A stretch of 64,000 bases of DNA. It comes from a virus. The stretch is taken from the IMG/VR virus record IMGVR_UViG_3300025000_000005, positions 26,779 to 90,778 of that record; one strand, 5' to 3'. The notes under the pieces were generated by a model that had not been told where the DNA came from, did not search any database, and saw only the letters and a list, made by a program, of their open reading frames with translations. Below are positions 1-64,000 of the stretch, piece by piece; the first letter of the stretch is position 1; every line of letters begins with the position of its first letter. The position numbers were made by a program, and so were the translations under genes.

Positions 1-307
1 ACCGGGCACTCTCGTAAAAGAATGCTGCCGCAAGGTTGAATTCTGGCGATCCATAGCCAAGAGCATCTACCCAATCCTGGTCCACATCGGTTCCGAAAAC
101 GAAATCTCCACTGTCAACGAACATTTTCTTTAAGAGCCACCAGTATGGGCCATAAGCCCTGTAGCGTACCGGCTTTTTCAGCAGGAAGAACCGGACCCCG
201 CCCATCAGGCTTTTGATCCACGCATCGGACGCTTCCTTCCCCGGGCGATTATCCGTCCCGAGGTCGATTATTTTCTGCAACTCCTCTTTGGGCGCTTTTT
301 CGATCAT
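1..307 (-). CDS. hypothetical protein, C-terminus beyond window edge
   Basis: An open frame starts at an ATG at 307 and runs off the left edge after 102 codons. The start follows a strong ribosome binding site (AAGGAG, six bases upstream). The visible part begins MIEKAPKEELQKII and is rich in aromatic and charged residues (for example RFFLLKKPVRYRAYGPYWWL). I recognise no family. It is the next gene after the DarB-like gene, and an 8-bp-periodic array (355-378) lies between them, so it may have its own transcript. Confidence 0.75.
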   Translation of the reverse strand, partial: MIEKAPKEELQKIIDLGTDNRPGKEASDAWIKSLMGGVRFFLLKKPVRYRAYGPYWWLLKKMFVDSGDFVFGTDVDQDWVDALGYGSPEFNLAAAFFYESAR

Positions 308-354
308 TGGCTTTCTCCTTTTTTTACCTATTAACAGAAAAAATGAAAAAAACA

Positions 355-378
355 AATCTTTAAAGCTTTAAATCTTTA
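355..378 (-). promoter_or_regulatory. TAAAGNNN array, 3 units
   Basis: On the plus strand this reads AATCTTTA AAGCTTTA AATCTTTA, three exact 8-bp units. In the minus-strand sense each is TAAAGNNN. It overlaps the stop codon of the DarB-like gene (376-378) and lies about 50 bp upstream of the next minus-strand gene. It is one of twelve similar intergenic arrays in the window. Role unknown; upstream position suggests a promoter or leader element. Confidence 0.6.
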
Positions 379-3300
379 CGACATTATGGCGAAAATATCC
401 TTCAAGTCGGTTTTCGAGTCGATATACCAGTAGGCGCCGTTACTAAGTTCGCCAGCGCTCCCGGCGAAGAACTGAGCCCCATACCGAGCTTTCAGAATTT
501 CCTTCGTGCGGTATAGCACTCCTTGCTTGGCGTTTCTATCCAAAAAAAACCACTTAGAGAATGCCGCAACCGCGATATTCTTGTATTTGCCTTGAAGTGT
601 CACGTCCCGAGAGTTGATCTTCACCGTAATACCGAGCTGCGCGAAAGCGTTTTTAACCTCTTCCGGAATCTCTTTGTAATTTGGGTGCTGCTTTATCGCT
701 TCAGCGGCTTTTCGGTCCGCTTCGGCTTTTTCTTTTGCCATCTGGTCAAGAAGCGTGTCAAGCTGTTCGCGTCTGCACTTGTTGGCAATGGTCTCTATAT
801 CGCTTCTGTTATCCCCCAGGGCGGACGCCGCCACGGTAAGGTCGTTTTGGAATCCGTATCCGCCAAGGATGCTATGGATTTCGGACGGGCTGGCCTGGTT
901 GACTTTATCCCCAAGCTTATCATCAAGAAAATCGTTCACAAATTTCGCGTAAAATTCACGAATCTGTGTTTCGGTTGCCACCGTCCCGTACTGCATGACG
1001 GTTACCTTCCAGTCGGATCCAAAAACGGTGGCCACGATCCCGGTAACGGTAGAATCCACATAGTCATAAGCCGTCTTCATCTTGGCCGCCTCAAGATACG
1101 CCTCGCTCAGATTCTTTCGATACGTTTCGTTTGTCGGTTCAGGAAAAACGATATCAGCCTTATTTTCTATATAATAATTGTCCTGAAATGCGAAACCGTC
1201 GCCTTTCCGAACGAAAAATTTTCCATAGATCTTGATATCGGCTATGTTTTCGAAAAATGTCTGTTTATCAATATCAGCACTGCCGACCAGATCAATATAC
1301 CGGATCTCCTCGGACAGGAGCTTTTTGAGGGCCAACTCCTTTTCAGAGTACGAAACCTTGATCGCATCGTCCGGGAAATCAGTTAGCAGGATTACCGTTT
1401 TGCTCGACCCGTTGATCCTGATATATTCGGTCTCAATGAGACGATCAGATCCCATAATTACATCATACGTGAAAGCCTTTTGTGGTGACTGGAATGCGTC
1501 CGTAAGCTTGAAAATCACCATGCCGCGGCCGGTGCGCCGTTCATAGACATCGCCAGCAGCATAAACCTTTCCTGAAAGGGAGCATATCGCCTTTTCGGGA
1601 TGATCCAAAACCGAGGCATCAAAAGGAAGTTCCCCTTTTTTGCCTTTGGCCGTCAGCACATTCATGGATTGCTGCTTCTGCGCTTCGAGATGGACACGTT
1701 CCCGCTCAAAAGCTGCATCCAGGTCATCAAGATCGGCCTTGGCTTTTACGAGGGACTTTTTACCATCATTTATTCGCTTGGCCAGTTTTTTCTTTTCCGG
1801 ATCCTCGTCATCCATGGCGAGGCCTTTTTTCTTAAGCCGCTCAATCGTTTCGGTCAGGTTCTCAACTTTGGTGGTTAAATCCTGTTTCCGCTTAACCTTC
1901 GCCTCCCCGAGCCCGGAGAGCGCCTCGGTAACATTCCCAAGAAGTTGGAGCATATTGACAAGCCGCTTTCTCTCCCGTTCATCCCGTTCCGTATTTTTCT
2001 GAGCGAGTTTTTCAAGGCGCCGCTTCTTCGCCTCTTCCGGATTGTCGGCCAGCAAATCCAACATGTCATCGTCCGAAACAACATTCCCGTTGTCCGCCTC
2101 AATGTCGGTGCCGGTCAGGAGGTCCCGTATCCAGCTCGCCTTTCGCTTGAGGAGGTCCAGCCGGTAAAAGTCGAACGAATTTTTCCCGAGGTAATAATAA
2201 ATTTTGACGCTACTCGACGTGTTTCCCTGGCGGACACCGCGGCCGTTTCTCTGTTGAATCGATGCAGGTGTCCAGGGAAGCGTCAGGTGGTGAATCGCCG
2301 TGGTGCCCTTTTGCAGGTTTACACCGACCTCCGCCTTCTTATTTGCAATGACAAGCTTTATTTTCCCGGAATTGTAGTTGTCGGAGATCTTTTGCAATTT
2401 GGTCCCGGACGCTTCGTCCGCGTTGATAATCGCAATGACGTCACGCGATAGCGGCACGTGGTGGGACAAGATCCGTTTCAGCTTCCCGTGCTGTGATTTT
2501 TCTTCCGTGAAAACGACCTGCTTGCCATTAGCCTCAAGGTGGGCGCGGACATTTTCAACGAGTTTCGCGTATTTCGGAGGCAGGGGGTGAGATACGTCAT
2601 TTTCATCGATACCAACGACTGCGAGCTTTGAAATTACATGCGCCTCAAGCTCTTCGAAAGTTGTGAGGCAATAAGTATCGCCTTTTGTTTCAAGCTTGTT
2701 AACGACATCGACATCGACATCGACATCAATCGTTTTTCCTTCTTCGTCTTTCGCCTTGCGGGAAACCGTTTTAGGGAGTCCGGAAACTATCTTGTCGACC
2801 TTTTCCTTATCGGCCAGCTTGAAATAAAACGTCATGGTATGGGTATAGAGGTCCATGTCCGTGGTAACGCGGTCCATGTTTCTGATTATGGAAAACATGC
2901 TGATTTTTGATCCGGGTTTGGACGCTTCCTTCGCATCCTCCCTGAGATCCGCATAAACGTCCCCCTGCACTTCTGAAAGATCAACCTCTTCATTCGCCTC
3001 ATCGCTTCCGGGGAGTTCAAGACCTACATCATCCGCTGTTCGATAGAGCACGTATTTATGGAAAAGGTTCCGGAGACCATCAAGTTTTTTAAACCCGACA
3101 AGGCCATCCTTGGTTTTGATTTCACCGGAAACCATCACCTTGTCAACGGATTCTATCTTTCCGAAAGCTCTAACAAAATCATCAACGGTATAGACTCCGA
3201 ACCGTTCGAATTCCTCCATCGGCGCGACGAGCGATAGTACATTGTAGATTTCAAGGGGGGAGTTGGTAACCGGGGTCGCCGAAAGGGGATACACGCCCTT

Positions 3301-6300
3301 CCCGCCGAATCTTTCTTTCATGTACGCGGATTTGAGCTGCATATCAATTGCCCTCTGAGCGCTTTTAACAACCGAAAGGTAGGCAACGTCGCTGGTTTTC
3401 TCCCCAGATTTGAACGAATTCTTGTACTCGTGGGCCTCATCTATGATCACATTGGTAAAACCCATATCCTCAAAATAGGGAAGCTCACCCTTTTTGCGCG
3501 TTCCCTCATCCGAATACTTGGCTTCCGCCCGAAGTCCGGCCTTATCGTCATCATAGGTTTTCTTTTTTGATCCGCCGTCATCCTCAGCCACACCGTTTGC
3601 GCTTAAGGACTTAGCCATCTTGTCGCTGATCAAAGAGCGGTCCGACATCTTCTTGGCATACCTCGCTTTCGTGTCCGGCCGCATCGGTATTGACCCGAAT
3701 TTCGTGCTTGTCATCACCACAAGGGACTTGTTTGTGTTAGGTATTTCCCACATCTTGGCCCATATGTCATCAGGGTCTTTTTTGGTTATAAGGAGAGTTT
3801 GCTTCTCAACCTCGTTCGTGAATTTGTTGATTTTAGGGTTTCCAAACTCATCCTGGACAATTTCCTGCCGAGGCTTCCCGTTTTTGTCCAGCCTTGCCTC
3901 TATGCCAACGAAAAGTACGTCATCAATGTCGGTCACGAACTTATTTGTCTCATGATACCAGTTATTCAGGACCGCATCCGGAACGACTATACACGTCTTT
4001 TTAGTCCGCCCCATCTGTTTGTTGTAGAGGTGCAGGGCAATGGCCGAAAGGGTTTTCCCCAAGCCGACATCATCCGCCAGAATCCCGCCGCCCTCTTCTG
4101 AGAGCCTACGAATTGCCGAATATTGGTACCCGTGGGGTTTAATTCGGTCAGAGAAACCCTCTATATGCAAGGGCGAATCATCGTATTCGTGGGGGATGAA
4201 AGCATTGAATTTGCGGTTATAAACGGCCGCGACCTGCGCCATGTCCGGATGCTGCTGCATCCAGGCATTGAAGTTTTCAGTCGTTGCCTTTATCGCTTGC
4301 GTGTATGCCTCTCTTCGTTCTTGTGCGCCTTCTCCAGTCGGTGCGACATTATCCCCATTGAGAAACTTTAAGAACTGATTTTTGAATCCGGGCCCCTCGA
4401 TACCGATCCATTTGCCGAACGGGTTGTCAAAATCCTCAACGAACTTGTTTGCGGTTATCGTTTCACCTGTTACCGAATCCTCCTTCTCAACCTCTGCATC
4501 AGCCCCGAAGCTGGCATGCGGGTATCCGTTGGCCCTCAAAAACTCCACCAGGTATTTTTTAGGAAACCACTTTTCCTGCAATCCCAGATCGATATCTTCA
4601 GGTGGAGTCAGCTTTAATTTCGACTGAATGGTGTCGATTTGCTGCTGCCACTTTTCCTTGAGGCGGGAATCCTCCTCATCGGCCATCACTTGCGTTAGCT
4701 CGACCATCTTGGGGTACACATCGCCGGAGGCATACCGTCCCATAGGCATGATCATGCCGCTCGGCGCAATGGCAATACCATCGGCAGATGCCAGATCCCC
4801 CAGGTTCTCTATCGCCATTTTTCCGGTATAGATCTTCTTTACATCCTCAAGTTCAATATTTTGCATGCCTTCCCGGACATAAAGGTGCTCAACAATCGAT
4901 TGGATATTCGTGGAGTCGAAGGCCGTTCGATCCTCGGATAGCGTCCCAGCCAGCAGATCGGAAAAAACGCCTTTCTGATCGACCGAACTCAAAAACATCC
5001 CGAATGCGCGGGAGCTTTCACCGGTCAAGACGAGCCACTTACACCCTTTTGGATGCCCGTAGCGCTCGATCTCTGCCGCCACCATGCTTTGCAAGCGGTC
5101 TCTTTCCATGTCGTCAGAACTGGTTCTCAGCCTGCCTATGAGTCCGCCGATAACGGTCCCCCGGAAGGCCTGCTCCCTAAACTTGTCATCGGTCTGGCTC
5201 ATGGAAAATAAAACGGCATCGGTATGGAGGCTCGACAAGAGTTCCGGCCATGTCTTGTAAATGGCGAAGGCCTGCTCAGCCGTTAACTGCAATGCTCCAT
5301 CCGGGCTCGAAAGAATCGCTTTCAGGTCGTCAAGTGTCGCGGCGCCATATTTTTTCGCATCAAGCGCCATTCCGGAATCTGCCTGGATGGTTGCGACCCA
5401 CCTCCCCCCGATGAATTCACACTGCCGACCATTAATGATTCGGTGATCGCCCTCAACATAGGTTGGCGGATCCGCCGGCGCGACGTCCAGCATGTCCCAA
5501 TCGATTCTTGAGTCGAACCTGACCGCTATTTTCTGCTTCAGCGCGGCCGGGTCGATATCCCCGTCAACTACCTCCCGGCTCCATCGGTCGCCGTCGATTT
5601 TCGGGACGTAGGTCCCATGGATAAACTGCCGCCCCTCGCCCTGCCAGTACGACCCGTTTACGAATTCACCCCAAACCACTTTTGCATCTTGCAAGGTCTT
5701 GAAATCTATATTGTCTATCTTTTCAATCAGATCGGATGGATGCTTTTTAAAAACGATAATATCGACAACCGTGTCCGTTCCCTGAGCCCGGAATGTCTTT
5801 GATGGCAATTTATGAGCGCCCAGGAACTCGGCCTTTTTCGAAACGGCTATCCTGAATTGGTTCCATCGATCCGATTTATTGGTCAGGATATTCGTGGGGA
5901 CTACCAGGCACGCCAAACCGCCAGGGCGGGTCTTGTCCAATGCGCGGAGGATGAAATACCGCTCGATTCGTTTCTCGTTTTTATAGGCCGGGTCGTCATG
6001 GATCGATTTGCCGCGGGCATCCCCGAAAGGAACGTTCCCTATTACCGAATCAAAATGATTATCATCGGTTTTCCCTACGAGAGACTCGAAACTTCCGGTC
6101 CTTATCGAATCTTCAGGGTTAAAAAGCTGCGCTATTTTGGATCCAACCGGATCTATGTCCGTACCAGTCACAACCAGGCCGGCCGGTTTTGTGGACGGGA
6201 AAACGCCCGCACCCGTGCAAGGGTCCAAAATATTCCCGGCCGTAATGCCATACCCCTTCAAAATGTCCCACATTCCCTCGGCTACCGGAGTCGGCGTGTA

Positions 6301-6618
6301 ATATTCGAACTGTGAGTTTTCGGTAAGCCCGCCGCGGCCGGAATACTGCTTCAGAACGGCCGCGTCTTCATCCGACAGGTCGGCCGGGTCATGGACACGA
6401 TCGAGGATGTCTCGCGCCATGGCGTTCAGGTTTTCTCTGGCTTTGATACCACGGACCTTGAGCCCATAATCAGACGTGTCGGGCTTTGAATCGGATGGAA
6501 TACCCAGAATGGCCTTGAATGCCTGCGCCAGTTCATCGAATGTTTTTGCGCTTAAAATAGCGGAATTGCCTGGGAGTGCTTTTTCGAGGACCATATCGAA
6601 TAATTGTTGCTGTGGCAT
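376..6618 (-). CDS. darB: DarB-like anti-restriction protein: N6-adenine methylase fused to SNF2-type helicase
   Basis: This 2080-residue protein has the architecture of phage P1 DarB, a head-carried protein injected with the DNA that protects it from type I restriction. An N-terminal Rossmann methylase has motif I DPCTGAGVF near residue 131 and motif IV NVPFGD near 194 (an NPPY-type variant). A superfamily 2 helicase follows: Walker A in DDVGLGKT near 852, DEAH in IIDEAHEYKN near 1059, motif III in PLSATPVTNS, and motif VI in QRNGRGVRQG near 1458. A long charged coiled coil follows at about 1530-1660, then a C-terminal region I do not recognise. The terminator at 6645-6674 separates it from upstream genes. 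It lies about 5 kb from the DarA-like gene group, not next to it. Family assignment rests on domain order and size; the injected role is inferred. Confidence 0.85.
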   Translation of the reverse strand: MPQQQLFDMVLEKALPGNSAILSAKTFDELAQAFKAILGIPSDSKPDTSDYGLKVRGIKARENLNAMARDILDRVHDPADLSDEDAAVLKQYSGRGGLTENSQFEYYTPTPVAEGMWDILKGYGITAGNILDPCTGAGVFPSTKPAGLVVTGTDIDPVGSKIAQLFNPEDSIRTGSFESLVGKTDDNHFDSVIGNVPFGDARGKSIHDDPAYKNEKRIERYFILRALDKTRPGGLACLVVPTNILTNKSDRWNQFRIAVSKKAEFLGAHKLPSKTFRAQGTDTVVDIIVFKKHPSDLIEKIDNIDFKTLQDAKVVWGEFVNGSYWQGEGRQFIHGTYVPKIDGDRWSREVVDGDIDPAALKQKIAVRFDSRIDWDMLDVAPADPPTYVEGDHRIINGRQCEFIGGRWVATIQADSGMALDAKKYGAATLDDLKAILSSPDGALQLTAEQAFAIYKTWPELLSSLHTDAVLFSMSQTDDKFREQAFRGTVIGGLIGRLRTSSDDMERDRLQSMVAAEIERYGHPKGCKWLVLTGESSRAFGMFLSSVDQKGVFSDLLAGTLSEDRTAFDSTNIQSIVEHLYVREGMQNIELEDVKKIYTGKMAIENLGDLASADGIAIAPSGMIMPMGRYASGDVYPKMVELTQVMADEEDSRLKEKWQQQIDTIQSKLKLTPPEDIDLGLQEKWFPKKYLVEFLRANGYPHASFGADAEVEKEDSVTGETITANKFVEDFDNPFGKWIGIEGPGFKNQFLKFLNGDNVAPTGEGAQERREAYTQAIKATTENFNAWMQQHPDMAQVAAVYNRKFNAFIPHEYDDSPLHIEGFSDRIKPHGYQYSAIRRLSEEGGGILADDVGLGKTLSAIALHLYNKQMGRTKKTCIVVPDAVLNNWYHETNKFVTDIDDVLFVGIEARLDKNGKPRQEIVQDEFGNPKINKFTNEVEKQTLLITKKDPDDIWAKMWEIPNTNKSLVVMTSTKFGSIPMRPDTKARYAKKMSDRSLISDKMAKSLSANGVAEDDGGSKKKTYDDDKAGLRAEAKYSDEGTRKKGELPYFEDMGFTNVIIDEAHEYKNSFKSGEKTSDVAYLSVVKSAQRAIDMQLKSAYMKERFGGKGVYPLSATPVTNSPLEIYNVLSLVAPMEEFERFGVYTVDDFVRAFGKIESVDKVMVSGEIKTKDGLVGFKKLDGLRNLFHKYVLYRTADDVGLELPGSDEANEEVDLSEVQGDVYADLREDAKEASKPGSKISMFSIIRNMDRVTTDMDLYTHTMTFYFKLADKEKVDKIVSGLPKTVSRKAKDEEGKTIDVDVDVDVVNKLETKGDTYCLTTFEELEAHVISKLAVVGIDENDVSHPLPPKYAKLVENVRAHLEANGKQVVFTEEKSQHGKLKRILSHHVPLSRDVIAIINADEASGTKLQKISDNYNSGKIKLVIANKKAEVGVNLQKGTTAIHHLTLPWTPASIQQRNGRGVRQGNTSSSVKIYYYLGKNSFDFYRLDLLKRKASWIRDLLTGTDIEADNGNVVSDDDMLDLLADNPEEAKKRRLEKLAQKNTERDERERKRLVNMLQLLGNVTEALSGLGEAKVKRKQDLTTKVENLTETIERLKKKGLAMDDEDPEKKKLAKRINDGKKSLVKAKADLDDLDAAFERERVHLEAQKQQSMNVLTAKGKKGELPFDASVLDHPEKAICSLSGKVYAAGDVYERRTGRGMVIFKLTDAFQSPQKAFTYDVIMGSDRLIETEYIRINGSSKTVILLTDFPDDAIKVSYSEKELALKKLLSEEIRYIDLVGSADIDKQTFFENIADIKIYGKFFVRKGDGFAFQDNYYIENKADIVFPEPTNETYRKNLSEAYLEAAKMKTAYDYVDSTVTGIVATVFGSDWKVTVMQYGTVATETQIREFYAKFVNDFLDDKLGDKVNQASPSEIHSILGGYGFQNDLTVAASALGDNRSDIETIANKCRREQLDTLLDQMAKEKAEADRKAAEAIKQHPNYKEIPEEVKNAFAQLGITVKINSRDVTLQGKYKNIAVAAFSKWFFLDRNAKQGVLYRTKEILKARYGAQFFAGSAGELSNGAYWYIDSKTDLKDIFAIMS

Positions 6619-6644
6619 TTTGCCTCGCGTGGTATGAAGGGGTT

Positions 6645-6674
6645 TAAAAAATGCCGCCCGTGGTTGGGCGGCAT
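6645..6674 (-). terminator. rho-independent terminator
   Basis: A 9-bp perfect inverted repeat (ATGCCGCCC, 6-base loop, GGGCGGCAT) is followed on the minus strand by a run of six T. It closes the transcript carrying 6704-7605 just before the DarB-like gene. Confidence 0.8.
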
Positions 6675-6703
6675 CTATAATTTTATTGGAAAATCTTTAG
6701 CTT

Positions 6704-7027
6704 TTAATACGAAAACACGACCGCGGGAGAATCCTTGTTTGGTTTAAACCGGCAATCCCTAACCGCATCGTCAGGCCATTCCATGTTCCCGGAACCGGAA
6801 TGGCTTGCGACAATTTCGGCGGAAGGTGCCGCCTCATCAGCATCCGATTCTACCAAACACCATTTTGAAGTTACAGGATCGAAAACAAAGACTGCCGGGA
6901 AAGCAGAATCTCCGGATAAAGAAACGACTGTGTCGTTCCGGTCCCCCAAAAATCCGGGCGGTGCGCCCAAAAACATAACGAAAAATGCCAGAAAAACGCC
7001 GATCAGAAATAAGCTCTTTCTTTTCAC
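6704..7027 (-). CDS. small exported or membrane-anchored protein
   Basis: This 107-residue protein begins with two basic residues and a long hydrophobic stretch (about residues 5-25, LFLIGVFLAFFVMFLG). That indicates a signal peptide or single membrane anchor. The rest is acidic and soluble-looking with two cysteines. Its start overlaps the stop of the upstream hydrolase gene by 4 bp, so the two are translationally coupled. A terminator follows. No family recognised; it may act with the hydrolase at the cell envelope. Confidence 0.7.
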   Translation of the reverse strand: MKRKSLFLIGVFLAFFVMFLGAPPGFLGDRNDTVVSLSGDSAFPAVFVFDPVTSKWCLVESDADEAAPSAEIVASHSGSGNMEWPDDAVRDCRFKPNKDSPAVVFSY

Positions 7028-7605
7028 GACCCCTCCTTTGAACAGGTAAAAGTGTTATTGATTCCCTTCCACGTACCTTCAAACGCTATTCGATAAATCG
7101 CTGTTCGGTCCCGGGCATAATCCTCCAGCATCGCTGGCGTTGTGCCTCTCCAAAAACACACCCTGCTCTGAATCTTCTCACAAAAAGCAACTACTTCAGA
7201 ACATATCGCCCGAGACCCGATCCCTATTTTGGATAACCACGGGAAAATAATTGAAGAAAGCCCTAATAGTATCAGTCTGGCTACCGGGTAATGGTCCCCG
7301 TCGAACATTTCTTTCGTTTCTTTGTATGCGGCATCAAAGCTGAGATCCCCGCCGACCGGCTCAACAATCATCACCTTCGCCCCTATATAGTCGTCTATGC
7401 CTGCCCGATATTCGCGGGTTTTCAGCCTGGCCGCAAAAGTATCCCCGAATGGGGTAACGATAATTTCCGCATGCCCATATTCAGCGCGGCTATCGGGTTC
7501 CCGGATCTTCTGGCCCGCGATAATAACCTTTGCCAGCAGTGAGCTTTTCCAGTCGGTACCGCCCACTCCGGATGTCAGAAGGAAACTGCCCGGTTTAAGT
7601 TCCAT
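7024..7605 (-). CDS. NlpC/P60-like (permuted papain fold) hydrolase
   Basis: The 193-residue protein resembles YiiX/YebB-type permuted NlpC/P60 enzymes, thiol hydrolases that act on peptidoglycan or amide bonds. A GHAEIIV motif near residue 45 supplies the likely catalytic His. A later CSEVVAFC segment near residue 134 supplies the likely Cys. The His-before-Cys order fits the permuted group. A hydrophobic patch lies in between (VARLILLGLSSIIFPWL). It follows a fibre cassette, so a role in host entry or late envelope modification is possible. Fold assignment is by motif only. Confidence 0.6.
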   Translation of the reverse strand: MELKPGSFLLTSGVGGTDWKSSLLAKVIIAGQKIREPDSRAEYGHAEIIVTPFGDTFAARLKTREYRAGIDDYIGAKVMIVEPVGGDLSFDAAYKETKEMFDGDHYPVARLILLGLSSIIFPWLSKIGIGSRAICSEVVAFCEKIQSRVCFWRGTTPAMLEDYARDRTAIYRIAFEGTWKGINNTFTCSKEGS

Positions 7606-7630
7606 CGAGTGCAGAGCCTTTCAATAAAGA

Positions 7631-7662
7631 TTAATTTAAAAATTTATATCATTAAAACTTTA
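7631..7662 (-). promoter_or_regulatory. degenerate TAAAGNNN array, 4 units
   Basis: Plus strand TTAATTTA AAAATTTA TATCATTA AAACTTTA. The 8-bp phase is kept although only the last unit has the full CTTTA core. It lies 26 bp upstream of the NlpC/P60-like gene. Confidence 0.45.
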
Positions 7663-7698
7663 TTTGTGTGAAAAAATCAAGCCCAAAATGAGCGGGAA

Positions 7699-7744
7699 TA
7701 AAAACACCATGCCAATTTGCCTGTAAGTGATAGAATTGGCATGG
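7699..7744 (-). terminator. rho-independent terminator
   Basis: An 11-bp perfect inverted repeat (7707-7717 and 7734-7744, arm CCATGCCAATT) is followed on the minus strand by TGTTTTTATT. It lies just after the 114-residue fibre-associated gene. The paralogous gene at 25621 has a hairpin in the same position. Confidence 0.75.
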
Positions 7745-7766
7745 CGCTCAAATTGGATCGTGGCAT

Positions 7767-8111
7767 TTATGCAGGGTCACTCAGACCGAAAGTCGCCGCG
7801 GTAAGCCGGTATATTCCAGCCGCGCCGTAGACCTCCGCCGTAACATCGTCTCGCGCGATGAGCGCACCACCGGTTAATGCGTTATAGTACCCCACATAAT
7901 TCACAGTCGCACCCGCCTCAATGGCGAACTCCAATGCAGGATCACAATCGCCTGCCACCGACCCGTCAGCAGGCGTCCCCAAAGTAATAGCCTGCCTGGT
8001 CGCCAGTTCGGTTCCGGCCGCGGCAGGGTCCCCATTGCAGGGCGCACAGTGCGTAATCCCGGTTGCTGCAAGCATATTGTTTTTTCCGGTTGCAGTAAAT
8101 CCCATAGCCAT
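7767..8111 (-). CDS. small fibre-associated structural protein, copy A
   Basis: The 114-residue protein is a close paralogue of the protein at 25621-25962. Both begin M(A/T)MGFT(A/V)TGKNNML and end in a near-identical segment (TAEVYGAAGIYRLTAATF). The fold is predicted beta-rich. In both places it follows a large repeat-rich fibre gene and precedes a hairpin, so it is probably a fibre tip, cap or chaperone. DNA identity is highest over 105 bp (7788-7892 against 25639-25743, 2 mismatches). Precise function unknown. Confidence 0.7.
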   Translation of the reverse strand: MAMGFTATGKNNMLAATGITHCAPCNGDPAAAGTELATRQAITLGTPADGSVAGDCDPALEFAIEAGATVNYVGYYNALTGGALIARDDVTAEVYGAAGIYRLTAATFGLSDPA

Positions 8112-8137
8112 AATATCACCTCTTAATTATTAGAATG

Positions 8138-10414
8138 TTATTCCGTAGGAGGCACAATAGCCGCCCGTTTTATTGTCATGACGCCGACCGTCACAGTACT
8201 GACGTTCCCTTCACCGTCTATTATCTCCGCCTCATGGTGGTATTGCCCGGGAATTAATTCCGTGTCATCAGGCGACAGAGCGATTGATATAACCAAAACC
8301 CCGCTATCGTTTGACAGTGTGATCCCGCCATCGGCATCCGAGCTTTTAGAAATCACCGGGGACGCTTTAACCGTCAATGCCGCCTGCCACCTCGCCGTAG
8401 TGGTTTCGGCATCCAGGTTTTCGGGAACGGTGATTCGTATTATCTTCGAATCCCCTTGATACATCTCGAAATTTTGGTTTTTTGCTGTCACAGCTATCCC
8501 TCCAATTATGGCTATTATCCGATCGATGTTGCCAGCAATGTCTACCACCCTATCAATGTTGCCAGTCAAATTGACAATTTGGAGAGCCGTGCCCCATACA
8601 GCAGATGTCCCGACCGAAACGATATGCCCAACGCCCGAAACACTTGATTGTGCGATCCGTATTGTTTCAGCAACGGCAAGTGCCTGCCCGGTCGCAGTGA
8701 CGGCAGTCGGTCCGGCGCGGATCGGTGTCCCGGAGGATGAGACCGAGGCCGTGGCCGATATAACCGTGTGACCTGATCCGGATGAAGATTGCTCTCCATC
8801 CGATTCGACGCTCCCAACAGCGGTCACATCGGTAGTGGATACGGCAATTTTAAGGCCAAATGTATCCATCACCGATATGGCCGATGCCCCGGTCAGGGCT
8901 TCTACGACTTTCAGCCCGTTTGACGCGATGTCGCCTACTATGCACAAAATTGACGTCGAGCCACCGAGGATCGCCGTTCCATTGGTGTCTATGGCACCGC
9001 TTGCTAATATCTCAGTAGTGCCACCATCTACTTTCGACCCCGTTGAGGATAAGGCTCCTACACATTGGACCGATGTTGAGCCGATTCGGATCGATATTCC
9101 GGACGACGCGATGGCCCCTGCCGCGACAATAGTGGTCGATCCTTCGGCAAAAGAATCCTCTTCGATTTTGACGCCAGTTGATTCAACGACACCGATTCCA
9201 GATATTGCGCTTTCTGCAACCGCTATTTTTGCTCCGGTTCCTGAACATGCACTGACAGATTCGACATTTACTTGCCCTACAGATAGCTTTTCGGCAGTGG
9301 CGGAGACGGACGCAATGCCAGAACTATTAGTATCGTTTACGGATAGTTTTAGTGAATCAGATAATATCGACCCGGTTGATGTAATGGATGTGCTTGATAG
9401 TCCTATCTTATCCCCGGAGCCCGTGACGCCGCCCGTGCCGGAAATGTCCGTGTCGCATTCTGATATTTTTAGTGTTTCCGCAACCGTTAATCCTATTGCG
9501 GAAATGTCCGTGCCTGATTCCCCTGCCTTTGATGCTGTTGCGGAAATCTGCCCGACTGCTGATATCGACGTTTCATCGCTGGAGTGCTTATCTCCAGAGG
9601 TAATTAATTCGCCAACGGCCTGAATGGATGTCTGGCCTTCAGCCGTCTCCCCGCCCCCAGCGCTCGGGAAGAAATAAACCGGCACTGAGCGGGGTTGAAC
9701 ATCGGCATATGGCTGTGAAAAATCGGCGGCTATGATATTAGAGGATAGCGCTGAAGGAAAAACTTTGACATAATCTAAGAGGCCTGAAGCATAACCGCCA
9801 AAAGCGTTACCAAGATAAAAAGATGCAGCGGCGGATTGGCCCGTGGTAAGTCCACCTGTATACGGTGTCGGATCTTGCACGCCGTCTTTATACAGCCGCC
9901 ACGTTGTGCCATCTCCGGTTACAGCAATAGTAAACCAAACGCCCTCGTTCGACCATGTTAAATTATTCCACCTATACCCACCGTTACAGTATACGTCGAT
10001 TGTTCGGGTGGCATATTGGGTGTTGTGGGTACAAAACAACCAAGGTGACCCATCGGAAAGAGCGTCAGCCCACTGGAAAAGTCCTTTATCGCCGGACACA
10101 GCAGCGGTCGTTTTCCATCGCATGATGACGGTTACACCGGCAAGAGTTTTCCCGGATACATCCGCCTTGGCATAATCGTTTGAACCATCGAAATATACGT
10201 TTTCGTTTGATCTGATGGGACCAACAAGGGAAAAGTTGATTAGTTGAGACCCATAATTATGGATTGACGCATTATCGGATGTCTCCCAACACGGAGACAG
10301 AACAAGAGGCGGCACAACGCCTATCTTTTCATAGTAATCACGTCCGGCATTACGTACAGCCTCATTTGGTCCCCACTGGCGGGGTTTATTTTTTGGAAAC
10401 GCTTTGATTATCAT
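8138..10414 (-). CDS. tail fibre / baseplate upper protein with LamG-like domain and 20-24-residue repeats
   Basis: The 758-residue protein has three parts. Residues about 60-235 look like a concanavalin/LamG jelly roll (YFDGSNDYAKA, WRLYKDGVQD, DYVKVFPSALSS), typical of glycan-binding fibres. Residues about 255-640 hold many degenerate repeats of the form T-x-I-x-A-x-G-x-V-x-S-x-G-x-K. The last 110 residues resemble the BppU N-terminal domain of baseplate upper proteins (YQGDSKIIRITVP then SPDDTELIPGQYHHEAEI). The same repeats occur in the protein at 26002-27525. It is likely a host-receptor-binding fibre. The start overlaps the upstream stop. Confidence 0.75.
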   Translation of the reverse strand: MIIKAFPKNKPRQWGPNEAVRNAGRDYYEKIGVVPPLVLSPCWETSDNASIHNYGSQLINFSLVGPIRSNENVYFDGSNDYAKADVSGKTLAGVTVIMRWKTTAAVSGDKGLFQWADALSDGSPWLFCTHNTQYATRTIDVYCNGGYRWNNLTWSNEGVWFTIAVTGDGTTWRLYKDGVQDPTPYTGGLTTGQSAAASFYLGNAFGGYASGLLDYVKVFPSALSSNIIAADFSQPYADVQPRSVPVYFFPSAGGGETAEGQTSIQAVGELITSGDKHSSDETSISAVGQISATASKAGESGTDISAIGLTVAETLKISECDTDISGTGGVTGSGDKIGLSSTSITSTGSILSDSLKLSVNDTNSSGIASVSATAEKLSVGQVNVESVSACSGTGAKIAVAESAISGIGVVESTGVKIEEDSFAEGSTTIVAAGAIASSGISIRIGSTSVQCVGALSSTGSKVDGGTTEILASGAIDTNGTAILGGSTSILCIVGDIASNGLKVVEALTGASAISVMDTFGLKIAVSTTDVTAVGSVESDGEQSSSGSGHTVISATASVSSSGTPIRAGPTAVTATGQALAVAETIRIAQSSVSGVGHIVSVGTSAVWGTALQIVNLTGNIDRVVDIAGNIDRIIAIIGGIAVTAKNQNFEMYQGDSKIIRITVPENLDAETTTARWQAALTVKASPVISKSSDADGGITLSNDSGVLVISIALSPDDTELIPGQYHHEAEIIDGEGNVSTVTVGVMTIKRAAIVPPTE

Positions 10415-10803
10415 TAGCTATCCGTTATCTTCAGCCCTTCCCATGAGCCGGAGAGGGTTATATCTTGAGCAGCAGAATTGCCATTGTAAACGCCTATTTC
10501 AGCGTAATTAAATTTCTCAAGCCGAACCGTGATTATTTTCGTTGTGCTCACGGTATAAGCAACGCTGTTCAAGTCAATAGCCTGATCACTGTCAGTTGTT
10601 CCGCCATCGGCGCTCACCCGGCATTTGATAGTTGCGTTACCGTCAGCAGCATTGCCGAACGCTATTGATAGCTGGATGTTCACATAATCAAAAAACGCAC
10701 CTGCACCCGCGCTGATAGGAGCCCATCCGGTGACGGTTTTAGCTGGCGTACTGTCATCAAAAGTAAGCGAGTTTCCGCTTGTATGATCAAGAGTAAATGC
10801 CAT
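10414..10803 (-). CDS. hypothetical virion-associated protein
   Basis: The 129-residue, beta-rich, Ser/Thr/Asn/Gly-rich protein is overlapped at both ends by neighbours in the fibre cassette. Segments such as SWEGLKITDS resemble small fibre or decoration proteins, but I recognise no named family. Its place directly before the fibre gene suggests a fibre partner or connector. Confidence 0.65.
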   Translation of the reverse strand: MAFTLDHTSGNSLTFDDSTPAKTVTGWAPISAGAGAFFDYVNIQLSIAFGNAADGNATIKCRVSADGGTTDSDQAIDLNSVAYTVSTTKIITVRLEKFNYAEIGVYNGNSAAQDITLSGSWEGLKITDS

Positions 10804-11126
10804 TATAGATTCCCCTCCACATGACTGACGACATCGGCAATGATCTCGTCGATTGACTGCTTGCCAGTTTTTGCCAGCACCGATGTCATATTGATGATGA
10901 AAAGCGAAACAATTTCTTGCGCCTTTCTGAGTAATTCAGCTTTCATCAGCGGATACCAATCAGATGAATCAGCCACCTCACGTTTACCGGAAAAGGAATC
11001 AGACCAAAGAACTTGCCCGGTTCCTGACTCTTCATTGTAATCGTCTGTTGCGATCTGGACGGAAGCAGAAAACGTGATCGTTCCGTTTGAGTATGACCAG
11101 TTAGGGCTCACTATTTTTATTTGCAT
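10803..11126 (-). CDS. hypothetical protein
   Basis: The 107-residue protein has a beta-rich first half (NWSYSNGTITFSASVQIATDD) and a helical second half ending in DEIIADVVSHVEGNL. Stop and next start overlap by one base, so it belongs to the same fibre operon. Function not recognised. Confidence 0.65.
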   Translation of the reverse strand: MQIKIVSPNWSYSNGTITFSASVQIATDDYNEESGTGQVLWSDSFSGKREVADSSDWYPLMKAELLRKAQEIVSLFIINMTSVLAKTGKQSIDEIIADVVSHVEGNL

Positions 11127-11335
11127 TTCATCTCTCCTATCTTCAATTCTCTATCCAAAAGATTCTCCAGCGCTTCCCACGCTTTTTTATTCTCTTTCAC
11201 CGCCCGATTCGCAATCCGTCCAGCCCGGTGAAAGAACGACATCACCATGGCCGTTTCGTCAATCGTCTTGACGAGATTTAGGATTTCATATTTTTTGGAG
11301 ATGTCCAAGCTTTTGCCACACTCCCAAATTTTCAA
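11117..11335 (-). CDS. small helical hypothetical protein
   Basis: The 72-residue, basic, predicted all-helical protein begins MKIWECGKSLDISKKYEI. It overlaps the next gene by 10 bp and is the first gene after an 8-bp-periodic array (11350-11381), so it may lead the fibre transcript. No family recognised. Confidence 0.6.
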   Translation of the reverse strand: MKIWECGKSLDISKKYEILNLVKTIDETAMVMSFFHRAGRIANRAVKENKKAWEALENLLDRELKIGEMKCK

Positions 11336-11349
11336 AGAACGGTTGTATA

Positions 11350-11381
11350 AAACTTTTTTTATTTATTACTTTAAATCTTTA
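11350..11381 (-). promoter_or_regulatory. TAAAGNNN array, 4 units
   Basis: Plus strand AAACTTTT TTTATTTA TTACTTTA AATCTTTA, in strict 8-bp phase. It sits between the stop of the 553-residue protein (11407) and the start of the fibre operon (11335). Confidence 0.55.
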
Positions 11382-11406
11382 TGCGAAGGCAAGCGGAAAT
11401 GCCGCT

Positions 11407-13068
11407 TTAAATGCCTGGCTTTATTTCTTCCGGAATCTCGGCATCCTGCATCTTTCGCCATTCGTCCGCAACAAGGCTTGATAATCCATCGGGAATATCG
11501 GCTATGTCGTTGAATTTCCAAACATCCCCCATTTTGTCTAACCGCCATGCCCATTCGGCGGCCTGAACCTTTGAGGCAATTCCCCTGCCGACAGCCCTAC
11601 CTGTTGGAAGATGGGTTACCGACCACTGAGATCCCCTACCATCCTCCTTATGCACTGCGAAAAGCTCACCATATCGCCACCCCGACACGGTTCTTTTCCC
11701 GCCGCCATCGGGATTAGCATCCCAAGCGGTTGAATACTCATGCTTTTTAAGCTTTATGTTTTTAAAAAAAGCTTCCAGGATCGGGCGGTTTTCGGATCGT
11801 TGCTTTTTTACTCGCTCATCATGCTCAACCGTTGCGGCAAGCTCTTTGCGTTCAGCCTCTTCTTTTTCGGCCTTGGCCTTTAATTCGCGCTTAAACGGAT
11901 CGAGAATATTTTTTTTGATTTCGGGAATCAGATTATCGAGTGCAAAAAAACGGCCATCACGAATATACCGGCCGATATCACCGAGATATCCTTTGGCCGC
12001 CGTATATCTCCCGTGTAAAACCCTGTTTTTTTGCGGGTCAACATAAGGGACATCGTGCATGGTATTGATAATCCCGGCGTATTTCTCGGCGGCTGCATAA
12101 AGATGAGCAGGCGCAATTTTTTTGAACACGGGAATGTTTTTGGAACTTCCGGATACTATGGCATCAACAATCGCATTTACCATTGCCGCATCGGGGGTGA
12201 CCCCACTGCCGATATCATAGCTCGGCACAGTCGCGATATCGACCTTATCGTTTTCATCCCACAAGGATGCTCTTCGGATAACATAGCCATAATACCCGAC
12301 CCCACGGGAAAGAATCAGCGCATTATATATTCCGGGCTTTATTTCCATTCGCCCCAGCTCAATGAAATTTTCCTTTTGCGCCCTTTCCGATAATCGATTT
12401 TCTGCGCGTTCTCGAAGGTCTTTTTTACCATCCTCCGTTTCGAACCATTCTATATCCTCTCGCAAACGGTCCTTTCTTTCACGGTCAAGTTTTGATCTCT
12501 TAGGCCATAGAGATTGCAGTTCGGACTTGAAGCCATCAACTATTTTTACGGACTCGGTATAGATTTCCAGCTTAGTCGGTTTTGGTGGGTCTGGAAGCTC
12601 TGGCATCGTCTCCAACTTATAGTCCAAAAGCCCTGCACCGATAAAAGCGCGTTTTATATCATCCACGCTCCCGGCATTTCGGATATCATCACGCCAATAA
12701 TAACCGGCAGACTCGGCAACCAACTGCATAGGCCCATCATCAACCGGAATATCCTCCGGCAGAAACCCCTCAACGAGATCAAAACTTAAAATCAAGTCCG
12801 GATTTGCCATCAAAAGCGCATTGTAAATGTCGGCCGGCGGTGAATTTTGAAGACTTACCGGTTTTCCGGTCATTCCTATAGCCCCAGCCGAGAAGAGCGC
12901 CTCAAGGCATCGCATGGCGCCCACGCTCCCCATGTCATCAACCGTAACAGGCGCCGGAACGTCCCACTGCGTTTCTTCGGTCCGGATAACGGCGTACCCG
13001 GCCGTAGTGGCCACGAAAAACCGGTATTCACTTTCGGGGTAAATAATATCGTCTTCTAAAAATTGCAT
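11407..13068 (-). CDS. large hypothetical protein of the Dar-like module
   Basis: The start at 13068 is chosen because the upstream stop TAA directly touches it (TAATATG). This gives 553 residues; a longer frame would run into the metallopeptidase gene. The protein has a charged coiled-coil middle (about 215-260 and 410-450). Its C-terminal domain (WRYGELFAVHKEDG, SVTHLPTGRAVGRGI, AAEWAWRLDKMGDVW) looks like a small alpha/beta module. It is adjacent to a metallopeptidase and a DarA-like protein, which suggests a virion-internal protein in the same set, as P1 packages several Ddr proteins. Family not recognised. Confidence 0.65.
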   Translation of the reverse strand: MQFLEDDIIYPESEYRFFVATTAGYAVIRTEETQWDVPAPVTVDDMGSVGAMRCLEALFSAGAIGMTGKPVSLQNSPPADIYNALLMANPDLILSFDLVEGFLPEDIPVDDGPMQLVAESAGYYWRDDIRNAGSVDDIKRAFIGAGLLDYKLETMPELPDPPKPTKLEIYTESVKIVDGFKSELQSLWPKRSKLDRERKDRLREDIEWFETEDGKKDLRERAENRLSERAQKENFIELGRMEIKPGIYNALILSRGVGYYGYVIRRASLWDENDKVDIATVPSYDIGSGVTPDAAMVNAIVDAIVSGSSKNIPVFKKIAPAHLYAAAEKYAGIINTMHDVPYVDPQKNRVLHGRYTAAKGYLGDIGRYIRDGRFFALDNLIPEIKKNILDPFKRELKAKAEKEEAERKELAATVEHDERVKKQRSENRPILEAFFKNIKLKKHEYSTAWDANPDGGGKRTVSGWRYGELFAVHKEDGRGSQWSVTHLPTGRAVGRGIASKVQAAEWAWRLDKMGDVWKFNDIADIPDGLSSLVADEWRKMQDAEIPEEIKPGI

Positions 13069-13069
13069 A

Positions 13070-14890
13070 TTACGCCGCATTCGCCTCCGCACGGGGAAGA
13101 AGGGTTGTGTCAATTTCGGGAACTCCGCCCTTTTGGGCTTTGTCGATAAAATGATCCTGCAACATTGAGCGCTCTTCGATGTATTGGCGAATGCCATGCG
13201 CCCACTGAATAGCGGTATCTCTACCATACTGATTATACGAAAAAACAAGCATATACAGCCCCATGCGTAATTCTTTTTGGGACGTGAAAAGCGTTACGAA
13301 AGCCCCGTCAAGTATCACCTGAAACCGGTTATCAGCCCCGAGGCTCGGCTTTGATTTCCAGGAAGATACGGCAATGATGGTTCCAGCTATCTTCTGCTCA
13401 ATATCAGCACTCTTTTTCTCAAGCACGGAATAAAAGGCCTCGCTCAATTTCGCCTTTTGTTTTTCATTCTCGATCATCGATTCCTGCTTTGCCAGGACCT
13501 CTTTTTCGACGGTCCCAAGTGGAGCCTTCATGATTCCGAGTATGAGCTGAAAAAGCTCAGAGTCTTTCTCGTAAAGGAAAGCCATTCCGTCCGCGGTCGC
13601 AAACTGCTGCATGCCCATGCTGCACACCTCGGTAACGCCAGAGGAATACCGCTTCCCAACATAGGGATGGAAGAAGTCATCTTCAAAGGCGACCTCTCCA
13701 CCACGGTAAGCCTTATTGCCGGTAAGCCGACTCAATTTTACCGGAGGCGCCATCCTCCCGCCCGTCCTTTTATCGAGATATTGATTCGTTGCCGACTTAA
13801 CCCTGGCATTATTTTCAAGTATGTGGCCCATTTCGTGAAATAGTGTCGTTTTCGAAAAGTTCCCGTCCAGGTAGATGGTCCCGGTATCCGAGTTGGCGCA
13901 TGCCCTGCGATGCCCCTTCGTGACGATATTCACTTTCGGTGCCCGGCCGCCGACCAGCCTATAGAACTCGGCCATGTCTTTTTTTAGGGTCTCGACCGGA
14001 TATCTGATCTTTTTCAGCCTTGCCTTTGAGCTGGCCGTAATTTCCTGGCTATTCGCCCATGCTTCGGCCTGATCGGCTGTCACGGGAGATGCTGAAAGCA
14101 CGGTCGCCATTACGGCATCCTTAAATTCTGCCTTTTCGGCGTCGCTTTTTTCTTTCAGGGCTACAAGGCGCTCTTCCAGCGGCGCCACCTTTTCACGCAC
14201 CGAAGCGTTAATTCCGGCTTGAAGGTCATAAAGCTTTTCGAGGAAGGCCTCCATTTTTGGTTTCAGATCCCTCGTTTCCGCCTCTCTCCACGCCCTCAAC
14301 TCTCTAAGCTTTTCTGTATAATTTTCAGATCCAATAGTGATACCAACCGAACGTTCCAAATCGCTGACCTTTTTTCTGTAATCAATCTCGATCGATGTCA
14401 ACTTGGTGTTCACCTGCTCATAATCCGAGTTTTCCCTCAACGCATCAGCCGTCTTGTTGAGCGCCTCTTGGTGCTTGGCGTAAATCTCCTTAATTTCGAT
14501 AGAAACGGATTCCATTTCCGCCCGACTTTTTGACTGCAAAATCTTATCGGCACCTTCAATGATTTTCCCTGATTCAAGAAAATGGTCAAAAGTTAATGAG
14601 CCCATAGACGCCTTCGGACTCAATTCCGATATTTCCCTCAAAACATCTTCACGCTCAACCCCGACAGCTCGATAGGAATTCCCGCCGCGATTGCCTATCG
14701 GAATAAGTAGTTCCCACCGTTCAAGGGGATCATCTGTCGCGCGGGCTTTTTCGAGATGGTCCAATATTGATTTGCCCTCGTTGTAGTGGCTCACCCATGA
14801 ATCATAGCCGATACCGATATAAGAGCTAAATACGAGTGCCAATGACTCAAAGGACTGCGCTTCTCTCACCCTGTCGGCAACCGTCACCAT
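13070..14890 (-). CDS. zincin-type metallopeptidase of the Dar-like module
   Basis: The 606-residue protein has a coiled-coil first half (about residues 110-270) and a gluzincin-like catalytic core. The HExxH motif is in TTLFHEMGHILEN near residue 350. A possible third ligand, Glu, is in SSGVTEVCSMGMQQ near residue 420. A CANSDTGTIYLDGNFS strand precedes the zinc helix, as in other zincins. It lies between the 553-residue protein and a 109-residue protein with near-zero spacing. It could process or be packaged with the DarA-like proteins, or act after injection. The motif supports a zinc protease; the substrate is unknown. Confidence 0.75.
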   Translation of the reverse strand: MVTVADRVREAQSFESLALVFSSYIGIGYDSWVSHYNEGKSILDHLEKARATDDPLERWELLIPIGNRGGNSYRAVGVEREDVLREISELSPKASMGSLTFDHFLESGKIIEGADKILQSKSRAEMESVSIEIKEIYAKHQEALNKTADALRENSDYEQVNTKLTSIEIDYRKKVSDLERSVGITIGSENYTEKLRELRAWREAETRDLKPKMEAFLEKLYDLQAGINASVREKVAPLEERLVALKEKSDAEKAEFKDAVMATVLSASPVTADQAEAWANSQEITASSKARLKKIRYPVETLKKDMAEFYRLVGGRAPKVNIVTKGHRRACANSDTGTIYLDGNFSKTTLFHEMGHILENNARVKSATNQYLDKRTGGRMAPPVKLSRLTGNKAYRGGEVAFEDDFFHPYVGKRYSSGVTEVCSMGMQQFATADGMAFLYEKDSELFQLILGIMKAPLGTVEKEVLAKQESMIENEKQKAKLSEAFYSVLEKKSADIEQKIAGTIIAVSSWKSKPSLGADNRFQVILDGAFVTLFTSQKELRMGLYMLVFSYNQYGRDTAIQWAHGIRQYIEERSMLQDHFIDKAQKGGVPEIDTTLLPRAEANAA

Positions 14891-14891
14891 A

Positions 14892-15221
14892 TTAAAGGCC
14901 CTCTATACGCTTTTCGATATACCGGATAGTGGGCGGCTTCACAGGCTCAACATCCTTGATCTCATCCACAATTTCCTTCAGGATGCTCAAAAATCGAATC
15001 GGTGTTTCATCGTCAAATTTCCCGGAGATAAGATCCTTCAACTTCTGGTTTTCATCCCCGGCTCCGGTGTCCAGCTTCTCATCAAGCTGCTTTAAAAGCT
15101 CTCCGATCTCGCGCCGAACCGCGTTTTTCTCTTTAAAACTGAGCGTCCCGGCTTCCAGCTCGCTCAGTTTTGCGCCGATCTGCTTCCGGATCTGGTTTCT
15201 TTCCTTGAATGATAAGGCCAT
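14892..15221 (-). CDS. small coiled-coil protein with an internal duplication
   Basis: The 109-residue helical protein contains the same motif twice in its first 45 residues: LSFKERNQIRKQIGAKLSEL and LSFKEKNAVRREIGELLKQL. This helix-turn unit is likely a short oligomerisation or targeting module. Its C-terminus is extended and basic (KPPTIRYIEKRIEGL). The next gene starts two bases after its stop. Function unknown; tight coupling to the metallopeptidase suggests a partner or chaperone. Confidence 0.65.
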   Translation of the reverse strand: MALSFKERNQIRKQIGAKLSELEAGTLSFKEKNAVRREIGELLKQLDEKLDTGAGDENQKLKDLISGKFDDETPIRFLSILKEIVDEIKDVEPVKPPTIRYIEKRIEGL

Positions 15222-15235
15222 GGTGCGATTCTCCT

Positions 15236-17947
15236 TTAAGCCGCGGCTTTCTTGGTCAGTGCGGTTGCGTAAGCGTCAACTTTTTCCATCAGGTCGGCGT
15301 ATTGATCTTCCGGAAGGTCAAAGACTTGTTCAATCACATCGGCAAGGGCGCCCGGTGTCAAGTGATCGTATTTCCCGGAAAGGACGTCATTGGCCACGGT
15401 TACCGCCGCGAGTTCTTGCGGTTCGACAGACGGGGAGGGTTCGGGTTCGTTCTGGTCGGGTACCGGGGTTGGTTCCGGTTCTATTACCGGTTCGGGTTCT
15501 GGCTCGTTTTGCTCGGCAGGCGGGACGATTGGTTCCGGTTCAGGCGCGGGCTCTGGCTCAGGCACAGAAGCGGACTTTTCTTGAAGGTATTGAGCATAAT
15601 CCATGCCGGTTTTGGTTAATGATTTCTCGGTCAAAAAGGCGCCGTCATCAGTCGTAAAAAAACGCTCACCGTCGCGCATAACTACCTTGCGGCCAGCGCT
15701 GATTTCCGACTCGACCTTTCCCTTTATGGTCATGACAACGCCATCAAATCTTCGTTGAGAGTTGAGGTTGACCAGGGTCTTCTCTTTTCGCATCGGGTCC
15801 ATGCCGTCTGTAAATCCGTTCACGTTTTCGAATTCCTTTCGAGCCTCATCTGCACGCGACTTCCCTTCCGCATCTCGCACCGCCTGCTCTTTCCTCGACT
15901 TACTATTGGCAGTATCGACCTCTATCATCCTGTCTATCTGATCGACGGGAATAAGTTCAGTAAACCCAAGCTCCATCCAGCTCGACTTTACACCGTAAGC
16001 CCACTTCCCGCCGTCAAACTCGAAAGACGAAATCGTCCTGGTACCATCGGGGTATGCCTCCCACGAAAACCCTATGTCGTATTTTTGCTCGGGCTTTTGC
16101 GGTTCTTCGACGCTCTTATTGGGAGGTTCTTCCCCCTCGACCCAACCCTTATCAAACCCCTGACTCAAAAGATTCTTAGAGAACGTGTTCGCCCAGCTTC
16201 TTTCCGGCCGGCCAACCTTGGTGCGCCGGACCTCCCCAAGCGGACCGCGATAGGCAATACCGCTCAACCGAAGGCGCCCGGTATCAGCGCTGGTCGTAAA
16301 AACCATTTCCGAGTCGGTCACAAGGTCGCCGTTCATTTCAATGTATTGCGTAAAATAAATCACCCGTTGTCCGTCCGGGCCTTCATCACGCGCTTCTATG
16401 ACAAGATCAGTATAAGATCCGCTCTTGACCTTCCGGTGGAAATCCCCATCCATTACCGAGGCTTCATACCCGAGGCTATAGAGAAGCTTCGCGGCGCGTT
16501 GGGCGGGCATACCATCGGTTTGATCTGCTGGCGGCAAGACGGGAACGATAGGGGCTTTCCCCTCTTCTTTTGGCATTGTTTCATCGGCCTTTTTCTCCTC
16601 GGCAGGCAACGCGGCCATGATGGATTCCTTCACAGCCTCAACCGTCACATTCAGCGACCCACCAGGAGTGTGCGGATCTCCATTTACCTGAACCACGCCG
16701 CCGCCAGAAACATGCAACCGAAGCTCGGTGCCATTAATGGTAAGGGTCGTCTTTTCCCACTCGCCAAGCCTGTTTTTATCTGGTTCCCATGTGCCCAGGA
16801 CTCCCCCGAGATCTTTCACAACGGCATCGATGTTGGCCTTGCCTTCAGAGATACGGCTTTCAACTGGCAAGGGGTCAGGCTTCGTAACCTCAGTCGATGC
16901 CGCCGTTTCATCTTCGGCCGGACCTTCATCGGCAGGCAATGGATCTGTCAGCACGATTCTGTTTTCAGCCTTCAATTGGTCCACATATTTATCCCATTCG
17001 GCCTGTGTGATCTCGCCCTTGTCCAGCAACTCGGCCATAATCCCGGCCTGTTCAAGGTCCTGGAGGCGTAACCCCGGGACGCGCTCTGCCCCCAATGCTA
17101 CTCGGCGATTGTATTCTGACACCTTGCTGTCACTGGCGGCCTGCTCATCCCTCCTAATTTTCAAAGCGTCAATCTCAGCCCGCAAATCGGCATTGCTCTG
17201 TTTTACTTTTTCCAGCCTCGCCGAAGCGTCTTTGATATCCGCATCAACACTACCGGACCGTTCGGTAAGCGCCGATACCTCATCCAAAATGGATAGCCGT
17301 TGAGCCTCAAGGGCATCAATATTTTGCGTCACCTCTGCCAATTCCGCCTTTTGCGCCGCAACGTCCCCTTGGCCTTTCTGAAACGCCTCGGAATTCTTAG
17401 CCGCGAGTTGCATCAGCCGGATACATGTCTGCTCCAAAGAGACGTCCTTCCCGGATTCAGGGGAAACGACATGCGTGATATCCTTTTTGTTCAGCTTCCA
17501 GGCAAAGGCAACGATGGTATCGTCCGGCAAGATCTTCTTGTCGTTTCCGCCCGGGGCATGGAAGAGGATGCTGATCACCTGCCCGTCTGACAGCGGTATC
17601 TGGACCGTAACCGTTGCGAACAAACCGGACTTTCGAGGCGTACCGATAACAGGCGCCGCCGCAACAATCCCGGATTCGCCATGCTTATTGAGGGATTTCA
17701 CCAGGGCAAGCATTTTCGCCTCGGTATTGGCAAACCGCTTTACCCGGACCGACTCGACTATGATATCCTCACCGGCATTCCATGCATCATCAATATCGGA
17801 AAAGGACGCCGATTCGCACAACAGGCGGGCATCCTCCGGATCAGCCGACAACCCGTAATAGATGGTATTCATCTCCTGGTCCGAATACCCTTTTGCAAAG
17901 AAATCGACTCCGGTCAGTATACGGACACCATCATGTAGGGGATTCAT
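15236..17947 (-). CDS. darA: DarA-like protein (defence-against-restriction family)
   Basis: The start at 17947 follows a good AGGAGG site and gives 903 residues. Residues about 90-185 match what I know of the DarA N-terminal domain in P1-like phages: PLSDGQVISILFHAPG, then LNKKDITHVVSPESGKDVSL, then RLMQLAAKNSEAFQ. A coiled coil follows (about 195-290). Later come further alpha/beta segments and a long Glu-Pro linker of repeated EPEP near residues 790-840, then a helical C-terminus. In P1, DarA is packaged in the head and needed for DarB incorporation. The role here is inferred from that family. It lies about 9 kb away from the DarB-like gene in the direction of transcription. Confidence 0.7.
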   Translation of the reverse strand: MNPLHDGVRILTGVDFFAKGYSDQEMNTIYYGLSADPEDARLLCESASFSDIDDAWNAGEDIIVESVRVKRFANTEAKMLALVKSLNKHGESGIVAAAPVIGTPRKSGLFATVTVQIPLSDGQVISILFHAPGGNDKKILPDDTIVAFAWKLNKKDITHVVSPESGKDVSLEQTCIRLMQLAAKNSEAFQKGQGDVAAQKAELAEVTQNIDALEAQRLSILDEVSALTERSGSVDADIKDASARLEKVKQSNADLRAEIDALKIRRDEQAASDSKVSEYNRRVALGAERVPGLRLQDLEQAGIMAELLDKGEITQAEWDKYVDQLKAENRIVLTDPLPADEGPAEDETAASTEVTKPDPLPVESRISEGKANIDAVVKDLGGVLGTWEPDKNRLGEWEKTTLTINGTELRLHVSGGGVVQVNGDPHTPGGSLNVTVEAVKESIMAALPAEEKKADETMPKEEGKAPIVPVLPPADQTDGMPAQRAAKLLYSLGYEASVMDGDFHRKVKSGSYTDLVIEARDEGPDGQRVIYFTQYIEMNGDLVTDSEMVFTTSADTGRLRLSGIAYRGPLGEVRRTKVGRPERSWANTFSKNLLSQGFDKGWVEGEEPPNKSVEEPQKPEQKYDIGFSWEAYPDGTRTISSFEFDGGKWAYGVKSSWMELGFTELIPVDQIDRMIEVDTANSKSRKEQAVRDAEGKSRADEARKEFENVNGFTDGMDPMRKEKTLVNLNSQRRFDGVVMTIKGKVESEISAGRKVVMRDGERFFTTDDGAFLTEKSLTKTGMDYAQYLQEKSASVPEPEPAPEPEPIVPPAEQNEPEPEPVIEPEPTPVPDQNEPEPSPSVEPQELAAVTVANDVLSGKYDHLTPGALADVIEQVFDLPEDQYADLMEKVDAYATALTKKAAA

Positions 17948-17948
17948 A

Positions 17949-18551
17949 TTATGCAGCCTCCTGTAATTCGGACAGCTCGGCCCGAAGGGTTTCATTCGTT
18001 TTGTTCTCCACCTCAAGCTCGGCCATGATCCCGGAATAATCGGACATTTTTACGTCAACCGTTCCCTTGATTTCGGCCAGAGCGACCTTAATCTCCTCGG
18101 TTTCCACCGTAACGGTCTCAAGCTCGGCCTTTTTATCCGCAAGCTGCTTTTTTGTGCTGGTTGAAACGGCCGGCGTCCCGCCCTGCTCTTTTTTGAGCGC
18201 CCGCTTCCGCCGCTGCTTAAGGTAGGTCGATTCGTTCTTTTTCAAATACCCGGCAATTTCCCCAATCGCCTTCGCAAGCTCACCAGCTTCGGATATGTCG
18301 GCATGCTTGATCGGCACCACCTTGCTGTTGATCCTCGCCTGGAAGATCGACCCGTTCCCCTTGATTTTAAGCACCAGCTTTTGGCCCGACTCAAAAGTGA
18401 TGGTCGCCGTTTTTACGGAAAATCCATCTTCTCGCTTCGGCATGTTCGGGGCATCGACTTTGGCAATCACCTGCCCGTGCTTTTGGGTCAGAGCGTCCGT
18501 GATGGGGGATAGCCCCTTCTCGTTGAAATTCGTGAAATTAATTTTGTCCAT
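17949..18551 (-). CDS. Dar-module protein with DarA-type beta domain and coiled coil
   Basis: The 200-residue protein has an N-terminal beta-rich domain (TATITFESGQKLVLKIKGNG, ARINSKVVPIKHADI). This resembles domains in DarA/Hdf-type proteins next to darA in P1-like elements. A Lys/Arg segment and a coiled coil (about 130-198) follow. It starts after a GGAG site and ends one base before the DarA-like start. It is likely co-packaged or an assembly factor for that system. The family link is tentative. Confidence 0.6.
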   Translation of the reverse strand: MDKINFTNFNEKGLSPITDALTQKHGQVIAKVDAPNMPKREDGFSVKTATITFESGQKLVLKIKGNGSIFQARINSKVVPIKHADISEAGELAKAIGEIAGYLKKNESTYLKQRRKRALKKEQGGTPAVSTSTKKQLADKKAELETVTVETEEIKVALAEIKGTVDVKMSDYSGIMAELEVENKTNETLRAELSELQEAA

Positions 18552-18577
18552 AGAGATTACTCCATTAATTGAATCGT

Positions 18578-20668
18578 TTATTGGACCCTATAACTCCCGG
18601 AAACGCTTATGACCGAAGTGTCTAACAGATGCGCATCCGTAATCTGAGCGCTTGATCCATCAGTGGCTCCAGTATACACCTTAACCGAGGTTGAGCTGTA
18701 CAGCGCTAAAGCGTAAAGTCCCTGGTTCATCGCTCCAGACGCCAATGCAGTAGCCCTGATAGCACACGGGAAGCTCAGCGCGTTATGAACCGTGTAGGGA
18801 AGTCCTTCGATCAAAACGTAACCTGTTTCACTACCTTTACTTGTCAAGGTAATATTAATCCCGAAATGGACAATGTTGCCGACCCGCGTATACCGGCCAA
18901 CTTGGTTGCTGTAAGTGATGCCAGTTGAGCTTCCGCCGATGGTTATCGTTGGTGTCCATGTGCCCTCCAGATACCAATCGAGCACCGTTGTTCCGGCGTT
19001 GTCTTCATTCCCCAGGATCGACCCGTTAAGGATTTTAGTGGTGCAGTTTGACACATTGCCAGATTGGACAAATTTCCCGGAAATTGTGGCAGTATTGATC
19101 AGATCAGTGGTACATGTCTGAACTAAATTGCCCACAATGGTCGCGGCAGTAATCGTCCCTGAAAGGTTGATACCGGCCGAACCGGTTCCGGTAGCACCAG
19201 ATATTTTGTTTCCGGAAACGACCACTCGGTTGGCGCTCGCTATCCTAATATCTGCCATGTCGTCCACCGTGGCAGATCCACCGAACGAATTACCGACAAT
19301 CGAGGCATCCAGCGCGCTACTGCTGCCAGATAGCGAAACAACATCGTTCGGGATATTTACAAACTCATTGTCAGACACCGAGACGGTCCCGAGGCCCGTC
19401 CCCCCGTAGATTCCGTAATCCGTTTGACCAATAATATTCCCCATGATTTTTACGAGCATGCTTTGATTCGAGGAGTTATTTGCGTAGATCGCATAATCAG
19501 TATTCGGTGTATTAACTCCATCCAAAAACAAGCCGGGGCCTATGGTCAGTGCGGAGATTTTTGTATCGTTCGATTCATTGATTCTGATTAAGTAATCTTT
19601 GGCCCAACTGACGTAGCCGTTCATTATGGTCAGGCCGTCGCATGCGAGTACACTGATACAACTTTCAGCTATTGTCGCGCCTCCAATAGAAAAATTACTC
19701 ACCTGGCAAGTGAACGGAGCTTGGTATGTTGCCCCGTCCGAGTTTAGTGTCCGTGTGAAATACAGCAACCCGGCACCAGCTATGGCAGCTCCGGTATATC
19801 CGGAGCATGACAAAACGAAATCGGATAACTGATTAAGCTGCCCACCAGCGACTTGAATGCCCTTAAGATACCTACTAACAGATACGTTTTTGAGAGTAAA
19901 ACCAGCAACCTGTCTCAAATAAATTCCAATCCCTGTCGATACGGTACCGGCATTTGTAACGCTCAGATCGGAAATCCCGCAATTATAAAGGAACTCGTTC
20001 CCGGAGCTTGGAGAAGGCGGGTAGAAATAAATACAATTCGCAGAATTCGAAGTATTTGTAATCGTCGTAACGCTTCGACCCGCCCCTCTCAATTTTTGAT
20101 TTGCCTTGGTCAATGTAAGCGCTGTTACAAGATAATTCCCCTCCGGAAGGAAATTATCGTTTTTCCCGACCGCCAGCATCGCCATAATGGCCGCTGTGCT
20201 GTCGGACGTTCCGGTTTTGTCCGCGCCGAACCACAGCGCGTTTATTGCTCTCGGAGCGTATGTCCTCCACCAAGCACCACCAGAGCCGGTTGGAAGAGCG
20301 CTGGGAGCGGCGGTGATCCCTTTTTGCGTATCAGCGGTAACATTCGCTACGCATGGGGTACTATCCCACTCGAAGTCTCCCTCGTACCCATCGCCTGCCG
20401 ATGTGCGGCCTGCAACATGAACGATCGTACCATCCGCCGGGAGGGGTAGCGCAATAAGCTCGGCAAGGGTGGCAACCGTGTCCAGCTTGCTGTTAACCGC
20501 CGCCTTTATTGCATTTGCGTCCTCCTCCGAGAATTTCTCCGTATCAAGGAGTGGCGGAATCCAGTCGTTCGCAATTTTGTCGGCCCAAACAATATCAGAT
20601 GCCGAAGATGTAGACACAGATCCAACCAACATCGAAAACAAACAAAAAATCCAGAGTATTTTTTTCAC
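18578..20668 (-). CDS. tailspike with right-handed beta-helix (pectate-lyase-like) and N-terminal signal-like segment
   Basis: I prefer the GTG start at 20668 (696 residues). A GAGAGG site lies just upstream, and the product then opens with a classic signal-peptide pattern (KKILWIFCLFSMLVGSVSTS, then SAS). An ATG at 20722 that overlaps the upstream stop would add 18 residues. Residues about 125-520 are a parallel beta-helix: INALWFGADKTGTSDSTAAI is the usual tailspike entry, followed by many short N/G-rich coils. The last 120 residues form a beta-sandwich typical of trimer tips (GRYTRVGNIVHFGINITL). It probably binds or degrades surface polysaccharide. Confidence 0.8.
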   Translation of the reverse strand: MKKILWIFCLFSMLVGSVSTSSASDIVWADKIANDWIPPLLDTEKFSEEDANAIKAAVNSKLDTVATLAELIALPLPADGTIVHVAGRTSAGDGYEGDFEWDSTPCVANVTADTQKGITAAPSALPTGSGGAWWRTYAPRAINALWFGADKTGTSDSTAAIMAMLAVGKNDNFLPEGNYLVTALTLTKANQKLRGAGRSVTTITNTSNSANCIYFYPPSPSSGNEFLYNCGISDLSVTNAGTVSTGIGIYLRQVAGFTLKNVSVSRYLKGIQVAGGQLNQLSDFVLSCSGYTGAAIAGAGLLYFTRTLNSDGATYQAPFTCQVSNFSIGGATIAESCISVLACDGLTIMNGYVSWAKDYLIRINESNDTKISALTIGPGLFLDGVNTPNTDYAIYANNSSNQSMLVKIMGNIIGQTDYGIYGGTGLGTVSVSDNEFVNIPNDVVSLSGSSSALDASIVGNSFGGSATVDDMADIRIASANRVVVSGNKISGATGTGSAGINLSGTITAATIVGNLVQTCTTDLINTATISGKFVQSGNVSNCTTKILNGSILGNEDNAGTTVLDWYLEGTWTPTITIGGSSTGITYSNQVGRYTRVGNIVHFGINITLTSKGSETGYVLIEGLPYTVHNALSFPCAIRATALASGAMNQGLYALALYSSTSVKVYTGATDGSSAQITDAHLLDTSVISVSGSYRVQ

Positions 20669-20721
20669 AGTGTCATTCCTCTCTCTTATAGCCTTCGGCC
20701 GAACAACCGACCCCATCTTCA

Positions 20722-21144
20722 TCAATTTAGCCTGTACGCCAGTATGGTTTCGGCCTTGCCTTCTCCAATAATTCCGAATTGCTCCAACGTTTGCAGTGCC
20801 TCGACTGTCGCCGGGTCCTTCAAATCCACCTCTTTATCCTTGACCGATTCGAGTCGCCGCGTGATGGTTCTGAGAATCTTTTTCTGGTCGGCCGTCAAGT
20901 CGGCATTCTCCTCAAAATTGTCGAAAGCAACCTCCTCTTCCAGCGTAAAGAGCGTCCGCAATTTCCAATGGCTGATAAACACGGATACAGGTTCCGGTTC
21001 TGTGTAATCGTCAAGGGGCAGCGCGCCTGAATATTCGGCGACGATAAAATTACCATGCGGGGTCGCATTTCTGAATTTCGAGACATCGTCAGGGTAGGCC
21101 ACGATGCCGTTATTTATTACTATCGGGAATTGTACTATTCTCAT
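20722..21144 (-). CDS. hypothetical tail-fibre region protein
   Basis: The 140-residue protein has a beta-rich N-terminus (MRIVQFPIVINNGIVAYPDD) and a helical C-terminus. Its stop overlaps the upstream alternative start of the tailspike (TGATG). It may be a spike adaptor or chaperone. Not recognised. Confidence 0.65.
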   Translation of the reverse strand: MRIVQFPIVINNGIVAYPDDVSKFRNATPHGNFIVAEYSGALPLDDYTEPEPVSVFISHWKLRTLFTLEEEVAFDNFEENADLTADQKKILRTITRRLESVKDKEVDLKDPATVEALQTLEQFGIIGEGKAETILAYRLN

Positions 21145-21157
21145 TTATATCTCCAAT

Positions 21158-22030
21158 TTATGCCGACGCTTCCGGCAACCCAAGTATGTCGGCAATGTCG
21201 TTTAACCACCTGTCGAAGTCTACTCGTTCGAAATATCTCGGTCCATATGGGGTTGAGACCGCTGAATCCGCGAACCCAACGCTTGTGGCAACATAGCTGT
21301 CCCATAGAATGCAGCATGCATATTGATTATATACGCCGAACCCATTCCCGTCCGTGCTACCATAAAACAGAATTTCGCCTACTCCACCGCCACGATAAAC
21401 AGACACCAGGAACGCCGCTCCGGTATAGAGGGGTCCCGTCCTAATCATCGTCATGCCGTCAGCCGTACGATAACCAGGGTGATGTGGAGTTATGCCACCG
21501 AGAGTAATCCCGACAGGACCCGATACGATTGACCCGTCTGATGACGAAATGACATAGCTGTCGTTATCGTCGCAAATCGTGAAATCTCCAGATCCGTGCG
21601 CCGCTCTCTCGATAAAACCGCCCTGATCTCCGCGGGATAGATTGACATCCGCCTGGAAAGAACCGATGGATGTAATGGTTCCGGTTAGGTCGTCAAGCTT
21701 TGCGACATAAACCCTATCAGGAGTTGCCCCTGTATCGATGGCAAACACCCACAACGCCTCGTCTACGTTGTCATACCAGATGAGCCCTCCCCATTTGTCA
21801 CATGCCGCATTGACATAGGTGCATGCCCTGGTCCAAACCACGTTTCCAGCCGAGTCATAACGCTCTACCGAACCTGTTCCATTTGTCGGCAGGCGAATCA
21901 TACTGCCGTCATTCGCTATGGTCGGGAGCCAATTCGCATAGGTTAACGCATCTGCCCCACAATAAAATTTTCTATGAATGGTCATTGGAGGTCTTAGGCC
22001 ACCGACCTCGCCTTCAAATCCTCTAATCAT
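21158..22030 (-). CDS. beta-propeller-like tail protein
   Basis: The 290-residue protein has repeated blade-like strands (SVERYDSAGNVVWTRACT, GGLIWYDNVDEALWVFAID, TICDDNDSYVISSSDGSIV). This pattern suits a PQQ-type or YVTN-like propeller in a fibre tip. Its start overlaps the upstream stop by 4 bp. It lies between the tail fibre N-terminal protein and the tailspike, so a receptor-binding or connector role is likely. Fold call is by pattern only. Confidence 0.6.
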   Translation of the reverse strand: MIRGFEGEVGGLRPPMTIHRKFYCGADALTYANWLPTIANDGSMIRLPTNGTGSVERYDSAGNVVWTRACTYVNAACDKWGGLIWYDNVDEALWVFAIDTGATPDRVYVAKLDDLTGTITSIGSFQADVNLSRGDQGGFIERAAHGSGDFTICDDNDSYVISSSDGSIVSGPVGITLGGITPHHPGYRTADGMTMIRTGPLYTGAAFLVSVYRGGGVGEILFYGSTDGNGFGVYNQYACCILWDSYVATSVGFADSAVSTPYGPRYFERVDFDRWLNDIADILGLPEASA

Positions 22031-22353
22031 GATACCTCCAAGCCCATTAACGCGAACGCTATCATGTCGGCAGCACCGGATTTTACGCGAATGGTTTGGC
22101 CCGCACTCAGCGTAACGCTGATCTGTTGAGGTGCGCCTCCGACACGGTTGAGACCGTAGGCCACCAGGGGGAGATTACCCGATACGCCGGTAACGCCAGT
22201 GAGATAAACCCCGTATGGGTGGTATTCGCTATCAATGTTGCAGACATTTATTACAGCGGCCGGCACCGAGGTATTAGCGGGGCATTCGTACAGCTCTACC
22301 TCGTCGGTCGAATCCGGGATCAACCCGGCAATGGCTTTATATGTGTCCGTCAT
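22027..22353 (-). CDS. small tail-fibre-associated protein
   Basis: The 108-residue beta-rich protein (VELYECPANTSVPAAVINVC, QQISVTLSAGQTIRVKSG, MIAFALMGLEVS) resembles small fibre-attached proteins found in many phages, which often form a trimeric beta-sandwich. Overlapped with the next gene by 4 bp. Confidence 0.6.
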   Translation of the reverse strand: MTDTYKAIAGLIPDSTDEVELYECPANTSVPAAVINVCNIDSEYHPYGVYLTGVTGVSGNLPLVAYGLNRVGGAPQQISVTLSAGQTIRVKSGAADMIAFALMGLEVS

Positions 22354-22364
22354 GCTTTGGCCCC

Positions 22365-23030
22365 CTATATCATTATTGCGTAGTGATATGCGCGTGTTGC
22401 TATAGCCGTTACGTCATGGATTGATGCCGTTACAACCAACTCGCTAATTGTGAATGTGAGGTTTTCGGCCTGCCCAATGGCCGTCATTACATCGACCCAT
22501 TTCTCCATGGTTGTGGACCCGGCACCAGGGGGGATAAAATCCGCCTCATCAGCGAAGGATATCCCGTAAAGGACTTCCCCGACATCCGGATCTTGTGCAA
22601 AAATACCGAATTCTGACAGCCGAAACCCAGTGAAGACGTCCCTGTTAGAGAATCGGAACCGTATTCTTGCGACCCCTCCGCCTGGGGCATAGAGTGACGA
22701 TATAGGGGCGTAATATTTTAAATCAAATAATTCGGTCAGACTGTCATAGGTTGGTGTCCCGGCAAACAGATCCCACTTAATATCCGTTTCATCCGGTTCC
22801 GGCAGCTCCGAAGTATGCGCCACGGTGCATACCAGCGTCTCTGCGCCAGAATCCACGTCAACGACATCGCCAACCGCATAATCGACACCCGCCGCCCATA
22901 CAGCCCCGTTATCGATAGGCAGTTTTCCGGCTCCAAGGCCGACCCTCGTGTATTCGAGAGTGGTCCCGGTTTGTGCCTTCGCCAGTAGGTCAGCCCCGAG
23001 GGATGTTAATCTTATGCCAGGGAATTGCAT
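22365..23030 (-). CDS. tail fibre protein, N-terminal baseplate-attachment type
   Basis: The 221-residue protein opens with IRLTSLGADLLAKAQTGT and YTRVGLGAG. This matches the N-terminal domain of P2 gpH-like fibres (DUF3751 / phage_tail_fib), which attaches fibres to the baseplate. It follows the gpI gene, the usual P2-type order J-I-H. It is short for a full fibre, so the distal part is probably supplied by the next genes. Confidence 0.75.
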   Translation of the reverse strand: MQFPGIRLTSLGADLLAKAQTGTTLEYTRVGLGAGKLPIDNGAVWAAGVDYAVGDVVDVDSGAETLVCTVAHTSELPEPDETDIKWDLFAGTPTYDSLTELFDLKYYAPISSLYAPGGGVARIRFRFSNRDVFTGFRLSEFGIFAQDPDVGEVLYGISFADEADFIPPGAGSTTMEKWVDVMTAIGQAENLTFTISELVVTASIHDVTAIATRAYHYAIMI

Positions 23031-23042
23031 ATTTGCACCATG

Positions 23043-23726
23043 TTAAAACGTAAATGGAAGTGTGTAAGGGAACCCACCATCGAGAACGCCAATTTCAATG
23101 ACGTCACCGTCCCGGACGAAGGACACAAAGTTAATCGGTAAATCGACCTCTGAAAAAATCTTCACCCCGTCAAAAACGATATGCGCGGGCCTCACGCGCA
23201 ACATCTCATCCCAAACCTGAGTTACGAAATTTTCTATTGTAATGCCAAGGGTTGAGAGTGTGGATAGACCTATATCTACGGACCCGTGGCAAGTCAGAAA
23301 ATAGTCCTCGATATTTTTACCGACTAACGATAGTTGGGTTTGACCAACGAACTCTGTGCCATAAGGCGTATCCCTCGGAGCATATAGCGGCGTCCATGTC
23401 ACTCCAGTAGTCCAGAATTTTCGGAGCAACGTCGATTCGATCATGAGCTGAGTATCTTTGAACTCTATGGCAATTCTGCGCCACTCAATAGCGATCCGCT
23501 TATCTTCTGCACCTGACAGGTTGTCGTCTGCGCACAGGTCTTTTAGATCCCGCAATCGCCTTAACAGCACTTCATCAGATGCCGTATAGATAGATTTTGC
23601 ATTATCCGAATCGGCAACATGGGGGTCGACCTCTTCTTCCCAAATGGCCTCTATGGATTCGGCGAGATCGACCCATCTGGCTATCTGCTGCTTCGCATAT
23701 GTAAGCCTTTCCGACAGCCACCCCAT
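23043..23726 (-). CDS. P2 gpI-like baseplate protein, copy 1
   Basis: The 227-residue protein directly follows the gpJ-like gene with a TGATG overlap, the same order as in P2. Its first 200 residues are near-identical to the paralogue at 26002-27525 (shared GWLS(E/D)RLTYAKQQI and LTCHGSVDIGLSTL). Both end in YT(L/F)PFTF. The long copy has about 280 extra residues inserted just before this tail. Likely function: linking the baseplate wedge to fibres. Confidence 0.75.
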   Translation of the reverse strand: MGWLSERLTYAKQQIARWVDLAESIEAIWEEEVDPHVADSDNAKSIYTASDEVLLRRLRDLKDLCADDNLSGAEDKRIAIEWRRIAIEFKDTQLMIESTLLRKFWTTGVTWTPLYAPRDTPYGTEFVGQTQLSLVGKNIEDYFLTCHGSVDIGLSTLSTLGITIENFVTQVWDEMLRVRPAHIVFDGVKIFSEVDLPINFVSFVRDGDVIEIGVLDGGFPYTLPFTF

Positions 23727-25135
23727 CAGTACGATACCTCCAGGGTGATGTGGTCGGTATCTGTGGCGTAAAACTCGTTTAAAACGCCTGTCGGATCTCC
23801 GGATTTCGTAACTGTGAAATACTCTCCGGTATCTGAAAAGAGATTAAGCGCCTGTACGATCGCATAGCATTCGTGAAGGATGAACTCTTTGCCGAGAGAG
23901 GCAGAAGTGGCGCCATAATTTGCAAGGAGAGCGGTCCGTATCGCAAAATTTACCGCATCTATATTCCGGGCCCTGGAGACTTTCCCGGAAACGGTTATGG
24001 TGTAAAGGGTTACGACCGGATCAACCCACTCGAAGGTCCGATTCAGCCGCGGTTCAGCCTCAAGGGCGGCGATGACATCGACTTCGACTGTAGACATGTC
24101 TTCCGCATAAGCTGATATAAAGATCTTGTTGACGAAATCAAGGCTACTAACACCGCCATTGGCGAGTGTCGCTTCCTGCTCACCCCATGCCCGAGCCCAG
24201 AAGACGTTTGGGAAGCGTTTTTTTATGAAAAACTCGTAATCCTCTTTCCATACGAGCCGGCCATTATAGATCGGCCAGTACTGCAAATTCCGCCGAATCG
24301 ACTCATAGCCCTCCATGTCGGTCCCGCCGATAACCGGCGTCACTGTCGTTACCTTGACATTGGCAGGCTCACCAGCAGAATCAAGGACCTCGCCAACGAT
24401 GCTTAAGGACTGCCCTGAGTTAAGCGTGGTCTCCCCGTTGGTAATGGACAGGATAATTTTTATCGTGCTGCCAAGCGGCGGAATGAGCCCAAAAACACCG
24501 TTTCCAAATCTGATGCCGGTCTGAGCCGTATGCGCGTAAAACTCGTCGTAAACATGAGCCGTTGCGCTCACGTTTTGAAACCGAGAAGAAAAGGTCCACG
24601 GCTCGAACCCAGCACCTTCTCCAAGATCCACCTGGACCGAAATGCCACATATTTTATCCGACAATTCCTGATCGAACAGAATCTCATAAAAGGCCATTTC
24701 TTCAGTAACGGGATAATCCGTTTCGGTAATCTCCAACTGCTTCAATTCGGCTGTTTCGGTGTCGCCAGGGGCAATTTCTATTGTCGGCACCAGGATATAA
24801 TCTTCCTGCGTATCTGAGAAAAAGGGTTGGTTTGCGAGAAGAACTACATTGGCAGTGCCGTTATTTTTGATATTTGCGGTCCCGACAGACGGGGCGGCCT
24901 TCGTCGGGATGTAATTTTCATCCTCAACGTGGGCAAGAATGCTCGATCTGCTAACAGCGGTTGAGCGAAAGTATTCCTGAAAAGATCTCTCTATTCGGTA
25001 AAGCGCCTGCCTGAGCGCCCATGAAACGAAAATAGCCAAATGCTGAACGAACTGCGAGTCTTTAAGCTGAGTCCATGACGCCTTGGCGCCCAAGATCTCT
25101 TTAAATTTCTCTATCGCCTCTTCTTTGCTGATCAT
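23726..25135 (-). CDS. baseplate J-like wedge protein
   Basis: The 469-residue protein has the gpJ/Mu gp47 pattern: an N-terminal helical region (WALRQALYRIERSFQEYF), an SRSSILAHVEDENYIPTKA-like segment, a central domain (GIRFGNGVFGLIPPLGSTIK is the usual 'FGDGxxGxxPPxGxxI' motif) and a late FIKKRFPNVFWARAWGEQEA region. It forms the baseplate wedge with gp25 and gpI. Start overlaps the gp25-like stop by 4 bp. Confidence 0.88.
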   Translation of the reverse strand: MISKEEAIEKFKEILGAKASWTQLKDSQFVQHLAIFVSWALRQALYRIERSFQEYFRSTAVSRSSILAHVEDENYIPTKAAPSVGTANIKNNGTANVVLLANQPFFSDTQEDYILVPTIEIAPGDTETAELKQLEITETDYPVTEEMAFYEILFDQELSDKICGISVQVDLGEGAGFEPWTFSSRFQNVSATAHVYDEFYAHTAQTGIRFGNGVFGLIPPLGSTIKIILSITNGETTLNSGQSLSIVGEVLDSAGEPANVKVTTVTPVIGGTDMEGYESIRRNLQYWPIYNGRLVWKEDYEFFIKKRFPNVFWARAWGEQEATLANGGVSSLDFVNKIFISAYAEDMSTVEVDVIAALEAEPRLNRTFEWVDPVVTLYTITVSGKVSRARNIDAVNFAIRTALLANYGATSASLGKEFILHECYAIVQALNLFSDTGEYFTVTKSGDPTGVLNEFYATDTDHITLEVSY

Positions 25136-25482
25136 ACATACACCCGCATGTCAAAAATTCCATTAGCATGTTCGATAGTTATGTGCATCATGTCTATTTC
25201 GGAAAATTCTGCATAAACCCTTCCAACAACGAGGTCTTCAATGTCCTGAATTATTTTTTTCCGGATTGCCATACTGGCGATAATGCTCAGATTCGGGCTT
25301 GTCGGATCGTGTTTGTAAATGTTAAGCGGATGCCCCCAGGATGGATGATCCGCCACTGTGCCGGTGGGAGTGTTTAGCCACTCAAGGATGCGCTGATTCA
25401 TGGCATCGCTATCATCATGGGTTTTGATCCCCTCTGATGGAGATAGGCCTATCTCCCAGTTATATTCACGGATGACGCTCAT
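25132..25482 (-). CDS. gp25/gpW-like baseplate wedge protein
   Basis: The 116-residue protein fits the T4 gp25 / P2 gpW lysozyme-like family in size, in its LNTPTGTVADHPSWGHPLNI segment (family pattern 'L.T..GE....P.fG...') and in its place directly before gpJ. A promoter-like element and a 5-unit TAAAGNNN array lie just upstream. The same start sequence survives in a deletion scar at 27525-27634. Confidence 0.88.
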   Translation of the reverse strand: MSVIREYNWEIGLSPSEGIKTHDDSDAMNQRILEWLNTPTGTVADHPSWGHPLNIYKHDPTSPNLSIIASMAIRKKIIQDIEDLVVGRVYAEFSEIDMMHITIEHANGIFDMRVYV

Positions 25483-25486
25483 GGGT

Positions 25487-25550
25487 AGCCTTTAAAGATT
25501 TATTGCTTTATAACTTTATTTCTTTATACATGCGGGCACGAAAAATGCAA
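25487..25550 (-). promoter_or_regulatory. TTGCAT-N16-TATAAA promoter with 5-unit TAAAGNNN array
   Basis: Minus strand: -35 TTGCAT at 25550-25545, 16-base spacer, -10 TATAAA at 25528-25523. The array of 8-bp units (25487-25526) follows without a break to within 5 bp of the gp25-like start. The plus-strand units are AGCCTTTA AAGATTTA TTGCTTTA TAACTTTA TTTCTTTA. The element is duplicated at 27642-27709. Confidence 0.65.
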
Positions 25551-25571
25551 CAGGAAAAATATAAGGAGACA

Positions 25572-25611
25572 AAGGCCATGCAGATTCTTGCCAATGAATC
25601 AGCATGGCCTT
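25572..25611 (-). terminator. hairpin after fibre-associated gene, possible terminator
   Basis: Perfect 10-bp arms (AAGGCCATGC / GCATGGCCTT) enclose an inner GATTC/GAATC pair. There is no clear T run after it on the minus strand, so termination may be weak. It occupies the same place as the true terminator after the paralogous gene (7699-7744). Confidence 0.5.
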
Positions 25612-25620
25612 GACGGATCA

Positions 25621-25962
25621 TCACGGATCGCTCAAAGAGAAAGTCGCCGCGGTAAGCCGGTATATCCCGGCCGCGCCGTAGACCTCCGCCGTAACATCGT
25701 CTCGCGCGATGAGCGCACCACCGGTTAATGCGTTATAGTACCCAATATGGTTGACGGTCTGCCCAGCCGCGATGCTGAATTCCAAGGCTGGATCGCAATC
25801 GCCAACTCTCGACCCGCCTGACGCCGCCGCAAGCGTGATTGCTTGACGCGCCGCAAGCTCGGTACCTCCGGTTGACGGGTCCCCGTTGCAAGGAACGCAA
25901 TGGGTTATGCCGACCGCCGTTAACATATTGTTCTTACCAGTTACCGTAAAGCCCATCGTCAT
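25621..25962 (-). CDS. small fibre-associated structural protein, copy B
   Basis: The 113-residue paralogue of the protein at 7767-8111 shares both ends and the central ARDDVTAEVYGAAGIY segment; the middle varies. It follows the repeat-rich gpI variant as its sister follows the repeat-rich fibre. It probably assembles with, or caps, the repeat domain. The near-identical 105-bp end of the two genes suggests recent gene conversion. Confidence 0.7.
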   Translation of the reverse strand: MTMGFTVTGKNNMLTAVGITHCVPCNGDPSTGGTELAARQAITLAAASGGSRVGDCDPALEFSIAAGQTVNHIGYYNALTGGALIARDDVTAEVYGAAGIYRLTAATFSLSDP

Positions 25963-26001
25963 TTTGTCACCTCGTAATTAAAATGTTATTGGTTTTTCTA
26001 T

Positions 26002-27525
26002 CTAAAACGTAAAGGGGAAGGTGTATGTGAACCCTTCAAAGAACGGTTCCCCGGCAGCCGTCACAGACCCGGCAGCAACCACGGCCGTGGCCGCGCCCGC
26101 CACCTTCACGCCACTCGACGCTGTGGTGCCTATGCTCGATACGGCTGTTGGTGTGCTCTGCACCTTGGTCCCGTCCGTCACAACGGACGCGGCAGCGGTT
26201 ACACCGGTGACAGCCCATGCGACCTTCACTCCACTCGACGTGATACTGCCGATGCCAGAGATGGCCGTTAATACACCCAGGGCTTTTGCCCCAACCGTCG
26301 CAACGGACCCGGCCGCGGTCACGGCCGTGGTCGCTGCCGCAACCTTTGTCCAACTCGACGTGATACCACCTAAGCCAGAGACGGCTGTCGATGCGCTTCG
26401 AACCTTTGTCCAGGACGTTGACACGACTCCATCTGCGGTCACGGCAGTGGTAGCGCCCGCCACTTTTACCCCGATCGACACGATGGTGCCGATGTCAGAG
26501 ACGATTGTTGCGGCGCTCGGTGTTTTTGATCCGGTCGCAACCACGGACCCGGCAGAGACCACGGCCGTGGCCGCGCCCGCTACTTTCAGGTATGTCGTGT
26601 CTATTACCGATATAGCAGATACGGCTGCAACGCTCCCAACCACTTTCGCCCATGCCGAAGACAGGTTTCCTATAGCCGATACCTGCGATACACCGCTTCC
26701 AACCTCAAATTTAACGCCGGTTGATTCAACGATGCCGCTTGCGGATATCACACTTAATGCCAGTGCTGTTTTTGCCCCAGGCCCGGAAATAATACCCGTT
26801 GCGCCAATTGCTGTTTGATCCGATGAGAGCTTTTCGCCAAGGCATGAAACTATTCCTACGCCGACAACTATAGATTCGGGGAGAAGGCCGATTTCGATAA
26901 TATCCCCGTCACGGACGAATGAGACGAAGTTGATCGGCAGATCCACCTCAGACGAAATGGTAACCCCGTCAAAAACGATATGCGCGGGCCGAACACGCGA
27001 TATTTCTTCCCCCACCTGCGTAACAAAATCCTCTATCGTTACGCCCATTTCCGCAAGTGTCGAAAGACCTATATCTACGGACCCGTGGCAAGTCAGAAAA
27101 TAGTCCGAAACGTTACCGCCAACGGATTCAAGCTGATTTTTGCCAATGAACTCCGCCCCGTAAGGCCTGCCTTTAGGCGCATATAGTGGGGTCCATGCAA
27201 CCCCCGCTGTCCAGAATTTTCGGAGAAGCGTCGAATCGATCATATATCGAGCGTCTTTGAACTCAATAGCAATTCTGCGCCACTCAATAGCGATCCGTTT
27301 ATCCTCGGCGCCAGAGAGGTTATCCTCGGCGCACAGGTCCCGCAACTCGGTCAACCTTAGAGCGAGAACCTCATCCGAAGCGGTATAGATCGACTTCGAG
27401 TTATCGGCAGCATCAAGATAGGGGTCAACCTCCTCTTCCCAAATCGCCTCCAAAGATTCTGCTATATCTACCCACTTGACAATCTGCTGTTTGGCGTACG
27501 TGAGCCTGTCGGAGAGCCACCCCAT
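26002..27525 (-). CDS. gpI-like baseplate protein, copy 2, extended by fibre repeats
   Basis: The 507-residue protein keeps about 200 N-terminal residues of the gpI copy at 23043. It then has about 280 residues of repeats of roughly 22-24 residues (consensus A-T-A-V-x-A-x-G-x-V-x-S-x-G-x-K-V), and rejoins the gpI ending (TYTFPFTF). The repeats match those in the 758-residue fibre at 8138. So a fibre repeat block was inserted just before the C-terminal tail of a duplicated gpI. It probably displays an extra fibre on the baseplate. Confidence 0.7.
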   Translation of the reverse strand: MGWLSDRLTYAKQQIVKWVDIAESLEAIWEEEVDPYLDAADNSKSIYTASDEVLALRLTELRDLCAEDNLSGAEDKRIAIEWRRIAIEFKDARYMIDSTLLRKFWTAGVAWTPLYAPKGRPYGAEFIGKNQLESVGGNVSDYFLTCHGSVDIGLSTLAEMGVTIEDFVTQVGEEISRVRPAHIVFDGVTISSEVDLPINFVSFVRDGDIIEIGLLPESIVVGVGIVSCLGEKLSSDQTAIGATGIISGPGAKTALALSVISASGIVESTGVKFEVGSGVSQVSAIGNLSSAWAKVVGSVAAVSAISVIDTTYLKVAGAATAVVSAGSVVATGSKTPSAATIVSDIGTIVSIGVKVAGATTAVTADGVVSTSWTKVRSASTAVSGLGGITSSWTKVAAATTAVTAAGSVATVGAKALGVLTAISGIGSITSSGVKVAWAVTGVTAAASVVTDGTKVQSTPTAVSSIGTTASSGVKVAGAATAVVAAGSVTAAGEPFFEGFTYTFPFTF

Positions 27526-27634
27526 CAGTACGAAGCCCCCAGGGTGATGTGACTATGATAGGCTTGGTTGTTCGGCCCCGAAAGGATGCACCAGTTCATC
27601 GCGTCACCATATTGTATTCACGAATCGCGCTCAT
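27525..27634 (-). pseudogene. deletion scar joining gp25 start to gpJ end, with coupled mini-ORFs
   Basis: Minus strand: an ATG at 27634 begins MSAIREYN, matching the first residues of gp25 (MSVIREYN). It stops after 12 codons. That stop overlaps (ATGA) a 24-codon frame from 27599 starting MNWCIL and ending HITLGASY, like the gpJ end (HITLEVSY). That frame ends TGATG on the gpI copy 2 start. About 1.7 kb of gp25-gpJ sequence is missing, but the translational coupling chain remains. Confidence 0.7.
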
Positions 27635-27641
27635 AGGGGGC

Positions 27642-27709
27642 AGCCTTTATAGGTTTATTTATTTCTTTAAAACTTTATTTCTTTATACATGCGGGCACGA
27701 AAAATGCAA
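27642..27709 (-). promoter_or_regulatory. duplicated TTGCAT-N16-TATAAA promoter and TAAAGNNN array
   Basis: Copy of the element before gp25. -35 TTGCAT at 27709-27704, 16-base spacer, -10 TATAAA at 27687-27682. The array spans 27642-27685 in 8-bp phase apart from one 4-bp half unit (27658-27661). It would drive the gpI copy 2 transcript. Confidence 0.6.
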
Positions 27710-27734
27710 GCGGTTTTGGTATGAACGGATATTG

Positions 27735-28202
27735 TTACGGTTTTTGGCTCGGCAGGGTTTCTATGTCGGCGGCGATCATTACCGCGACAGTTTCGGCCTT
27801 TAAAATTCTCAGGCCAACAAGCTCATCAGCGCCGCCCGGAAGCAATATGAGGTCATAAAGTGGGGATAAAAAATTCCCGTAAACATTGTCCGTGAAAAGG
27901 GCATCGTCCGTGGTGGCAAATCCTTTGGCGAGGGTCTTATCGAGGCTATAACCGGCAGCATAAAAGCCCTTGCCGATATCGACAACGGCACGAAGGAGGC
28001 ACTTCACATCGTGGAGACGGTCGCAATTGTTAAGCGTTTCGATCATATGCTCAAGGTCTATGTGCTCTAAAAGCGACGTCAGGGTCTTTGGATTTGGAAC
28101 GGCAGCCCGTGGCGGTCGCCCGGGTATCCGAAAGGGAAGAATGTCCTCATGGATATAGCACATCAGGGCCGAAAACAGCACCCACGCGAATAGGGTTTTC
28201 AT
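27735..28202 (-). CDS. exported protein, paralogue of the neighbour at 28199
   Basis: The 155-residue protein has a hydrophobic N-terminus (MKTLFAWVLFSALMCYI) suggesting a signal peptide or anchor. Its core GKGFYAAGYSLDKTLAKG and NVYGNFLSPLYDLI aligns with the neighbour's SKGFSAAGYDFDLTVAEG and KVYGDMFLPVHALM. The two genes overlap by 4 bp, so this is a tandem duplication. Envelope-located, function unknown; perhaps lysis control or superinfection exclusion. Confidence 0.7.
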   Translation of the reverse strand: MKTLFAWVLFSALMCYIHEDILPFRIPGRPPRAAVPNPKTLTSLLEHIDLEHMIETLNNCDRLHDVKCLLRAVVDIGKGFYAAGYSLDKTLAKGFATTDDALFTDNVYGNFLSPLYDLILLPGGADELVGLRILKAETVAVMIAADIETLPSQKP

Positions 28203-28675
28203 CTGTTTGATGCCCTCCGCCTGGATTCTTCTGCCTTGATGTCGGAATTTGTTTTTTGGATCACGGCGATGGTCCCGTAGCTTAGAACGCCGTCTTTTTT
28301 TAATGCGGCCACGCCCTCTTTTGTCGCCATAAGTGCGTGAACGGGCAAAAACATGTCCCCGTAAACCTTGTTCATGTAGATCATATTTTCTACGGATGAC
28401 ATCCCTTCTGCGACCGTTAGATCGAAGTCGTAGCCAGCGGCCGAGAACCCCTTAGAAATTTCACGCAAAAACCTTACCATCCCATCAACCGATTGATTGC
28501 TTACCGCTACGATTGCCTCAAGCCTTTCGAAATCGATATTGTGGAAGATCTCCATGACTGCACGCTTGTCGTTGTGCGGTACCGGCTTAGGCTCTCCCCA
28601 CGAGAAGGCGGACGATGAACAAACAAAAATTGCAAGAAAACACAATACGGCGACGGAATGGCGGGCGATTTTCAT
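28199..28675 (-). CDS. exported protein, paralogue of the neighbour at 27735
   Basis: The 158-residue protein has a clear signal peptide (MKIARHSVAVLCFLAIFVCS, then SSAFS with likely cleavage near residue 24). The mature part is mostly helical. It shares its core with the next gene. It lies between the tape-measure-like gene and the baseplate genes, an unusual place for exported proteins. Family not recognised. Confidence 0.7.
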   Translation of the reverse strand: MKIARHSVAVLCFLAIFVCSSSAFSWGEPKPVPHNDKRAVMEIFHNIDFERLEAIVAVSNQSVDGMVRFLREISKGFSAAGYDFDLTVAEGMSSVENMIYMNKVYGDMFLPVHALMATKEGVAALKKDGVLSYGTIAVIQKTNSDIKAEESRRRASNR

Positions 28676-28745
28676 TTCTCATATCCTTTCTTTTCGGTTT
28701 TTCGGAAGAGACGATGAGGCAATTTATCAAGTGGAAAAAGAAAAG

Positions 28746-31142
28746 TCAAATCCTGTCATAGGCCATCAAAGTGAGGGTCGAATCGTCATATTCGGTTGGG
28801 ATGTTGAACGGGTCTCTATAATTCTTGTCCTTTTTTGCCGCAAGCTCCCGGCGAGGCCCGGCCGCCGATTGAGCTGACTGCTGACCTTTGGACGCGGCAC
28901 GGGCATTCCCGGTGGAAGCGGTTCCTCCCTGAGGCGCCTCCTGGATCTCTTTCACTGCCGGCATGGGGGATACTGGTTTGATTGCGCCAACGGTTTTGGC
29001 CTGGTCGCCGGTACTTTCGGACACGACGCCGCCAACTGCCACTGTGCCTGCAGAAACCGCCATTGGACCTGTCACGGTTGCTTCCACCTTGGCTATTTCT
29101 TCTTTTCTGTCGGATAAAATCTGCCCTGCCAGTGCTTTGCGGTATCTCCTTTTGGAACCGTCAGGGTCATGAGGTACTTCATACTTATCCGAAACGATTT
29201 CTGCGGATGAGGCCGCGGTTTTTGCCCGTTCCAGATGGCGCCCGGCCTTTTGATAATATTCCCCGTTGCGGAGTTCATGGTCAATGAATTTGAGCTGCTC
29301 TTCCCTGCTCGATTCGCGGATATCTTTTCCCGCCCACTCCTTAAAGGCTTCCTGCCTTGGTTTATGCCACTGCGCAAGCCCGTAAGCACGGTAAACCCCA
29401 TTTTCGTCCTTATCGCCCTCTGCCTTGTGGTTACCACTGCTTTCGGCCTGAATATTTGCCGAAATGCCAGCAGCCTGCTCTTTCGTCCAGCCCATCTTTT
29501 CAAAGAATTCCGCATCAGAAGTAGCGGTTTTCCCACCCTTGGCAACCGGCATATTCTCCCCGCCAATGATGCCCTCCTTCATCAAATCACGGGCGAGAAG
29601 CAGACCGTCAATGGCAACCGAGGCAACGGTACCGACAATGGGAACGATGCTCACAAGCCCGGATGTCAGCTCGCCGGCCGCACCAACATAATCCCCGTCG
29701 ATAGCCCGGTCGATAGCGAAGGCTGCACCCATGGCTGCGCCAACACCGGGAAGTTTTTTAAGGGCTGATTTTCCGGCTGCTTTTTCGATCGTCTTTGCAC
29801 TGCCCTTCGCACCGCCCTTTCCCAACATCTCCATGCCGCTTTTGCCAAAATTCTTGGCACCCTGGACGATGGCACTTTCACCAATAGCCTTGGAAACGCT
29901 CTTCACGGCAGGATTTTGAGCTATAGAGGAAACCACCTTCGCGCCTACACCACCGGCAACTGCTGCCGCCGTCTTGACACCGGGGAGATTCCCGACAAAA
30001 TCACCAGCAGTCTTGACCGCCGTTTTGCCCGCATCAAGGGCTTTGCCAATAAAGCCACTTTTGGCCGCCACCTTGGTGCCTGTTTTTAGGCCCGTCTCGG
30101 CGACTTCTTCGGCGACTTTTTTTCCGAAAAACTTCCCGGTGAGCTTCCTGACCTTGTTCAGTAACCACCCGCCCGCTACCGCTTCAACTATGCCCGGGCC
30201 TGAAGATCCGGCCGCGGCACCCCCACGGGATGCAGACAGAAGCGCATAACTCCGCCTGGCATCGGCTTTATCAGCCTTTTCGATAGCCTCAATAACCCTC
30301 TCTATCGCCTCGGTCGTTTTCTCGGCCTGCTCATGGTCCCGGACGTCTTTCAGGATGCTTTTTTTGCCTGGCTGAACAGCAGCTTTTAAGAAGCGACCCT
30401 GATCATCGCGCTTATCGTCTTTGGGCTTCTCGGCCTTTTTGCCACCAAAAGCCCCTGCAATTTTATCGAACCCGGCCTTAAGGAACCGGTTGTCTTTCGT
30501 TGTTCCGGCAGCATCGGCAAGCTCCTTCGCCGCGGCCCAAAACGGTCCGCCCGCGGCCATACCGGCTGCATCGGTCGCTGAGGTTGGGGCACCGCCAGCG
30601 ATAAAGTCCTTTGCTCTGGAGATAATCCCGCCCGCTTTGGCCACGGCTTTCCCGATCGCACCAGCGAGCCAAGTGTTTTGCTTTTTCACCCTGCGCTGAT
30701 TCAGGAGGTCCGCGCTTTTGGATTGCTGGATAGCAGGTGTCGTTCCGCTTTGGGAAACCGGCCTATTCCCGGCCGCCCGCCGTTCCGCTGCCACGGTCCC
30801 GGTTTTTTCGGAGGGGATGGCTTTCGTGAACCGGCCGCTTGAATCCCGTAGTCGTTGGGTTCCCGTTCCCGGCATTACGGATCGCACCTTTTCGGCACGG
30901 CCGGCAACGGGAATATTCCCTGGCAAAAAAGAATTTCCGCCATACGGCTTTCTATACGCCCCAGGCACCGGACCGGCCGGAAGGTAAGCCACCCGTCCGG
31001 TGCCAATCCGCGTTATCGGTTTGACCGGATATTTCCGGGTCGCCGACGCCATAGCCTTTTCGAATTTGGCAAGGACCGCCGTATTCCGCTCAATCTTCTT
31101 GAGAATGGCGATGGTTTGGGGGCTATCGTTCATGATGTCCAT
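28746..31142 (-). CDS. tape-measure-like tail protein with tail lysozyme domain
   Basis: The 798-residue protein is Ala/Gly/Lys-rich. It has a disordered N-terminal half, helical Ala/Gly segments around residues 340-460, and a hydrophobic patch near 490-520 (LVSIVPIVGTVASVAIDGLL). Residues about 545-680 are a phage tail lysozyme-type domain (GWTKEQAAGISANIQAES, then YGLAQWHKPRQEAFKEW with the usual 'G..QW...R' motif). It probably sets tail length or plugs the tube and cuts peptidoglycan on entry. It is short for a tape measure, so it may instead be a hub enzyme. Confidence 0.7.
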   Translation of the reverse strand: MDIMNDSPQTIAILKKIERNTAVLAKFEKAMASATRKYPVKPITRIGTGRVAYLPAGPVPGAYRKPYGGNSFLPGNIPVAGRAEKVRSVMPGTGTQRLRDSSGRFTKAIPSEKTGTVAAERRAAGNRPVSQSGTTPAIQQSKSADLLNQRRVKKQNTWLAGAIGKAVAKAGGIISRAKDFIAGGAPTSATDAAGMAAGGPFWAAAKELADAAGTTKDNRFLKAGFDKIAGAFGGKKAEKPKDDKRDDQGRFLKAAVQPGKKSILKDVRDHEQAEKTTEAIERVIEAIEKADKADARRSYALLSASRGGAAAGSSGPGIVEAVAGGWLLNKVRKLTGKFFGKKVAEEVAETGLKTGTKVAAKSGFIGKALDAGKTAVKTAGDFVGNLPGVKTAAAVAGGVGAKVVSSIAQNPAVKSVSKAIGESAIVQGAKNFGKSGMEMLGKGGAKGSAKTIEKAAGKSALKKLPGVGAAMGAAFAIDRAIDGDYVGAAGELTSGLVSIVPIVGTVASVAIDGLLLARDLMKEGIIGGENMPVAKGGKTATSDAEFFEKMGWTKEQAAGISANIQAESSGNHKAEGDKDENGVYRAYGLAQWHKPRQEAFKEWAGKDIRESSREEQLKFIDHELRNGEYYQKAGRHLERAKTAASSAEIVSDKYEVPHDPDGSKRRYRKALAGQILSDRKEEIAKVEATVTGPMAVSAGTVAVGGVVSESTGDQAKTVGAIKPVSPMPAVKEIQEAPQGGTASTGNARAASKGQQSAQSAAGPRRELAAKKDKNYRDPFNIPTEYDDSTLTLMAYDRI

Positions 31143-31471
31143 GTAGAATCAAAGTTATGCCTGTTCTTGTATTCGGCCTGCTTCCCGGGGTTCCACTGGT
31201 TGACAGGCCTCAGATACCCGACCACCCGGCTATAGACCTCGCATGGCTGAAAATTATGAAGTTTTTCGTCTTTTTCAAAGCACGCTTCGCATTTTATCCA
31301 AACCAGATCGCCCTTGCCATAAACCGCGCCGCCTGAAACAGAAAGCAGGCCGGATTCATCAACAGCGGCGAGCACAGTTGTATTTTTCCCGCAATCATGA
31401 CACTCGCCCTCCCATCCGATCTCATTCGTTTCATTGTCCGAAAAGAGTCGATCTAAATCTTCTTTCGTCAT
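31130..31471 (-). CDS. stand-alone NrdD-like C-terminal (glycyl-radical/zinc) domain
   Basis: The start at 31471 gives 113 residues. A longer GTG frame from 31570 would begin inside a strong hairpin and lacks a ribosome site. Two CxxC pairs (C24/C27, C61/C64) form a likely zinc ribbon. Then comes SRVVGYLRPVNQWNPGKQAE (81-100), which matches the very C-terminus of anaerobic ribonucleotide reductase NrdD, where the Gly of the RVxGY segment carries the radical. No catalytic NrdD barrel is present. It could act as a spare radical domain, by analogy with GrcA for pyruvate formate-lyase, or be a reused zinc fold. Confidence 0.65.
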   Translation of the reverse strand: MTKEDLDRLFSDNETNEIGWEGECHDCGKNTTVLAAVDESGLLSVSGGAVYGKGDLVWIKCEACFEKDEKLHNFQPCEVYSRVVGYLRPVNQWNPGKQAEYKNRHNFDSTWTS

Positions 31472-31500
31472 TTTTTCTTCTTTGCCTTCTCTATTGCTGA

Positions 31501-31570
31501 GTGCAGGTTCACAGCGATGCTTTTCGGGCTTTTCAGGACCCCGTGCATCTGCTGACCAGCGAACCTGCAC
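31501..31570 (-). ncRNA. candidate structured leader RNA (three nested helices)
   Basis: On the minus strand, P1 is 10 perfect pairs (GTGCAGGTTC / GAACCTGCAC, the two ends of the 70-nt element). P2 pairs CAGC-A-GATGC with GCATC-GCTG, nine pairs with one bulged A. P3 pairs CGGG with CCCG round an 11-nt loop. The 3' end is 30 nt upstream of the NrdD-like start. The nesting of three helices is unlikely by chance; the class is unknown. Confidence 0.55.
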
Positions 31571-31603
31571 AAATTATTTATGATATTGTGCCATGACTTC
31601 GAA

Positions 31604-32380
31604 TCATAGTTGCGGTATGAACTCGCTATTCCGAAACGTGACCCGAACTCGGGTCGTAACCTCCTTGTCGTCAGGGCAGGCAAGTTTTGGGGAAACGAAA
31701 TAGACCCGGCCATCCTCATAGACGGATTCAAGGCCATGCTCCATTTCTTCCACCATAGCCCCCACAATGGCAATCAGCTTTTCGAGGGACTTAACCCCCA
31801 TTTTTTGGATCCACAATTCGACAGGGCTATCCTCCCCGGGCGCAGGGGCAACGCCGTCCTCAAAGGAAATCTGAGAAAGAAGGGTTTGCAGCTTCATTTT
31901 GATGCCTTGCTGTCTTGCCTCTGCCGATCCTGCCGGCAATAGTCCAAACGCTATCCGCTCAAGCTCAAGCGTCTCTATTGACCGGCCAGATATCGGTTTC
32001 ACGACGAGCTTTTTACCGTCGAATTCGGCCTTCCTGAATGCGGCGCCTTTGATTGCATGGTAGCTGTCGAGCAAGGTCTTAAGATCGAATGTGTGCCGAT
32101 GCTCTTTGCCGCATTGGCACTGGTAAGTAACGGAATACCGGTGATCATCCTCGGTGCAAACGAAATACCATAGCAATGCGAAGCGCCGGTCATCGGCCGT
32201 CCAGTCGCGGGAATCAAGAAAAAAATCCTTGTTCTGAATCCGGTTTAGAAATGCGGTTGTCGCCGCTTCCTCCCTGGAGGGATCAAGTGCACTAAAATCA
32301 AGCGCATCTTCAACAGTCGCTTCCCGGAGAACGATTTCCTTTGTGGGGTCGCTCGGCAGTGTAAAAGGCGGAATTAACAT
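31604..32380 (-). CDS. tail/baseplate assembly protein with zinc-ribbon-like motif
   Basis: The 258-residue protein contains YQCQCGKEHRHTFDL near residue 84, a CxC...HxH cluster. It is otherwise helical. The pattern 'LPS...I.LR..T..E' at the start and the central ribbon resemble T4-type baseplate hub assembly proteins (gp26/gp51 group). It follows the tube gene and precedes the NrdD-like and tape-measure genes. Assignment tentative. Confidence 0.5.
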   Translation of the reverse strand: MLIPPFTLPSDPTKEIVLREATVEDALDFSALDPSREEAATTAFLNRIQNKDFFLDSRDWTADDRRFALLWYFVCTEDDHRYSVTYQCQCGKEHRHTFDLKTLLDSYHAIKGAAFRKAEFDGKKLVVKPISGRSIETLELERIAFGLLPAGSAEARQQGIKMKLQTLLSQISFEDGVAPAPGEDSPVELWIQKMGVKSLEKLIAIVGAMVEEMEHGLESVYEDGRVYFVSPKLACPDDKEVTTRVRVTFRNSEFIPQL

Positions 32381-32391
32381 GGTTCTCTCCT

Positions 32392-32889
32392 TTATGATCT
32401 GAATTGAATGAATACGATGGGGAACTCCAAAAGCCCCTCACCGTCACGGGATTCGGTAACATCGCCCATTTGGGTCGGAATAACCTCCCACTTATCGGTT
32501 TCGACCTCACCGTTCCCAGTAGATATTATTGAAAATCTTTTAATCTCGATCTTGTATTTGTCAGGCAGGTTGACGGTGCCATCGGCGTTCACCATCTTTT
32601 TGATCTGCGATTCGAACCATTTGGAAACTCTTTGGTCCTCGTGGTCCCGCATTACCATTGATATAGTTACCGGCTGGACACCGACAGGATAGGTCAGGAC
32701 TTTAAGCCCAACCTTTATAGGCTCAACATCAATCTCGTCGGGCCCATAGGATATCTCTTTAATCAGCAGGTCAAAATCATCCTGCGGATAGCCCTTGACC
32801 TCGATCCGGAATTGGTACGGATGCCTGAACGGGGTTTCCACTAACCGCTTGACGATTTTCGTTTTGATGGAGTTGTAGTCGGTTGCCAA
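32392..32889 (-). CDS. T4 gp19-like tail tube protein
   Basis: The 165-residue protein has the mixed beta pattern of tube proteins: PYQFRIEVKGYPQDDFDLLI, then VTISMVMRDHEDQRVSKWFE, then a KYKIEIKRFSI strand and a C-terminal IVFIQFRS. It lies with other tube-like genes after the sheath. It may be the main tube protein or a tube-initiator paralogue; I cannot separate these by eye. Confidence 0.55.
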   Translation of the reverse strand: MATDYNSIKTKIVKRLVETPFRHPYQFRIEVKGYPQDDFDLLIKEISYGPDEIDVEPIKVGLKVLTYPVGVQPVTISMVMRDHEDQRVSKWFESQIKKMVNADGTVNLPDKYKIEIKRFSIISTGNGEVETDKWEVIPTQMGDVTESRDGEGLLEFPIVFIQFRS

Positions 32890-32898
32890 GAAGCACCC

Positions 32899-33435
32899 CT
32901 AAGCGACGGTGCTCATGGGGATAATCGCCATGGCATCGTCCATTTCGATTTCAACAGCGCTGATATCCGCCTTAAGCACATCGTCGGACGGTAATTCACG
33001 CTGCATGCCGGTTGCCATGGCAATGTTTCGTTCTCGGATCGTGTTCCGGTGGGTGAGGCATGCCGCGAAATGTTTCGTTATGAGGCCGATACTTTCATGC
33101 GGGAGATCGTCATCTACCTCAAGCGCTCTAAAATCTACGAGATATGAGACATCGACAGGATAGACATAGGTTCCGGACAATTCGATTTCGGTCGCCGTGA
33201 CATTGTAATCGGTCCACCGCCCTCTCGCGTCCGAGGTCGACGCTACTACCAAAAAATCTGCCGGTTTTGCAATGGAGGTTTCAGGCGTCTCGATCTTGAC
33301 GGACCGGATCGCGCCGGCATGATCCTGAAATACTCCCATTGAATCTTTGATCATCTGTTCGAGCTTCGCGGAATCACTGTAATAGAGCGTGTCGAACCGG
33401 GCGGATACCTGCGCTATGATTTCAAGGGGTGTCAT
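32899..33435 (-). CDS. tail structural protein, unknown
   Basis: The 178-residue protein starts MTPLEIIAQVSARFD. It has a helical first part, a central beta region (TEIELSGTYVYPVDVSYLVD) and a conserved-looking HRNTIRERNIAMATGM helix. It is likely a neck or tail terminator protein by position. The ribosome site is embedded in the last unit of the 8-bp array just upstream (TAAAGGAG). Confidence 0.55.
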   Translation of the reverse strand: MTPLEIIAQVSARFDTLYYSDSAKLEQMIKDSMGVFQDHAGAIRSVKIETPETSIAKPADFLVVASTSDARGRWTDYNVTATEIELSGTYVYPVDVSYLVDFRALEVDDDLPHESIGLITKHFAACLTHRNTIRERNIAMATGMQRELPSDDVLKADISAVEIEMDDAMAIIPMSTVA

Positions 33436-33440
33436 TCTCT

Positions 33441-33472
33441 CTCCTTTAAAACTTCAAAACTTTAAATCTTTA
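33441..33472 (-). promoter_or_regulatory. TAAAGNNN array whose last unit is the ribosome binding site
   Basis: Minus strand units TAAAGATT TAAAGTTT TGAAGTTT TAAAGGAG, four units in exact 8-bp phase. The last unit contains the Shine-Dalgarno sequence of the gene at 32899-33435, so at least part of the array is in the mRNA. Confidence 0.6.
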
Positions 33473-33479
33473 CGTTGGG

Positions 33480-33971
33480 TTAAAAATAAGACACCCAGTT
33501 CACGTAAAGAGTTCCGGATACCTTCAGCGGGGCATTATCTTCCGTTGAATTTTCAACCGGCTCTGAAGCAAACCAGCAAAAATCCATCAGTAGGGACGTG
33601 TAATCGTTCGGGTTCGGTTGAGCTTCGGAGAGAAGCTTCAGCGTGACTTGACGATACGATTTTTCCTTTACCCAGGTCCGCAAATCCCTCAGAACATGGC
33701 CCTGAACCGTCTCGATAAAGGTGATCGGCAGCTCGTGGGCATTCGTGATTTTGCCCTGCTGCTTCACCTGGATACCATGCGGACCAGTAATCTCAACCAT
33801 CTCGCGCTTAATCGCGGGCCACTGTGCGGTCTGAACCAGAAATTTAAGGTCGTTGAACCCCTGAATCGTCATCTGGAAGTCGTCTGCTTTGGCTTTTTCA
33901 CCGAGGCCAACAAATCCCGCAAAAGCGCTTTTGATCAGTGGCACGTTCGCCGTTCCCGTAAATAGAGCCAT
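33480..33971 (-). CDS. tail tube-like protein
   Basis: The 163-residue protein has tube-type features: IQGFNDLKFLVQTAQWPAIK, VKQQGKITNAHELPITFIET, then a late TLYVNWVSYF strand. It follows the 199-residue protein in the sheath-tube block. Likely a tube or baseplate-tube interface protein. Confidence 0.6.
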   Translation of the reverse strand: MALFTGTANVPLIKSAFAGFVGLGEKAKADDFQMTIQGFNDLKFLVQTAQWPAIKREMVEITGPHGIQVKQQGKITNAHELPITFIETVQGHVLRDLRTWVKEKSYRQVTLKLLSEAQPNPNDYTSLLMDFCWFASEPVENSTEDNAPLKVSGTLYVNWVSYF

Positions 33972-33983
33972 GTTATTTCTCCA

Positions 33984-34583
33984 TCACCACGTATGCGTGG
34001 CGTCAATGGTTGCTAAGTTGATCATTTCTTTGGTTTCGACCTGGAGATTCACATCCGCCCAAACCATGTACCCATCGGCCGTTTTGGGGCGGCCCATGGG
34101 CACGGTAAGGCCGGTGATTACGCAATTGGGGTAATAGGCCATGTATCCGATTTGGATCGCTACGGACTTTGGCGTGCCGCCGAATGGTGAATAATCATCC
34201 GTTGCGGGCACCAGCATCCGCTCAAGCGCTCGTATCGGTTCCATGACCTCTTTTCTGGCATCCGACAGCGCATAAAAAACAAGCGGCATGGTAAAAACGG
34301 TCGGGCGATTACCCTCCCAAACTTGCGCGCTGTTTAACTGGCTCTTGCTGGTAACGCCGGTCCCGAGTTGCGCGAGTCCAGCCATTTTTTCAAAATACCC
34401 GCCGATGGAATCCTGCTCAAACGGACTATTCCAGTTGACCTGAAAATCCCGAGAGATTTCCTCACCGTATACAGCGCAAACGCTGACGTTTTCCTGCCAG
34501 ATCCACGCTTTTAGATGGGGGCTTACGGCCTGGTCATGATTCCCCAGATCCGAAAACCCCTCCGGTCTTTTGAACTTGCCCAT
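33984..34583 (-). CDS. tail tube/baseplate-tube protein
   Basis: The 199-residue protein has KAWIWQENVSVCAVYGEEIS, QVNWNSPFEQDSIGGYFEKM and a final VWADVNLQVETKEM strand. The mix of strands and the 'I..ME.I.ALE..L.P' helix resemble gp48/gp54-type proteins that cap the baseplate and start the tube. By position a tube-initiation or tube protein. Confidence 0.5.
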   Translation of the reverse strand: MGKFKRPEGFSDLGNHDQAVSPHLKAWIWQENVSVCAVYGEEISRDFQVNWNSPFEQDSIGGYFEKMAGLAQLGTGVTSKSQLNSAQVWEGNRPTVFTMPLVFYALSDARKEVMEPIRALERMLVPATDDYSPFGGTPKSVAIQIGYMAYYPNCVITGLTVPMGRPKTADGYMVWADVNLQVETKEMINLATIDATHTW

Positions 34584-34590
34584 TCGCTTC

Positions 34591-35283
34591 CTATTTCATT
34601 CCATGTTGCTTGCGGATTCGCATAGATTTGGCGCGGTTTCTTCTGGCGCCAGCCGTGTTGGCCCGCCGCCTCGCCGCCTTCAAGGCCGCTTTTTGAGCCG
34701 GACTCATGCGGTACTTCTTGACCCGTTTGCGTTTAAACGTGACGGCGCCGTTTCGAATCACCTTTTTGACCGATTCGAACACGATATCTTCCTCGCCGCT
34801 GGCCGTTGCAAACCGGCTGACGATCTCGTCATTGTCCATTTCGAGGGAATCCAGCTTGTCGGCGATGAACCGGCCGAGCTTTTTACCCTGCTCGTCATCT
34901 TCCTCGTCAAAAAAAGAGGAGACGTTCGCCGCCGACCCGCCGAGCTGTACCAGGGCATTGCCTACTGCCGACAAGAGGTCATTGTAATCGTCCTCTTCGT
35001 CATCAGAGACTTCCCCGTCGCCGTCCAGGTCGATCATGCCAACGACAATGGCGTCCAGGTCTGCATAGGTGAATTCCTTGTTCTCGACCCATGCCATGGC
35101 AGAAGCCATGCCCATCGCTCTGATCTGCTGGTTTGAAAAAGACGTCAGGCTCTCTTCGTCTTCTTCCGCCGCCTCAAAAATTCCGACCGGTTCCTTTTTC
35201 TCAGGAACCTGCTTGTCGTAATTAAACGTTTTGTCGAAAATGGTGTTTGCGCCGAAGTACTGGAACGCGAAGGGAATGCTCAT
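34591..35283 (-). CDS. acidic/basic assembly protein with an EF-hand loop
   Basis: The 230-residue protein holds a textbook calcium-binding EF-hand loop, DLDGDGEVSDDE (about residues 84-95), followed by more acidic residues. The C-terminal 50 residues are strongly basic (KAALKAARRRANTAGARRN). It lies between sheath and tube genes. It could be a tail assembly chaperone or an internal protein; a scaffold role is also possible. The loop residues at positions 1, 3, 5, 9 and 12 are all suitable for calcium. Confidence 0.65.
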   Translation of the reverse strand: MSIPFAFQYFGANTIFDKTFNYDKQVPEKKEPVGIFEAAEEDEESLTSFSNQQIRAMGMASAMAWVENKEFTYADLDAIVVGMIDLDGDGEVSDDEEDDYNDLLSAVGNALVQLGGSAANVSSFFDEEDDEQGKKLGRFIADKLDSLEMDNDEIVSRFATASGEEDIVFESVKKVIRNGAVTFKRKRVKKYRMSPAQKAALKAARRRANTAGARRNRAKSMRIRKQHGMK

Positions 35284-35325
35284 ACTGTCACCTCATTTTT
35301 AAAAAAGGGTTAAAACCCAAAAATC

Positions 35326-36894
35326 TTATTTGATAAGTTTCGGCTGACCCGCAATACGCCGAGCCGCGCCGGTCGGGCATATTTCCCAGAGCACCAACCA
35401 GAGATCAATTTCTTGCTGAGTGACGGTCAGGATGTAAGGCTCAATCCCATAAGCCGGGTCCCGCGGGGGGACAAGTCCGCCCGACATTACGAGATCGTCA
35501 AGAATCTCTTTCGTCTGCCGGTAAAGGCTTTCGTAGGTGATCCCGTCCGGCTCGAATTTCGCGGCCGAGGCGGCCTGAACGAACCGATGATCAATGTAGT
35601 TCAAGATCCGGTTGACCCACCCGAAACGCTCATAGTTCTCTTTGTAATAGACCGCCAAATCGTCATCGCACACGGCGCCGCCGCTTGAGGAAACTATTAC
35701 CGGGTTGATTCTGGCGGTGTAGAGAGCGTCCCTATCCAGAACATCGTCGGCATAGAGCGGTTTGATCCCGGTCCGTTTCAGCTTGGCGCGTTTCTCGCCT
35801 GCCGCGGCATAATGGATGCCGGGGACCTCGCCGGAATAAATGGCATTTCCCCTCGCATGGGCAGCCGCCATCTCTCCGGAGACACCCCACACTGTTTGCC
35901 CGCCGTAGAATCGGTCCGAAGCGGAAAAAGGCGCATGGTAACATCTGGCCTGCCGGCTATCGATACTGGTCGTTGCGATCCAGGTGATCGCGGCATCGTG
36001 TTTTATGGCCGGCGAAGCGTCGAAAAGAAACGTGTTGTGCCTCAACTCAGCAATGGCCGCGCAATTTGCGAGGACATCGGTGTCAAGGCTTCCGGCCGCA
36101 AACATGAGATCGGCAGCAAACGACTCGTTTCTGAACAGGTCCCATGCCGCTATAAATTCCTCGGATGTTGGCGTCCCGCCATTGGTTCCACCGGTGAAAG
36201 TCGTCGCTACGGCGAGCCCTGTCGTTGCGGCTGTCGAAAACTGAGCAAACGTGAACGTATCGTTAAAGTCGCACCGGTACCGGCTCGAATTGTTTTCGAG
36301 AACGGTTTCGATAAAGGCCGGAAGCCCCATGTCATCAACATCGGTTGCGGCCAGGCCCACCGTATAGGTTTCGGTGGCGGCCGGGTCCGTTTCGCCGTTT
36401 TCGTCCAGATCGGTAAAGGTAATTTTGAACCGCTCGGTCGTCGCGTCAATGTCCGACACGACAACTTTTCGGTTGGTAGACGGGTCCCCATCGATGACCC
36501 AGATGGACAAAACGATTCCGGTCCCGGCTTCTACCGGTACAACCGGATAGGCATTGCCGTCCTTCACCAGCACGCCCTCATCATCCATGGTGATGGACGG
36601 GTACTCAGCAGTGCTGTCGACAACCCTAACGACATTGACATAATCGCAATCCCGCAAGGCGTCAGCAACGTGCCGAAGGCCCTCCATTTTGGCGCCGCCC
36701 ACCTTTTTGGAAAACGGTTTCCCGAGGATTTCCTGCCAATCCGAATAAAGCACCTTCAGAACCGTGTTTGGCTGACCTCGCGGCGCCTCAACAACAGTTG
36801 CGCCAACGGACACGAGCCCGCCTCCAGTGGTTTCGGTCGCATCGATCGGCGCCAGAACGGTTATTTCGGCGGCATTCGTAATGGTATTCTTCAT
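35326..36894 (-). CDS. tail sheath protein
   Basis: The 522-residue protein has sheath-family features: an N-terminal GGGLVSVGATVVEAPRGQPN strand pair, YVNVVRVVDSTAEY, and a C-terminal part with NPVIVSSSGGAVCDDDLAVY, VNRILNYIDHRFVQ and a final LVLWEICPTGAARR. It forms the contractile outer tail. Its stop and the upstream gene's stop/start nearly touch. The sheath identifies the virus as a myovirus. Confidence 0.82.
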   Translation of the reverse strand: MKNTITNAAEITVLAPIDATETTGGGLVSVGATVVEAPRGQPNTVLKVLYSDWQEILGKPFSKKVGGAKMEGLRHVADALRDCDYVNVVRVVDSTAEYPSITMDDEGVLVKDGNAYPVVPVEAGTGIVLSIWVIDGDPSTNRKVVVSDIDATTERFKITFTDLDENGETDPAATETYTVGLAATDVDDMGLPAFIETVLENNSSRYRCDFNDTFTFAQFSTAATTGLAVATTFTGGTNGGTPTSEEFIAAWDLFRNESFAADLMFAAGSLDTDVLANCAAIAELRHNTFLFDASPAIKHDAAITWIATTSIDSRQARCYHAPFSASDRFYGGQTVWGVSGEMAAAHARGNAIYSGEVPGIHYAAAGEKRAKLKRTGIKPLYADDVLDRDALYTARINPVIVSSSGGAVCDDDLAVYYKENYERFGWVNRILNYIDHRFVQAASAAKFEPDGITYESLYRQTKEILDDLVMSGGLVPPRDPAYGIEPYILTVTQQEIDLWLVLWEICPTGAARRIAGQPKLIK

Positions 36895-37319
36895 TATTCA
36901 GCCCCTCCATAGACAAGCCCGTAGGCCGCCTGTTTTGCTTTTAGGTGGTGTGTCGCCTCGATTCTGAACTCGCGGCCGTCCGGAACGATTACCGTCCAGG
37001 TATCCTCCATGTCGGTAACCTTGCTGGTCTGGCACGCGCCAAAAAACTCTTCTTTGCTCATGGGAACCATGGTTTCTGGGGTTACGGCAGGATCGGCAAC
37101 GGGCTCCTCTACCGGTTCTTCCCATGCAGGCCCAATCTTGATCACGGGCCGCCGTTTCCGGATATGCTCAGCCAATGCCTCAACGTGCGATTGCGGGATT
37201 TCAAATGCTTTTGGTTCGAAAATCCCGCCCGGGATAAAGAAGCGAAACCCCCGTGCGGCGTAATGGAATCCACTCGCGGAGGGGTTTGTAACCAGGATTT
37301 TTATTTTTTCTTCGGGCAT
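36894..37319 (-). CDS. hypothetical structural protein
   Basis: The 141-residue protein lies between capsid and sheath. It contains EFFGACQTSKVTDMEDTWTV and a Pro/Glu linker (EEPVEEPVADPAVTPE). Size and place suit a head-tail joining or capsid decoration protein. Not recognised. Confidence 0.6.
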   Translation of the reverse strand: MPEEKIKILVTNPSASGFHYAARGFRFFIPGGIFEPKAFEIPQSHVEALAEHIRKRRPVIKIGPAWEEPVEEPVADPAVTPETMVPMSKEEFFGACQTSKVTDMEDTWTVIVPDGREFRIEATHHLKAKQAAYGLVYGGAE

Positions 37320-37354
37320 TGCAGCCTCCTAAAGCGGAATTAAGAAGGTAAGCA

Positions 37355-37384
37355 GGGGGCACCCTCCGCCCGAAAGGTGCCCCC
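37355..37384 (-). terminator. intergenic hairpin after capsid gene, possible attenuator
   Basis: Perfect 9-bp arms (GGGGGCACC / GGTGCCCCC, 12-base loop) between the capsid gene and the 141-residue gene. There is no T run on the minus strand, so it more likely attenuates transcription or protects the capsid mRNA 3' end. Confidence 0.5.
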
Positions 37385-37431
37385 TTATTGCCGGGAAAGG
37401 AGAGAAGACCGGCAATTGCCATTGGGGCTTA

Positions 37432-39042
37432 TCAGCCCGTAGTGAATTCGAGTTCCATGAAGTAATTCCGGCCATCGAAGGGATGGATATCGCGGTATCC
37501 AAGGCCCCAGAGGGTGGAAGACTTTTGAAGATCTTTTTGAACAGGGTGGGTAAAGGGGATCGGGGGGATACAATCGCCGACCACGTACCCGGCCTCACCA
37601 ACGGACGTACCGATACCGTAAGCAAGGGAGTGCATGGACGTTGCGGTCGGGTCCTCGTAGGCATCCCACATGCCGTACATGCGGCCGATGTAGTGCGGTT
37701 GGGCCTGTCGGACATAGCCGGGCGCCGGGGTAAAGAAAGGCGCGGGCAAGTATTTCACGATGCTGGCCGAATCGGAGTCAAAAACGACACCGGACAGACC
37801 AGCGATACCGGTGCGGTTCATTATTTCGGCGTCCATCTCAAGCAATGCCAGTCGAAGCGTTTCGTAATGCTGGCCTACGGTCAACCCTGAGGGGACATCG
37901 ATATCCCACTGCTTCGTGCCCTGCGCATAAAACCGCATGTCGTTCAGGATCTTGCGGTCACGCTCAGCGGCCACGAAGTTCCGGATGCCGGTCATGGCCA
38001 TACCTTCCATGTTCAGGTTGAATTCCCGCTTCATGGCCCAAAGCGCCTGGATGGAACTCCAGACATTTATTGCCATTTCGTGGGGGTAGACGACCTTGGA
38101 AAGCATGGTGTGATCGATCACCGGGATAAGCGTGGGGTCGGTCTCGATGTCGATATCGACACACACATGAACCTCGACACCATCGGCAGGGGCAGTTGAG
38201 AAGACGGGGGTTACGACACCGGTGGAGTAGGTGACGGATCCGGTAACGGTTACAAGGGTTGCGCCAACATAAAATGTGCCGTGCAGACTGCCCTCACCAT
38301 CGTCTACGGCAACGAGGTCCCTGTCATGCAGAATTTTGACACGCTTCGGCTTGATTGGTTGGGCCTCACCGATGTCGGTGGCCGCGCTGAACTGGAAGTA
38401 GTTTGCGGTCGTACTATCCGCACCGCCCACCTCGGTACCGTCGCCGGTATCGGTCAGGTAGCGCTGGTCCATGGAAGAGTACTGACCATTAAAATCATAG
38501 CCGATTACGTCACCAGTGGTCAGATCCCCGAAAGTGGACCCTGCTGTGCGCTTTACTTTGAAAATCTCGGACTGGTTGAAGGTCCCGGGGATATGGGTAA
38601 CCATGCGGGACGTGATACTTTGCAGAAGGACGGGAAGAACCAGGGCGACCATGCGGTCTCGCATCATGACACCCTCAGTGGTGCTTAAACCAGAGGACTC
38701 CAAGATGGCGGCGGCCAGACCCGGCATGTTATCCGGGGGGAGAAGAAGGTTTTCGATCGCCATGTGCGCTGACGCCAAGAGGTCGGGCGACGGGAATCTG
38801 CCATACGTGTTGCGGTAGATGCTAACGGCGTTGGCCGCGACACCCTGAATCGTAGCGGCGCCCTTACCGGCAGACTCGAATATGGTGTGTTTGGTCACCT
38901 TTTCCAGACGCTCACAGCAGGTCGCGCTTTCCGCGATCAGTCCGCCAGTGCTCTCGTCAATCATCGGCAGGATAACCGCCTCGGCCATCGCGGACGACCG
39001 CTCCTGAATTACCTTCATACTTTTTTGATACTGCTCTTTCAT
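37432..39042 (-). CDS. major capsid protein (probable)
   Basis: The start at 39042 follows AGGAGA and gives 536 residues. The first 120 residues are helical, as in precursor capsid proteins. A beta-rich insertion (HGTFYVGATLVTVTGSVTYS) near residue 240 resembles the capsid insertion domains of large phages. The C-terminal part (NVWSSIQALWAMKREFNLNM, SGVVFDSDSASIVKYLP) suits the HK97 A-domain. It is the first gene of the head-sheath-tube transcript behind a promoter-like region (39140-39225). No portal or protease lies nearby, so the call rests on size and place. Confidence 0.65.
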   Translation of the reverse strand: MKEQYQKSMKVIQERSSAMAEAVILPMIDESTGGLIAESATCCERLEKVTKHTIFESAGKGAATIQGVAANAVSIYRNTYGRFPSPDLLASAHMAIENLLLPPDNMPGLAAAILESSGLSTTEGVMMRDRMVALVLPVLLQSITSRMVTHIPGTFNQSEIFKVKRTAGSTFGDLTTGDVIGYDFNGQYSSMDQRYLTDTGDGTEVGGADSTTANYFQFSAATDIGEAQPIKPKRVKILHDRDLVAVDDGEGSLHGTFYVGATLVTVTGSVTYSTGVVTPVFSTAPADGVEVHVCVDIDIETDPTLIPVIDHTMLSKVVYPHEMAINVWSSIQALWAMKREFNLNMEGMAMTGIRNFVAAERDRKILNDMRFYAQGTKQWDIDVPSGLTVGQHYETLRLALLEMDAEIMNRTGIAGLSGVVFDSDSASIVKYLPAPFFTPAPGYVRQAQPHYIGRMYGMWDAYEDPTATSMHSLAYGIGTSVGEAGYVVGDCIPPIPFTHPVQKDLQKSSTLWGLGYRDIHPFDGRNYFMELEFTTG

Positions 39043-39139
39043 GAGAGGAATCTCCTGATTTGGGGTTAATCCCGCCGGGCACCTCTGCATTTTGAGGTAT
39101 TCGTGTAACCGGCTATGTCAAAGAACGATCTCTTTTTCC

Positions 39140-39225
39140 GTAAAGATTTAAAGAAATCTTTACATGCAAGAAAAAAAGAAAAATTTATTTCTTTATCTAT
39201 CTACACAAAAAAAAGCGTTTTGCAA
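39140..39225 (-). promoter_or_regulatory. promoter region of the capsid transcript
   Basis: Minus strand: -35 TTGCAA (39225-39220), 16-base spacer, -10 TAGATA (39203-39198), then a TAAAGAAA unit (39195-39188). Downstream is a 24-bp perfect inverted repeat made of two opposed TAAAGATT units (39140-39163). The layout matches the elements at 25.5, 27.7 and 49.7 kb. The rest of the 220-bp gap shows no gene. Confidence 0.55.
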
Positions 39226-39265
39226 GCAAAAATTGTGCCCATCGTATATTTTGTTAAAAATCTGG

Positions 39266-39469
39266 CTATGCAACGACAGATCCAACGTGGGACGAATCCG
39301 TCACGACCTCGGAGTTTTCAATAATTTCATCTATTATGCCCTGGCAAAACGCAATACGCGCCTCGCGTGCATACGCCTCGGAGTCAACACCATTTTGTAT
39401 CTGCGTATGGTCAAGTTGATCAAGGTATGCCGCTATCCTGTTTGCCATACTTACGGCTGACATTGCCAT
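39266..39469 (-). CDS. small helical hypothetical protein
   Basis: The 67-residue protein begins MAMSAVSMANRIAAYL and is helical. It overlaps the spike gene stop by one base. It could be a hub chaperone. Not recognised. Confidence 0.6.
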   Translation of the reverse strand: MAMSAVSMANRIAAYLDQLDHTQIQNGVDSEAYAREARIAFCQGIIDEIIENSEVVTDSSHVGSVVA

Positions 39470-40182
39470 TAGTAGAGGCTCCCTTTGACTGAACGTGAAA
39501 TCATTTTGTGGGGCTTACCGGTGTAGGCACAGATGCAATGCCCCTGGACGATGCCCTTGGTGTCATCCCCTTGGGATCCATCCAGCACAACAGTACCAAG
39601 GGCGTAAGCTTTTATCCTGCCATCGGATGAGATATTCACGTTACCAGCGCTGTGAATCGTTACCATCCCGTTCGCCGCAATCTCAATTGCGGTACCGCTT
39701 GATTTCTGTGTGACCCTCACGGACGCATCCGCCGCCATTTCGAGGAGGCAACCATTTTCCTCAACTACGATGGCACCATCGTGATAACCGATAGCGGCCG
39801 GCATAGGCTCATCGGATGTCCGCTCAGGGACGTAGGCATCCCCAGCCCAGGACCCTGGTGGGAGGTTCGGTGTTCCTGACGGGCAATAATGGACGCTGCC
39901 CGTTATCCTTGGGCGCCTGCTGCTGCCATCATGCGGAAAATCAACCCACACGGTATCATCCACTCGGGCAGGGATAAAGTGCCCCTCGCCAGCCCTGCAC
40001 CCTATCGGCAACCGGTATTCCGCCCAGGGGAGATCGCTATCCGGTACGCCATCGAATAGGGGGTGAACCCTGACCTTCACGCGCATCAAGTGTTCCGGAT
40101 CCTCAACCGAAATTACGGTCCCGATATATTCCCCGGTATATTTTTTTTGCTGCTCGGACGGGATAATGAGGTCTTTTTTCAT
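39469..40182 (-). CDS. baseplate spike protein (gpV/gp5 OB-fold type)
   Basis: The 237-residue protein has an N-terminal OB fold (GTVISVEDPEHLMRVKVRVH, then GEGHFIPARVDDTVWVDF). A C-terminal beta-helix-like repeat follows (IEIAANGMVTIHSAGNVNIS, then SDGRIKA), typical of membrane-piercing spikes. It follows the hub protein with a 4-bp overlap. Confidence 0.85.
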   Translation of the reverse strand: MKKDLIIPSEQQKKYTGEYIGTVISVEDPEHLMRVKVRVHPLFDGVPDSDLPWAEYRLPIGCRAGEGHFIPARVDDTVWVDFPHDGSSRRPRITGSVHYCPSGTPNLPPGSWAGDAYVPERTSDEPMPAAIGYHDGAIVVEENGCLLEMAADASVRVTQKSSGTAIEIAANGMVTIHSAGNVNISSDGRIKAYALGTVVLDGSQGDDTKGIVQGHCICAYTGKPHKMISRSVKGSLY

Positions 40183-41174
40183 ATCGGCAGTATCCCCTTC
40201 ACGCGGGTCAAATATTTCTGCTCGGTGTAATAATGGGAGGCAGTCCCAACGATGATTTTTTCAGGAAGGCTTTCGTTCAATGGGGAGTCCATCCGGTCCT
40301 GGTTCCACTTGACGGCTATGGCAATGCCTGGCCTTACCGCCCCACTACCGTTCCCGACCCAATCCACATCAGGAATGTGTACGGCTGATAGGTTATCGAG
40401 TGCTGATGCCGAATCAAGAGCGCTCATTTGTGCCGGCGCTTCGGTCCCGTTTTTCGATTTGATCACCCCACCCGTCATGCTCCATCCGCAATAGGACCGA
40501 ACCAGCTTGTCCTTTATGACCTCGCCGGTGTTCGGGCGGGAATAGGATATGATCCGGTTCGCCGCATAATTATTGTTATGCTCGTAGGTGATTGACGGGA
40601 TGGATGCCATCATTGCGGAGATACGCTTCAGATAGGCTTTCCCTCTCTGGTAATAGAACTTCGCCCCGCACTCAATGGCGAGTTGCCGAAGCATGTTACT
40701 GCGCCTCTCCCCCGGGAGAATGTGATAGTCCGGGCCGACCGCGAACCGGTCCACCTCGCACTTAACGCCCGGCATTACCCTGTTTAAAATAGTGAGGGGG
40801 GATGAGTTGGTGAACATTTGCGCCGAAACGACAGGCGCTTTTAGTGCCCATACATCCGACTGCATGCAGTTCAGTTCGATCGCCCCCGATTTATCAGGCA
40901 TGGTAATAATCGTGTATTTATCCACGACCTCACCGCTTAAAGACGGGTCATTCCAGTAATCGGCGAAGGTGATTTGGAGTTTGTTCCCGGGGGAGACACC
41001 CCAGTCATCCCGGATCACCGATTCCGGGTCCCGGATACAAAGGATCAGCTTTGGACCTGATAGGTCAAGTGTTTCGATCAGAGCCACGCTTCGGAGAAAG
41101 GAGAGATCGAATTCATGCCCGTTGCAGGTGACTTTTTGAAGGAAAAGACCCTCATGCTGGTTATAATCGGTCAT
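40179..41174 (-). CDS. baseplate hub protein (gpD/gp27-like)
   Basis: The start at 41174 overlaps the upstream stop (TAATG) and gives 331 residues. Features: a first domain with LIETLDLSGPKLILCIRDPE and GNKLQITFAD, then TILNRVMPGVKCEVDRFAVG and LRQLAIECGAKFYYQRGKAY, as in gp27/gpD late-control proteins. It would form the trimeric hub that carries the spike encoded next. Confidence 0.75.
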   Translation of the reverse strand: MTDYNQHEGLFLQKVTCNGHEFDLSFLRSVALIETLDLSGPKLILCIRDPESVIRDDWGVSPGNKLQITFADYWNDPSLSGEVVDKYTIITMPDKSGAIELNCMQSDVWALKAPVVSAQMFTNSSPLTILNRVMPGVKCEVDRFAVGPDYHILPGERRSNMLRQLAIECGAKFYYQRGKAYLKRISAMMASIPSITYEHNNNYAANRIISYSRPNTGEVIKDKLVRSYCGWSMTGGVIKSKNGTEAPAQMSALDSASALDNLSAVHIPDVDWVGNGSGAVRPGIAIAVKWNQDRMDSPLNESLPEKIIVGTASHYYTEQKYLTRVKGILPI

Positions 41175-41902
41175 TAAAAGCCCCCGATGGTGCCGCACTT
41201 AATGTCGAACCCGTACTGGATTCGCATCGGATCCACAATTTCAACGGCATCGCCAATTATGACCGGCGCCGACACATCGATTTTCCCGGTCACGGCGTAG
41301 AACCGGCCCGATTCATCGGTAATGCTGGCATCGTCAAGGATGCATGTCTTGCAGTTCTTGACCGTGGCTTTTAATTCGATGGGGTTTCCGGCGATCTCGT
41401 AGTGGATCTTGAACCGGTCTGATACAGGGGATTGGGAAACAAGCGAGAACCAGGCTATGGACATGCGATCGAGGGATGCTTTGTCCCTGGAGATAAAACC
41501 TATTTCGTAGGTGAGAGCCAAGGAAAGCATGCGGAGTCTCATATCCGTGTCATCAGCCCCGGCATAGCGCTTCACCCACTGGTTGAACGGACCATCAATA
41601 TTATCGGCGTCACTGACAAGCCCTGGCTTTCTGTAATAATAGATCACTGGGAGTTTTGCGACATTCACCCTCGCAGGGGTCGCGCCGGCGGCCGATGTAA
41701 CCGCCTTGGCATCACTGAGGTAGTTTTTTAGGAATGCGGCCACACCATCGCACTGATGCCGAAACACCTTCTGATTGCTGGCTCGGGCAATGAATTCCTG
41801 GAATTCTTTTGGGCCATTCGTGGCTGAGAAGCCGGTAAATGCGGATAGGATGTAGGTCCCAAACGCAATATCAACGGCAAAAAGCTCGCTCATCTCGTTC
41901 AT
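41174..41902 (-). CDS. tail structural protein, unknown
   Basis: The 242-residue protein has a helical N-terminus and a beta-rich C-terminus (CKTCILDDASITDESGRFYA). It lies between hub and a 163-residue protein with overlaps on both sides. It is probably part of the hub or tube distal end. Not recognised. Confidence 0.65.
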   Translation of the reverse strand: MNEMSELFAVDIAFGTYILSAFTGFSATNGPKEFQEFIARASNQKVFRHQCDGVAAFLKNYLSDAKAVTSAAGATPARVNVAKLPVIYYYRKPGLVSDADNIDGPFNQWVKRYAGADDTDMRLRMLSLALTYEIGFISRDKASLDRMSIAWFSLVSQSPVSDRFKIHYEIAGNPIELKATVKNCKTCILDDASITDESGRFYAVTGKIDVSAPVIIGDAVEIVDPMRIQYGFDIKCGTIGGF

Positions 41903-42390
41903 TGGGCGTCCTTGAACTCCTCTTCGAGATCAATAAAGGGGAGCATGGAATAAACGACAGCCACCCCTGGATGTTTCGTTGCCGACACGGCACCGTCCAC
42001 ATAAAAGATTCTGCGAACCGTGCTGTCATCGGTCGAATCATACTCGTCATAAAGAAGGATGCTTCCCTTGGGCACGCTGGAGGCGCCGATCAGCATTTGA
42101 ACCGGCTGACCCTCGAACCCGGTCCAGTGCTCGCCAGCCGTGTCCATGGATACCTGAAAATCAATCGGGAGTTCGTAGGCATAGACCGGAACTGGATCTG
42201 AATAATCAATCGTTTTTTCGCTTGCCTCCATTGATCCGACATTGTCAGGCTCATCCGTAAGTTGCTCTACGGAGGCTCGGTCGGCACGGAAAAGAACAGC
42301 CTTGATAGCGGTAGGCTCAGTGGATAGAAAGGCTATCAGATCATCGGCGAGAACCTGAAAGGTCGGTCTGAAATCTCTCTGAGTTGTCAT
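41899..42390 (-). CDS. tail structural protein, unknown
   Basis: The 163-residue protein is the first gene of the hub-spike operon. Features: LADDLIAFLSTEPTAIKAVL, VYAYELPIDFQVSMDTAGEH, GSILLYDEYDSTD. Beta-rich. Not recognised; overlaps the next gene by 4 bp. Confidence 0.65.
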   Translation of the reverse strand: MTTQRDFRPTFQVLADDLIAFLSTEPTAIKAVLFRADRASVEQLTDEPDNVGSMEASEKTIDYSDPVPVYAYELPIDFQVSMDTAGEHWTGFEGQPVQMLIGASSVPKGSILLYDEYDSTDDSTVRRIFYVDGAVSATKHPGVAVVYSMLPFIDLEEEFKDAQ

Positions 42391-42455
42391 TCAGATATGC
42401 CCCCGTTTAAATTACCTTCGATATATCTTTTTTAAAGCATACCTTTTTTTAAAGC

Positions 42456-42479
42456 AAACTTTTTTTCTTTAAAACTTTA
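42456..42479 (-). promoter_or_regulatory. TAAAGNNN array, 3 units
   Basis: Plus strand AAACTTTT TTTCTTTA AAACTTTA, 66 bp upstream of the hub-spike operon start on the minus strand. Confidence 0.5.
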
Positions 42480-42528
42480 TTTCGGGAATAGATATTGCAG
42501 TGAGCTTGTTACATATTTTTTTCTGTCT

Positions 42529-42571
42529 TGCGTATTTTTTTCTTGACAATACGCATTTGGGCATATATATT
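42529..42571 (+). promoter_or_regulatory. sigma-70-type promoter with overlapping operator
   Basis: -35 TTGACA at 42543-42548, 17-base spacer, -10 TATATT at 42566-42571. An 8-bp perfect inverted repeat (TGCGTATT 42529-42536 / AATACGCA 42548-42555) overlaps the -35 box, a layout typical of a repressor operator. It drives the plus-strand operon at 42613-44112. Confidence 0.75.
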
Positions 42572-42612
42572 GAAATCAACAATGGATGAAAACTTTAACC
42601 TTGGAGGTAAAA

Positions 42613-42873
42613 ATGAAAATTTCGGAAAATGACAGAAAAAGAGCAAAGGCGATAGCAATACAAATTGAAGAAGCTCACAATCGAGGGGACATGGCGACAC
42701 GAAACCAACTCATCCCCGACCTGAAACAAATCATAGGGTATTGGCCCGCTAACGACCGCCTGACAACAAAAGAATTTAGGGGAGAATCTATCCCGCCAAT
42801 GCGCTATGTGACACCAAGCGGACATACTCATAAATTTTTTACGGCGCAAGAAAAATGGGCATGCTCGGAATGA
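42613..42873 (+). CDS. small early protein, unknown
   Basis: The 86-residue protein starts at an ATG behind GGAGGT (42603-42608). It has a basic helical N-terminus (ENDRKRAKAIAIQIEEAHNR) and a C-terminal MRYVTPSGHTHKFF segment. First gene of the plus-strand operon; not recognised. Confidence 0.7.
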   Translation: MKISENDRKRAKAIAIQIEEAHNRGDMATRNQLIPDLKQIIGYWPANDRLTTKEFRGESIPPMRYVTPSGHTHKFFTAQEKWACSE

Positions 42874-43070
42874 ATCGATACCGAGAAATAATGACCGCGA
42901 GGGAATTCTCGCAAAGTGCCGGTGAAACCAAACTTTCACCGGCATCAATAGAAATAGGCCGGAGTTACCTTGTCGCCGGGTTGTCCATCAAGGAGACGGC
43001 GAAAAAACATGCCGAAGCCCCAGAACAGGTGCGGCGGATCGTGGCGAGAATATGCCGCAAAACCCATTAA
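42870..43070 (+). CDS. KorA/TrfB-like HTH regulator
   Basis: The start at 42870 overlaps the upstream stop by 4 bp (ATGA) and gives 66 residues; a longer frame starts at 42855. The segment MTAREF, then SPASIEIGRSYLVAGLSIKE and APEQVRRIVARI, resembles the TrfB/KorA helix-turn-helix family of plasmid and phage repressors. It may bind the inverted repeat over its own promoter at 42529-42555; that is inference. Confidence 0.6.
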   Translation: MNRYREIMTAREFSQSAGETKLSPASIEIGRSYLVAGLSIKETAKKHAEAPEQVRRIVARICRKTH

Positions 43071-43087
43071 CGTGGAGGATTGAGACC

Positions 43088-43576
43088 ATGAATAACCATT
43101 TACCAATAAATGATATTCTAAAAATATGTACCGAGCATGCCGAGCTGATCAAATCGGAAATCAAGGCGCGTGAAACCGAGGCTATCCAGAGCAAGGGATG
43201 GCTGAGCTTTGACAAAATAACCGACATCTGTGGATATCGAGGAGGAAAACAATATTTCGCAATTGAGGGCGGGACCGCAACGGGGTTGATGGTTATAGAC
43301 GATGACAATATTTTTGTGGTGCCTGCGATTTGTGACGGTGCCGTTTATTCGTCATATCCGGACGAAGGGAGCGGCGGCATAGCACATTTGTTGCTGCTAA
43401 AAAAGCGGGAAAACGGTCAGGCCGTGAATAGGTGGTCTGTTGTGTGGATGTCAGGCGGGTGGCTCCACAAGGAAGAGTTTGAGAAACTATCGCCCGCTGA
43501 AATTGGGGACGTACTTGTTGATGAAATATTGGATGGCAAAAACGTTATTATCCCAAAGCCGCAAGGGCGGGCATGA
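43088..43576 (+). CDS. early protein, unknown
   Basis: The start at 43088 follows GGAGG and gives 162 residues. It has a helical N-terminus and a beta region (GGTATGLMVIDDDNIFVVPA, AHLLLLKKRENGQA). A bare frame from 43052 lacks a ribosome site. No family recognised. Confidence 0.65.
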   Translation: MNNHLPINDILKICTEHAELIKSEIKARETEAIQSKGWLSFDKITDICGYRGGKQYFAIEGGTATGLMVIDDDNIFVVPAICDGAVYSSYPDEGSGGIAHLLLLKKRENGQAVNRWSVVWMSGGWLHKEEFEKLSPAEIGDVLVDEILDGKNVIIPKPQGRA

Positions 43577-44112
43577 CATTCCCCATGTCGGCGATAACGA
43601 TTAAGGATAGAGTAATGAAAAAATCAATTTTTGAGCATGAGCTATCAAAGGCTCAAACGCTTTATGAATACGGTAAGGACGAAGAAAAAGAATTCTGGCG
43701 GGGATACATGCGTGGAGTCCGACGCCGCTACCACGGGGAGAATTTCGAAACCGAAGCGGACCATCAAAAATGGCTAAGCCTTGTCAATGACGATTACCAT
43801 CATGAAGCCGGCCGTGGCTACCGAGCTGGCTTTTATGGCCCGGTCCGCTTGGTGACAAACCACCCCAAAGCCTCATACGGAATCCCCATATTTTGGGATA
43901 AGGATGGAGAGCCGATGGATTACGCAGAGGGGTTCACAGCTCTCCGGGATTGGTGGGGGATTGACAACATGGCCGAAGAGGCGTGGGTGTCGGTGCGGAC
44001 GGCGGAAGGGTGGTGCGCCGGCCGGATGCCGGGTAGTAAAAATTTGCTAAGGCTATTTAACGTTATGAGCTACACGGACAAGCCCAGGGATAATTCGGAG
44101 ACCTCCTCATAG
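43573..44112 (+). CDS. early protein, unknown
   Basis: The 179-residue protein begins with a 4-bp ATGA overlap. An alternative ATG at 43615 behind AAGGA would give 165 residues (MKKSIFEHELSKAQ). It is Tyr/Trp/Arg-rich (EFWRGYMRGVRRRYHG, GRGYRAGFYGPVRLV). Last gene of the plus-strand operon; not recognised. Confidence 0.65.
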   Translation: MTFPMSAITIKDRVMKKSIFEHELSKAQTLYEYGKDEEKEFWRGYMRGVRRRYHGENFETEADHQKWLSLVNDDYHHEAGRGYRAGFYGPVRLVTNHPKASYGIPIFWDKDGEPMDYAEGFTALRDWWGIDNMAEEAWVSVRTAEGWCAGRMPGSKNLLRLFNVMSYTDKPRDNSETSS

Positions 44113-44149
44113 GCTTTTGTTGCCATAACAACATAAATCTTTTTCTTGC

Positions 44150-44165
44150 AATCTTTAAATCTTTA
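44150..44165 (-). promoter_or_regulatory. TAAAGNNN array, 2 units
   Basis: Plus strand AATCTTTA AATCTTTA, exact tandem copies. Unlike most others it lies between converging genes, not directly before a minus-strand gene. Confidence 0.45.
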
Positions 44166-44191
44166 TTGCAGGGTATGGGTATGCTTTTATC

Positions 44192-44362
44192 CCTGCTCGT
44201 GGGGTTTGTTCATGAGACGTTCCTCCTATAGAATATGTCACTATTTATTTTAAGTTTCAGTATCCTGCTCATGGGAGACGTTCATGAGACTACTTTTTGC
44301 GGGCGGAACGGGCTTTTCGGTCGAACTTCAAGTATCCTGATCATGGGGGTCGTACATGAGAC
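44192..44362. repeat. three 27-bp imperfect palindromes at exact 72-bp spacing
   Basis: Copies lie at 44192-44218, 44264-44290 and 44336-44362. Each starts CCTGMTCRTGGG and ends GTWCATGAGAC, so its core is CTCATG-N9-CATGAG with changes. Each pair of copies is separated by 45 bp of unrelated sequence. The gap 44113-44364 holds no gene. Candidate protein-binding, partition or replication sites. Confidence 0.75.
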
Positions 44363-44364
44363 CG

Positions 44365-45543
44365 TCAAACCGATAACCCAACAGCCAACTCCGCCACTTC
44401 AGCCTCGGAAAGTTTATTTTGAGCCGCGAAATCAGCCATGGCCCTCTCCTTCGGAATCTTATCCCGATAAACGGCGACCAAAAGGGCTGTATTGAGAGCT
44501 GACTTGAGCTTCTCCTTCGAGAGGTCCGCCTCAAGCTGCTTTCTTTTCTTAACCTCAACCCTGGCAGTCTTTTTAAAAACCTCCAACTCGACCTCTTTCT
44601 GCCGCATAAATTCTTTCGTTTCAGCTTCCTTCATCTTTTTCTTAAGCCCCTTATGCGCCGCCTTGTATTTCCGGTACATCTCCTTGGCGACCTTGGAGGT
44701 CGGTGCCTCCATATTGGCGCTCGATCTGGCCGCGGTCTGCAATTCGTCTTTCGAAAGAAACCGGTTCGCGACCTTGACGTCATCACCATACCCGATCTGG
44801 TCAGCCGCCTTCTTCATCTCCCCGATAACGAGCTTTTGAACCGCAGGCCCCTGGAGTGTAGCCAAGACCTTCAGGACGTGCTTACAACAGGCACCGATAA
44901 GCCTGGGGTTCCTGATCTTCGGGTATGCGTTCTCAAGCGGCGCCACTGCAAACCCGCCGATAGTTGCAACATACCTATACCAAAACTGATGCCGGCCGCA
45001 ATCACAATCGAAGGAGATTCGCCCCCCGAGAATTTTCTTGGCCGCTTCAGGGAAAGGAAGATTCCCGGTCAGGTGCTCGGTCCACTCGTCCAGCCTGATT
45101 TTTACCTGGTGGCTATCCTTTTTGCTTTCGGGACCGGACGATGTGGAGAAATGCAGTAGTACGCCGTCCCGGGAATTGAAAACCCGGTAAAATGTTGCAC
45201 GCTTGATATGATCCCGGCTTCGCTTGAGATCGGACGATAGGGAAGCGGCCATGAGCTGTGCGGCAGGCACCCCCTTCTTGGTTGATTTATATCTCTTCCT
45301 GGCGGACCGGGCTTTCCGGTCAAACTCCCGCAAATCGTCAGCCGTGAACGGGGTTCCATCCTTCTTGACACCGAAAATTAAATCGAGAGTGGCGCCGGAA
45401 GAGAGGTATTTCCGGAACTGACCGGGCGTAAGGGTACCGACAGCGGCCCGGCGCTTTTCGAGCTGCTCCTTCCTCGCCGCGTTGAACAGCTTTTCGGCCG
45501 CCCGCGCCTGCTCTTTGGATTCGATTTGTTTCATCACTGTCAC
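44365..45543 (-). CDS. SWIM zinc-finger protein
   Basis: The 392-residue protein has a SWIM-type zinc site: FDCDCGRHQFWYRY near residue 179 supplies CxC, and ACCKHVLKVLATL near 219 supplies CxH. SWIM domains bind DNA or protein. The C-terminal third is a charged coiled coil. The GTG start overlaps the upstream stop (GTGA); an ATG nine bases further in is possible. SWIM proteins recur near head genes in large phages, so a virion role is possible. Confidence 0.65.
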   Translation of the reverse strand: MTVMKQIESKEQARAAEKLFNAARKEQLEKRRAAVGTLTPGQFRKYLSSGATLDLIFGVKKDGTPFTADDLREFDRKARSARKRYKSTKKGVPAAQLMAASLSSDLKRSRDHIKRATFYRVFNSRDGVLLHFSTSSGPESKKDSHQVKIRLDEWTEHLTGNLPFPEAAKKILGGRISFDCDCGRHQFWYRYVATIGGFAVAPLENAYPKIRNPRLIGACCKHVLKVLATLQGPAVQKLVIGEMKKAADQIGYGDDVKVANRFLSKDELQTAARSSANMEAPTSKVAKEMYRKYKAAHKGLKKKMKEAETKEFMRQKEVELEVFKKTARVEVKKRKQLEADLSKEKLKSALNTALLVAVYRDKIPKERAMADFAAQNKLSEAEVAELAVGLSV

Positions 45544-45836
45544 AGTGCGCCCGTTTTCAGGAGTTCCAAAAGCGTAGGCGCGACGGTTGGGCCAACCACA
45601 TCAATGAGTGCTTTTAGGGATTCCATCTGTGAAGACTGTGATTTTAAGGCCACTTTTACGCCGCTTGGGTCTGTAACCTCAAAGCCTTTTATATTCTGAT
45701 CAAAAAGCCGGACATATTCGAGAGATACCTTGTGAACGACCGCATCTTTATCCGTCCACTCATGCACAGCCGATACCCTGCAGCACCCATAACAGCAGGA
45801 TAACCAGATTGCCAAAAAACAGATTGCCGTTTTCAT
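45540..45836 (-). CDS. small exported protein, possible lipoprotein
   Basis: The 98-residue protein has an N-terminal hydrophobic segment with clustered Cys (MKTAICFLAIWLSCCYGCCR) that could serve as a lipobox. The rest is soluble. It belongs to the group after the endolysin; an outer spanin-like or exclusion role is possible but unproven. Confidence 0.6.
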   Translation of the reverse strand: MKTAICFLAIWLSCCYGCCRVSAVHEWTDKDAVVHKVSLEYVRLFDQNIKGFEVTDPSGVKVALKSQSSQMESLKALIDVVGPTVAPTLLELLKTGAL

Positions 45837-46018
45837 GACTTCACCCCTGAGTTGCTATAACCATGCCCGTCATAGCATGGCCCAAATCTAAAGCGACTTG
45901 GCATCTCGTTGTGCCTACGAATATCAATGGAAAGTTCCATGGCTTCAACCATTCTTTTCCTGGACTCTTCTATCCATCTCACATTATCATCGGGGCACGA
46001 AGGCCTTTTTGTTTCCAT
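45833..46018 (-). CDS. small hypothetical protein
   Basis: The start at 46018 follows GGAGA and gives 61 residues. It is Arg/Glu-rich with a GPCYDGHGYSNSGVKS tail. It overlaps the upstream gene by 32 bp. Not recognised. Confidence 0.5.
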   Translation of the reverse strand: METKRPSCPDDNVRWIEESRKRMVEAMELSIDIRRHNEMPSRFRFGPCYDGHGYSNSGVKS

Positions 46019-46229
46019 CAGCTTGGTTCTCCAAACGCACAAAAAGCTCACGATTCTTTTCGATCTGCCTCATAGCCTGAGCGCACGCCGACACGCAATC
46101 AACCCCAGTATCGGCGATGATTTGAGCCGCGATACGGTTCACCAAGGATTCGTATTCGCTTTTCGATCGCATCTCGTCGGCAGAGTCTTTGATTTCTTGG
46201 CCGCAACACTGGCAGATAGGCTTTCCCAT
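45987..46229 (-). CDS. small Cys-motif protein
   Basis: The 80-residue protein begins MGKPICQCCGQEIKDSADEM, a possible half zinc finger, followed by a helix. A run of G just upstream supplies a ribosome site. Not recognised. Confidence 0.55.
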   Translation of the reverse strand: MGKPICQCCGQEIKDSADEMRSKSEYESLVNRIAAQIIADTGVDCVSACAQAMRQIEKNRELFVRLENQADGNKKAFVPR

Positions 46230-46238
46230 GGCGCCCCC

Positions 46239-46391
46239 CTATGGAACTATTGGATACCGAGGTGGCGGGGGGAGTTGCATCGAAAAGCTCTTAGGCTCTT
46301 TAAGCGCCGAATAAGAAACATATGCAGCACACGCGCTCACAACCATCGAGACGACACTTATCAATAACGCGATTCTATTAAGTATTTTCAT
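46239..46391 (-). CDS. small membrane or lipoprotein, spanin-like (Rz1-type candidate)
   Basis: A 50-residue frame starting at 46391 behind AGGGGGA. It has a hydrophobic stretch with a Cys at residue 21 (LLISVVSMVVSACAAYVSY) and a proline-rich tail (QLPPPPRYPIVP). It lies 10 bp after the endolysin start-side neighbour in the lysis group. A short lipoprotein with Pro-rich tail fits an outer-membrane spanin; a holin is the alternative. Confidence 0.6.
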   Translation of the reverse strand: MKILNRIALLISVVSMVVSACAAYVSYSALKEPKSFSMQLPPPPRYPIVP

Positions 46392-46400
46392 ATTCCCCCT

Positions 46401-46922
46401 TTACATTTTTATCCCACAATCCTTCAGCGCCCGGCGCACCCAGCCGAGAAGGTTGACCTTCTGCGACGGGTTTTTGGCGCATATTTTAGTGTACCGGTCG
46501 ATTCTGACCAATGCCAGTTTCCAAAAGAATGCTTCTTCCTTCCAAGTGCTCGCCATCGAATTCAATGCTAAAACAGACTGTGAACCAATAGCCCCATCGA
46601 CCGGAGATATCCCGGCCGCTGCTTGCGCCATCCGGCACCCAGCGCCAAGGCCATTATTCGCGCAAATATCAAGCAGGATATCCGCAACAGCCTGAGAGAA
46701 AAGATCATCCCCCGAAAACCGGTCCCAGAAGTCGCGCCGGTAAAGGAACCTCGCCCGATGCTCATTTAAACCCTTGATATCCTCATCCGGATATTGCCGC
46801 TTGCTGATCCCGTATTTTGTTTCCCCGCCGCGGTCCGACTTCCGGTTGTTATACCCTCCGTTCAGAGTCGCCCCGACCTCATCCTCCATGAGCGCTTTGA
46901 ACGCTTTTTCGAAATCAGCCAT
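46401..46922 (-). CDS. endolysin, glycoside hydrolase family 108
   Basis: The 173-residue protein has the GH108 (N-acetylmuramidase) signature: the motif GGETKYGISKRQYP with catalytic Glu near residue 33. The C-terminal part (ILLDICANNGLGAGCRMAQA, DGAIGSQSVLALNS) is the usual peptidoglycan-binding domain of this family. It degrades the host wall at lysis. Stop and start overlap with neighbours. Confidence 0.9.
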   Translation of the reverse strand: MADFEKAFKALMEDEVGATLNGGYNNRKSDRGGETKYGISKRQYPDEDIKGLNEHRARFLYRRDFWDRFSGDDLFSQAVADILLDICANNGLGAGCRMAQAAAGISPVDGAIGSQSVLALNSMASTWKEEAFFWKLALVRIDRYTKICAKNPSQKVNLLGWVRRALKDCGIKM

Positions 46923-47158
46923 TATTTACCACCATCCACGACGATAGACGCCATAACCTCATCGGTCTCACAAATAGTACCGCTTTCAATACGGGCCTTT
47001 TTCAGTTCACTCAAAAGAGTTTGCGCCTTTGGGTTAAGCAATGCGAACCCAACGTTATGGTTTGTTCCGCCGATACGCCAATTAATCCTGGCGTATTGGA
47101 GCCCGAAGCATTCCATCAAAAGAAAGGCTAAAAACTTTTTCATGGTCGTAATAGGCAT
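46922..47158 (-). CDS. small protein before endolysin
   Basis: The 78-residue protein starts behind AAGGAG. It has a weakly hydrophobic N-terminus (MKKFLAFLLMECFGLQYARI) and a helical C-terminus. It overlaps the endolysin start by one base. It could be an accessory of lysis; not a typical holin. Confidence 0.6.
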   Translation of the reverse strand: MPITTMKKFLAFLLMECFGLQYARINWRIGGTNHNVGFALLNPKAQTLLSELKKARIESGTICETDEVMASIVVDGGK

Positions 47159-47169
47159 ATCTTTCTCCT

Positions 47170-48414
47170 TTATCCCGCTACCGCAAATCGCAACGGCAAC
47201 TCCAATTGAGCCGTCGCGGCCTTGATCCTCGGGATTGCAAAATCATCAAGATACGTTTTGCTCAATTCGGAGGCAACGAACTGCCGGCCGAGATAATTGG
47301 CCACTATCGCGGTCACACCGGATCCAAGAAATGGTTCCAAGACCACGCCTCCTTCCGGGCACCCGGCAAGGATACACGGTTCAATCAGTTTTGGCGGGAA
47401 TGTCGCAAAATGTGCGCCCGAAAAGGGCTTTGTCGCAACGGTCCAAACCGATCGCTTATTCCTGTACCCCGTTTTCGAATATCCGGCGTGCCGCTTGTCC
47501 CACTTTTTGGATTCAATCAGCGCTGTCCGGTTCGGTAGGGAAACGCATTTCGAAAGATCTTTCGCTATGGTTTGGTTCCCGGGCCCGCCGTCTGCGAACT
47601 TGTGAACCGCACTTCGCCCCCTGCCCCGCCGAGGCAATGTGTCAGAGCCGGCAGGCTCAAGAATGGCCCTATAGTCGTAATAGTAGCGTTTCGATTTCGT
47701 GAGGAGGAAAAGGTATTCGTGCGATTTTGTAGGCCGATCCTTAACGCTTTCTGGCATCGGGTTCGCTTTTTCCCAAATAATATCTGACCGCAAATACCAA
47801 CCGTCGTCTTGCAGGGAGAAAGCGACTCGCCACGGGATACCGCACATGTCTTTGGGTTTTAGGCCAATATCGCATGCCTTCATTCCACGGTTATTGCCGA
47901 CATTGATATGCTTTGAGTCGGGAACCTGATAGCCCCTGTTTGCCGCAAAACTATCTCCTAAATTAAGCCAAAGATTACCGTCATCCCGCAACACCCGGCG
48001 CACATCCCTAAAGATCTCGGTGATGTGCTCGACAAATAGCTGTATCGTGGGCTCAAGGCCAAGTGAACCTCTCCATGCTCCGCACTCCTGGCAGAAAGAT
48101 CCGCTATCCCCTGCCCCTGCCCCTGCCCCTGCCCCTGCCTGATCAAGTGCGGGGTGAAGGTTCCCCCCAGTACCGGACACGCCGCGATTCCCACGCCGCC
48201 CATGGGGTAACACGCCACCCCACTCATGGTCGCAATCCGGATCTCCGCCCCAAACACATGGCGGCGTCTTGTAGTCTCGCAACCCCCAATAAGGCGGCGA
48301 GGTGACACAACAATGCACGGACTTATCCGGGAGCGATCGCAACACATCAAGAGCGTGACCATGGTAAACGGCGCCAACCCCGTCCCGTTGCCATTCGAGG
48401 GACACGCCGGTCAT
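47170..48414 (-). CDS. DNA methyltransferase (N4-cytosine/N6-adenine, beta class)
   Basis: The start at 48414 overlaps the upstream stop (ATGA) and gives 414 residues. Motif IV VTSPPYWGLRDYK comes near residue 37, and motif I EPFLGSGVTAIVAN near residue 368: the beta-class order. A CxxC insert (CDHEW, CQECG) lies near residues 60-115, with an Ala-Gly repeat encoded by five CCCCTG units. TSPPYW suggests N4-cytosine modification, but adenine cannot be excluded. It is likely to mask phage DNA from host restriction. Confidence 0.85.
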   Translation of the reverse strand: MTGVSLEWQRDGVGAVYHGHALDVLRSLPDKSVHCCVTSPPYWGLRDYKTPPCVWGGDPDCDHEWGGVLPHGRRGNRGVSGTGGNLHPALDQAGAGAGAGAGDSGSFCQECGAWRGSLGLEPTIQLFVEHITEIFRDVRRVLRDDGNLWLNLGDSFAANRGYQVPDSKHINVGNNRGMKACDIGLKPKDMCGIPWRVAFSLQDDGWYLRSDIIWEKANPMPESVKDRPTKSHEYLFLLTKSKRYYYDYRAILEPAGSDTLPRRGRGRSAVHKFADGGPGNQTIAKDLSKCVSLPNRTALIESKKWDKRHAGYSKTGYRNKRSVWTVATKPFSGAHFATFPPKLIEPCILAGCPEGGVVLEPFLGSGVTAIVANYLGRQFVASELSKTYLDDFAIPRIKAATAQLELPLRFAVAG

Positions 48415-48749
48415 AACCTCACCCCCTGCAAAAAAGACAGCGACCAACCAAGCACATTCGCATCCCCATATTGCCCGCCACACTCCAACAGCGTGCCATT
48501 CTGCTCGTCATACAGCGTAACCTTGCCGACAGAACCGGCGCCACCCATTGGCCATGCGGGCCATACGCCATATTCCGCGATCATTTTTTCAAGGCATTTA
48601 TCATACTCGGCAATGGTCATAAACCCAGACCCGAGATATCCGGTAGGCGCCCCATCGATGTCGTATTGATGCAGGCATTCGGGGCAAAACTGCACACTCT
48701 CCCCCCGGCAAAGAAGCGTTAAACATCCACAGCACACGACTCTTTTCAT
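48411..48749 (-). CDS. small zinc-ribbon protein
   Basis: The 112-residue protein begins with two Cys pairs (VVCCGCLTLLC, then FCPEC), a probable zinc ribbon. A helical part follows (TIAEYDKCLEKMIAEYG). Overlaps both neighbours. Function unknown. Confidence 0.6.
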   Translation of the reverse strand: MKRVVCCGCLTLLCRGESVQFCPECLHQYDIDGAPTGYLGSGFMTIAEYDKCLEKMIAEYGVWPAWPMGGAGSVGKVTLYDEQNGTLLECGGQYGDANVLGWSLSFLQGVRL

Positions 48750-49072
48750 ATCCCCACCTTCGCTTCGTAATCGGTCCAGTATTTAATCCGTTGCCGCACC
48801 CAGGTTACGGGCGGGAACCAAAATGTGTCGCCGGCAGGAAGCTGGTCCCTGAGATTATCGAGGCCGGTAACGACCATGACGACCCACTTAAGCTCTTCCG
48901 TACCGTATATGCGGTAGGCCGCAAGCTCGGGCCTGAGCATTTCGTCAGGCTCAATTTCGTATTCGGTCCATCCGGACGTCTGCGCTTCGGCGCCCTTGCG
49001 GATATCCCGGTAAAGCTCTCCACGAAACAGGACATCAGTGACATTGTACGGGCTTAATCTTGGCAGGGTCAT
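48746..49072 (-). CDS. gp53-like baseplate wedge protein
   Basis: The 108-residue protein matches the T4 gp53 pattern: AYRIYGTEELKWVVMVVTGL, DNLRDQLPAGDTFWFPPVTW. The 'YG...L.WV....N...D' core and LysM-like end are typical. It lies away from the other baseplate genes, in an early-looking gene block, and overlaps neighbours. Confidence 0.7.
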   Translation of the reverse strand: MTLPRLSPYNVTDVLFRGELYRDIRKGAEAQTSGWTEYEIEPDEMLRPELAAYRIYGTEELKWVVMVVTGLDNLRDQLPAGDTFWFPPVTWVRQRIKYWTDYEAKVGI

Positions 49073-49599
49073 TCCGCCACCTCGACGGACATCAGGTAAT
49101 TGACGAGTCGTTTTGCCGGGATGGAAATATCCTCAAGCCCCCCGTTGTTTTCGAGGATCAGGTCATAATCAAACCGGGTTACGCTTCTATCGGCAGGATT
49201 GTCGGGGATATGGATTCCATCTCGTTTAAAAAGAACGGTCCGGCACCTATCCCCGTAATGGTTTTTGAATTTTCTTAGCTCGGCGGGTTCTCGAACATCC
49301 ACGAAAATGATGTGTTGTTGATATGCCAACAATAAGTGGTCTATACGCTCATTGGTTTCGTTAAACGGGCCATTGTTGAACTTAATCCAGGCTGACTTGA
49401 ATTCATTCCATAGAGCCCGCTTCTCATCGGTCTTTGGTTCTTTCGGGATTCCAATGGATTCACAAATGGATTTCACAGTATCGACGGTGGAAATGTGGCT
49501 GACAAGCACATCGTCCGGGCGGACAATCTGTTGAACAGTTTCGGAAAGCGTATTTTTACCGGTCCCCCCGACACCGTTCAGAAAAACGATTCTTATCAT
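49069..49599 (-). CDS. P-loop nucleotide kinase-like protein
   Basis: The 176-residue protein begins IRIVFLNGVGGTGKNTLSE, a Walker A with GKN in place of GKS/T. IIFVDVREPAEL follows near residue 97 and CRTVLFKRDGI near 119. This fits deoxynucleoside monophosphate kinases of large phages (T4 gp1 group). It would raise dNTP supply. First gene after the promoter-like region at 49640-49686. Confidence 0.65.
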   Translation of the reverse strand: MIRIVFLNGVGGTGKNTLSETVQQIVRPDDVLVSHISTVDTVKSICESIGIPKEPKTDEKRALWNEFKSAWIKFNNGPFNETNERIDHLLLAYQQHIIFVDVREPAELRKFKNHYGDRCRTVLFKRDGIHIPDNPADRSVTRFDYDLILENNGGLEDISIPAKRLVNYLMSVEVAE

Positions 49600-49639
49600 G
49601 GGCGTTAACTCTCCTTGGCTTTAAATAAAATATTATTTT

Positions 49640-49686
49640 AATATTTATTTCTTTAAATCTTTATTTGGTTTTAAAAAGAAATGCAA
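49640..49686 (-). promoter_or_regulatory. TTGCAT promoter with 3-unit TAAAGNNN array
   Basis: Minus strand -35 TTGCAT at 49686-49681, 16-base spacer, then ATAAAG (49664-49659) as a weak -10. Units AATATTTA TTTCTTTA AATCTTTA (plus strand) fill 49640-49663. The leader continues to the kinase gene at 49599. Confidence 0.5.
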
Positions 49687-49687
49687 C

Positions 49688-50329
49688 CTATTTTGATAAG
49701 CGGTCCGCTTTTTCACGCACGGTCCGGCGAAGAGCGTTCACGAACGCATCCACCGGATTTTCTATGGTCTTAACCGGCAACCAAAGATTCAGCATCTCCT
49801 CTATATACCGGTCTGATACCGGCTCAATCATCGCGCCGACTACGCATAGCAGCACGGCACGATGCCCCGTGCTGATCGCGTCCCAGTTGATGGAGTAGGT
49901 GACGCGCCCTTTCTCATCCATGCCCTTCTCAACCTTCTGCCCCTCGCCGCCGAGCCTCAAAAGGAACTGCTGGTATTCCTGAGCTATGACGATCTGCCCC
50001 ATTTCAAGGAGACCGAAGTACCAATCCAGGGCGACATAGAAGTTTGACCGGCCGGTTTCACCCGTCATGTCCATCGCCTCCAGGTTGAACGCACTGGCAT
50101 GGATGGAGATATATTCCGTTCTTTCTTCAACGATGCAGGCGTAGCCATCGGCTTTCTTCTGCTTGATCTCATCGATAAGGGCTGTTTTCCAAGAACCGAA
50201 CGCGCCCTTGATTGGCAGGATATGCGTGATGACGAGAGCCTCACCGTCGAACACCGCATAGGCTTTGTATTTTTGCAGCCCCATTAACGACACTGACATG
50301 ATTTTTAGTGGAAACGATGGTTTCGTCAT
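49688..50329 (-). CDS. hypothetical protein next to terminase
   Basis: The 213-residue protein overlaps the terminase stop by 4 bp. It starts MTKPSFPLKIMSVSLMGLQK and contains YACIVEERTEYISIHASAFN, an actin-fold-like or RNase H-like strand arrangement. It may be a packaging regulator. Not recognised. Confidence 0.6.
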   Translation of the reverse strand: MTKPSFPLKIMSVSLMGLQKYKAYAVFDGEALVITHILPIKGAFGSWKTALIDEIKQKKADGYACIVEERTEYISIHASAFNLEAMDMTGETGRSNFYVALDWYFGLLEMGQIVIAQEYQQFLLRLGGEGQKVEKGMDEKGRVTYSINWDAISTGHRAVLLCVVGAMIEPVSDRYIEEMLNLWLPVKTIENPVDAFVNALRRTVREKADRLSK

Positions 50330-51822
50330 TCTTCAGAGTCCCCCTCCAATATTTTTTTCGCCCAACTGAGCATTTCATCCTGTTTCGAATCCACACTATC
50401 CTCGACCGGGATGTAATCGACCAAATAGAAGAAGGCGTGCGTGTCAATTAAATCCGGGCTTTTTATCCCGTCCCCCCGCATCTTGTCCTTCGGCCACATC
50501 GCGTAGCGCCCGCGGTCATCCATATCGAATGGAAGCTTTGCCCCCTGGTCAAGGACCTTTGCCCCAGGCGCTATTCTGATTCGCTCATCAAAAACAGCTT
50601 CCCGGAGTTTCACCTGAGCGAATGCCCGCTGGTTCTTATATCGCTTCTGGTCCGATTTCATATGACACGGAAGCCCCCAATGGATATGCTCGACATTTAC
50701 CCCGAGTTCTTCCAGTTCAAGAATTACCGTTCTGCCCGCGCCATCCGCGTCAATCGCTATGGTTATTGACGATGGCATGTCTTGAATCCGCTGGTATATT
50801 TTCCGTGCGAACTGCTTCTCGTTCAGGTCAAGGGTCTCATCGCATTCGACAACCTCGACCTTCCGCGTGTCGCCATGCCCGGACACCCGCCCGAGAGTGA
50901 AGACGCTTGAATCCCGGAACATCCCTTCAGCCACATCCACTGTCATCACCCACCCCCAGGGCTCATCATGGGTGATTATGACCCTCTGGCAGATTTCCAG
51001 CCACCGGCGAGGTATCAAGTATCCGGATAGGTTATCCGGCAGGCACCCAAGGACCTTGATCTGGTATTCCGGGGAGTGGTGCCCGCCGTATTCGATCATT
51101 TTTTCACGGATAAAATCTTTCGTTACGATCGGGGAAAGTTCGGCGTTGAGATTGAATGTCGTGTAAATGTCCCGCAACCGCCCAAAAGCATCCGCGAAGT
51201 GCCCGGTTGGGCGTGTCGGTTGAGAAACCATGACAAACCGGTTCCCGCCACCCTGCGTTAAGGCGCCCCTCAATACGCCAAGAACGGCATCCGGTACGCC
51301 TGATGCCTCATCAACGATGACGATATAATTTTCGTTGTGCTGGCCCGCGACATTTTCAGGGGACCCTTTACTTGCCGTTTTGGGCAGAACATACCAGGAG
51401 TCCTTCTTGATCCGCATGTAATAGCGCTTGGTCTCCTTGATAAACCAGCCGCACATCCACGGGTAGGCCGCGTCCATATCGTCCGTCACCTCATCCAGAT
51501 ATTTCCAGATGCCTGACCGGGCTTGCTCAATATTCGTTGCGGTAAGAAGTGCGTTCGATGCGATGTAAACACGAAGGTGCCAGTCTATGAGCCAAGATAA
51601 AATCCACGATTTCCCGGTTCCATGGCCTGACGCTACAGCCACACGGCTTCCCCTTTTCTCTATTGCCGTTGCGACGTCCAATTGTTGCCATGTCAGCTTC
51701 CGCCGCGAATGATCCACAATGTAGCCGACAAGGTTATCCTGATACCTGGCGCAAAACTCCAAATATCTACTATCATCCAGCAGGTTTTTCTTTCCCGCCC
51801 GCTTTCTATTCAGAATCGGCAT
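50326..51822 (-). CDS. terminase large subunit
   Basis: The 498-residue protein has the packaging ATPase and nuclease. Walker A lies in VASGHGTGKSW near residue 67, and Walker B in YIVIVDEASGV near residue 168. The RNase H-type nuclease has VMTVDVAEGMFRDS near residue 293 and ITIAIDADGAGR near residue 359. It cuts and pumps DNA into the head. It is flanked by a PacA-like candidate upstream. Confidence 0.92.
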   Translation of the reverse strand: MPILNRKRAGKKNLLDDSRYLEFCARYQDNLVGYIVDHSRRKLTWQQLDVATAIEKRGSRVAVASGHGTGKSWILSWLIDWHLRVYIASNALLTATNIEQARSGIWKYLDEVTDDMDAAYPWMCGWFIKETKRYYMRIKKDSWYVLPKTASKGSPENVAGQHNENYIVIVDEASGVPDAVLGVLRGALTQGGGNRFVMVSQPTRPTGHFADAFGRLRDIYTTFNLNAELSPIVTKDFIREKMIEYGGHHSPEYQIKVLGCLPDNLSGYLIPRRWLEICQRVIITHDEPWGWVMTVDVAEGMFRDSSVFTLGRVSGHGDTRKVEVVECDETLDLNEKQFARKIYQRIQDMPSSITIAIDADGAGRTVILELEELGVNVEHIHWGLPCHMKSDQKRYKNQRAFAQVKLREAVFDERIRIAPGAKVLDQGAKLPFDMDDRGRYAMWPKDKMRGDGIKSPDLIDTHAFFYLVDYIPVEDSVDSKQDEMLSWAKKILEGDSEE

Positions 51823-52951
51823 CGTCGTCTACTTCTTTTTGCTTTTCGAATGAATCAATATCCTTCAGCTCTTCTTTCAGCTCATTGACCTCGCGGGTCC
51901 TAACCTCCACGAACTCGATTCGTTGGTTTTCGACCTCTGCAAGGAGTGCCATCCGCTTCTCCATGATCTTTTCATTCGTCACCAGCTCCCCACCATCCTC
52001 CGGCACGTCTTCTCCAATACCTTTCGCCAACATGATCTTAATCACGTCCGGAAGCTGGACGCCCAGCATCGTGAATTCTACGGCTGATTCTGCGACGTCA
52101 ATTTTTCCGGTCTTCAGCCGGTTAAAAATGTCGTTGATGACTGTCAGGTTTTCAAGGCCTTGAATGGTAGGCGCCATATCTTTAAGCGTTTCATGGAGGA
52201 TCTTGAAAAACTGTGCTGCGGTAGAACACGAATAAGGGGAGTTCAGCGGTTGCCATGCCTTAATAGCGTCTGCCGCACTTGTGGCACCATCAATAATCTT
52301 CCAGTAAATTCCCCGGATCTCGTCATAGATCTTTCGGACCTTCAAAGCGGCCTGATCGTCGGAGAGTGTTTTTTCAACAATCTCATTTGCTCGACGCCCC
52401 AGCATGGCTTTTTCGCTTTTCCATCCGCCCATTTTTTTTCTGAGTTGAGTCGCCTTTTCATTGAGGCCTTTATACCTGGCATACTCAGCGACGGTATGCC
52501 ATGGGCCGATCATGAATTCCCGCCGCATCCCCACCCAGTCGTATTTGCAGTTCCCGATGATCATTGATTCGGGATGGCATTCTTTTTCGTTCGCCTGAAC
52601 AACCGGAATGCCTTCAGCCTTTAAGCTCTCCACCACAGCCTTGGCCGATATTTTCTTTTTGGGTTTCGGTTTCGCCATTTCTGGTTTCGGTTTCGCCTGC
52701 TTTGCTTTTTGGGGTGACGGGGCTTTCGCCACAGCCTTCTTTTTCGGCCTCGCCTTCGATCTGACCGGCTTCCTCTTTTTACCCTTGCGGCCTCGGTTTT
52801 TTATTTCTCGTAATTTCAGACTGAAACCGGATGCAGATATGAGGCTACCGGTTTCAGCCGACCGCTGTTTGCAATACTCTGGCTGAGTAATTTTTGATCC
52901 AGAAGCCTTTAATTTCAGGAATTCCAGACACTCTTTCTCGTAATCCGGCAC
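51806..52951 (-). CDS. terminase small subunit / PacA-like candidate
   Basis: The GTG start at 52951 directly follows GAGG and the upstream stop, giving 381 residues. It has an N-terminal HTH-like segment (KITQPEYCKQRS), a Lys/Pro/Ala-rich linker (about 60-120, many KPKPKK), and a helical body. It overlaps the large terminase start by 17 bp. Phage P1 uses a PacA of about the same size to recognise pac. The family link is by size, place and composition only. Confidence 0.55.
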   Translation of the reverse strand: MPDYEKECLEFLKLKASGSKITQPEYCKQRSAETGSLISASGFSLKLREIKNRGRKGKKRKPVRSKARPKKKAVAKAPSPQKAKQAKPKPEMAKPKPKKKISAKAVVESLKAEGIPVVQANEKECHPESMIIGNCKYDWVGMRREFMIGPWHTVAEYARYKGLNEKATQLRKKMGGWKSEKAMLGRRANEIVEKTLSDDQAALKVRKIYDEIRGIYWKIIDGATSAADAIKAWQPLNSPYSCSTAAQFFKILHETLKDMAPTIQGLENLTVINDIFNRLKTGKIDVAESAVEFTMLGVQLPDVIKIMLAKGIGEDVPEDGGELVTNEKIMEKRMALLAEVENQRIEFVEVRTREVNELKEELKDIDSFEKQKEVDDDADSE

Positions 52952-52952
52952 C

Positions 52953-53429
52953 TCACACCTCGATTGTGTCAAAAAATTTTGCAGCATCAAAGCCTATAGT
53001 CTCGTCATATTCCTGATCGGGATCAAGATATTTTACGAACTCATTGGCAAGACCCCATAAGGATTCAAACGCTTGATATTTCTTGGAACCCGGCTTTATA
53101 TTCGACATGACGTCCATCAGAATCCCTATGATAAACGATACCGCATCCATGTCGCTGAACTTATCTCCGAGCCCCTTCTCCTTGAGGATTTCTATGACTG
53201 CGGCCGATTTCCTCATTATCTTTCGATTCGTTCCGGCATTGTCGGTTCCGCCCGTGTCAAGAATTAGAATCGAATAAGCATTGGAGCATGCCACTTTCGT
53301 GAGGGAATAGAGCGCTACGAACTCATCGCTACCGCTATTTCCCTTGTAGTTTTGCTCCCAAAACATCTCGATGAACCCATCGAAAAGAGAAACCGCCAAG
53401 GCCTGGCGCCTTAAAGCCTTACTTGCCAT
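52953..53429 (-). CDS. hypothetical helical protein
   Basis: The 158-residue, mostly helical protein (ALRRQALAVSLFDGFIEMFW, SFIIGILMDVMSNIKPGS) sits between the nuclease and small terminase genes. Not recognised. Confidence 0.65.
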   Translation of the reverse strand: MASKALRRQALAVSLFDGFIEMFWEQNYKGNSGSDEFVALYSLTKVACSNAYSILILDTGGTDNAGTNRKIMRKSAAVIEILKEKGLGDKFSDMDAVSFIIGILMDVMSNIKPGSKKYQAFESLWGLANEFVKYLDPDQEYDETIGFDAAKFFDTIEV

Positions 53430-54060
53430 TGAACACCACCCCGTATTTTTCTGTTATTTCGGCCGCCCGTGCGCCGATGTAGTCCTGGTTTAGTTTTTTT
53501 GTCTTACCCATCAGGTAGGCCTCAATAACGACAATGGCGACAATGGCCGTTTTGCAAATGCAAACGAAATGACCATGCCGCTTCATCGCGGCCAAATACC
53601 GGCGTTGCTCATCAAAAGCCTCTCCGGTATCGGTTTTCAGCTCAACAAACAGGCCGTTAAACCCGCCGACAGGTACGGGCAGTCTGATATCCGGCCTGCC
53701 CTTCTTGAGGCACCCAGCCTTTCGCATCTTCATCCGGAGACCAATCGGGATGTAGGTTCCGGCCAGATCCCCGTCAAGCCATTCGAGATCCGGGTAGGTT
53801 TCGATCTCACGGCTTGCCCATGTGAAGACGTCACATTGGTGATGGTACTCGTCTATCGGGTAGCAATCCGCCGGAACCGGATATTCACGATTCAGCCATG
53901 ACCAAACCGCGTCAAGCTCGGTTTCGCCCATACCCTTTCGGCTTTTTTTAAAAACCCGTTTTATCTCGGCATTTATCCGTCCCGGTCGCATCTTGTTGGA
54001 GAACTCAACCCGCTTGATGTACTCGGCAATTTTCTGCTTCAGCGTTTTCTCTCGCATCAT
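53419..54060 (-). CDS. VRR-NUC nuclease
   Basis: The start at 54060 overlaps the helicase stop (ATGA) and gives 213 residues. The C-terminal half is a VRR-NUC PD-(D/E)XK domain: GRPDIRLPVPVGGFNGLFVE supplies the Asp and Glu, LKTDTGEAFDEQRRYLAAMK follows with the Lys and the conserved Q. It may resolve branched DNA. The first part is a helical extension. Placed next to a helicase, it probably works in replication or recombination. Confidence 0.8.
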   Translation of the reverse strand: MMREKTLKQKIAEYIKRVEFSNKMRPGRINAEIKRVFKKSRKGMGETELDAVWSWLNREYPVPADCYPIDEYHHQCDVFTWASREIETYPDLEWLDGDLAGTYIPIGLRMKMRKAGCLKKGRPDIRLPVPVGGFNGLFVELKTDTGEAFDEQRRYLAAMKRHGHFVCICKTAIVAIVVIEAYLMGKTKKLNQDYIGARAAEITEKYGVVFNGK

Positions 54061-55784
54061 CTCCCCCCATATGTCGGGACATATATTGGCCCATGCCATT
54101 CATTGTCTTTTTCCGCACGCGCTCTTCTGGCGAGCTTCTTTTCGACGGCAGCCGTATTTGCAAGCGAGTAAACGTGCTGGATATGAGCCCACGCCTTTTC
54201 AAGCTCCGGGAGCGTCATGTCGGCTCTCGGCTTTGCGAACTCGCGCATGATCCGGGAATTGATCGAGTGCGGTTTCATCCCGTTGACGAACGAGAAGCGG
54301 CGAACATGCTTGTCGATCTTTTCCCGAAGATCTTTTTCAAGTTCCGACTGAGTTTTTATGTATGTCACCGGAATCGACGGGAGCGGCGTCACCTTCGAGT
54401 CAATCCTGAGTTCCCTCGCGCCCTGGATCTCACTGCCAATCGGGGTGATGCCAAATCTGTTCTGAGGCCCACCAAACAGGCCCATTTGCCCGTTTCCCGG
54501 CTTTTTCTTTTTTTCGAAAGGGTCGTCATCCCCACCGGTACTTTTGATAAATGGTTTTTGCTCCGACTGTATCTGTTTCACAACCTGCCGGAATAAAACG
54601 TCATCCGGCGCGAAAACAAACGCTTTTTGCGACTCATATGGACCGGCCAAACGGTCAACGCGGACCGCCCTTGCGACCATTTGTTCGATCCATGGGGCAC
54701 TTCGAATGTGTGTCAGAGCTGCTATATGAGTGACTTCCGGGACGTCCAAACCTTCGTAAGCCATCGCTATTGTTACTAAAACATCAATTTGACCCCGTTT
54801 ATACCGCAAGATTGCGGCTTGTGCCGCTTCGGTCTCATGGCTTGTTGCTATTTCAACATTGAGTCCTAAAGCGTTTAAATCTTTCGTGTATTTCTTCGCG
54901 CTTTCGATACCGGCCGCAACCACCAAAAGTTTAGACCGGGGATTTCGTGTCCGCCAGTCCAGCCAATGGGACACACAGTTCTTCAGCAGATCGTCAGCGA
55001 ATTCGGTTGACAGAGCGGTAAAAACGGCCGCACCGGCATTTTTCTTGTTTGCACCGGCAAGACTGCTGACGAACTGTTCATTTCCCAAATCATCACGCCA
55101 CGTTGCGGACGCATCTGAAAGATGGAAATGAATCGGCAAAATTGCACGTTCGGATAGCGCGTCGGCCCGGGTATAAATTATGCGCTGAATGCCCGGTGCA
55201 TGGTAGTCGAGCCGGTATCCCGCGCGGGTTTCCTGGTAGGGTACGAACGCAATTTGCTTTTTATTTCCCCGTGCCATCGTGCCGGACATCAGCATTTGGT
55301 ATTTGGCGCGTTCCATCAGCGGGGAAAGCGCTTTATGCCACTCCCCGTCCAACTCGACATGGTGCGGCTCATCGAGAATAATCGCATACCGGTTCCGCTC
55401 AAATTCCCGGATCATGTTGTGCCCGCCGGCCGCTACTGCCTGGTAGGTCGTGACAAACCCTTTCGTCCCCCTGCACGGATCTTGTTCGTTTGAGGCGCTT
55501 CGGATCGAAAGCCGGTGCCGAAACATTTCCCGGAAAAAGGGATCTTCAAAAGACCGTTCCCCCTGGCTTCTGAGCGCATCCCGCGGGACTACCCAGCACA
55601 CCCGATCAACTTTTTGCCGGATGATCAGCTCAGACGCCACAATTATGGGGAGAGTGCTTTTCCCTCCCCCCGGGGTGACTTCGGCAATGATTTTTTTGTC
55701 ATCGATCTCGCCGGTCGCCATATTGTGGGAAATTCTCTCACAATCGACTTGGTGTTTTCGCTTAGAAGGGGATGTCATCGTCAT
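54057..55784 (-). CDS. SF2 DExH helicase (ResIII/UvsW-like)
   Basis: The start at 55784 gives 575 residues and overlaps the SSB end by 23 bp in another frame. Walker [15 protein letters not shown] comes near residue 40, DEPHH (DExH) near 138, MSGTMARG near 166, and motif V/VI in [20 protein letters not shown] and [13 protein letters not shown]. The C-terminal part carries a helical domain of unknown role. It probably remodels forked DNA during replication. Confidence 0.85.
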
Positions 55785-56205
55785 AGCCCCCGTAATTTCC
55801 GTTTCCGCTACCCTGCTGTTGTTGCTGCTGCTGTGGAGGTCCTGACGATTGCCCTCCGCCGCCATTGTTGTCTGACTTACTGGAAAGCATCTGCATCTGA
55901 TCGGCGATTATTTCTGTGACATAATGGGTCGAGCCGTCCTTCTCCCAGGACCGGGTTCTGAGCTTCCCCTCGATGTAAATCTTTGTCCCCTTCACGAGAT
56001 ATTTCCCGCATATTTCAGCGAGTTTTTTGAATGTTGAGATCCGGTGCCATTCAGTCCGTTCCTGCTTTTCCCCCGTAGTTTTGTCCTTCCACGTCTCGGA
56101 TGTAGCGATGCTGAAATTACAAACCGCATCGCCGTTGTCGAAATATTTCATTTCGGGATCTTTCCCGATGTTTCCGATGAGAATTACACGGTTCACGCCT
56201 GCCAT
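55762..56205 (-). CDS. ssb: single-stranded DNA-binding protein
   Basis: The 147-residue protein is a typical bacterial-type SSB. It has an OB fold ([20 protein letters not shown], then [35 protein letters not shown]). The linker is Gly/Gln-rich (seven Q in a row), and the C-terminal tip is DDDIPF, which recruits partners. Confidence 0.95.
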
Positions 56206-56254
56206 TTTCTATCTCCTTTTCGATTTTTTTAAAGTTTGCACCCGCTACACTCTC

Positions 56255-56345
56255 CGCTTTTGGCCTCTGCGATAAGCGAGGCGTTAAATTTTGAACGATC
56301 TGCCTTGTGCAGCTACGTTGGCAAGGGCGGTGGGTGAGATCGTTC
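56255..56345 (-). ncRNA. candidate structured leader upstream of ssb
   Basis: Minus strand: long-range stem GAACGATCT/AGATCGTTC (56345-56337 and 56301-56293) encloses a CCTTG/CAAGG stem. Downstream, two mutually exclusive pairings, CGCTT/AAGCG (56273-56277 with 56255-56259) and GCCTC/GAGGC (56278-56282 with 56263-56267), precede the ssb start. This could be an attenuator or protein-binding leader. The 210-bp gap holds no gene. Confidence 0.4.
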
Positions 56346-56399
56346 GATATTCAGCCTTAGACGCATTTTTCAAGTTTTAAACCTTTCTTTTTATCTTTT

Positions 56400-56431
56400 T
56401 AACATTAAAACTTTATTAATTCAAATCTTTA
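56400..56431 (-). promoter_or_regulatory. TAAAGNNN array, degenerate, overlapping a stop codon
   Basis: Plus strand TAACATTA AAACTTTA TTAATTCA AATCTTTA. It overlaps the 3' end of the loader-like gene (stop at 56416-56418) and is upstream of the ssb leader. Confidence 0.45.
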
Positions 56432-56988
56432 TTTGAGTTTACGGCAAAATTTCCGGTCGTTATTCGGCATTCAATGGCCTGCGGAAGCGGTCTCGTAGCC
56501 ATATCGGCAAGTGCTTTTAAGCCAGCATGATCCAGCATCGCATTGCCGGTGACACGGGTGAAGGACCTGTATGCGTCGCAAAATTCTTTGACCCACCACT
56601 TCAGCTCGGATTCGATGACCCTGCTGGCCCATGCACGGTATGGCCATCGGTTGGTCATGAGGTCTTTTGTGATGGGATCTTGCATGTCAGGGGTTCTGGT
56701 TGCCCCGTTGTACCGCAAGTGGGTGAGGATGTTGTTGGCCTCGACAAGGGCACGGTCTTCAAGAGAGGCCATTGCCGTTCCTCGGATAGATTCGACTAAA
56801 TCGGCCGGTTGTGGCCAGAACCTTGATGTCGCTATTGCCGTTTCGATTGCGGATTGAACCGCATGCATCGGGTATGGTTCCAGCACTTTGAAATATGCCG
56901 CGATAGCGTAGGATGACAAGGTTTTGTCTTTTGTCTCTGCCATCACAGACAATGCCTGTGAAAAATGTTTGTAATCAGCCTTCGTCAT
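56416..56988 (-). CDS. replicative helicase loader-like protein
   Basis: The start at 56988 follows GGGAGGG and gives 190 residues. The helical protein has SSYAIAAYFKVLEPYPMHAV and a SRFWPQPADLVESIRG motif. 'F.P.P.dl...' is the signature of helicase loader/inhibitor proteins (SPP1 gp39 or lambda P-like). It follows the initiator gene with an overlap, as expected of a loader. Confidence 0.65.
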   Translation of the reverse strand: MTKADYKHFSQALSVMAETKDKTLSSYAIAAYFKVLEPYPMHAVQSAIETAIATSRFWPQPADLVESIRGTAMASLEDRALVEANNILTHLRYNGATRTPDMQDPITKDLMTNRWPYRAWASRVIESELKWWVKEFCDAYRSFTRVTGNAMLDHAGLKALADMATRPLPQAIECRITTGNFAVNSNKDLN

Positions 56989-57928
56989 CACTATCCCTCC
57001 CAAACAAGATTATTTTTGCCTCGGCCGCGGCCGCCATATTGTGCTCCATGCGTTGTGTAGCCCTGTTCCTGACCGCGCACTTGCGGTTTCGGTATTGCCC
57101 ATTCACGATCTTGCCGAAGTTTTTCGGACCCACTATCCAGCCGAGACTTGCCTGGAATTCGTTGACTCGGCCCATCAGGAAGTCCGAAGTCGCTACCTCC
57201 TCGGTGATAAAATTCCGCCACCATTCGACGGATTGACGCTCCTCGCATTCCCGCCACCGGGATCGGAGATTTTTTTTATTCGTCTCATTCCAGAGTTTGA
57301 CGCGATTAAGCTCAGGGCAGACTTCGTGATAGGCGTCGATGATTTCCTGATGGGGGCAATTATCGATTTGGGCTTTGGATTTTTCCGACTCGCACTCGTC
57401 ATCCGAAACTTTCGGTGACGAATACATGTCGTTAGACATGTATTTTCTTTTATCTGTATCTGTATCTGTATCTGTATCTGTATCTGTATCTGTATCTGTA
57501 TCTATAACGTGACAATTCTGTTTCAACGGCGTTTCTGAAACGTTTCCTGTTTTTTTATCCTTATTTTCTCGGAACTTACGAACACGGGCAGTTGACGAAT
57601 CACTGTCAAATTGACGCTTTCCCCAATTTGTTATTGATACAGTTTTCTTGCAAATCGAGTCGTTTTTCCTGCATTTTGGGGTTTCACGGAAGGTTACAAT
57701 TCCGATGCTAAAAAGTTTCTGTAACGCCGATGAAACGTTTCTTCTTAGTTTCCATTCAAGCTCGGTTTCGTCCATGCCTGTATCCCCATCTGAACCATTC
57801 TCACAGGCAAGGCAAAGCAGCTCAACCCATGTCCTAAAATCTTGATCCGACAGAGTTCCTATTTTTGGATCCTCTATCATTTCTGAATACATCCGGAACC
57901 ACGGCATCCCCTTCATGGGCGCCTCCAA
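56975..57928 (-). CDS. replication initiator (lambda O-like, winged helix)
   Basis: The 317-residue protein has an N-terminal winged-helix part (WFRMYSEMIEDPKIGTLSDQ, LRRNVSSALQKLFSIGIVTF, SITNWGKRQFDSDSS). A middle (DT)n tract follows from a hexanucleotide repeat, then a C-terminal domain (WRECEERQSVEWWRNFITEE, FLMGRVNEFQASLGWIVGPK) found in many phage initiators. It binds origins and recruits the helicase via the loader encoded next. Confidence 0.75.
   Translation of the reverse strand: MEAPMKGMPWFRMYSEMIEDPKIGTLSDQDFRTWVELLCLACENGSDGDTGMDETELEWKLRRNVSSALQKLFSIGIVTFRETPKCRKNDSICKKTVSITNWGKRQFDSDSSTARVRKFRENKDKKTGNVSETPLKQNCHVIDTDTDTDTDTDTDTDTDKRKYMSNDMYSSPKVSDDECESEKSKAQIDNCPHQEIIDAYHEVCPELNRVKLWNETNKKNLRSRWRECEERQSVEWWRNFITEEVATSDFLMGRVNEFQASLGWIVGPKNFGKIVNGQYRNRKCAVRNRATQRMEHNMAAAAEAKIILFGRDSDDEG
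57421..57504. other. candidate replication origin inside the initiator gene
   Basis: A 10-bp perfect inverted repeat (AATACATGTC / GACATGTATT, 57421-57444) lies six bases from eight tandem TATCTG units plus a degenerate one (57451-57504). In lambdoid phages the origin lies within the O gene as iterons beside an AT-rich part. The tract here is a candidate by analogy. Confidence 0.4.
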
Positions 57929-57939
57929 TATTTAAATTG

Positions 57940-58677
57940 TTATGCCGCCAAACGTTTCTGTAAGAATTCCCGGCTCAACCAATCCATGCCGGCCGGGGTG
58001 ACGAATGTCTGTGAAAATGTCTTTGCACATTCGTCACCCAGGATTTCAACCATCCTCGTTTTTGCCTTGACGACAAAATACCCGCGGTTGATATAGGTCT
58101 GGTTCGGAATGTTCTTTTTATCGAGGTAATATAGGACTTTGGCTTTTCTTAAAGCTCGGAGGAAGCTGTTTGGCGGTTGGCCCAGGGCTTTTGCTGAGGC
58201 GCGTAGGGTGAGAAGCCCGTCCGATTCAACCATGGTCTGGTAGGCAATCATCTTTGGCCGGTTCTTTTCGATTGTAGACTCTGCTTCTATGCGTTTCTTC
58301 TCGGAGTCAAGGCACATCTGGAGTAGCTCTATCCGGCTCGGCTCTTTGATCTGGTACGACCCTTTCTTTCGGATTGACGGAATAACCTCCTCAAAAACCC
58401 ATGCCTCAAATTTAACAGACGATTCGAGTTGTGATCCTGCGATGAGTCGGTATAAATCTGGTTCGCTGATTATCCTGGCGTTTTGGGTTCTTCCAAGGAT
58501 ATCAACGATGGGGTGGTGTTTCACCACCCCACGACAATGCTGTTTTATCGCATTGTTACTGTCTTTATACCCAAGAATTTCAGCAGAATCTTTAGCCACG
58601 AACCACGGGTTACCATTTTCGTCATTGATAACCCTGATTGGTTTTGATCCAAATTTAAACGGGATTATTTCGTTCAT
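57940..58677 (-). CDS. antirepressor (BRO-N plus ANT-type C-terminus)
   Basis: The 245-residue protein has a BRO-N domain (FKFGSKPIRVINDENGNPWF, VAKDSAEILGYKDSNNAIKQ, FEAWVFEEVIPSIRKKGSY) and a KilAC/ANT C-terminal part (LLTLRASAKALGQPPNSF, GYFVVKAKTRMVEI). Such proteins inactivate repressors of temperate phages. It is evidence for lysogenic ancestry. The coding strand contains a 9-bp hairpin at 58510-58530. Confidence 0.85.
   Translation of the reverse strand: MNEIIPFKFGSKPIRVINDENGNPWFVAKDSAEILGYKDSNNAIKQHCRGVVKHHPIVDILGRTQNARIISEPDLYRLIAGSQLESSVKFEAWVFEEVIPSIRKKGSYQIKEPSRIELLQMCLDSEKKRIEAESTIEKNRPKMIAYQTMVESDGLLTLRASAKALGQPPNSFLRALRKAKVLYYLDKKNIPNQTYINRGYFVVKAKTRMVEILGDECAKTFSQTFVTPAGMDWLSREFLQKRLAA
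58510..58530 (-). other. strong intragenic hairpin in the antirepressor mRNA
   Basis: GGGGTGGTG-TTT-CACCACCCC, nine perfect GC-rich pairs with a three-base loop. It encodes RGVVKHHP. It may control antirepressor translation or be a target of regulatory RNA. Confidence 0.45.
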
Positions 58678-59017
58678 TTTTCATCATCCTTCCCCTGTGG
58701 TGCCTGACGATGCTACCGGAAACACCAAGGTCAATTGCGATTTGACTGCAAGGCAAATCGGGGTTCTTTTTCAACGCGCGAAGCACCGCTGTTTTTTTCG
58801 GGGTGATCCGCTCTCTTTTTCCCCTCGGAATGGTGGGAATTCCGTGACGCTGCATGAAATGGTAAACCGATTTATGGTTGATGACGAGACGATCCGCCAC
58901 GCCATAGGCGCCGTTAAGCCGATCATATAAATCTTCGATCATGGCCTTGCCGGATTTATACCTGGTGCCGTGCTCGATGTTGTGGCGTTCGGCGAGGAAT
59001 TCGTAGTCTATCGTCAT
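58655..59017 (-). CDS. helix-turn-helix protein
   Basis: The 120-residue protein holds a C-terminal HTH (KTAVLRALKKNPDLPCSQIA, IDLGVSGSIVRHHRGRMM), probably DNA-binding. The N-terminal part (GVADRLVINHKSVYHFMQRH) resembles a second HTH. Overlaps the antirepressor start by 23 bp. Likely a regulator of early genes. Confidence 0.6.
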   Translation of the reverse strand: MTIDYEFLAERHNIEHGTRYKSGKAMIEDLYDRLNGAYGVADRLVINHKSVYHFMQRHGIPTIPRGKRERITPKKTAVLRALKKNPDLPCSQIAIDLGVSGSIVRHHRGRMMKNERNNPV

Positions 59018-59184
59018 GGTTTTAATACCCTCATAACTATACCGGCCGAATAACCGATGAGGAGAACCAAAATAAAAAACGTTGTCGCTGAGAAAAAAGG
59101 ACTTTGCTGGTATCCATCCTTCAAACTCTTAACCGCTATAACCGACGAGCAAATAACCCAAAGCAATAATTGAAGACACCTCAT
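59014..59184 (-). CDS. small two-helix membrane protein
   Basis: A 56-residue frame starts at 59184 behind an excellent GGGAGG site and ends with an ATGA overlap on the HTH gene. It has two hydrophobic segments (LQLLLWVICSSVIAV and TTFFILVLLIGYSAGIV). It could be an exclusion or regulatory membrane peptide. Confidence 0.65.
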   Translation of the reverse strand: MRCLQLLLWVICSSVIAVKSLKDGYQQSPFFSATTFFILVLLIGYSAGIVMRVLKP

Positions 59185-59194
59185 GAAAGCCTCC

Positions 59195-60262
59195 CTATTT
59201 TTTAGAATTCAAATGCCAATCCATTAAAATCGTCCATGCAGTTGCCGCCTGGAGTGGCACTTGACCGTTGCCGAGTGCTTTGATACGCGAGCCTTTATTG
59301 CCGTGTACCCAATCGGAAACCCCATGTACCATTCCGCGAATCCCGGCGTCAGGTGGTGACCAGTTGTGTGCTTGAGTGTATCCCGCAACGGCCTGGATCG
59401 CTTCTGCGTCTGACAGTTGTAACCATCCAAGCTGTACGGCGATTTGTAGTCTGTCGCGCAGAGTGTCGACAGGGTCGTTATTGCCGTCCTGAGATTCATA
59501 CAACCGGTCCGCTTGTCGCTTATTCCGGGACCGCCCGATCCGTCCGATTTTGTTAATGTCGGCAACATCTTCAGTGCTGTTTTTATACCCACCTGCACTT
59601 TCTTGCCTTCCGGAGTCTGTCCGGTTATCGATGTCCCCGGTGGGACTGTTCGGTCGCCCGATATTTCCGATGACAGAAGAGTGGGCATCCTTTTCATCGC
59701 GGTTGCCAAACCATCCCCACTGTTCAAGCTTGCGCCTTTCTTGTTCCAGTTGCCGCATACCGTTGGCGTTGGCAGCAAGGCACCACCATCTATTCCTTTG
59801 ATGACCCGCGCCGACATGAGAGGCCGCAAGGGTTCCATCATGGGGTGTATATCCTCTTTTCCAGAATTCGTTATGGATGACATCCCGTCCTTTTGTTTTG
59901 ATATTTGGGGAATTTTCGAGGAAAACGAGTCCGGGCTGAACAATGTCAACTGCTCGCCAGACCTCCGAAATGAGGCCACTTCGCTTTCCTGAGAGCCCAC
60001 ACCCTGGCCCAGCAACGCTAATATCTTGGCAAGGGAAGCCCGCTGAGATCTGATCCACCCTTCCCGCCCATGGGGATGGATCAAACAGCTTGACGTCTCC
60101 TTCCCACACGTGCAATCCAGGAAACCATCCGTCCGTAACCCGCTCTCTGAGCACGGCGCAGCAATATCCGTCAATTTCGACGGCGCACACTGGTTCGTGC
60201 CCCAAAATGAGGTCTGCAAGAATACCCCCTCCCGCACCTGCGAATAGGTGCATCGTTTTCAT
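59195..60262 (-). CDS. DNA (cytosine-5) methyltransferase
   Basis: The 355-residue protein has C5 motifs in order: I in HLFAGAGGGILAD, IV in AGFPCQDISVAGPG (catalytic Cys), VI in LENSPNI (ENV variant), VIII in GAGHQRNRWWCLA, and IX-X in IKALGNGQVPLQAATAW. A repetitive middle (DVADIN-type) is the variable target-recognition part. It likely protects phage DNA. It overlaps the upstream gene by 4 bp. A second, fully open reading frame runs through almost its whole length. Confidence 0.9.
   Translation of the reverse strand: MKTMHLFAGAGGGILADLILGHEPVCAVEIDGYCCAVLRERVTDGWFPGLHVWEGDVKLFDPSPWAGRVDQISAGFPCQDISVAGPGCGLSGKRSGLISEVWRAVDIVQPGLVFLENSPNIKTKGRDVIHNEFWKRGYTPHDGTLAASHVGAGHQRNRWWCLAANANGMRQLEQERRKLEQWGWFGNRDEKDAHSSVIGNIGRPNSPTGDIDNRTDSGRQESAGGYKNSTEDVADINKIGRIGRSRNKRQADRLYESQDGNNDPVDTLRDRLQIAVQLGWLQLSDAEAIQAVAGYTQAHNWSPPDAGIRGMVHGVSDWVHGNKGSRIKALGNGQVPLQAATAWTILMDWHLNSKK
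59224..60237 (-). CDS. open alternative frame within the C5 methyltransferase gene (possible dual coding)
   Basis: The 337-residue frame lies wholly inside the methylase gene in a shifted frame. It contains LLPTPTV, MLPTLTK and TLSTLC repeats and HHLTPGFAEWYMGFPIGYT, segments annotated in many phage methylase-linked proteins. These are the shifted reading of methylase motifs, so similarity may be passive. Such a long open shifted frame is still unusual. Coding status is not shown. Confidence 0.35.
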   Translation of the reverse strand: MREGVFLQTSFWGTNQCAPSKLTDIAAPCSESGLRTDGFLDCTCGKETSSCLIHPHGREGWIRSQRASLAKILALLGQGVGSQESEVASFRRSGEQLTLFSPDSFSSKIPQISKQKDGMSSITNSGKEDIHPMMEPLRPLMSARVIKGIDGGALLPTPTVCGNWNKKGASLNSGDGLATAMKRMPTLLSSEISGDRTVPPGTSITGQTPEGKKVQVGIKTALKMLPTLTKSDGSGGPGISDKRTGCMNLRTAITTLSTLCATDYKSPYSLDGYNCQTQKRSRPLRDTLKHTTGHHLTPGFAEWYMGFPIGYTAIKARVSKHSATVKCHSRRQLHGRF

Positions 60263-60639
60263 AACGGTTTCGAAAACCAGCAGAGAGCACGATGGTTAAA
60301 ATCCGTGCCACCAGGTTTCTTCCAGAATTTAAATGACCGCTTACCAGAGCGATCAACCTCCGATGTCGTTATGTTCGTAAGGACGATCCCCCCATCATGC
60401 CGCTCCGTGGATTTGCCGTCCTTGTCGATTCGGCACGCGATATAGACCATGCGGAAATCAGCGATTGGCGTACCGTTTTCGTAGCCACAAAACAGTTCAC
60501 ACCCAATTTTTGAGATCATGACATCGTGAGACGTTTTCCATTCACCCCAAAGCGTAGACACGATATCGCCATGCTTAAAGATGGCGTTTCCCTTGATGAA
60601 CTTAAAAGCCTCTTTTTCGAGTAATTTGTGTAATTCCAT
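60259..60639 (-). CDS. hypothetical early protein
   Basis: The start at 60639 overlaps the previous stop (TGATG) behind AGGAG and gives 126 residues. Beta-rich (DFRMVYIACRIDKDGKSTE, GGIVLTNITTSEVD). Not recognised. Confidence 0.65.
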   Translation of the reverse strand: MELHKLLEKEAFKFIKGNAIFKHGDIVSTLWGEWKTSHDVMISKIGCELFCGYENGTPIADFRMVYIACRIDKDGKSTERHDGGIVLTNITTSEVDRSGKRSFKFWKKPGGTDFNHRALCWFSKPL

Positions 60640-60980
60640 CAGTGCCACTCCTCATCGTCATCACGCTCAAATGGGCCGAAACTTTGAAAATGGCCTATTT
60701 GTAGAGATTGTTGATCGGAAGGGAGTATCCACGGCTCAATAGGCACATAATCAATAATTGGGATAACGGCGAGAACCGTTTTTTCGTCAGTCGGCGCGAT
60801 TGAGTAGATCGCGCCGTGCCCGAAAAGTTTCGAAAAAGCTTGCTTACCGTTCACAGCGGGAACATCGACCCTCAGCATGCTAACCCCGGCGACGGGTTGC
60901 TCCGAGCATAGGCCGGCTATTTTTTGATGCCCGAATAGGTCTATTATCGCCCAGCCGGTAAAGCCTTTAATCTCTTCCAT
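60639..60980 (-). CDS. conserved hypothetical phage protein
   Basis: The 113-residue protein (GWAIIDLFGHQKIAGLCSEQ, MLRVDVPAVNGKQAF, GAIYSIAPTDEKTVLAVI) matches a small protein I have seen in many phages near replication genes, whose role is unknown. Beta-rich with a C-terminal acidic tail. Confidence 0.65.
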   Translation of the reverse strand: MEEIKGFTGWAIIDLFGHQKIAGLCSEQPVAGVSMLRVDVPAVNGKQAFSKLFGHGAIYSIAPTDEKTVLAVIPIIDYVPIEPWILPSDQQSLQIGHFQSFGPFERDDDEEWH

Positions 60981-61028
60981 GTGATAAATCTCCTTTCAGT
61001 TTGTTATTTCGGACTTGGTGCCGTAGAA

Positions 61029-61868
61029 TCACCTGCTTATAGTGGACATTTTTGTTTTGTATGCTGCTGGCCTTGACCACGTTCGTTGCAGATTCAACCA
61101 TTCTTTTGGGAAAAAACTCTTTCTCAAATCGGGACCGCGATAAAGCATTGCCATTGGCAAGAAGCCAAGCCTGTATACAGCCATAAGACGCTTTTCGGCT
61201 TGCGGGACAGTTTCCCCATTAAAACCTATGAGCACATAGGCCCTCTTTTTTTCTCGGCTAAAATCGGACATTAAGTCGGCAGCACGCTCAAGCTCTACCA
61301 ATGCGCCATGGTAGTCGCACGCGAACCATGCGAATTTAAGCCTAATTGTTTTTAGTAGTTCAACGTGCCACGGCTGGAGAAGTGTAGCGTCAAGCCCGCC
61401 ACTAAATTTTATAGGCACGGGTTGTTTCTTTAGCATTTCAAAAACGGATTCTACATGTGGTCTGGAGCAAGCCAAGAGGTTGTTATCAGCGATATCCCAC
61501 CCGTCAAAAATTGGCATGTGCCTAATCCATCCTTCTCTACGGGGGACAAAACACCATTCGCAATTCTTAGTACAACCCCGACTTGTTATAGCGATCCCTG
61601 GCTTGACAAACCTCCCCGGAATAAAAATTCCGCCCTTATCATCATATGCTGGTCCACCGGTTTTGACGTCTGAATAAAATCTTTCCCATGATCGTTTTAA
61701 CCGTTCGCACTCTTCAATGTCCCAAGTAAAAACGCATGATATCCTGACCGGAAAATCCTCTTTAGGCCTAAACAATGGTGGATCGCCTATAAACGAAAGG
61801 CTATCCGCTGGTGTCCAGCTTGTTCTTCTCGGGAAAACCCGTATTATATTGATTACTTGCGCCATCAT
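61029..61868 (-). CDS. radical SAM protein
   Basis: The 279-residue protein has the CxxxCxxC iron-sulfur motif in SRGCTKNCEWCFVPRREGW near residue 98. N-terminal VFPRRTSWTPADSLSFIGDP and late GFNGETVPQAEKRLMAVYRL resemble B12-independent radical SAM enzymes (MiaB-like layout). The substrate is unknown: candidates are modification of nucleotides, DNA or protein. It indicates anaerobic chemistry. It overlaps the previous stop (ATGATG). Confidence 0.8.
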   Translation of the reverse strand: MMAQVINIIRVFPRRTSWTPADSLSFIGDPPLFRPKEDFPVRISCVFTWDIEECERLKRSWERFYSDVKTGGPAYDDKGGIFIPGRFVKPGIAITSRGCTKNCEWCFVPRREGWIRHMPIFDGWDIADNNLLACSRPHVESVFEMLKKQPVPIKFSGGLDATLLQPWHVELLKTIRLKFAWFACDYHGALVELERAADLMSDFSREKKRAYVLIGFNGETVPQAEKRLMAVYRLGFLPMAMLYRGPDLRKSFFPKEWLNLQRTWSRPAAYKTKMSTISR

Positions 61869-62494
61869 TCCGGATAAACCCTCATAAACCGCCCATCCCT
61901 GACCACCTTGACTCCCGGAACGATTCCGGCCTCAATAAATTTCACAAGGCACTGCCGGGCGGTTGACGGGGTATGGTAATGGTGGTCGGTGCTGGCGATC
62001 AGGTCTTTCATGCAGATCCCGGGGGATCGGCGGACCGAATTCAGTATGTTAAGGCAGGTGTTTTTAAACGGCGACCATCGGCGGCCATCGGCGTTCCCGG
62101 CTTTGGCATAGGTTTTATGCTCCGGAAGAAGCTTGGAGCGGTATTTCTCTGTCGATATACGGATAAGCTTTGGGCTGACGATCTCGTTGACTTCGCGCCT
62201 GGCCGATAAAACGCCGATGCCAAACTTTCGGCACACCTTCTCAAAAAAGAAGCTCGGCTTCGGGACTGCAACAGACACATAATTCGCGGTTCTCGACCAC
62301 CGATACGCCTGCTCAACCACCGAAAGGCTTGCCGACATCTTGCACTCGATGATCCAAACGATTTTTCCTTGAACCGCGACGATATCGGCGCACGATCCGC
62401 CTGTCATCGTGACCTCCTGATAGACGTCCCACCGCTGGTCTTGCAGCCAGAGGATGACCTTTTCAGCAAGGTCGGTTTCTTTCATCTTTTCCAT
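61865..62494 (-). CDS. PD-(D/E)XK nuclease-like protein with C-terminal winged helix
   Basis: The 209-residue protein has TMTGGSCADIVAVQGKIVWI and IECKMSASLSVVEQAYRW, which supply the D...ExK active site of a restriction-type nuclease fold. The C-terminal part (CLNILNSVRRSPGICMKDLI) looks like a winged helix. It may bind DNA for recombination or restriction. Overlaps both neighbours. Confidence 0.65.
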   Translation of the reverse strand: MEKMKETDLAEKVILWLQDQRWDVYQEVTMTGGSCADIVAVQGKIVWIIECKMSASLSVVEQAYRWSRTANYVSVAVPKPSFFFEKVCRKFGIGVLSARREVNEIVSPKLIRISTEKYRSKLLPEHKTYAKAGNADGRRWSPFKNTCLNILNSVRRSPGICMKDLIASTDHHYHTPSTARQCLVKFIEAGIVPGVKVVRDGRFMRVYPE

Positions 62495-63066
62495 CAGGCT
62501 GCATCCTCGGCTGAGGTCTCAACGGATACCGGGGCGATGTCATCGCTATCGCCAGATAACGCCAAAAGGGCGAGCTTGAGCAAATAGACCGCATGATATT
62601 CAACCGGCCGAAAATCCTTTTCTCCTTGAGCCCTTACCTCTGCAATAATTTCCTCGGCTCCCGGAACATTGGTCATATCTAAAACCAACTGGCGGGATTG
62701 ATGCTGGATTTTTACTGGCGGCGGCCTTAGTGTTGAAGCGGCTGCCACAGGTTGCGCTTGTGGAGATGGGCCTTTAAATATATCCATGCGTTTCTTTTTA
62801 TCCCGCTGTTTGGCATAATGAACATCGCACAGTCCTTTTGCCAAATGTTTCCTTGAGCATCCCGGGACACTGCACGGCCTATAGGCTGACTTATCGGCAG
62901 GGGCGACCGGCTTTTTATCCGGTTCTTGCGCCTCATCGGTTGGCACTTTTGTATCCGGGAAGGTGCCGATACCGCGGACGTAATCAACACGAAGCTGGCA
63001 GTTTTTGCACTGATCACAGTTTTTATCCTCTCCCGCAAAATCGCATGTAGAGCATGGGCTTTTCAT
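62494..63066 (-). CDS. zinc-finger protein
   Basis: The 190-residue protein starts with a Cys-rich ribbon (SPCSTCDFAGEDKNCDQCKN, then C) and has a second HNH-like C/H cluster (CSVPGCSRKHLAKGLCDVHY). The C-terminal third is acidic. Function unknown; first gene after the regulatory switch. Confidence 0.65.
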   Translation of the reverse strand: MKSPCSTCDFAGEDKNCDQCKNCQLRVDYVRGIGTFPDTKVPTDEAQEPDKKPVAPADKSAYRPCSVPGCSRKHLAKGLCDVHYAKQRDKKKRMDIFKGPSPQAQPVAAASTLRPPPVKIQHQSRQLVLDMTNVPGAEEIIAEVRAQGEKDFRPVEYHAVYLLKLALLALSGDSDDIAPVSVETSAEDAA

Positions 63067-63075
63067 AGTCTATCC

Positions 63076-63099
63076 TTTCTTTAAATCTTTATTTCTTTA
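63076..63099 (-). promoter_or_regulatory. TAAAGNNN array, 3 units
   Basis: Plus strand TTTCTTTA AATCTTTA TTTCTTTA, 10 bp upstream of the zinc-finger gene and overlapping the last bases of the HTH gene (stop at 63097-63099). Confidence 0.55.
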
Positions 63100-63348
63100 T
63101 TTCTGGCTAATTTTTTTCAGCTTTTCTATAAAATCAGCGATCTCACTCAGAGTGGGCTCTCTGAGTTTTTCGAGGCCAATTAAAGGATGCACGCCCTTAC
63201 CTGGCCGCACCCATTTTTCCCACCGAATTCCGGTCACGAGTTGGGCCTTCTCCGCCAGTGACACGGAAAAGTGTGTCCGACCGCTCTTGAGCCCATTAAT
63301 GTGTTGCTTCGTAACGCCCAAAATCCCCGCGAGTGTTACCTGTTTCAT
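63097..63348 (-). CDS. Cro/CI-like HTH regulator
   Basis: The start at 63348 follows AGGTGGTGA and gives 83 residues; the longer frame extends into the promoter. HTH segment VTLAGILGVTKQHINGLKSG, then the conserved SVSLAEKAQLVTGIRWEKW of Cro/C1-type regulators. It is divergent from the plus-strand genes and faces the operator region, so it probably represses its own or the other promoter. Confidence 0.7.
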   Translation of the reverse strand: MKQVTLAGILGVTKQHINGLKSGRTHFSVSLAEKAQLVTGIRWEKWVRPGKGVHPLIGLEKLREPTLSEIADFIEKLKKISQK

Positions 63349-63378
63349 TCGTTCACCACCTTTCGTTTTTTTTCCAAA

Positions 63379-63472
63379 GGGTATACGTGGCTGGGTGCCC
63401 GTGTCAAGTAAATAAATAAAGTTAACTTTATTTCTTTTTTTGTTGACAGCGTGTAACTTAAAGTTGTACTTT
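63379..63472. promoter_or_regulatory. divergent early promoters with palindromic operators
   Basis: Minus promoter: -35 TTGACA (63407-63402), 17-base spacer, -10 TATACC (63384-63379). Plus promoter: -35 TTGACA (63443-63448), -10 about 63467-63472 (TACTTT). Between them is a perfect 20-bp palindrome (AAATAAAGTT and its mirror, 63414-63433). Two further AAAGT/ACTTT dyads overlap the plus promoter (63455-63465, 63460-63472). This is the layout of a phage genetic switch. Confidence 0.7.
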
Positions 63473-63512
63473 CTGATCATCAAGCGTGGCAACCGATCAA
63501 AAAGGAGGGGCG

Positions 63513-63758
63513 ATGAAAAGATCTTTTCGATGCAAAGTAGAACTCGACGTCGTTGTCGTTTTTGACGTCGATACTCCGGATTCTCTTGTTGATCCTCAAG
63601 GGGATTGGGCGGATGAAAAGTCCGCCACGATGGCGATAACGAAAGCCATTGCGGTACGGCAGAATGTCCAGGTGTTCGGGCCTAATATCGACCCGGCAGT
63701 CGTTATTGTGGATAACATAGGAATGAATATTAACGAAGGCGTGGAGGTCATGGCATGA
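63513..63758 (+). CDS. small early protein, unknown
   Basis: The start at 63513 follows AAGGAGG and gives 81 residues. It has a beta-rich N-terminus (MKRSFRCKVELDVVVVFDVD) and a short helical segment. First gene of the rightward transcript; not recognised. Confidence 0.7.
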   Translation: MKRSFRCKVELDVVVVFDVDTPDSLVDPQGDWADEKSATMAITKAIAVRQNVQVFGPNIDPAVVIVDNIGMNINEGVEVMA

Positions 63759-63910
63759 AACTTTTTATGAAGGGGAATAAAAAACAGTTAAGAGCGGTAC
63801 TGGCTTACTTGCGGGAGTGCAATTCCCGGTTTGTCGCCGCATGTGTGGCGGCTGATCCGGAGAAGGTGGGTTCAGTATTCAACAACGCGGTTTTTCAGGT
63901 TATAAAATAA
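63755..63910 (+). CDS. very small early protein
   Basis: A 51-residue frame overlaps the previous stop by 4 bp (ATGA). It has an N-terminal basic part (MKLFMKGNKKQLRAVLAYLR) and a helical body. Not recognised. Confidence 0.6.
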   Translation: MKLFMKGNKKQLRAVLAYLRECNSRFVAACVAADPEKVGSVFNNAVFQVIK

Positions 63911-63952
63911 AGTTTTCTTTTTATCTTTATTAATTTAAAAGGAGTTAGACCA

Positions 63953-64000
63953 ATGGCAAACGGAAACGATCATTCAAAAACACCTTACGAATTGGCGGGG
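63953..64000 (+). CDS. start of a plus-strand gene cut by the window
   Basis: ATG behind AAAAGGAG. The first 16 residues are MANGNDHSKTPYELAG. A recombination or annealing protein often occupies this place in phages, but the fragment is too short to tell. Confidence 0.5.
   Translation, partial: MANGNDHSKTPYELAG

What the first reader, a model, noticed from the sequence alone, without database searches (positions are those of the whole stretch)
376..18551. P1 Dar-like anti-restriction module, split and joined to a zinc peptidase
A DarB-sized methylase-helicase (376-6618) and a DarA-like protein (15236-17947) occur in the same phage. The group between 11407 and 18551 adds a HExxH peptidase (13070-14890), a 553-residue protein, a duplicated-motif helix protein and a DarA-type domain protein. 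In P1 several Dar/Ddr proteins are packed into the head. Here the peptidase sits in the operon, which suggests processing or an injected protease. The fibre cassette and an NlpC/P60-like hydrolase lie between the two halves. The whole may be a head-injected defence-evasion set with members not yet described.
Basis: partly seen in the sequence, partly recalled or inferred. Interest (0 to 1): 0.85.

Follow-up and report, generated by a model that had tools for sequence, protein, structure and literature searches.

The report
Divergent P1 Dar system, shared tag
This virus, a distant relative of phage P1, carries all six genes of P1's set of head-packaged proteins that shield its DNA from bacterial restriction enzymes, and comparing them exposes a short shared sequence that may be the tag by which cargo proteins are loaded into the virus head.

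Summary
The contig (90.8 kb; window = last 64 kb) is a distant P1-like phage-plasmid. All six P1 Dar genes are present: Hdf 17949-18551, DarA 15236-17947, DdrA 14892-15221, a DdrB-type metallopeptidase 13070-14890, DarB 376-6618, and Ulx (from 355 leftwards out of the window). The "split" is P1's own gene order plus a fibre cassette. The "zinc peptidase" is the C-terminal half of P1 DdrB as a separate protein; the ParB half is absent. In relatives the stand-alone peptidase is the rule and P1's fusion the exception.

New here: (1) the 553-residue protein belongs to an unnamed family found beside the peptidase or fused to DarB; (2) DarB, the peptidase/ParB proteins and the 553-residue protein share a 17-residue two-helix motif. 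In P1 DarB it overlaps the 30 N-terminal residues shown to target the capsid, where the authors found no consensus among Dar proteins. In this genome the three best sites are exactly these three proteins. A shared head-loading tag is the best explanation but unproven: a P1 DarB deletion (11-30) removing most of it was tolerated.

The parts
17949..18551 (-). Hdf homologue, 200 aa
   Evidence: PHROG 1620 'Hdf-like antirestriction' E 5e-34; DarA_N E 7e-7; 30% identical to P1 Hdf
15236..17947 (-). DarA homologue, 903 aa, with an extra C-terminal DUF6908 domain
   Evidence: DarA_N E 2.5e-30, DUF6908 E 2e-12; PHROG 1926 E 4e-52; matches P1 DarA structure 9ukm E 4e-25
14892..15221 (-). DdrA homologue, 109 aa, internally repeated
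   Evidence: PHROG 1855 'DdrA-like' E 4e-8; family profile across relatives
13070..14890 (-). Stand-alone DdrB-type zincin metallopeptidase, 606 aa (HEMGH 352-356, E421)
   Evidence: Aligns with P1 DdrB 781-989, E 5e-9; H352, E353, H356, E421 invariant in 11 and 18 relatives; no Pfam hit
14819..14869 (-). Copy of the shared motif in the peptidase, aa 8-24 VREAQSFESLALVFSSY
   Evidence: Score 20.4 with a matrix lacking window and P1 copies; helix-turn-helix in the model
11407..13068 (-). 553-aa protein of an undescribed family in the Dar neighbourhood
   Evidence: N-domain recurs after the peptidase in G001, G002, G004 and other contigs and at the N-terminus of Vibrio DarB; no Pfam family above cut-off
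12634..12684 (-). Copy of the shared motif in the 553-aa protein, aa 129-145 IRNAGSVDDIKRAFIGA
   Evidence: Score 21.6, second best site in the genome; no member of this family was in the training set
376..6618 (-). DarB homologue, 2080 aa: N6-methylase plus SNF2-type helicase
   Evidence: 36.8% identical to P1 DarB over about 1590 aa; SNF2 E 3e-20, Eco57I methylase E 8e-7; PHROG 10089 'DarB-like'
6508..6558 (-). Copy of the shared motif in DarB, aa 21-37 ILSAKTFDELAQAFKAI
   Evidence: Score 22.9, best site in the genome; aligns with P1 DarB aa 8-24, inside its known targeting region
1..355 (-). Ulx homologue; continues left of the window, ends in L005 at 6676
   Evidence: 37% to P1 Ulx, E 5e-12; ORF in L005; PHROG 1629 'Ulx-like' E 9e-25
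6704..11126 (-). Fibre/lectin and small-gene cassette lying between the two Dar groups; not part of the Dar system
   Evidence: 8138-10414 Laminin_G_3 E 2e-9; absent between the same genes in Photobacterium toruni

Best explanation
It is the Dar system of a distant P1-like phage-plasmid. Hdf and DarA line the inner capsid wall (shown in P1, inferred here) and act as the platform on which DdrA, the metallopeptidase, the 553-residue protein, DarB and Ulx are loaded. Loading of the large cargo is most likely directed by a shared short two-helix motif, present once near the start of DarB and of the peptidase and at residue 129 of the 553-residue protein. On infection the cargo leaves with the DNA, and DarB, a methylase coupled to an SNF2 translocase, protects the incoming DNA in cis from type I restriction. 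The peptidase is a free protein here, so it cannot act only by cutting its own ParB half: it must act in trans on other cargo in the head or be an injected protease. Shown: gene content, order, homology, conserved catalytic residues, the shared motif. Inferred: virion location, motif function, antirestriction, peptidase target.
For: Six of six P1 Dar families in P1 order, in a genome with P1-type portal, Pro, capsid and ParA. P1 Dar proteins are in the virion and co-ejected (PMC9024508; PMC12810830). Motif: DarB-only matrix ranks two stand-alone peptidases and the Aeromonas DdrB directly after DarB among 461 genes; held-out genomes: nine best of 229 genes are all Dar; cross-family AUC 0.92 and 0.90; separate alignments show it in both families; three best sites of this genome are DarB, the 553-aa protein and the peptidase; rare elsewhere, 8 of 1465 unlabelled proteins reach score 16, of which at least three are broken Dar cargo. 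In P1 DarB it overlaps residues 1-30, sufficient for head entry while 1-9 are not.
Against: P1 DarB lacking residues 11-30 is still packaged, although deletions 16-30 and 21-30 block it. P1's own copies score only 12-15, close to background. Co-occurrence of the motif in DarB and peptidase over 21 genomes is borderline, Fisher p 0.053. An unbiased motif search over all peptidase N-termini did not recover it. The more distant Rb1-type branch has Dar genes without a recognisable motif. Nothing about virion content or restriction was measured for this phage.
Confidence: 0.85

Rival explanations
1. The shared motif is not a loading tag but a recognition or cutting site used by the metallopeptidase or by Pro to release modules of large polyvalent proteins.
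For: Several copies lie at module boundaries in polyvalent proteins: P1 DdrB 7, 459, 559; G002 335, 983, 1801; G001 180, 1156. Iyer et al. propose processing of such proteins by the zincin domain.
Against: Single-module proteins (peptidase aa 8, DarB aa 8-21) carry it at the very N-terminus, where a cut would release nothing. P1 DdrB is processed to about 76 kDa, which fits cuts at none of its copies. Residues 1-30 of P1 DarB target a reporter to the head.
Confidence: 0.15
2. The motif is only a common helix-capping pattern or the relic of a shared linker, with no signalling role.
For: The pattern S/T-x-x-E/D before an amphipathic helix is a generic helix start (general knowledge); the P1 deletion 11-30 is tolerated; P1 copies are weak.
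Against: Control genes of the same genomes rarely reach the scores; two unrelated protein families keep it near their N-termini over large divergence.
Confidence: 0.35
3. The peptidase is itself an injected effector that cuts host defence proteins, rather than an assembly factor or cargo processor.
For: It is a separate polypeptide with conserved HExxH and E421 and its own copy of the motif; several genomes have no ParB half for it to cut.
Against: No target is known; P1 DdrB aids loading of DarB, an assembly role.
Confidence: 0.3
4. DarA and Hdf serve only head building here and the other genes are decaying passengers without antirestriction function.
For: DarA and Hdf affect head formation in P1; the ParB half of DdrB is missing.
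Against: All six frames are open; GLGKT, DEAH and HExxH motifs are intact; the set is kept in order across distant replicons.
Confidence: 0.07

Closest known systems
Phage P1 Dar system (hdf, darA, ddrA, ddrB, darB, ulx)
   Same: All six gene families, the same order within each group, next to P1-type portal and Pro
   Different: About 27-37% identity; DdrB reduced to the peptidase half; DarA longer with a DUF6908 domain; an extra 553-aa protein; fibre cassette between the groups; dUTPase gene between ulx and portal
Dar regions of the Vibrio p0908, V. vulnificus p48/10 and Photobacterium toruni phage-plasmids (the related pVv01 is an inducible P1-like phage, PMC4132613)
   Same: hdf-darA-ddrA-peptidase-darB-ulx-portal-Pro; peptidase without ParB; closest capsid proteins
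   Different: Their DarB carries the 553-type N-domain plus InPase at its N-terminus; here the 553 protein is separate and lacks InPase
Polyvalent proteins (Iyer et al. 2017, PMC5512222)
   Same: Peptidase, methylase-helicase, DarA_N, and in relatives ddrB-ParB, InPase, RelA/SpoT and LPD3 modules
   Different: In this genome the modules are separate genes; the shared short motif is not mentioned in the passages read
Capsid targeting sequence of P1 DarB (PMC9024508)
   Same: The motif covers P1 DarB residues 8-24, within the sufficient residues 1-30
   Different: Those authors found no consensus among Dar proteins; deletion 11-30 was tolerated
T4 internal-protein capsid targeting sequence
   Same: A short N-terminal sequence loads injected anti-restriction proteins into the head (as cited in PMC9024508)
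   Different: No sequence comparison was made here; analogy only

Membership tests
P1-type Dar system | Hdf present | tested here: met
   PHROG 1620 E 5e-34
P1-type Dar system | DarA present | tested here: met
   DarA_N E 2.5e-30; P1 DarA structure 9ukm E 4e-25
P1-type Dar system | DdrA present | tested here: met
   PHROG 1855 E 4e-8
P1-type Dar system | DdrB with ParB and peptidase halves | tested here: inconclusive
   Peptidase half present; ParB half not found in the contig; relatives show both fused and separated forms
P1-type Dar system | DarB methylase-helicase | tested here: met
   36.8% identity over about 1590 aa
P1-type Dar system | Ulx directly after DarB | tested here: met
   PHROG 1629 E 9e-25
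P1-type Dar system | Gene order hdf-darA-ddrA-ddrB and darB-ulx | tested here: met
P1-type Dar system | Proteins packaged in the head and ejected with DNA | not testable with these tools
   Inferred from P1
P1-type Dar system | Protection from type I restriction | not testable with these tools
Zincin metallopeptidase of polyvalent proteins | HExxH plus conserved third ligand | tested here: met
   H352, E353, H356 and E421 invariant; no significant fold match, coiled coil dominates the model
P1 DarB capsid targeting sequence | Lies in the first 30 residues of DarB, suffices for head entry, shared by Dar cargo | tested here: inconclusive
   Position and sharing supported; function untested, and the tolerated P1 deletion 11-30 disagrees

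The most novel reading that the evidence does not exclude
A 17-residue two-helix motif, roughly h-x-x-A-x-S-h-x-E/D-L/I-x-x-h-F-x-x-h (h = hydrophobic), is the common head-loading signal of the large Dar and polyvalent cargo proteins of P1-like phages. It probably docks on the DarA-Hdf layer, travels with domains when they fuse or split, and marks the 553-residue protein as a seventh, undescribed Dar cargo. It would be the common capsid-targeting sequence that the P1 authors expected but did not find.
Probability: 0.42. Interest if true: 0.72.

Novelty: new variant of a known kind. Interest (0 to 1): 0.5.

Why it matters
P1 is the model for phages that inject a protein payload to survive restriction, and its head has been proposed as a delivery vehicle. 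A shared loading signal would let one predict from sequence which proteins of P1-like phage-plasmids are packaged, and it makes the open question of a common Dar capsid-targeting sequence testable with point mutants in laboratory P1. The free-standing peptidase, found here and in most relatives, means that self-cleavage of DdrB cannot be the general job of that domain.

Tried and rejected
Fold search of the peptidase model against the PDB gave only coiled-coil matches, none significant, so the zincin assignment rests on sequence. Fold search of the 553-aa model: nothing significant in the PDB; in the viral library one hit below 0.001 (G9BWG8, unnamed) and weaker uncharacterised ones. tblastn of the 553-aa protein found nothing in phages and the pattern scan nothing in IMG/VR; profile search within fetched loci was needed. 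Planktothrix phage PaV-LD has peptidase domains but no 553-type or Dar neighbours in the stretch read. An unbiased Gibbs search over 80 peptidase/ParB N-termini did not recover the motif: many of those proteins belong to the branch without it, and the DarB set was thinned to nine; the claim therefore rests on cross-family and held-out tests, whose starting motif was picked by eye. Co-occurrence across 21 genomes was borderline. The idea that DarA carries the same motif at about residues 40-56 is weak (AUC 0.71) and is not claimed. Piya et al. 2017 is not held.

Full report
What the sequence is. The window is the last 64,000 bases of a 90,778-base IMG/VR virus contig. The genome carries P1-type portal (PHROG 1497, E 2e-143), a P1-type Pro gene (PHROG 1801; its label 'tail fiber' is also what the P1 RefSeq record gives for pro), P1-type capsid (PHROG 1014), contractile sheath, baseplate wedge and a ParA gene. 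The capsid protein is 41-43% identical to those of the Vibrio p0908 group and about 30% to P1. It is therefore a distant P1-like phage-plasmid.

All ORFs are at the stated places. A sixth gene, Ulx, begins at 355 and runs out of the window. The 606-residue HExxH protein aligns with residues 781-989 of P1 DdrB, the region already described as a zincin peptidase by Iyer et al.. H352, E353, H356 and E421 are invariant in alignments of 11 and 18 relatives. So the peptidase 'joined' to the Dar genes is the P1 gene ddrB without its ParB half; a search of the whole contig with the ddrB-ParB profile finds nothing, while the same search finds it in two relatives.

Gene order. P1 has hdf-darA-ddrA-ddrB in one group and darB-ulx in another. 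The same order recurs in the P1-like replicons examined. In Photobacterium toruni all are contiguous: hdf-darA-ddrA-peptidase-darB-ulx-portal-Pro. In the window a fibre/lectin cassette and small genes (6704-11126) lie between the peptidase side and DarB. The split is thus not a new arrangement.

How DdrB varies. Fused ParB plus peptidase: P1, Cronobacter JK004, Pantoea BIM B-2003, Acinetobacter venetianus, Aeromonas salmonicida, IMG/VR locus L109. ParB alone: D6. Peptidase alone: window, G004, Vibrio p0908 and p48/10, P. toruni, Spartinivicinus, Citrobacter, Pantoea CCBC3-3-1 and most of about 50 IMG/VR contigs with Dar neighbours. Both separate: Vibrio THAF191d, G001, and G002, where the ParB half is fused to the front of DarB in a 3886-residue protein that also carries InPase and RelA/SpoT domains. 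A free peptidase cannot be explained by self-cleavage of DdrB alone.

The 553-residue protein. It has no Pfam family above cut-off and only a marginal PHROG hit. Its N-terminal domain (residues 11-104, modelled with pLDDT about 90; the rest of the model is poor) recurs directly after the peptidase in about a dozen contigs, in a separate 231-residue protein in Spartinivicinus, and at the N-terminus of DarB in Vibrio and P. toruni. In several relatives it is followed by an InPase domain. It is a regular member of the Dar neighbourhood without a name in the libraries searched.

A shared motif. The N-termini of DarB and of the peptidase, which are unrelated proteins, look alike: DarB ILSAKTFDELAQAFKAI, peptidase VREAQSFESLALVFSSY. 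The resemblance was first seen by eye and then tested. A matrix trained on seven DarB copies only, run over the first 130 residues of 461 genes, gives as best non-DarB hits two stand-alone peptidases (20.6 and 20.2) and the Aeromonas DdrB (17.0), with a 99.9% shuffle level of 13.0. In six further genomes the nine best of 229 genes are six DarB, two peptidases and D6 DarA. Scored by the matrix of the other family, DarB reaches AUC 0.92 and DdrB-type proteins 0.90 against other genes (p below 1e-9); portal, Pro and Ulx are at chance and Hdf, DdrA and DarA weak. DarBs are related to each other, so these p-values overstate independence. Separate alignments show the motif as majority consensus in both families. 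With a matrix free of window and P1 copies and of 553-family copies, the three best sites in the whole window genome are DarB aa 21 (22.9), the 553-residue protein aa 129 (21.6) and the peptidase aa 8 (20.4). Over 1465 unlabelled proteins (361,346 residues) eight reach 16, and at least three of these look like broken ends of Dar cargo. Large polyvalent proteins have several copies at module boundaries.

Link to known function. In P1 the first 30 residues of DarB carry a reporter into the head and the first 9 do not; the authors suspected a common targeting sequence among Dar proteins but BLAST found none (PMC9024508). The motif in P1 DarB spans residues 8-24. Deletions 16-30 and 21-30 blocked packaging, but deletion 11-30 did not; the authors ascribe the conflict to folding. 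This is the main evidence against a loading signal and is unresolved. P1 copies are weaker than those of the other replicons, which may be why they were not seen.

Most likely working. Following P1: DarA and Hdf pair on the inner capsid wall, all other Dar proteins depend on them, DarA is trimmed by Pro, and the set leaves with the DNA. I propose that DarB, the peptidase and the 553-residue protein are recruited through the motif, that DarB protects incoming DNA from type I restriction, and that the peptidase acts in trans inside the head or after injection. The first part is well supported by homology; motif function and peptidase role are inference.

Verdict. A complete, divergent member of the P1 Dar system with a variant DdrB and an undescribed extra gene: by itself of moderate interest. 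The confidence of 0.85 refers to the Dar identification; the loading-signal reading is put at 0.42. The comparison yields a testable candidate for the common Dar loading signal, which raises the interest.

Noticed in passing
L004 13115-13678 (contig 26115-26678): A dUTPase gene (PHROG 135, E 3e-46) sits between ulx and the portal gene, where P1 has none.
   Followed up: no
window 47170-48483: A second DNA methyltransferase gene (PHROG 67, E 7e-66) besides DarB.
   Followed up: no
L004 252-2051: A 599-aa transposase-like protein (PHROG 506, E 5e-16), probably an inserted element in the left part of the contig.
   Followed up: no
window 7024-7605; L009 5587-6117: The 193-aa hydrolase-like protein has a 28% identical relative directly upstream of hdf in L009, where P1 has its lysis genes; it may be a lysis protein rather than part of Dar.
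   Followed up: partly
L026 10205-17247 and 6791-8553 (Vibrio vulnificus p48/10): DarB is split into two overlapping frames and the peptidase frame lacks its N-terminus, which lies in a neighbouring frame: frameshifts or sequencing errors.
   Followed up: partly
L041 9088-10308 (phage D6 pmgS-like): The PmgS-like protein, annotated as putative prohead scaffold, gives a weak hit to the Hdf profile; may be coiled coil only.
   Followed up: no
window 15236-17947, C-terminal half: DarA carries DUF6908 (E 2e-12), also present in the G004 relative but not in P1 DarA; role unknown.
   Followed up: no
window 7767-8111: A 114-aa protein between fibre genes resembles PHROG 240 'head protein' (E 2e-15), possibly a decoration-type protein.
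   Followed up: no
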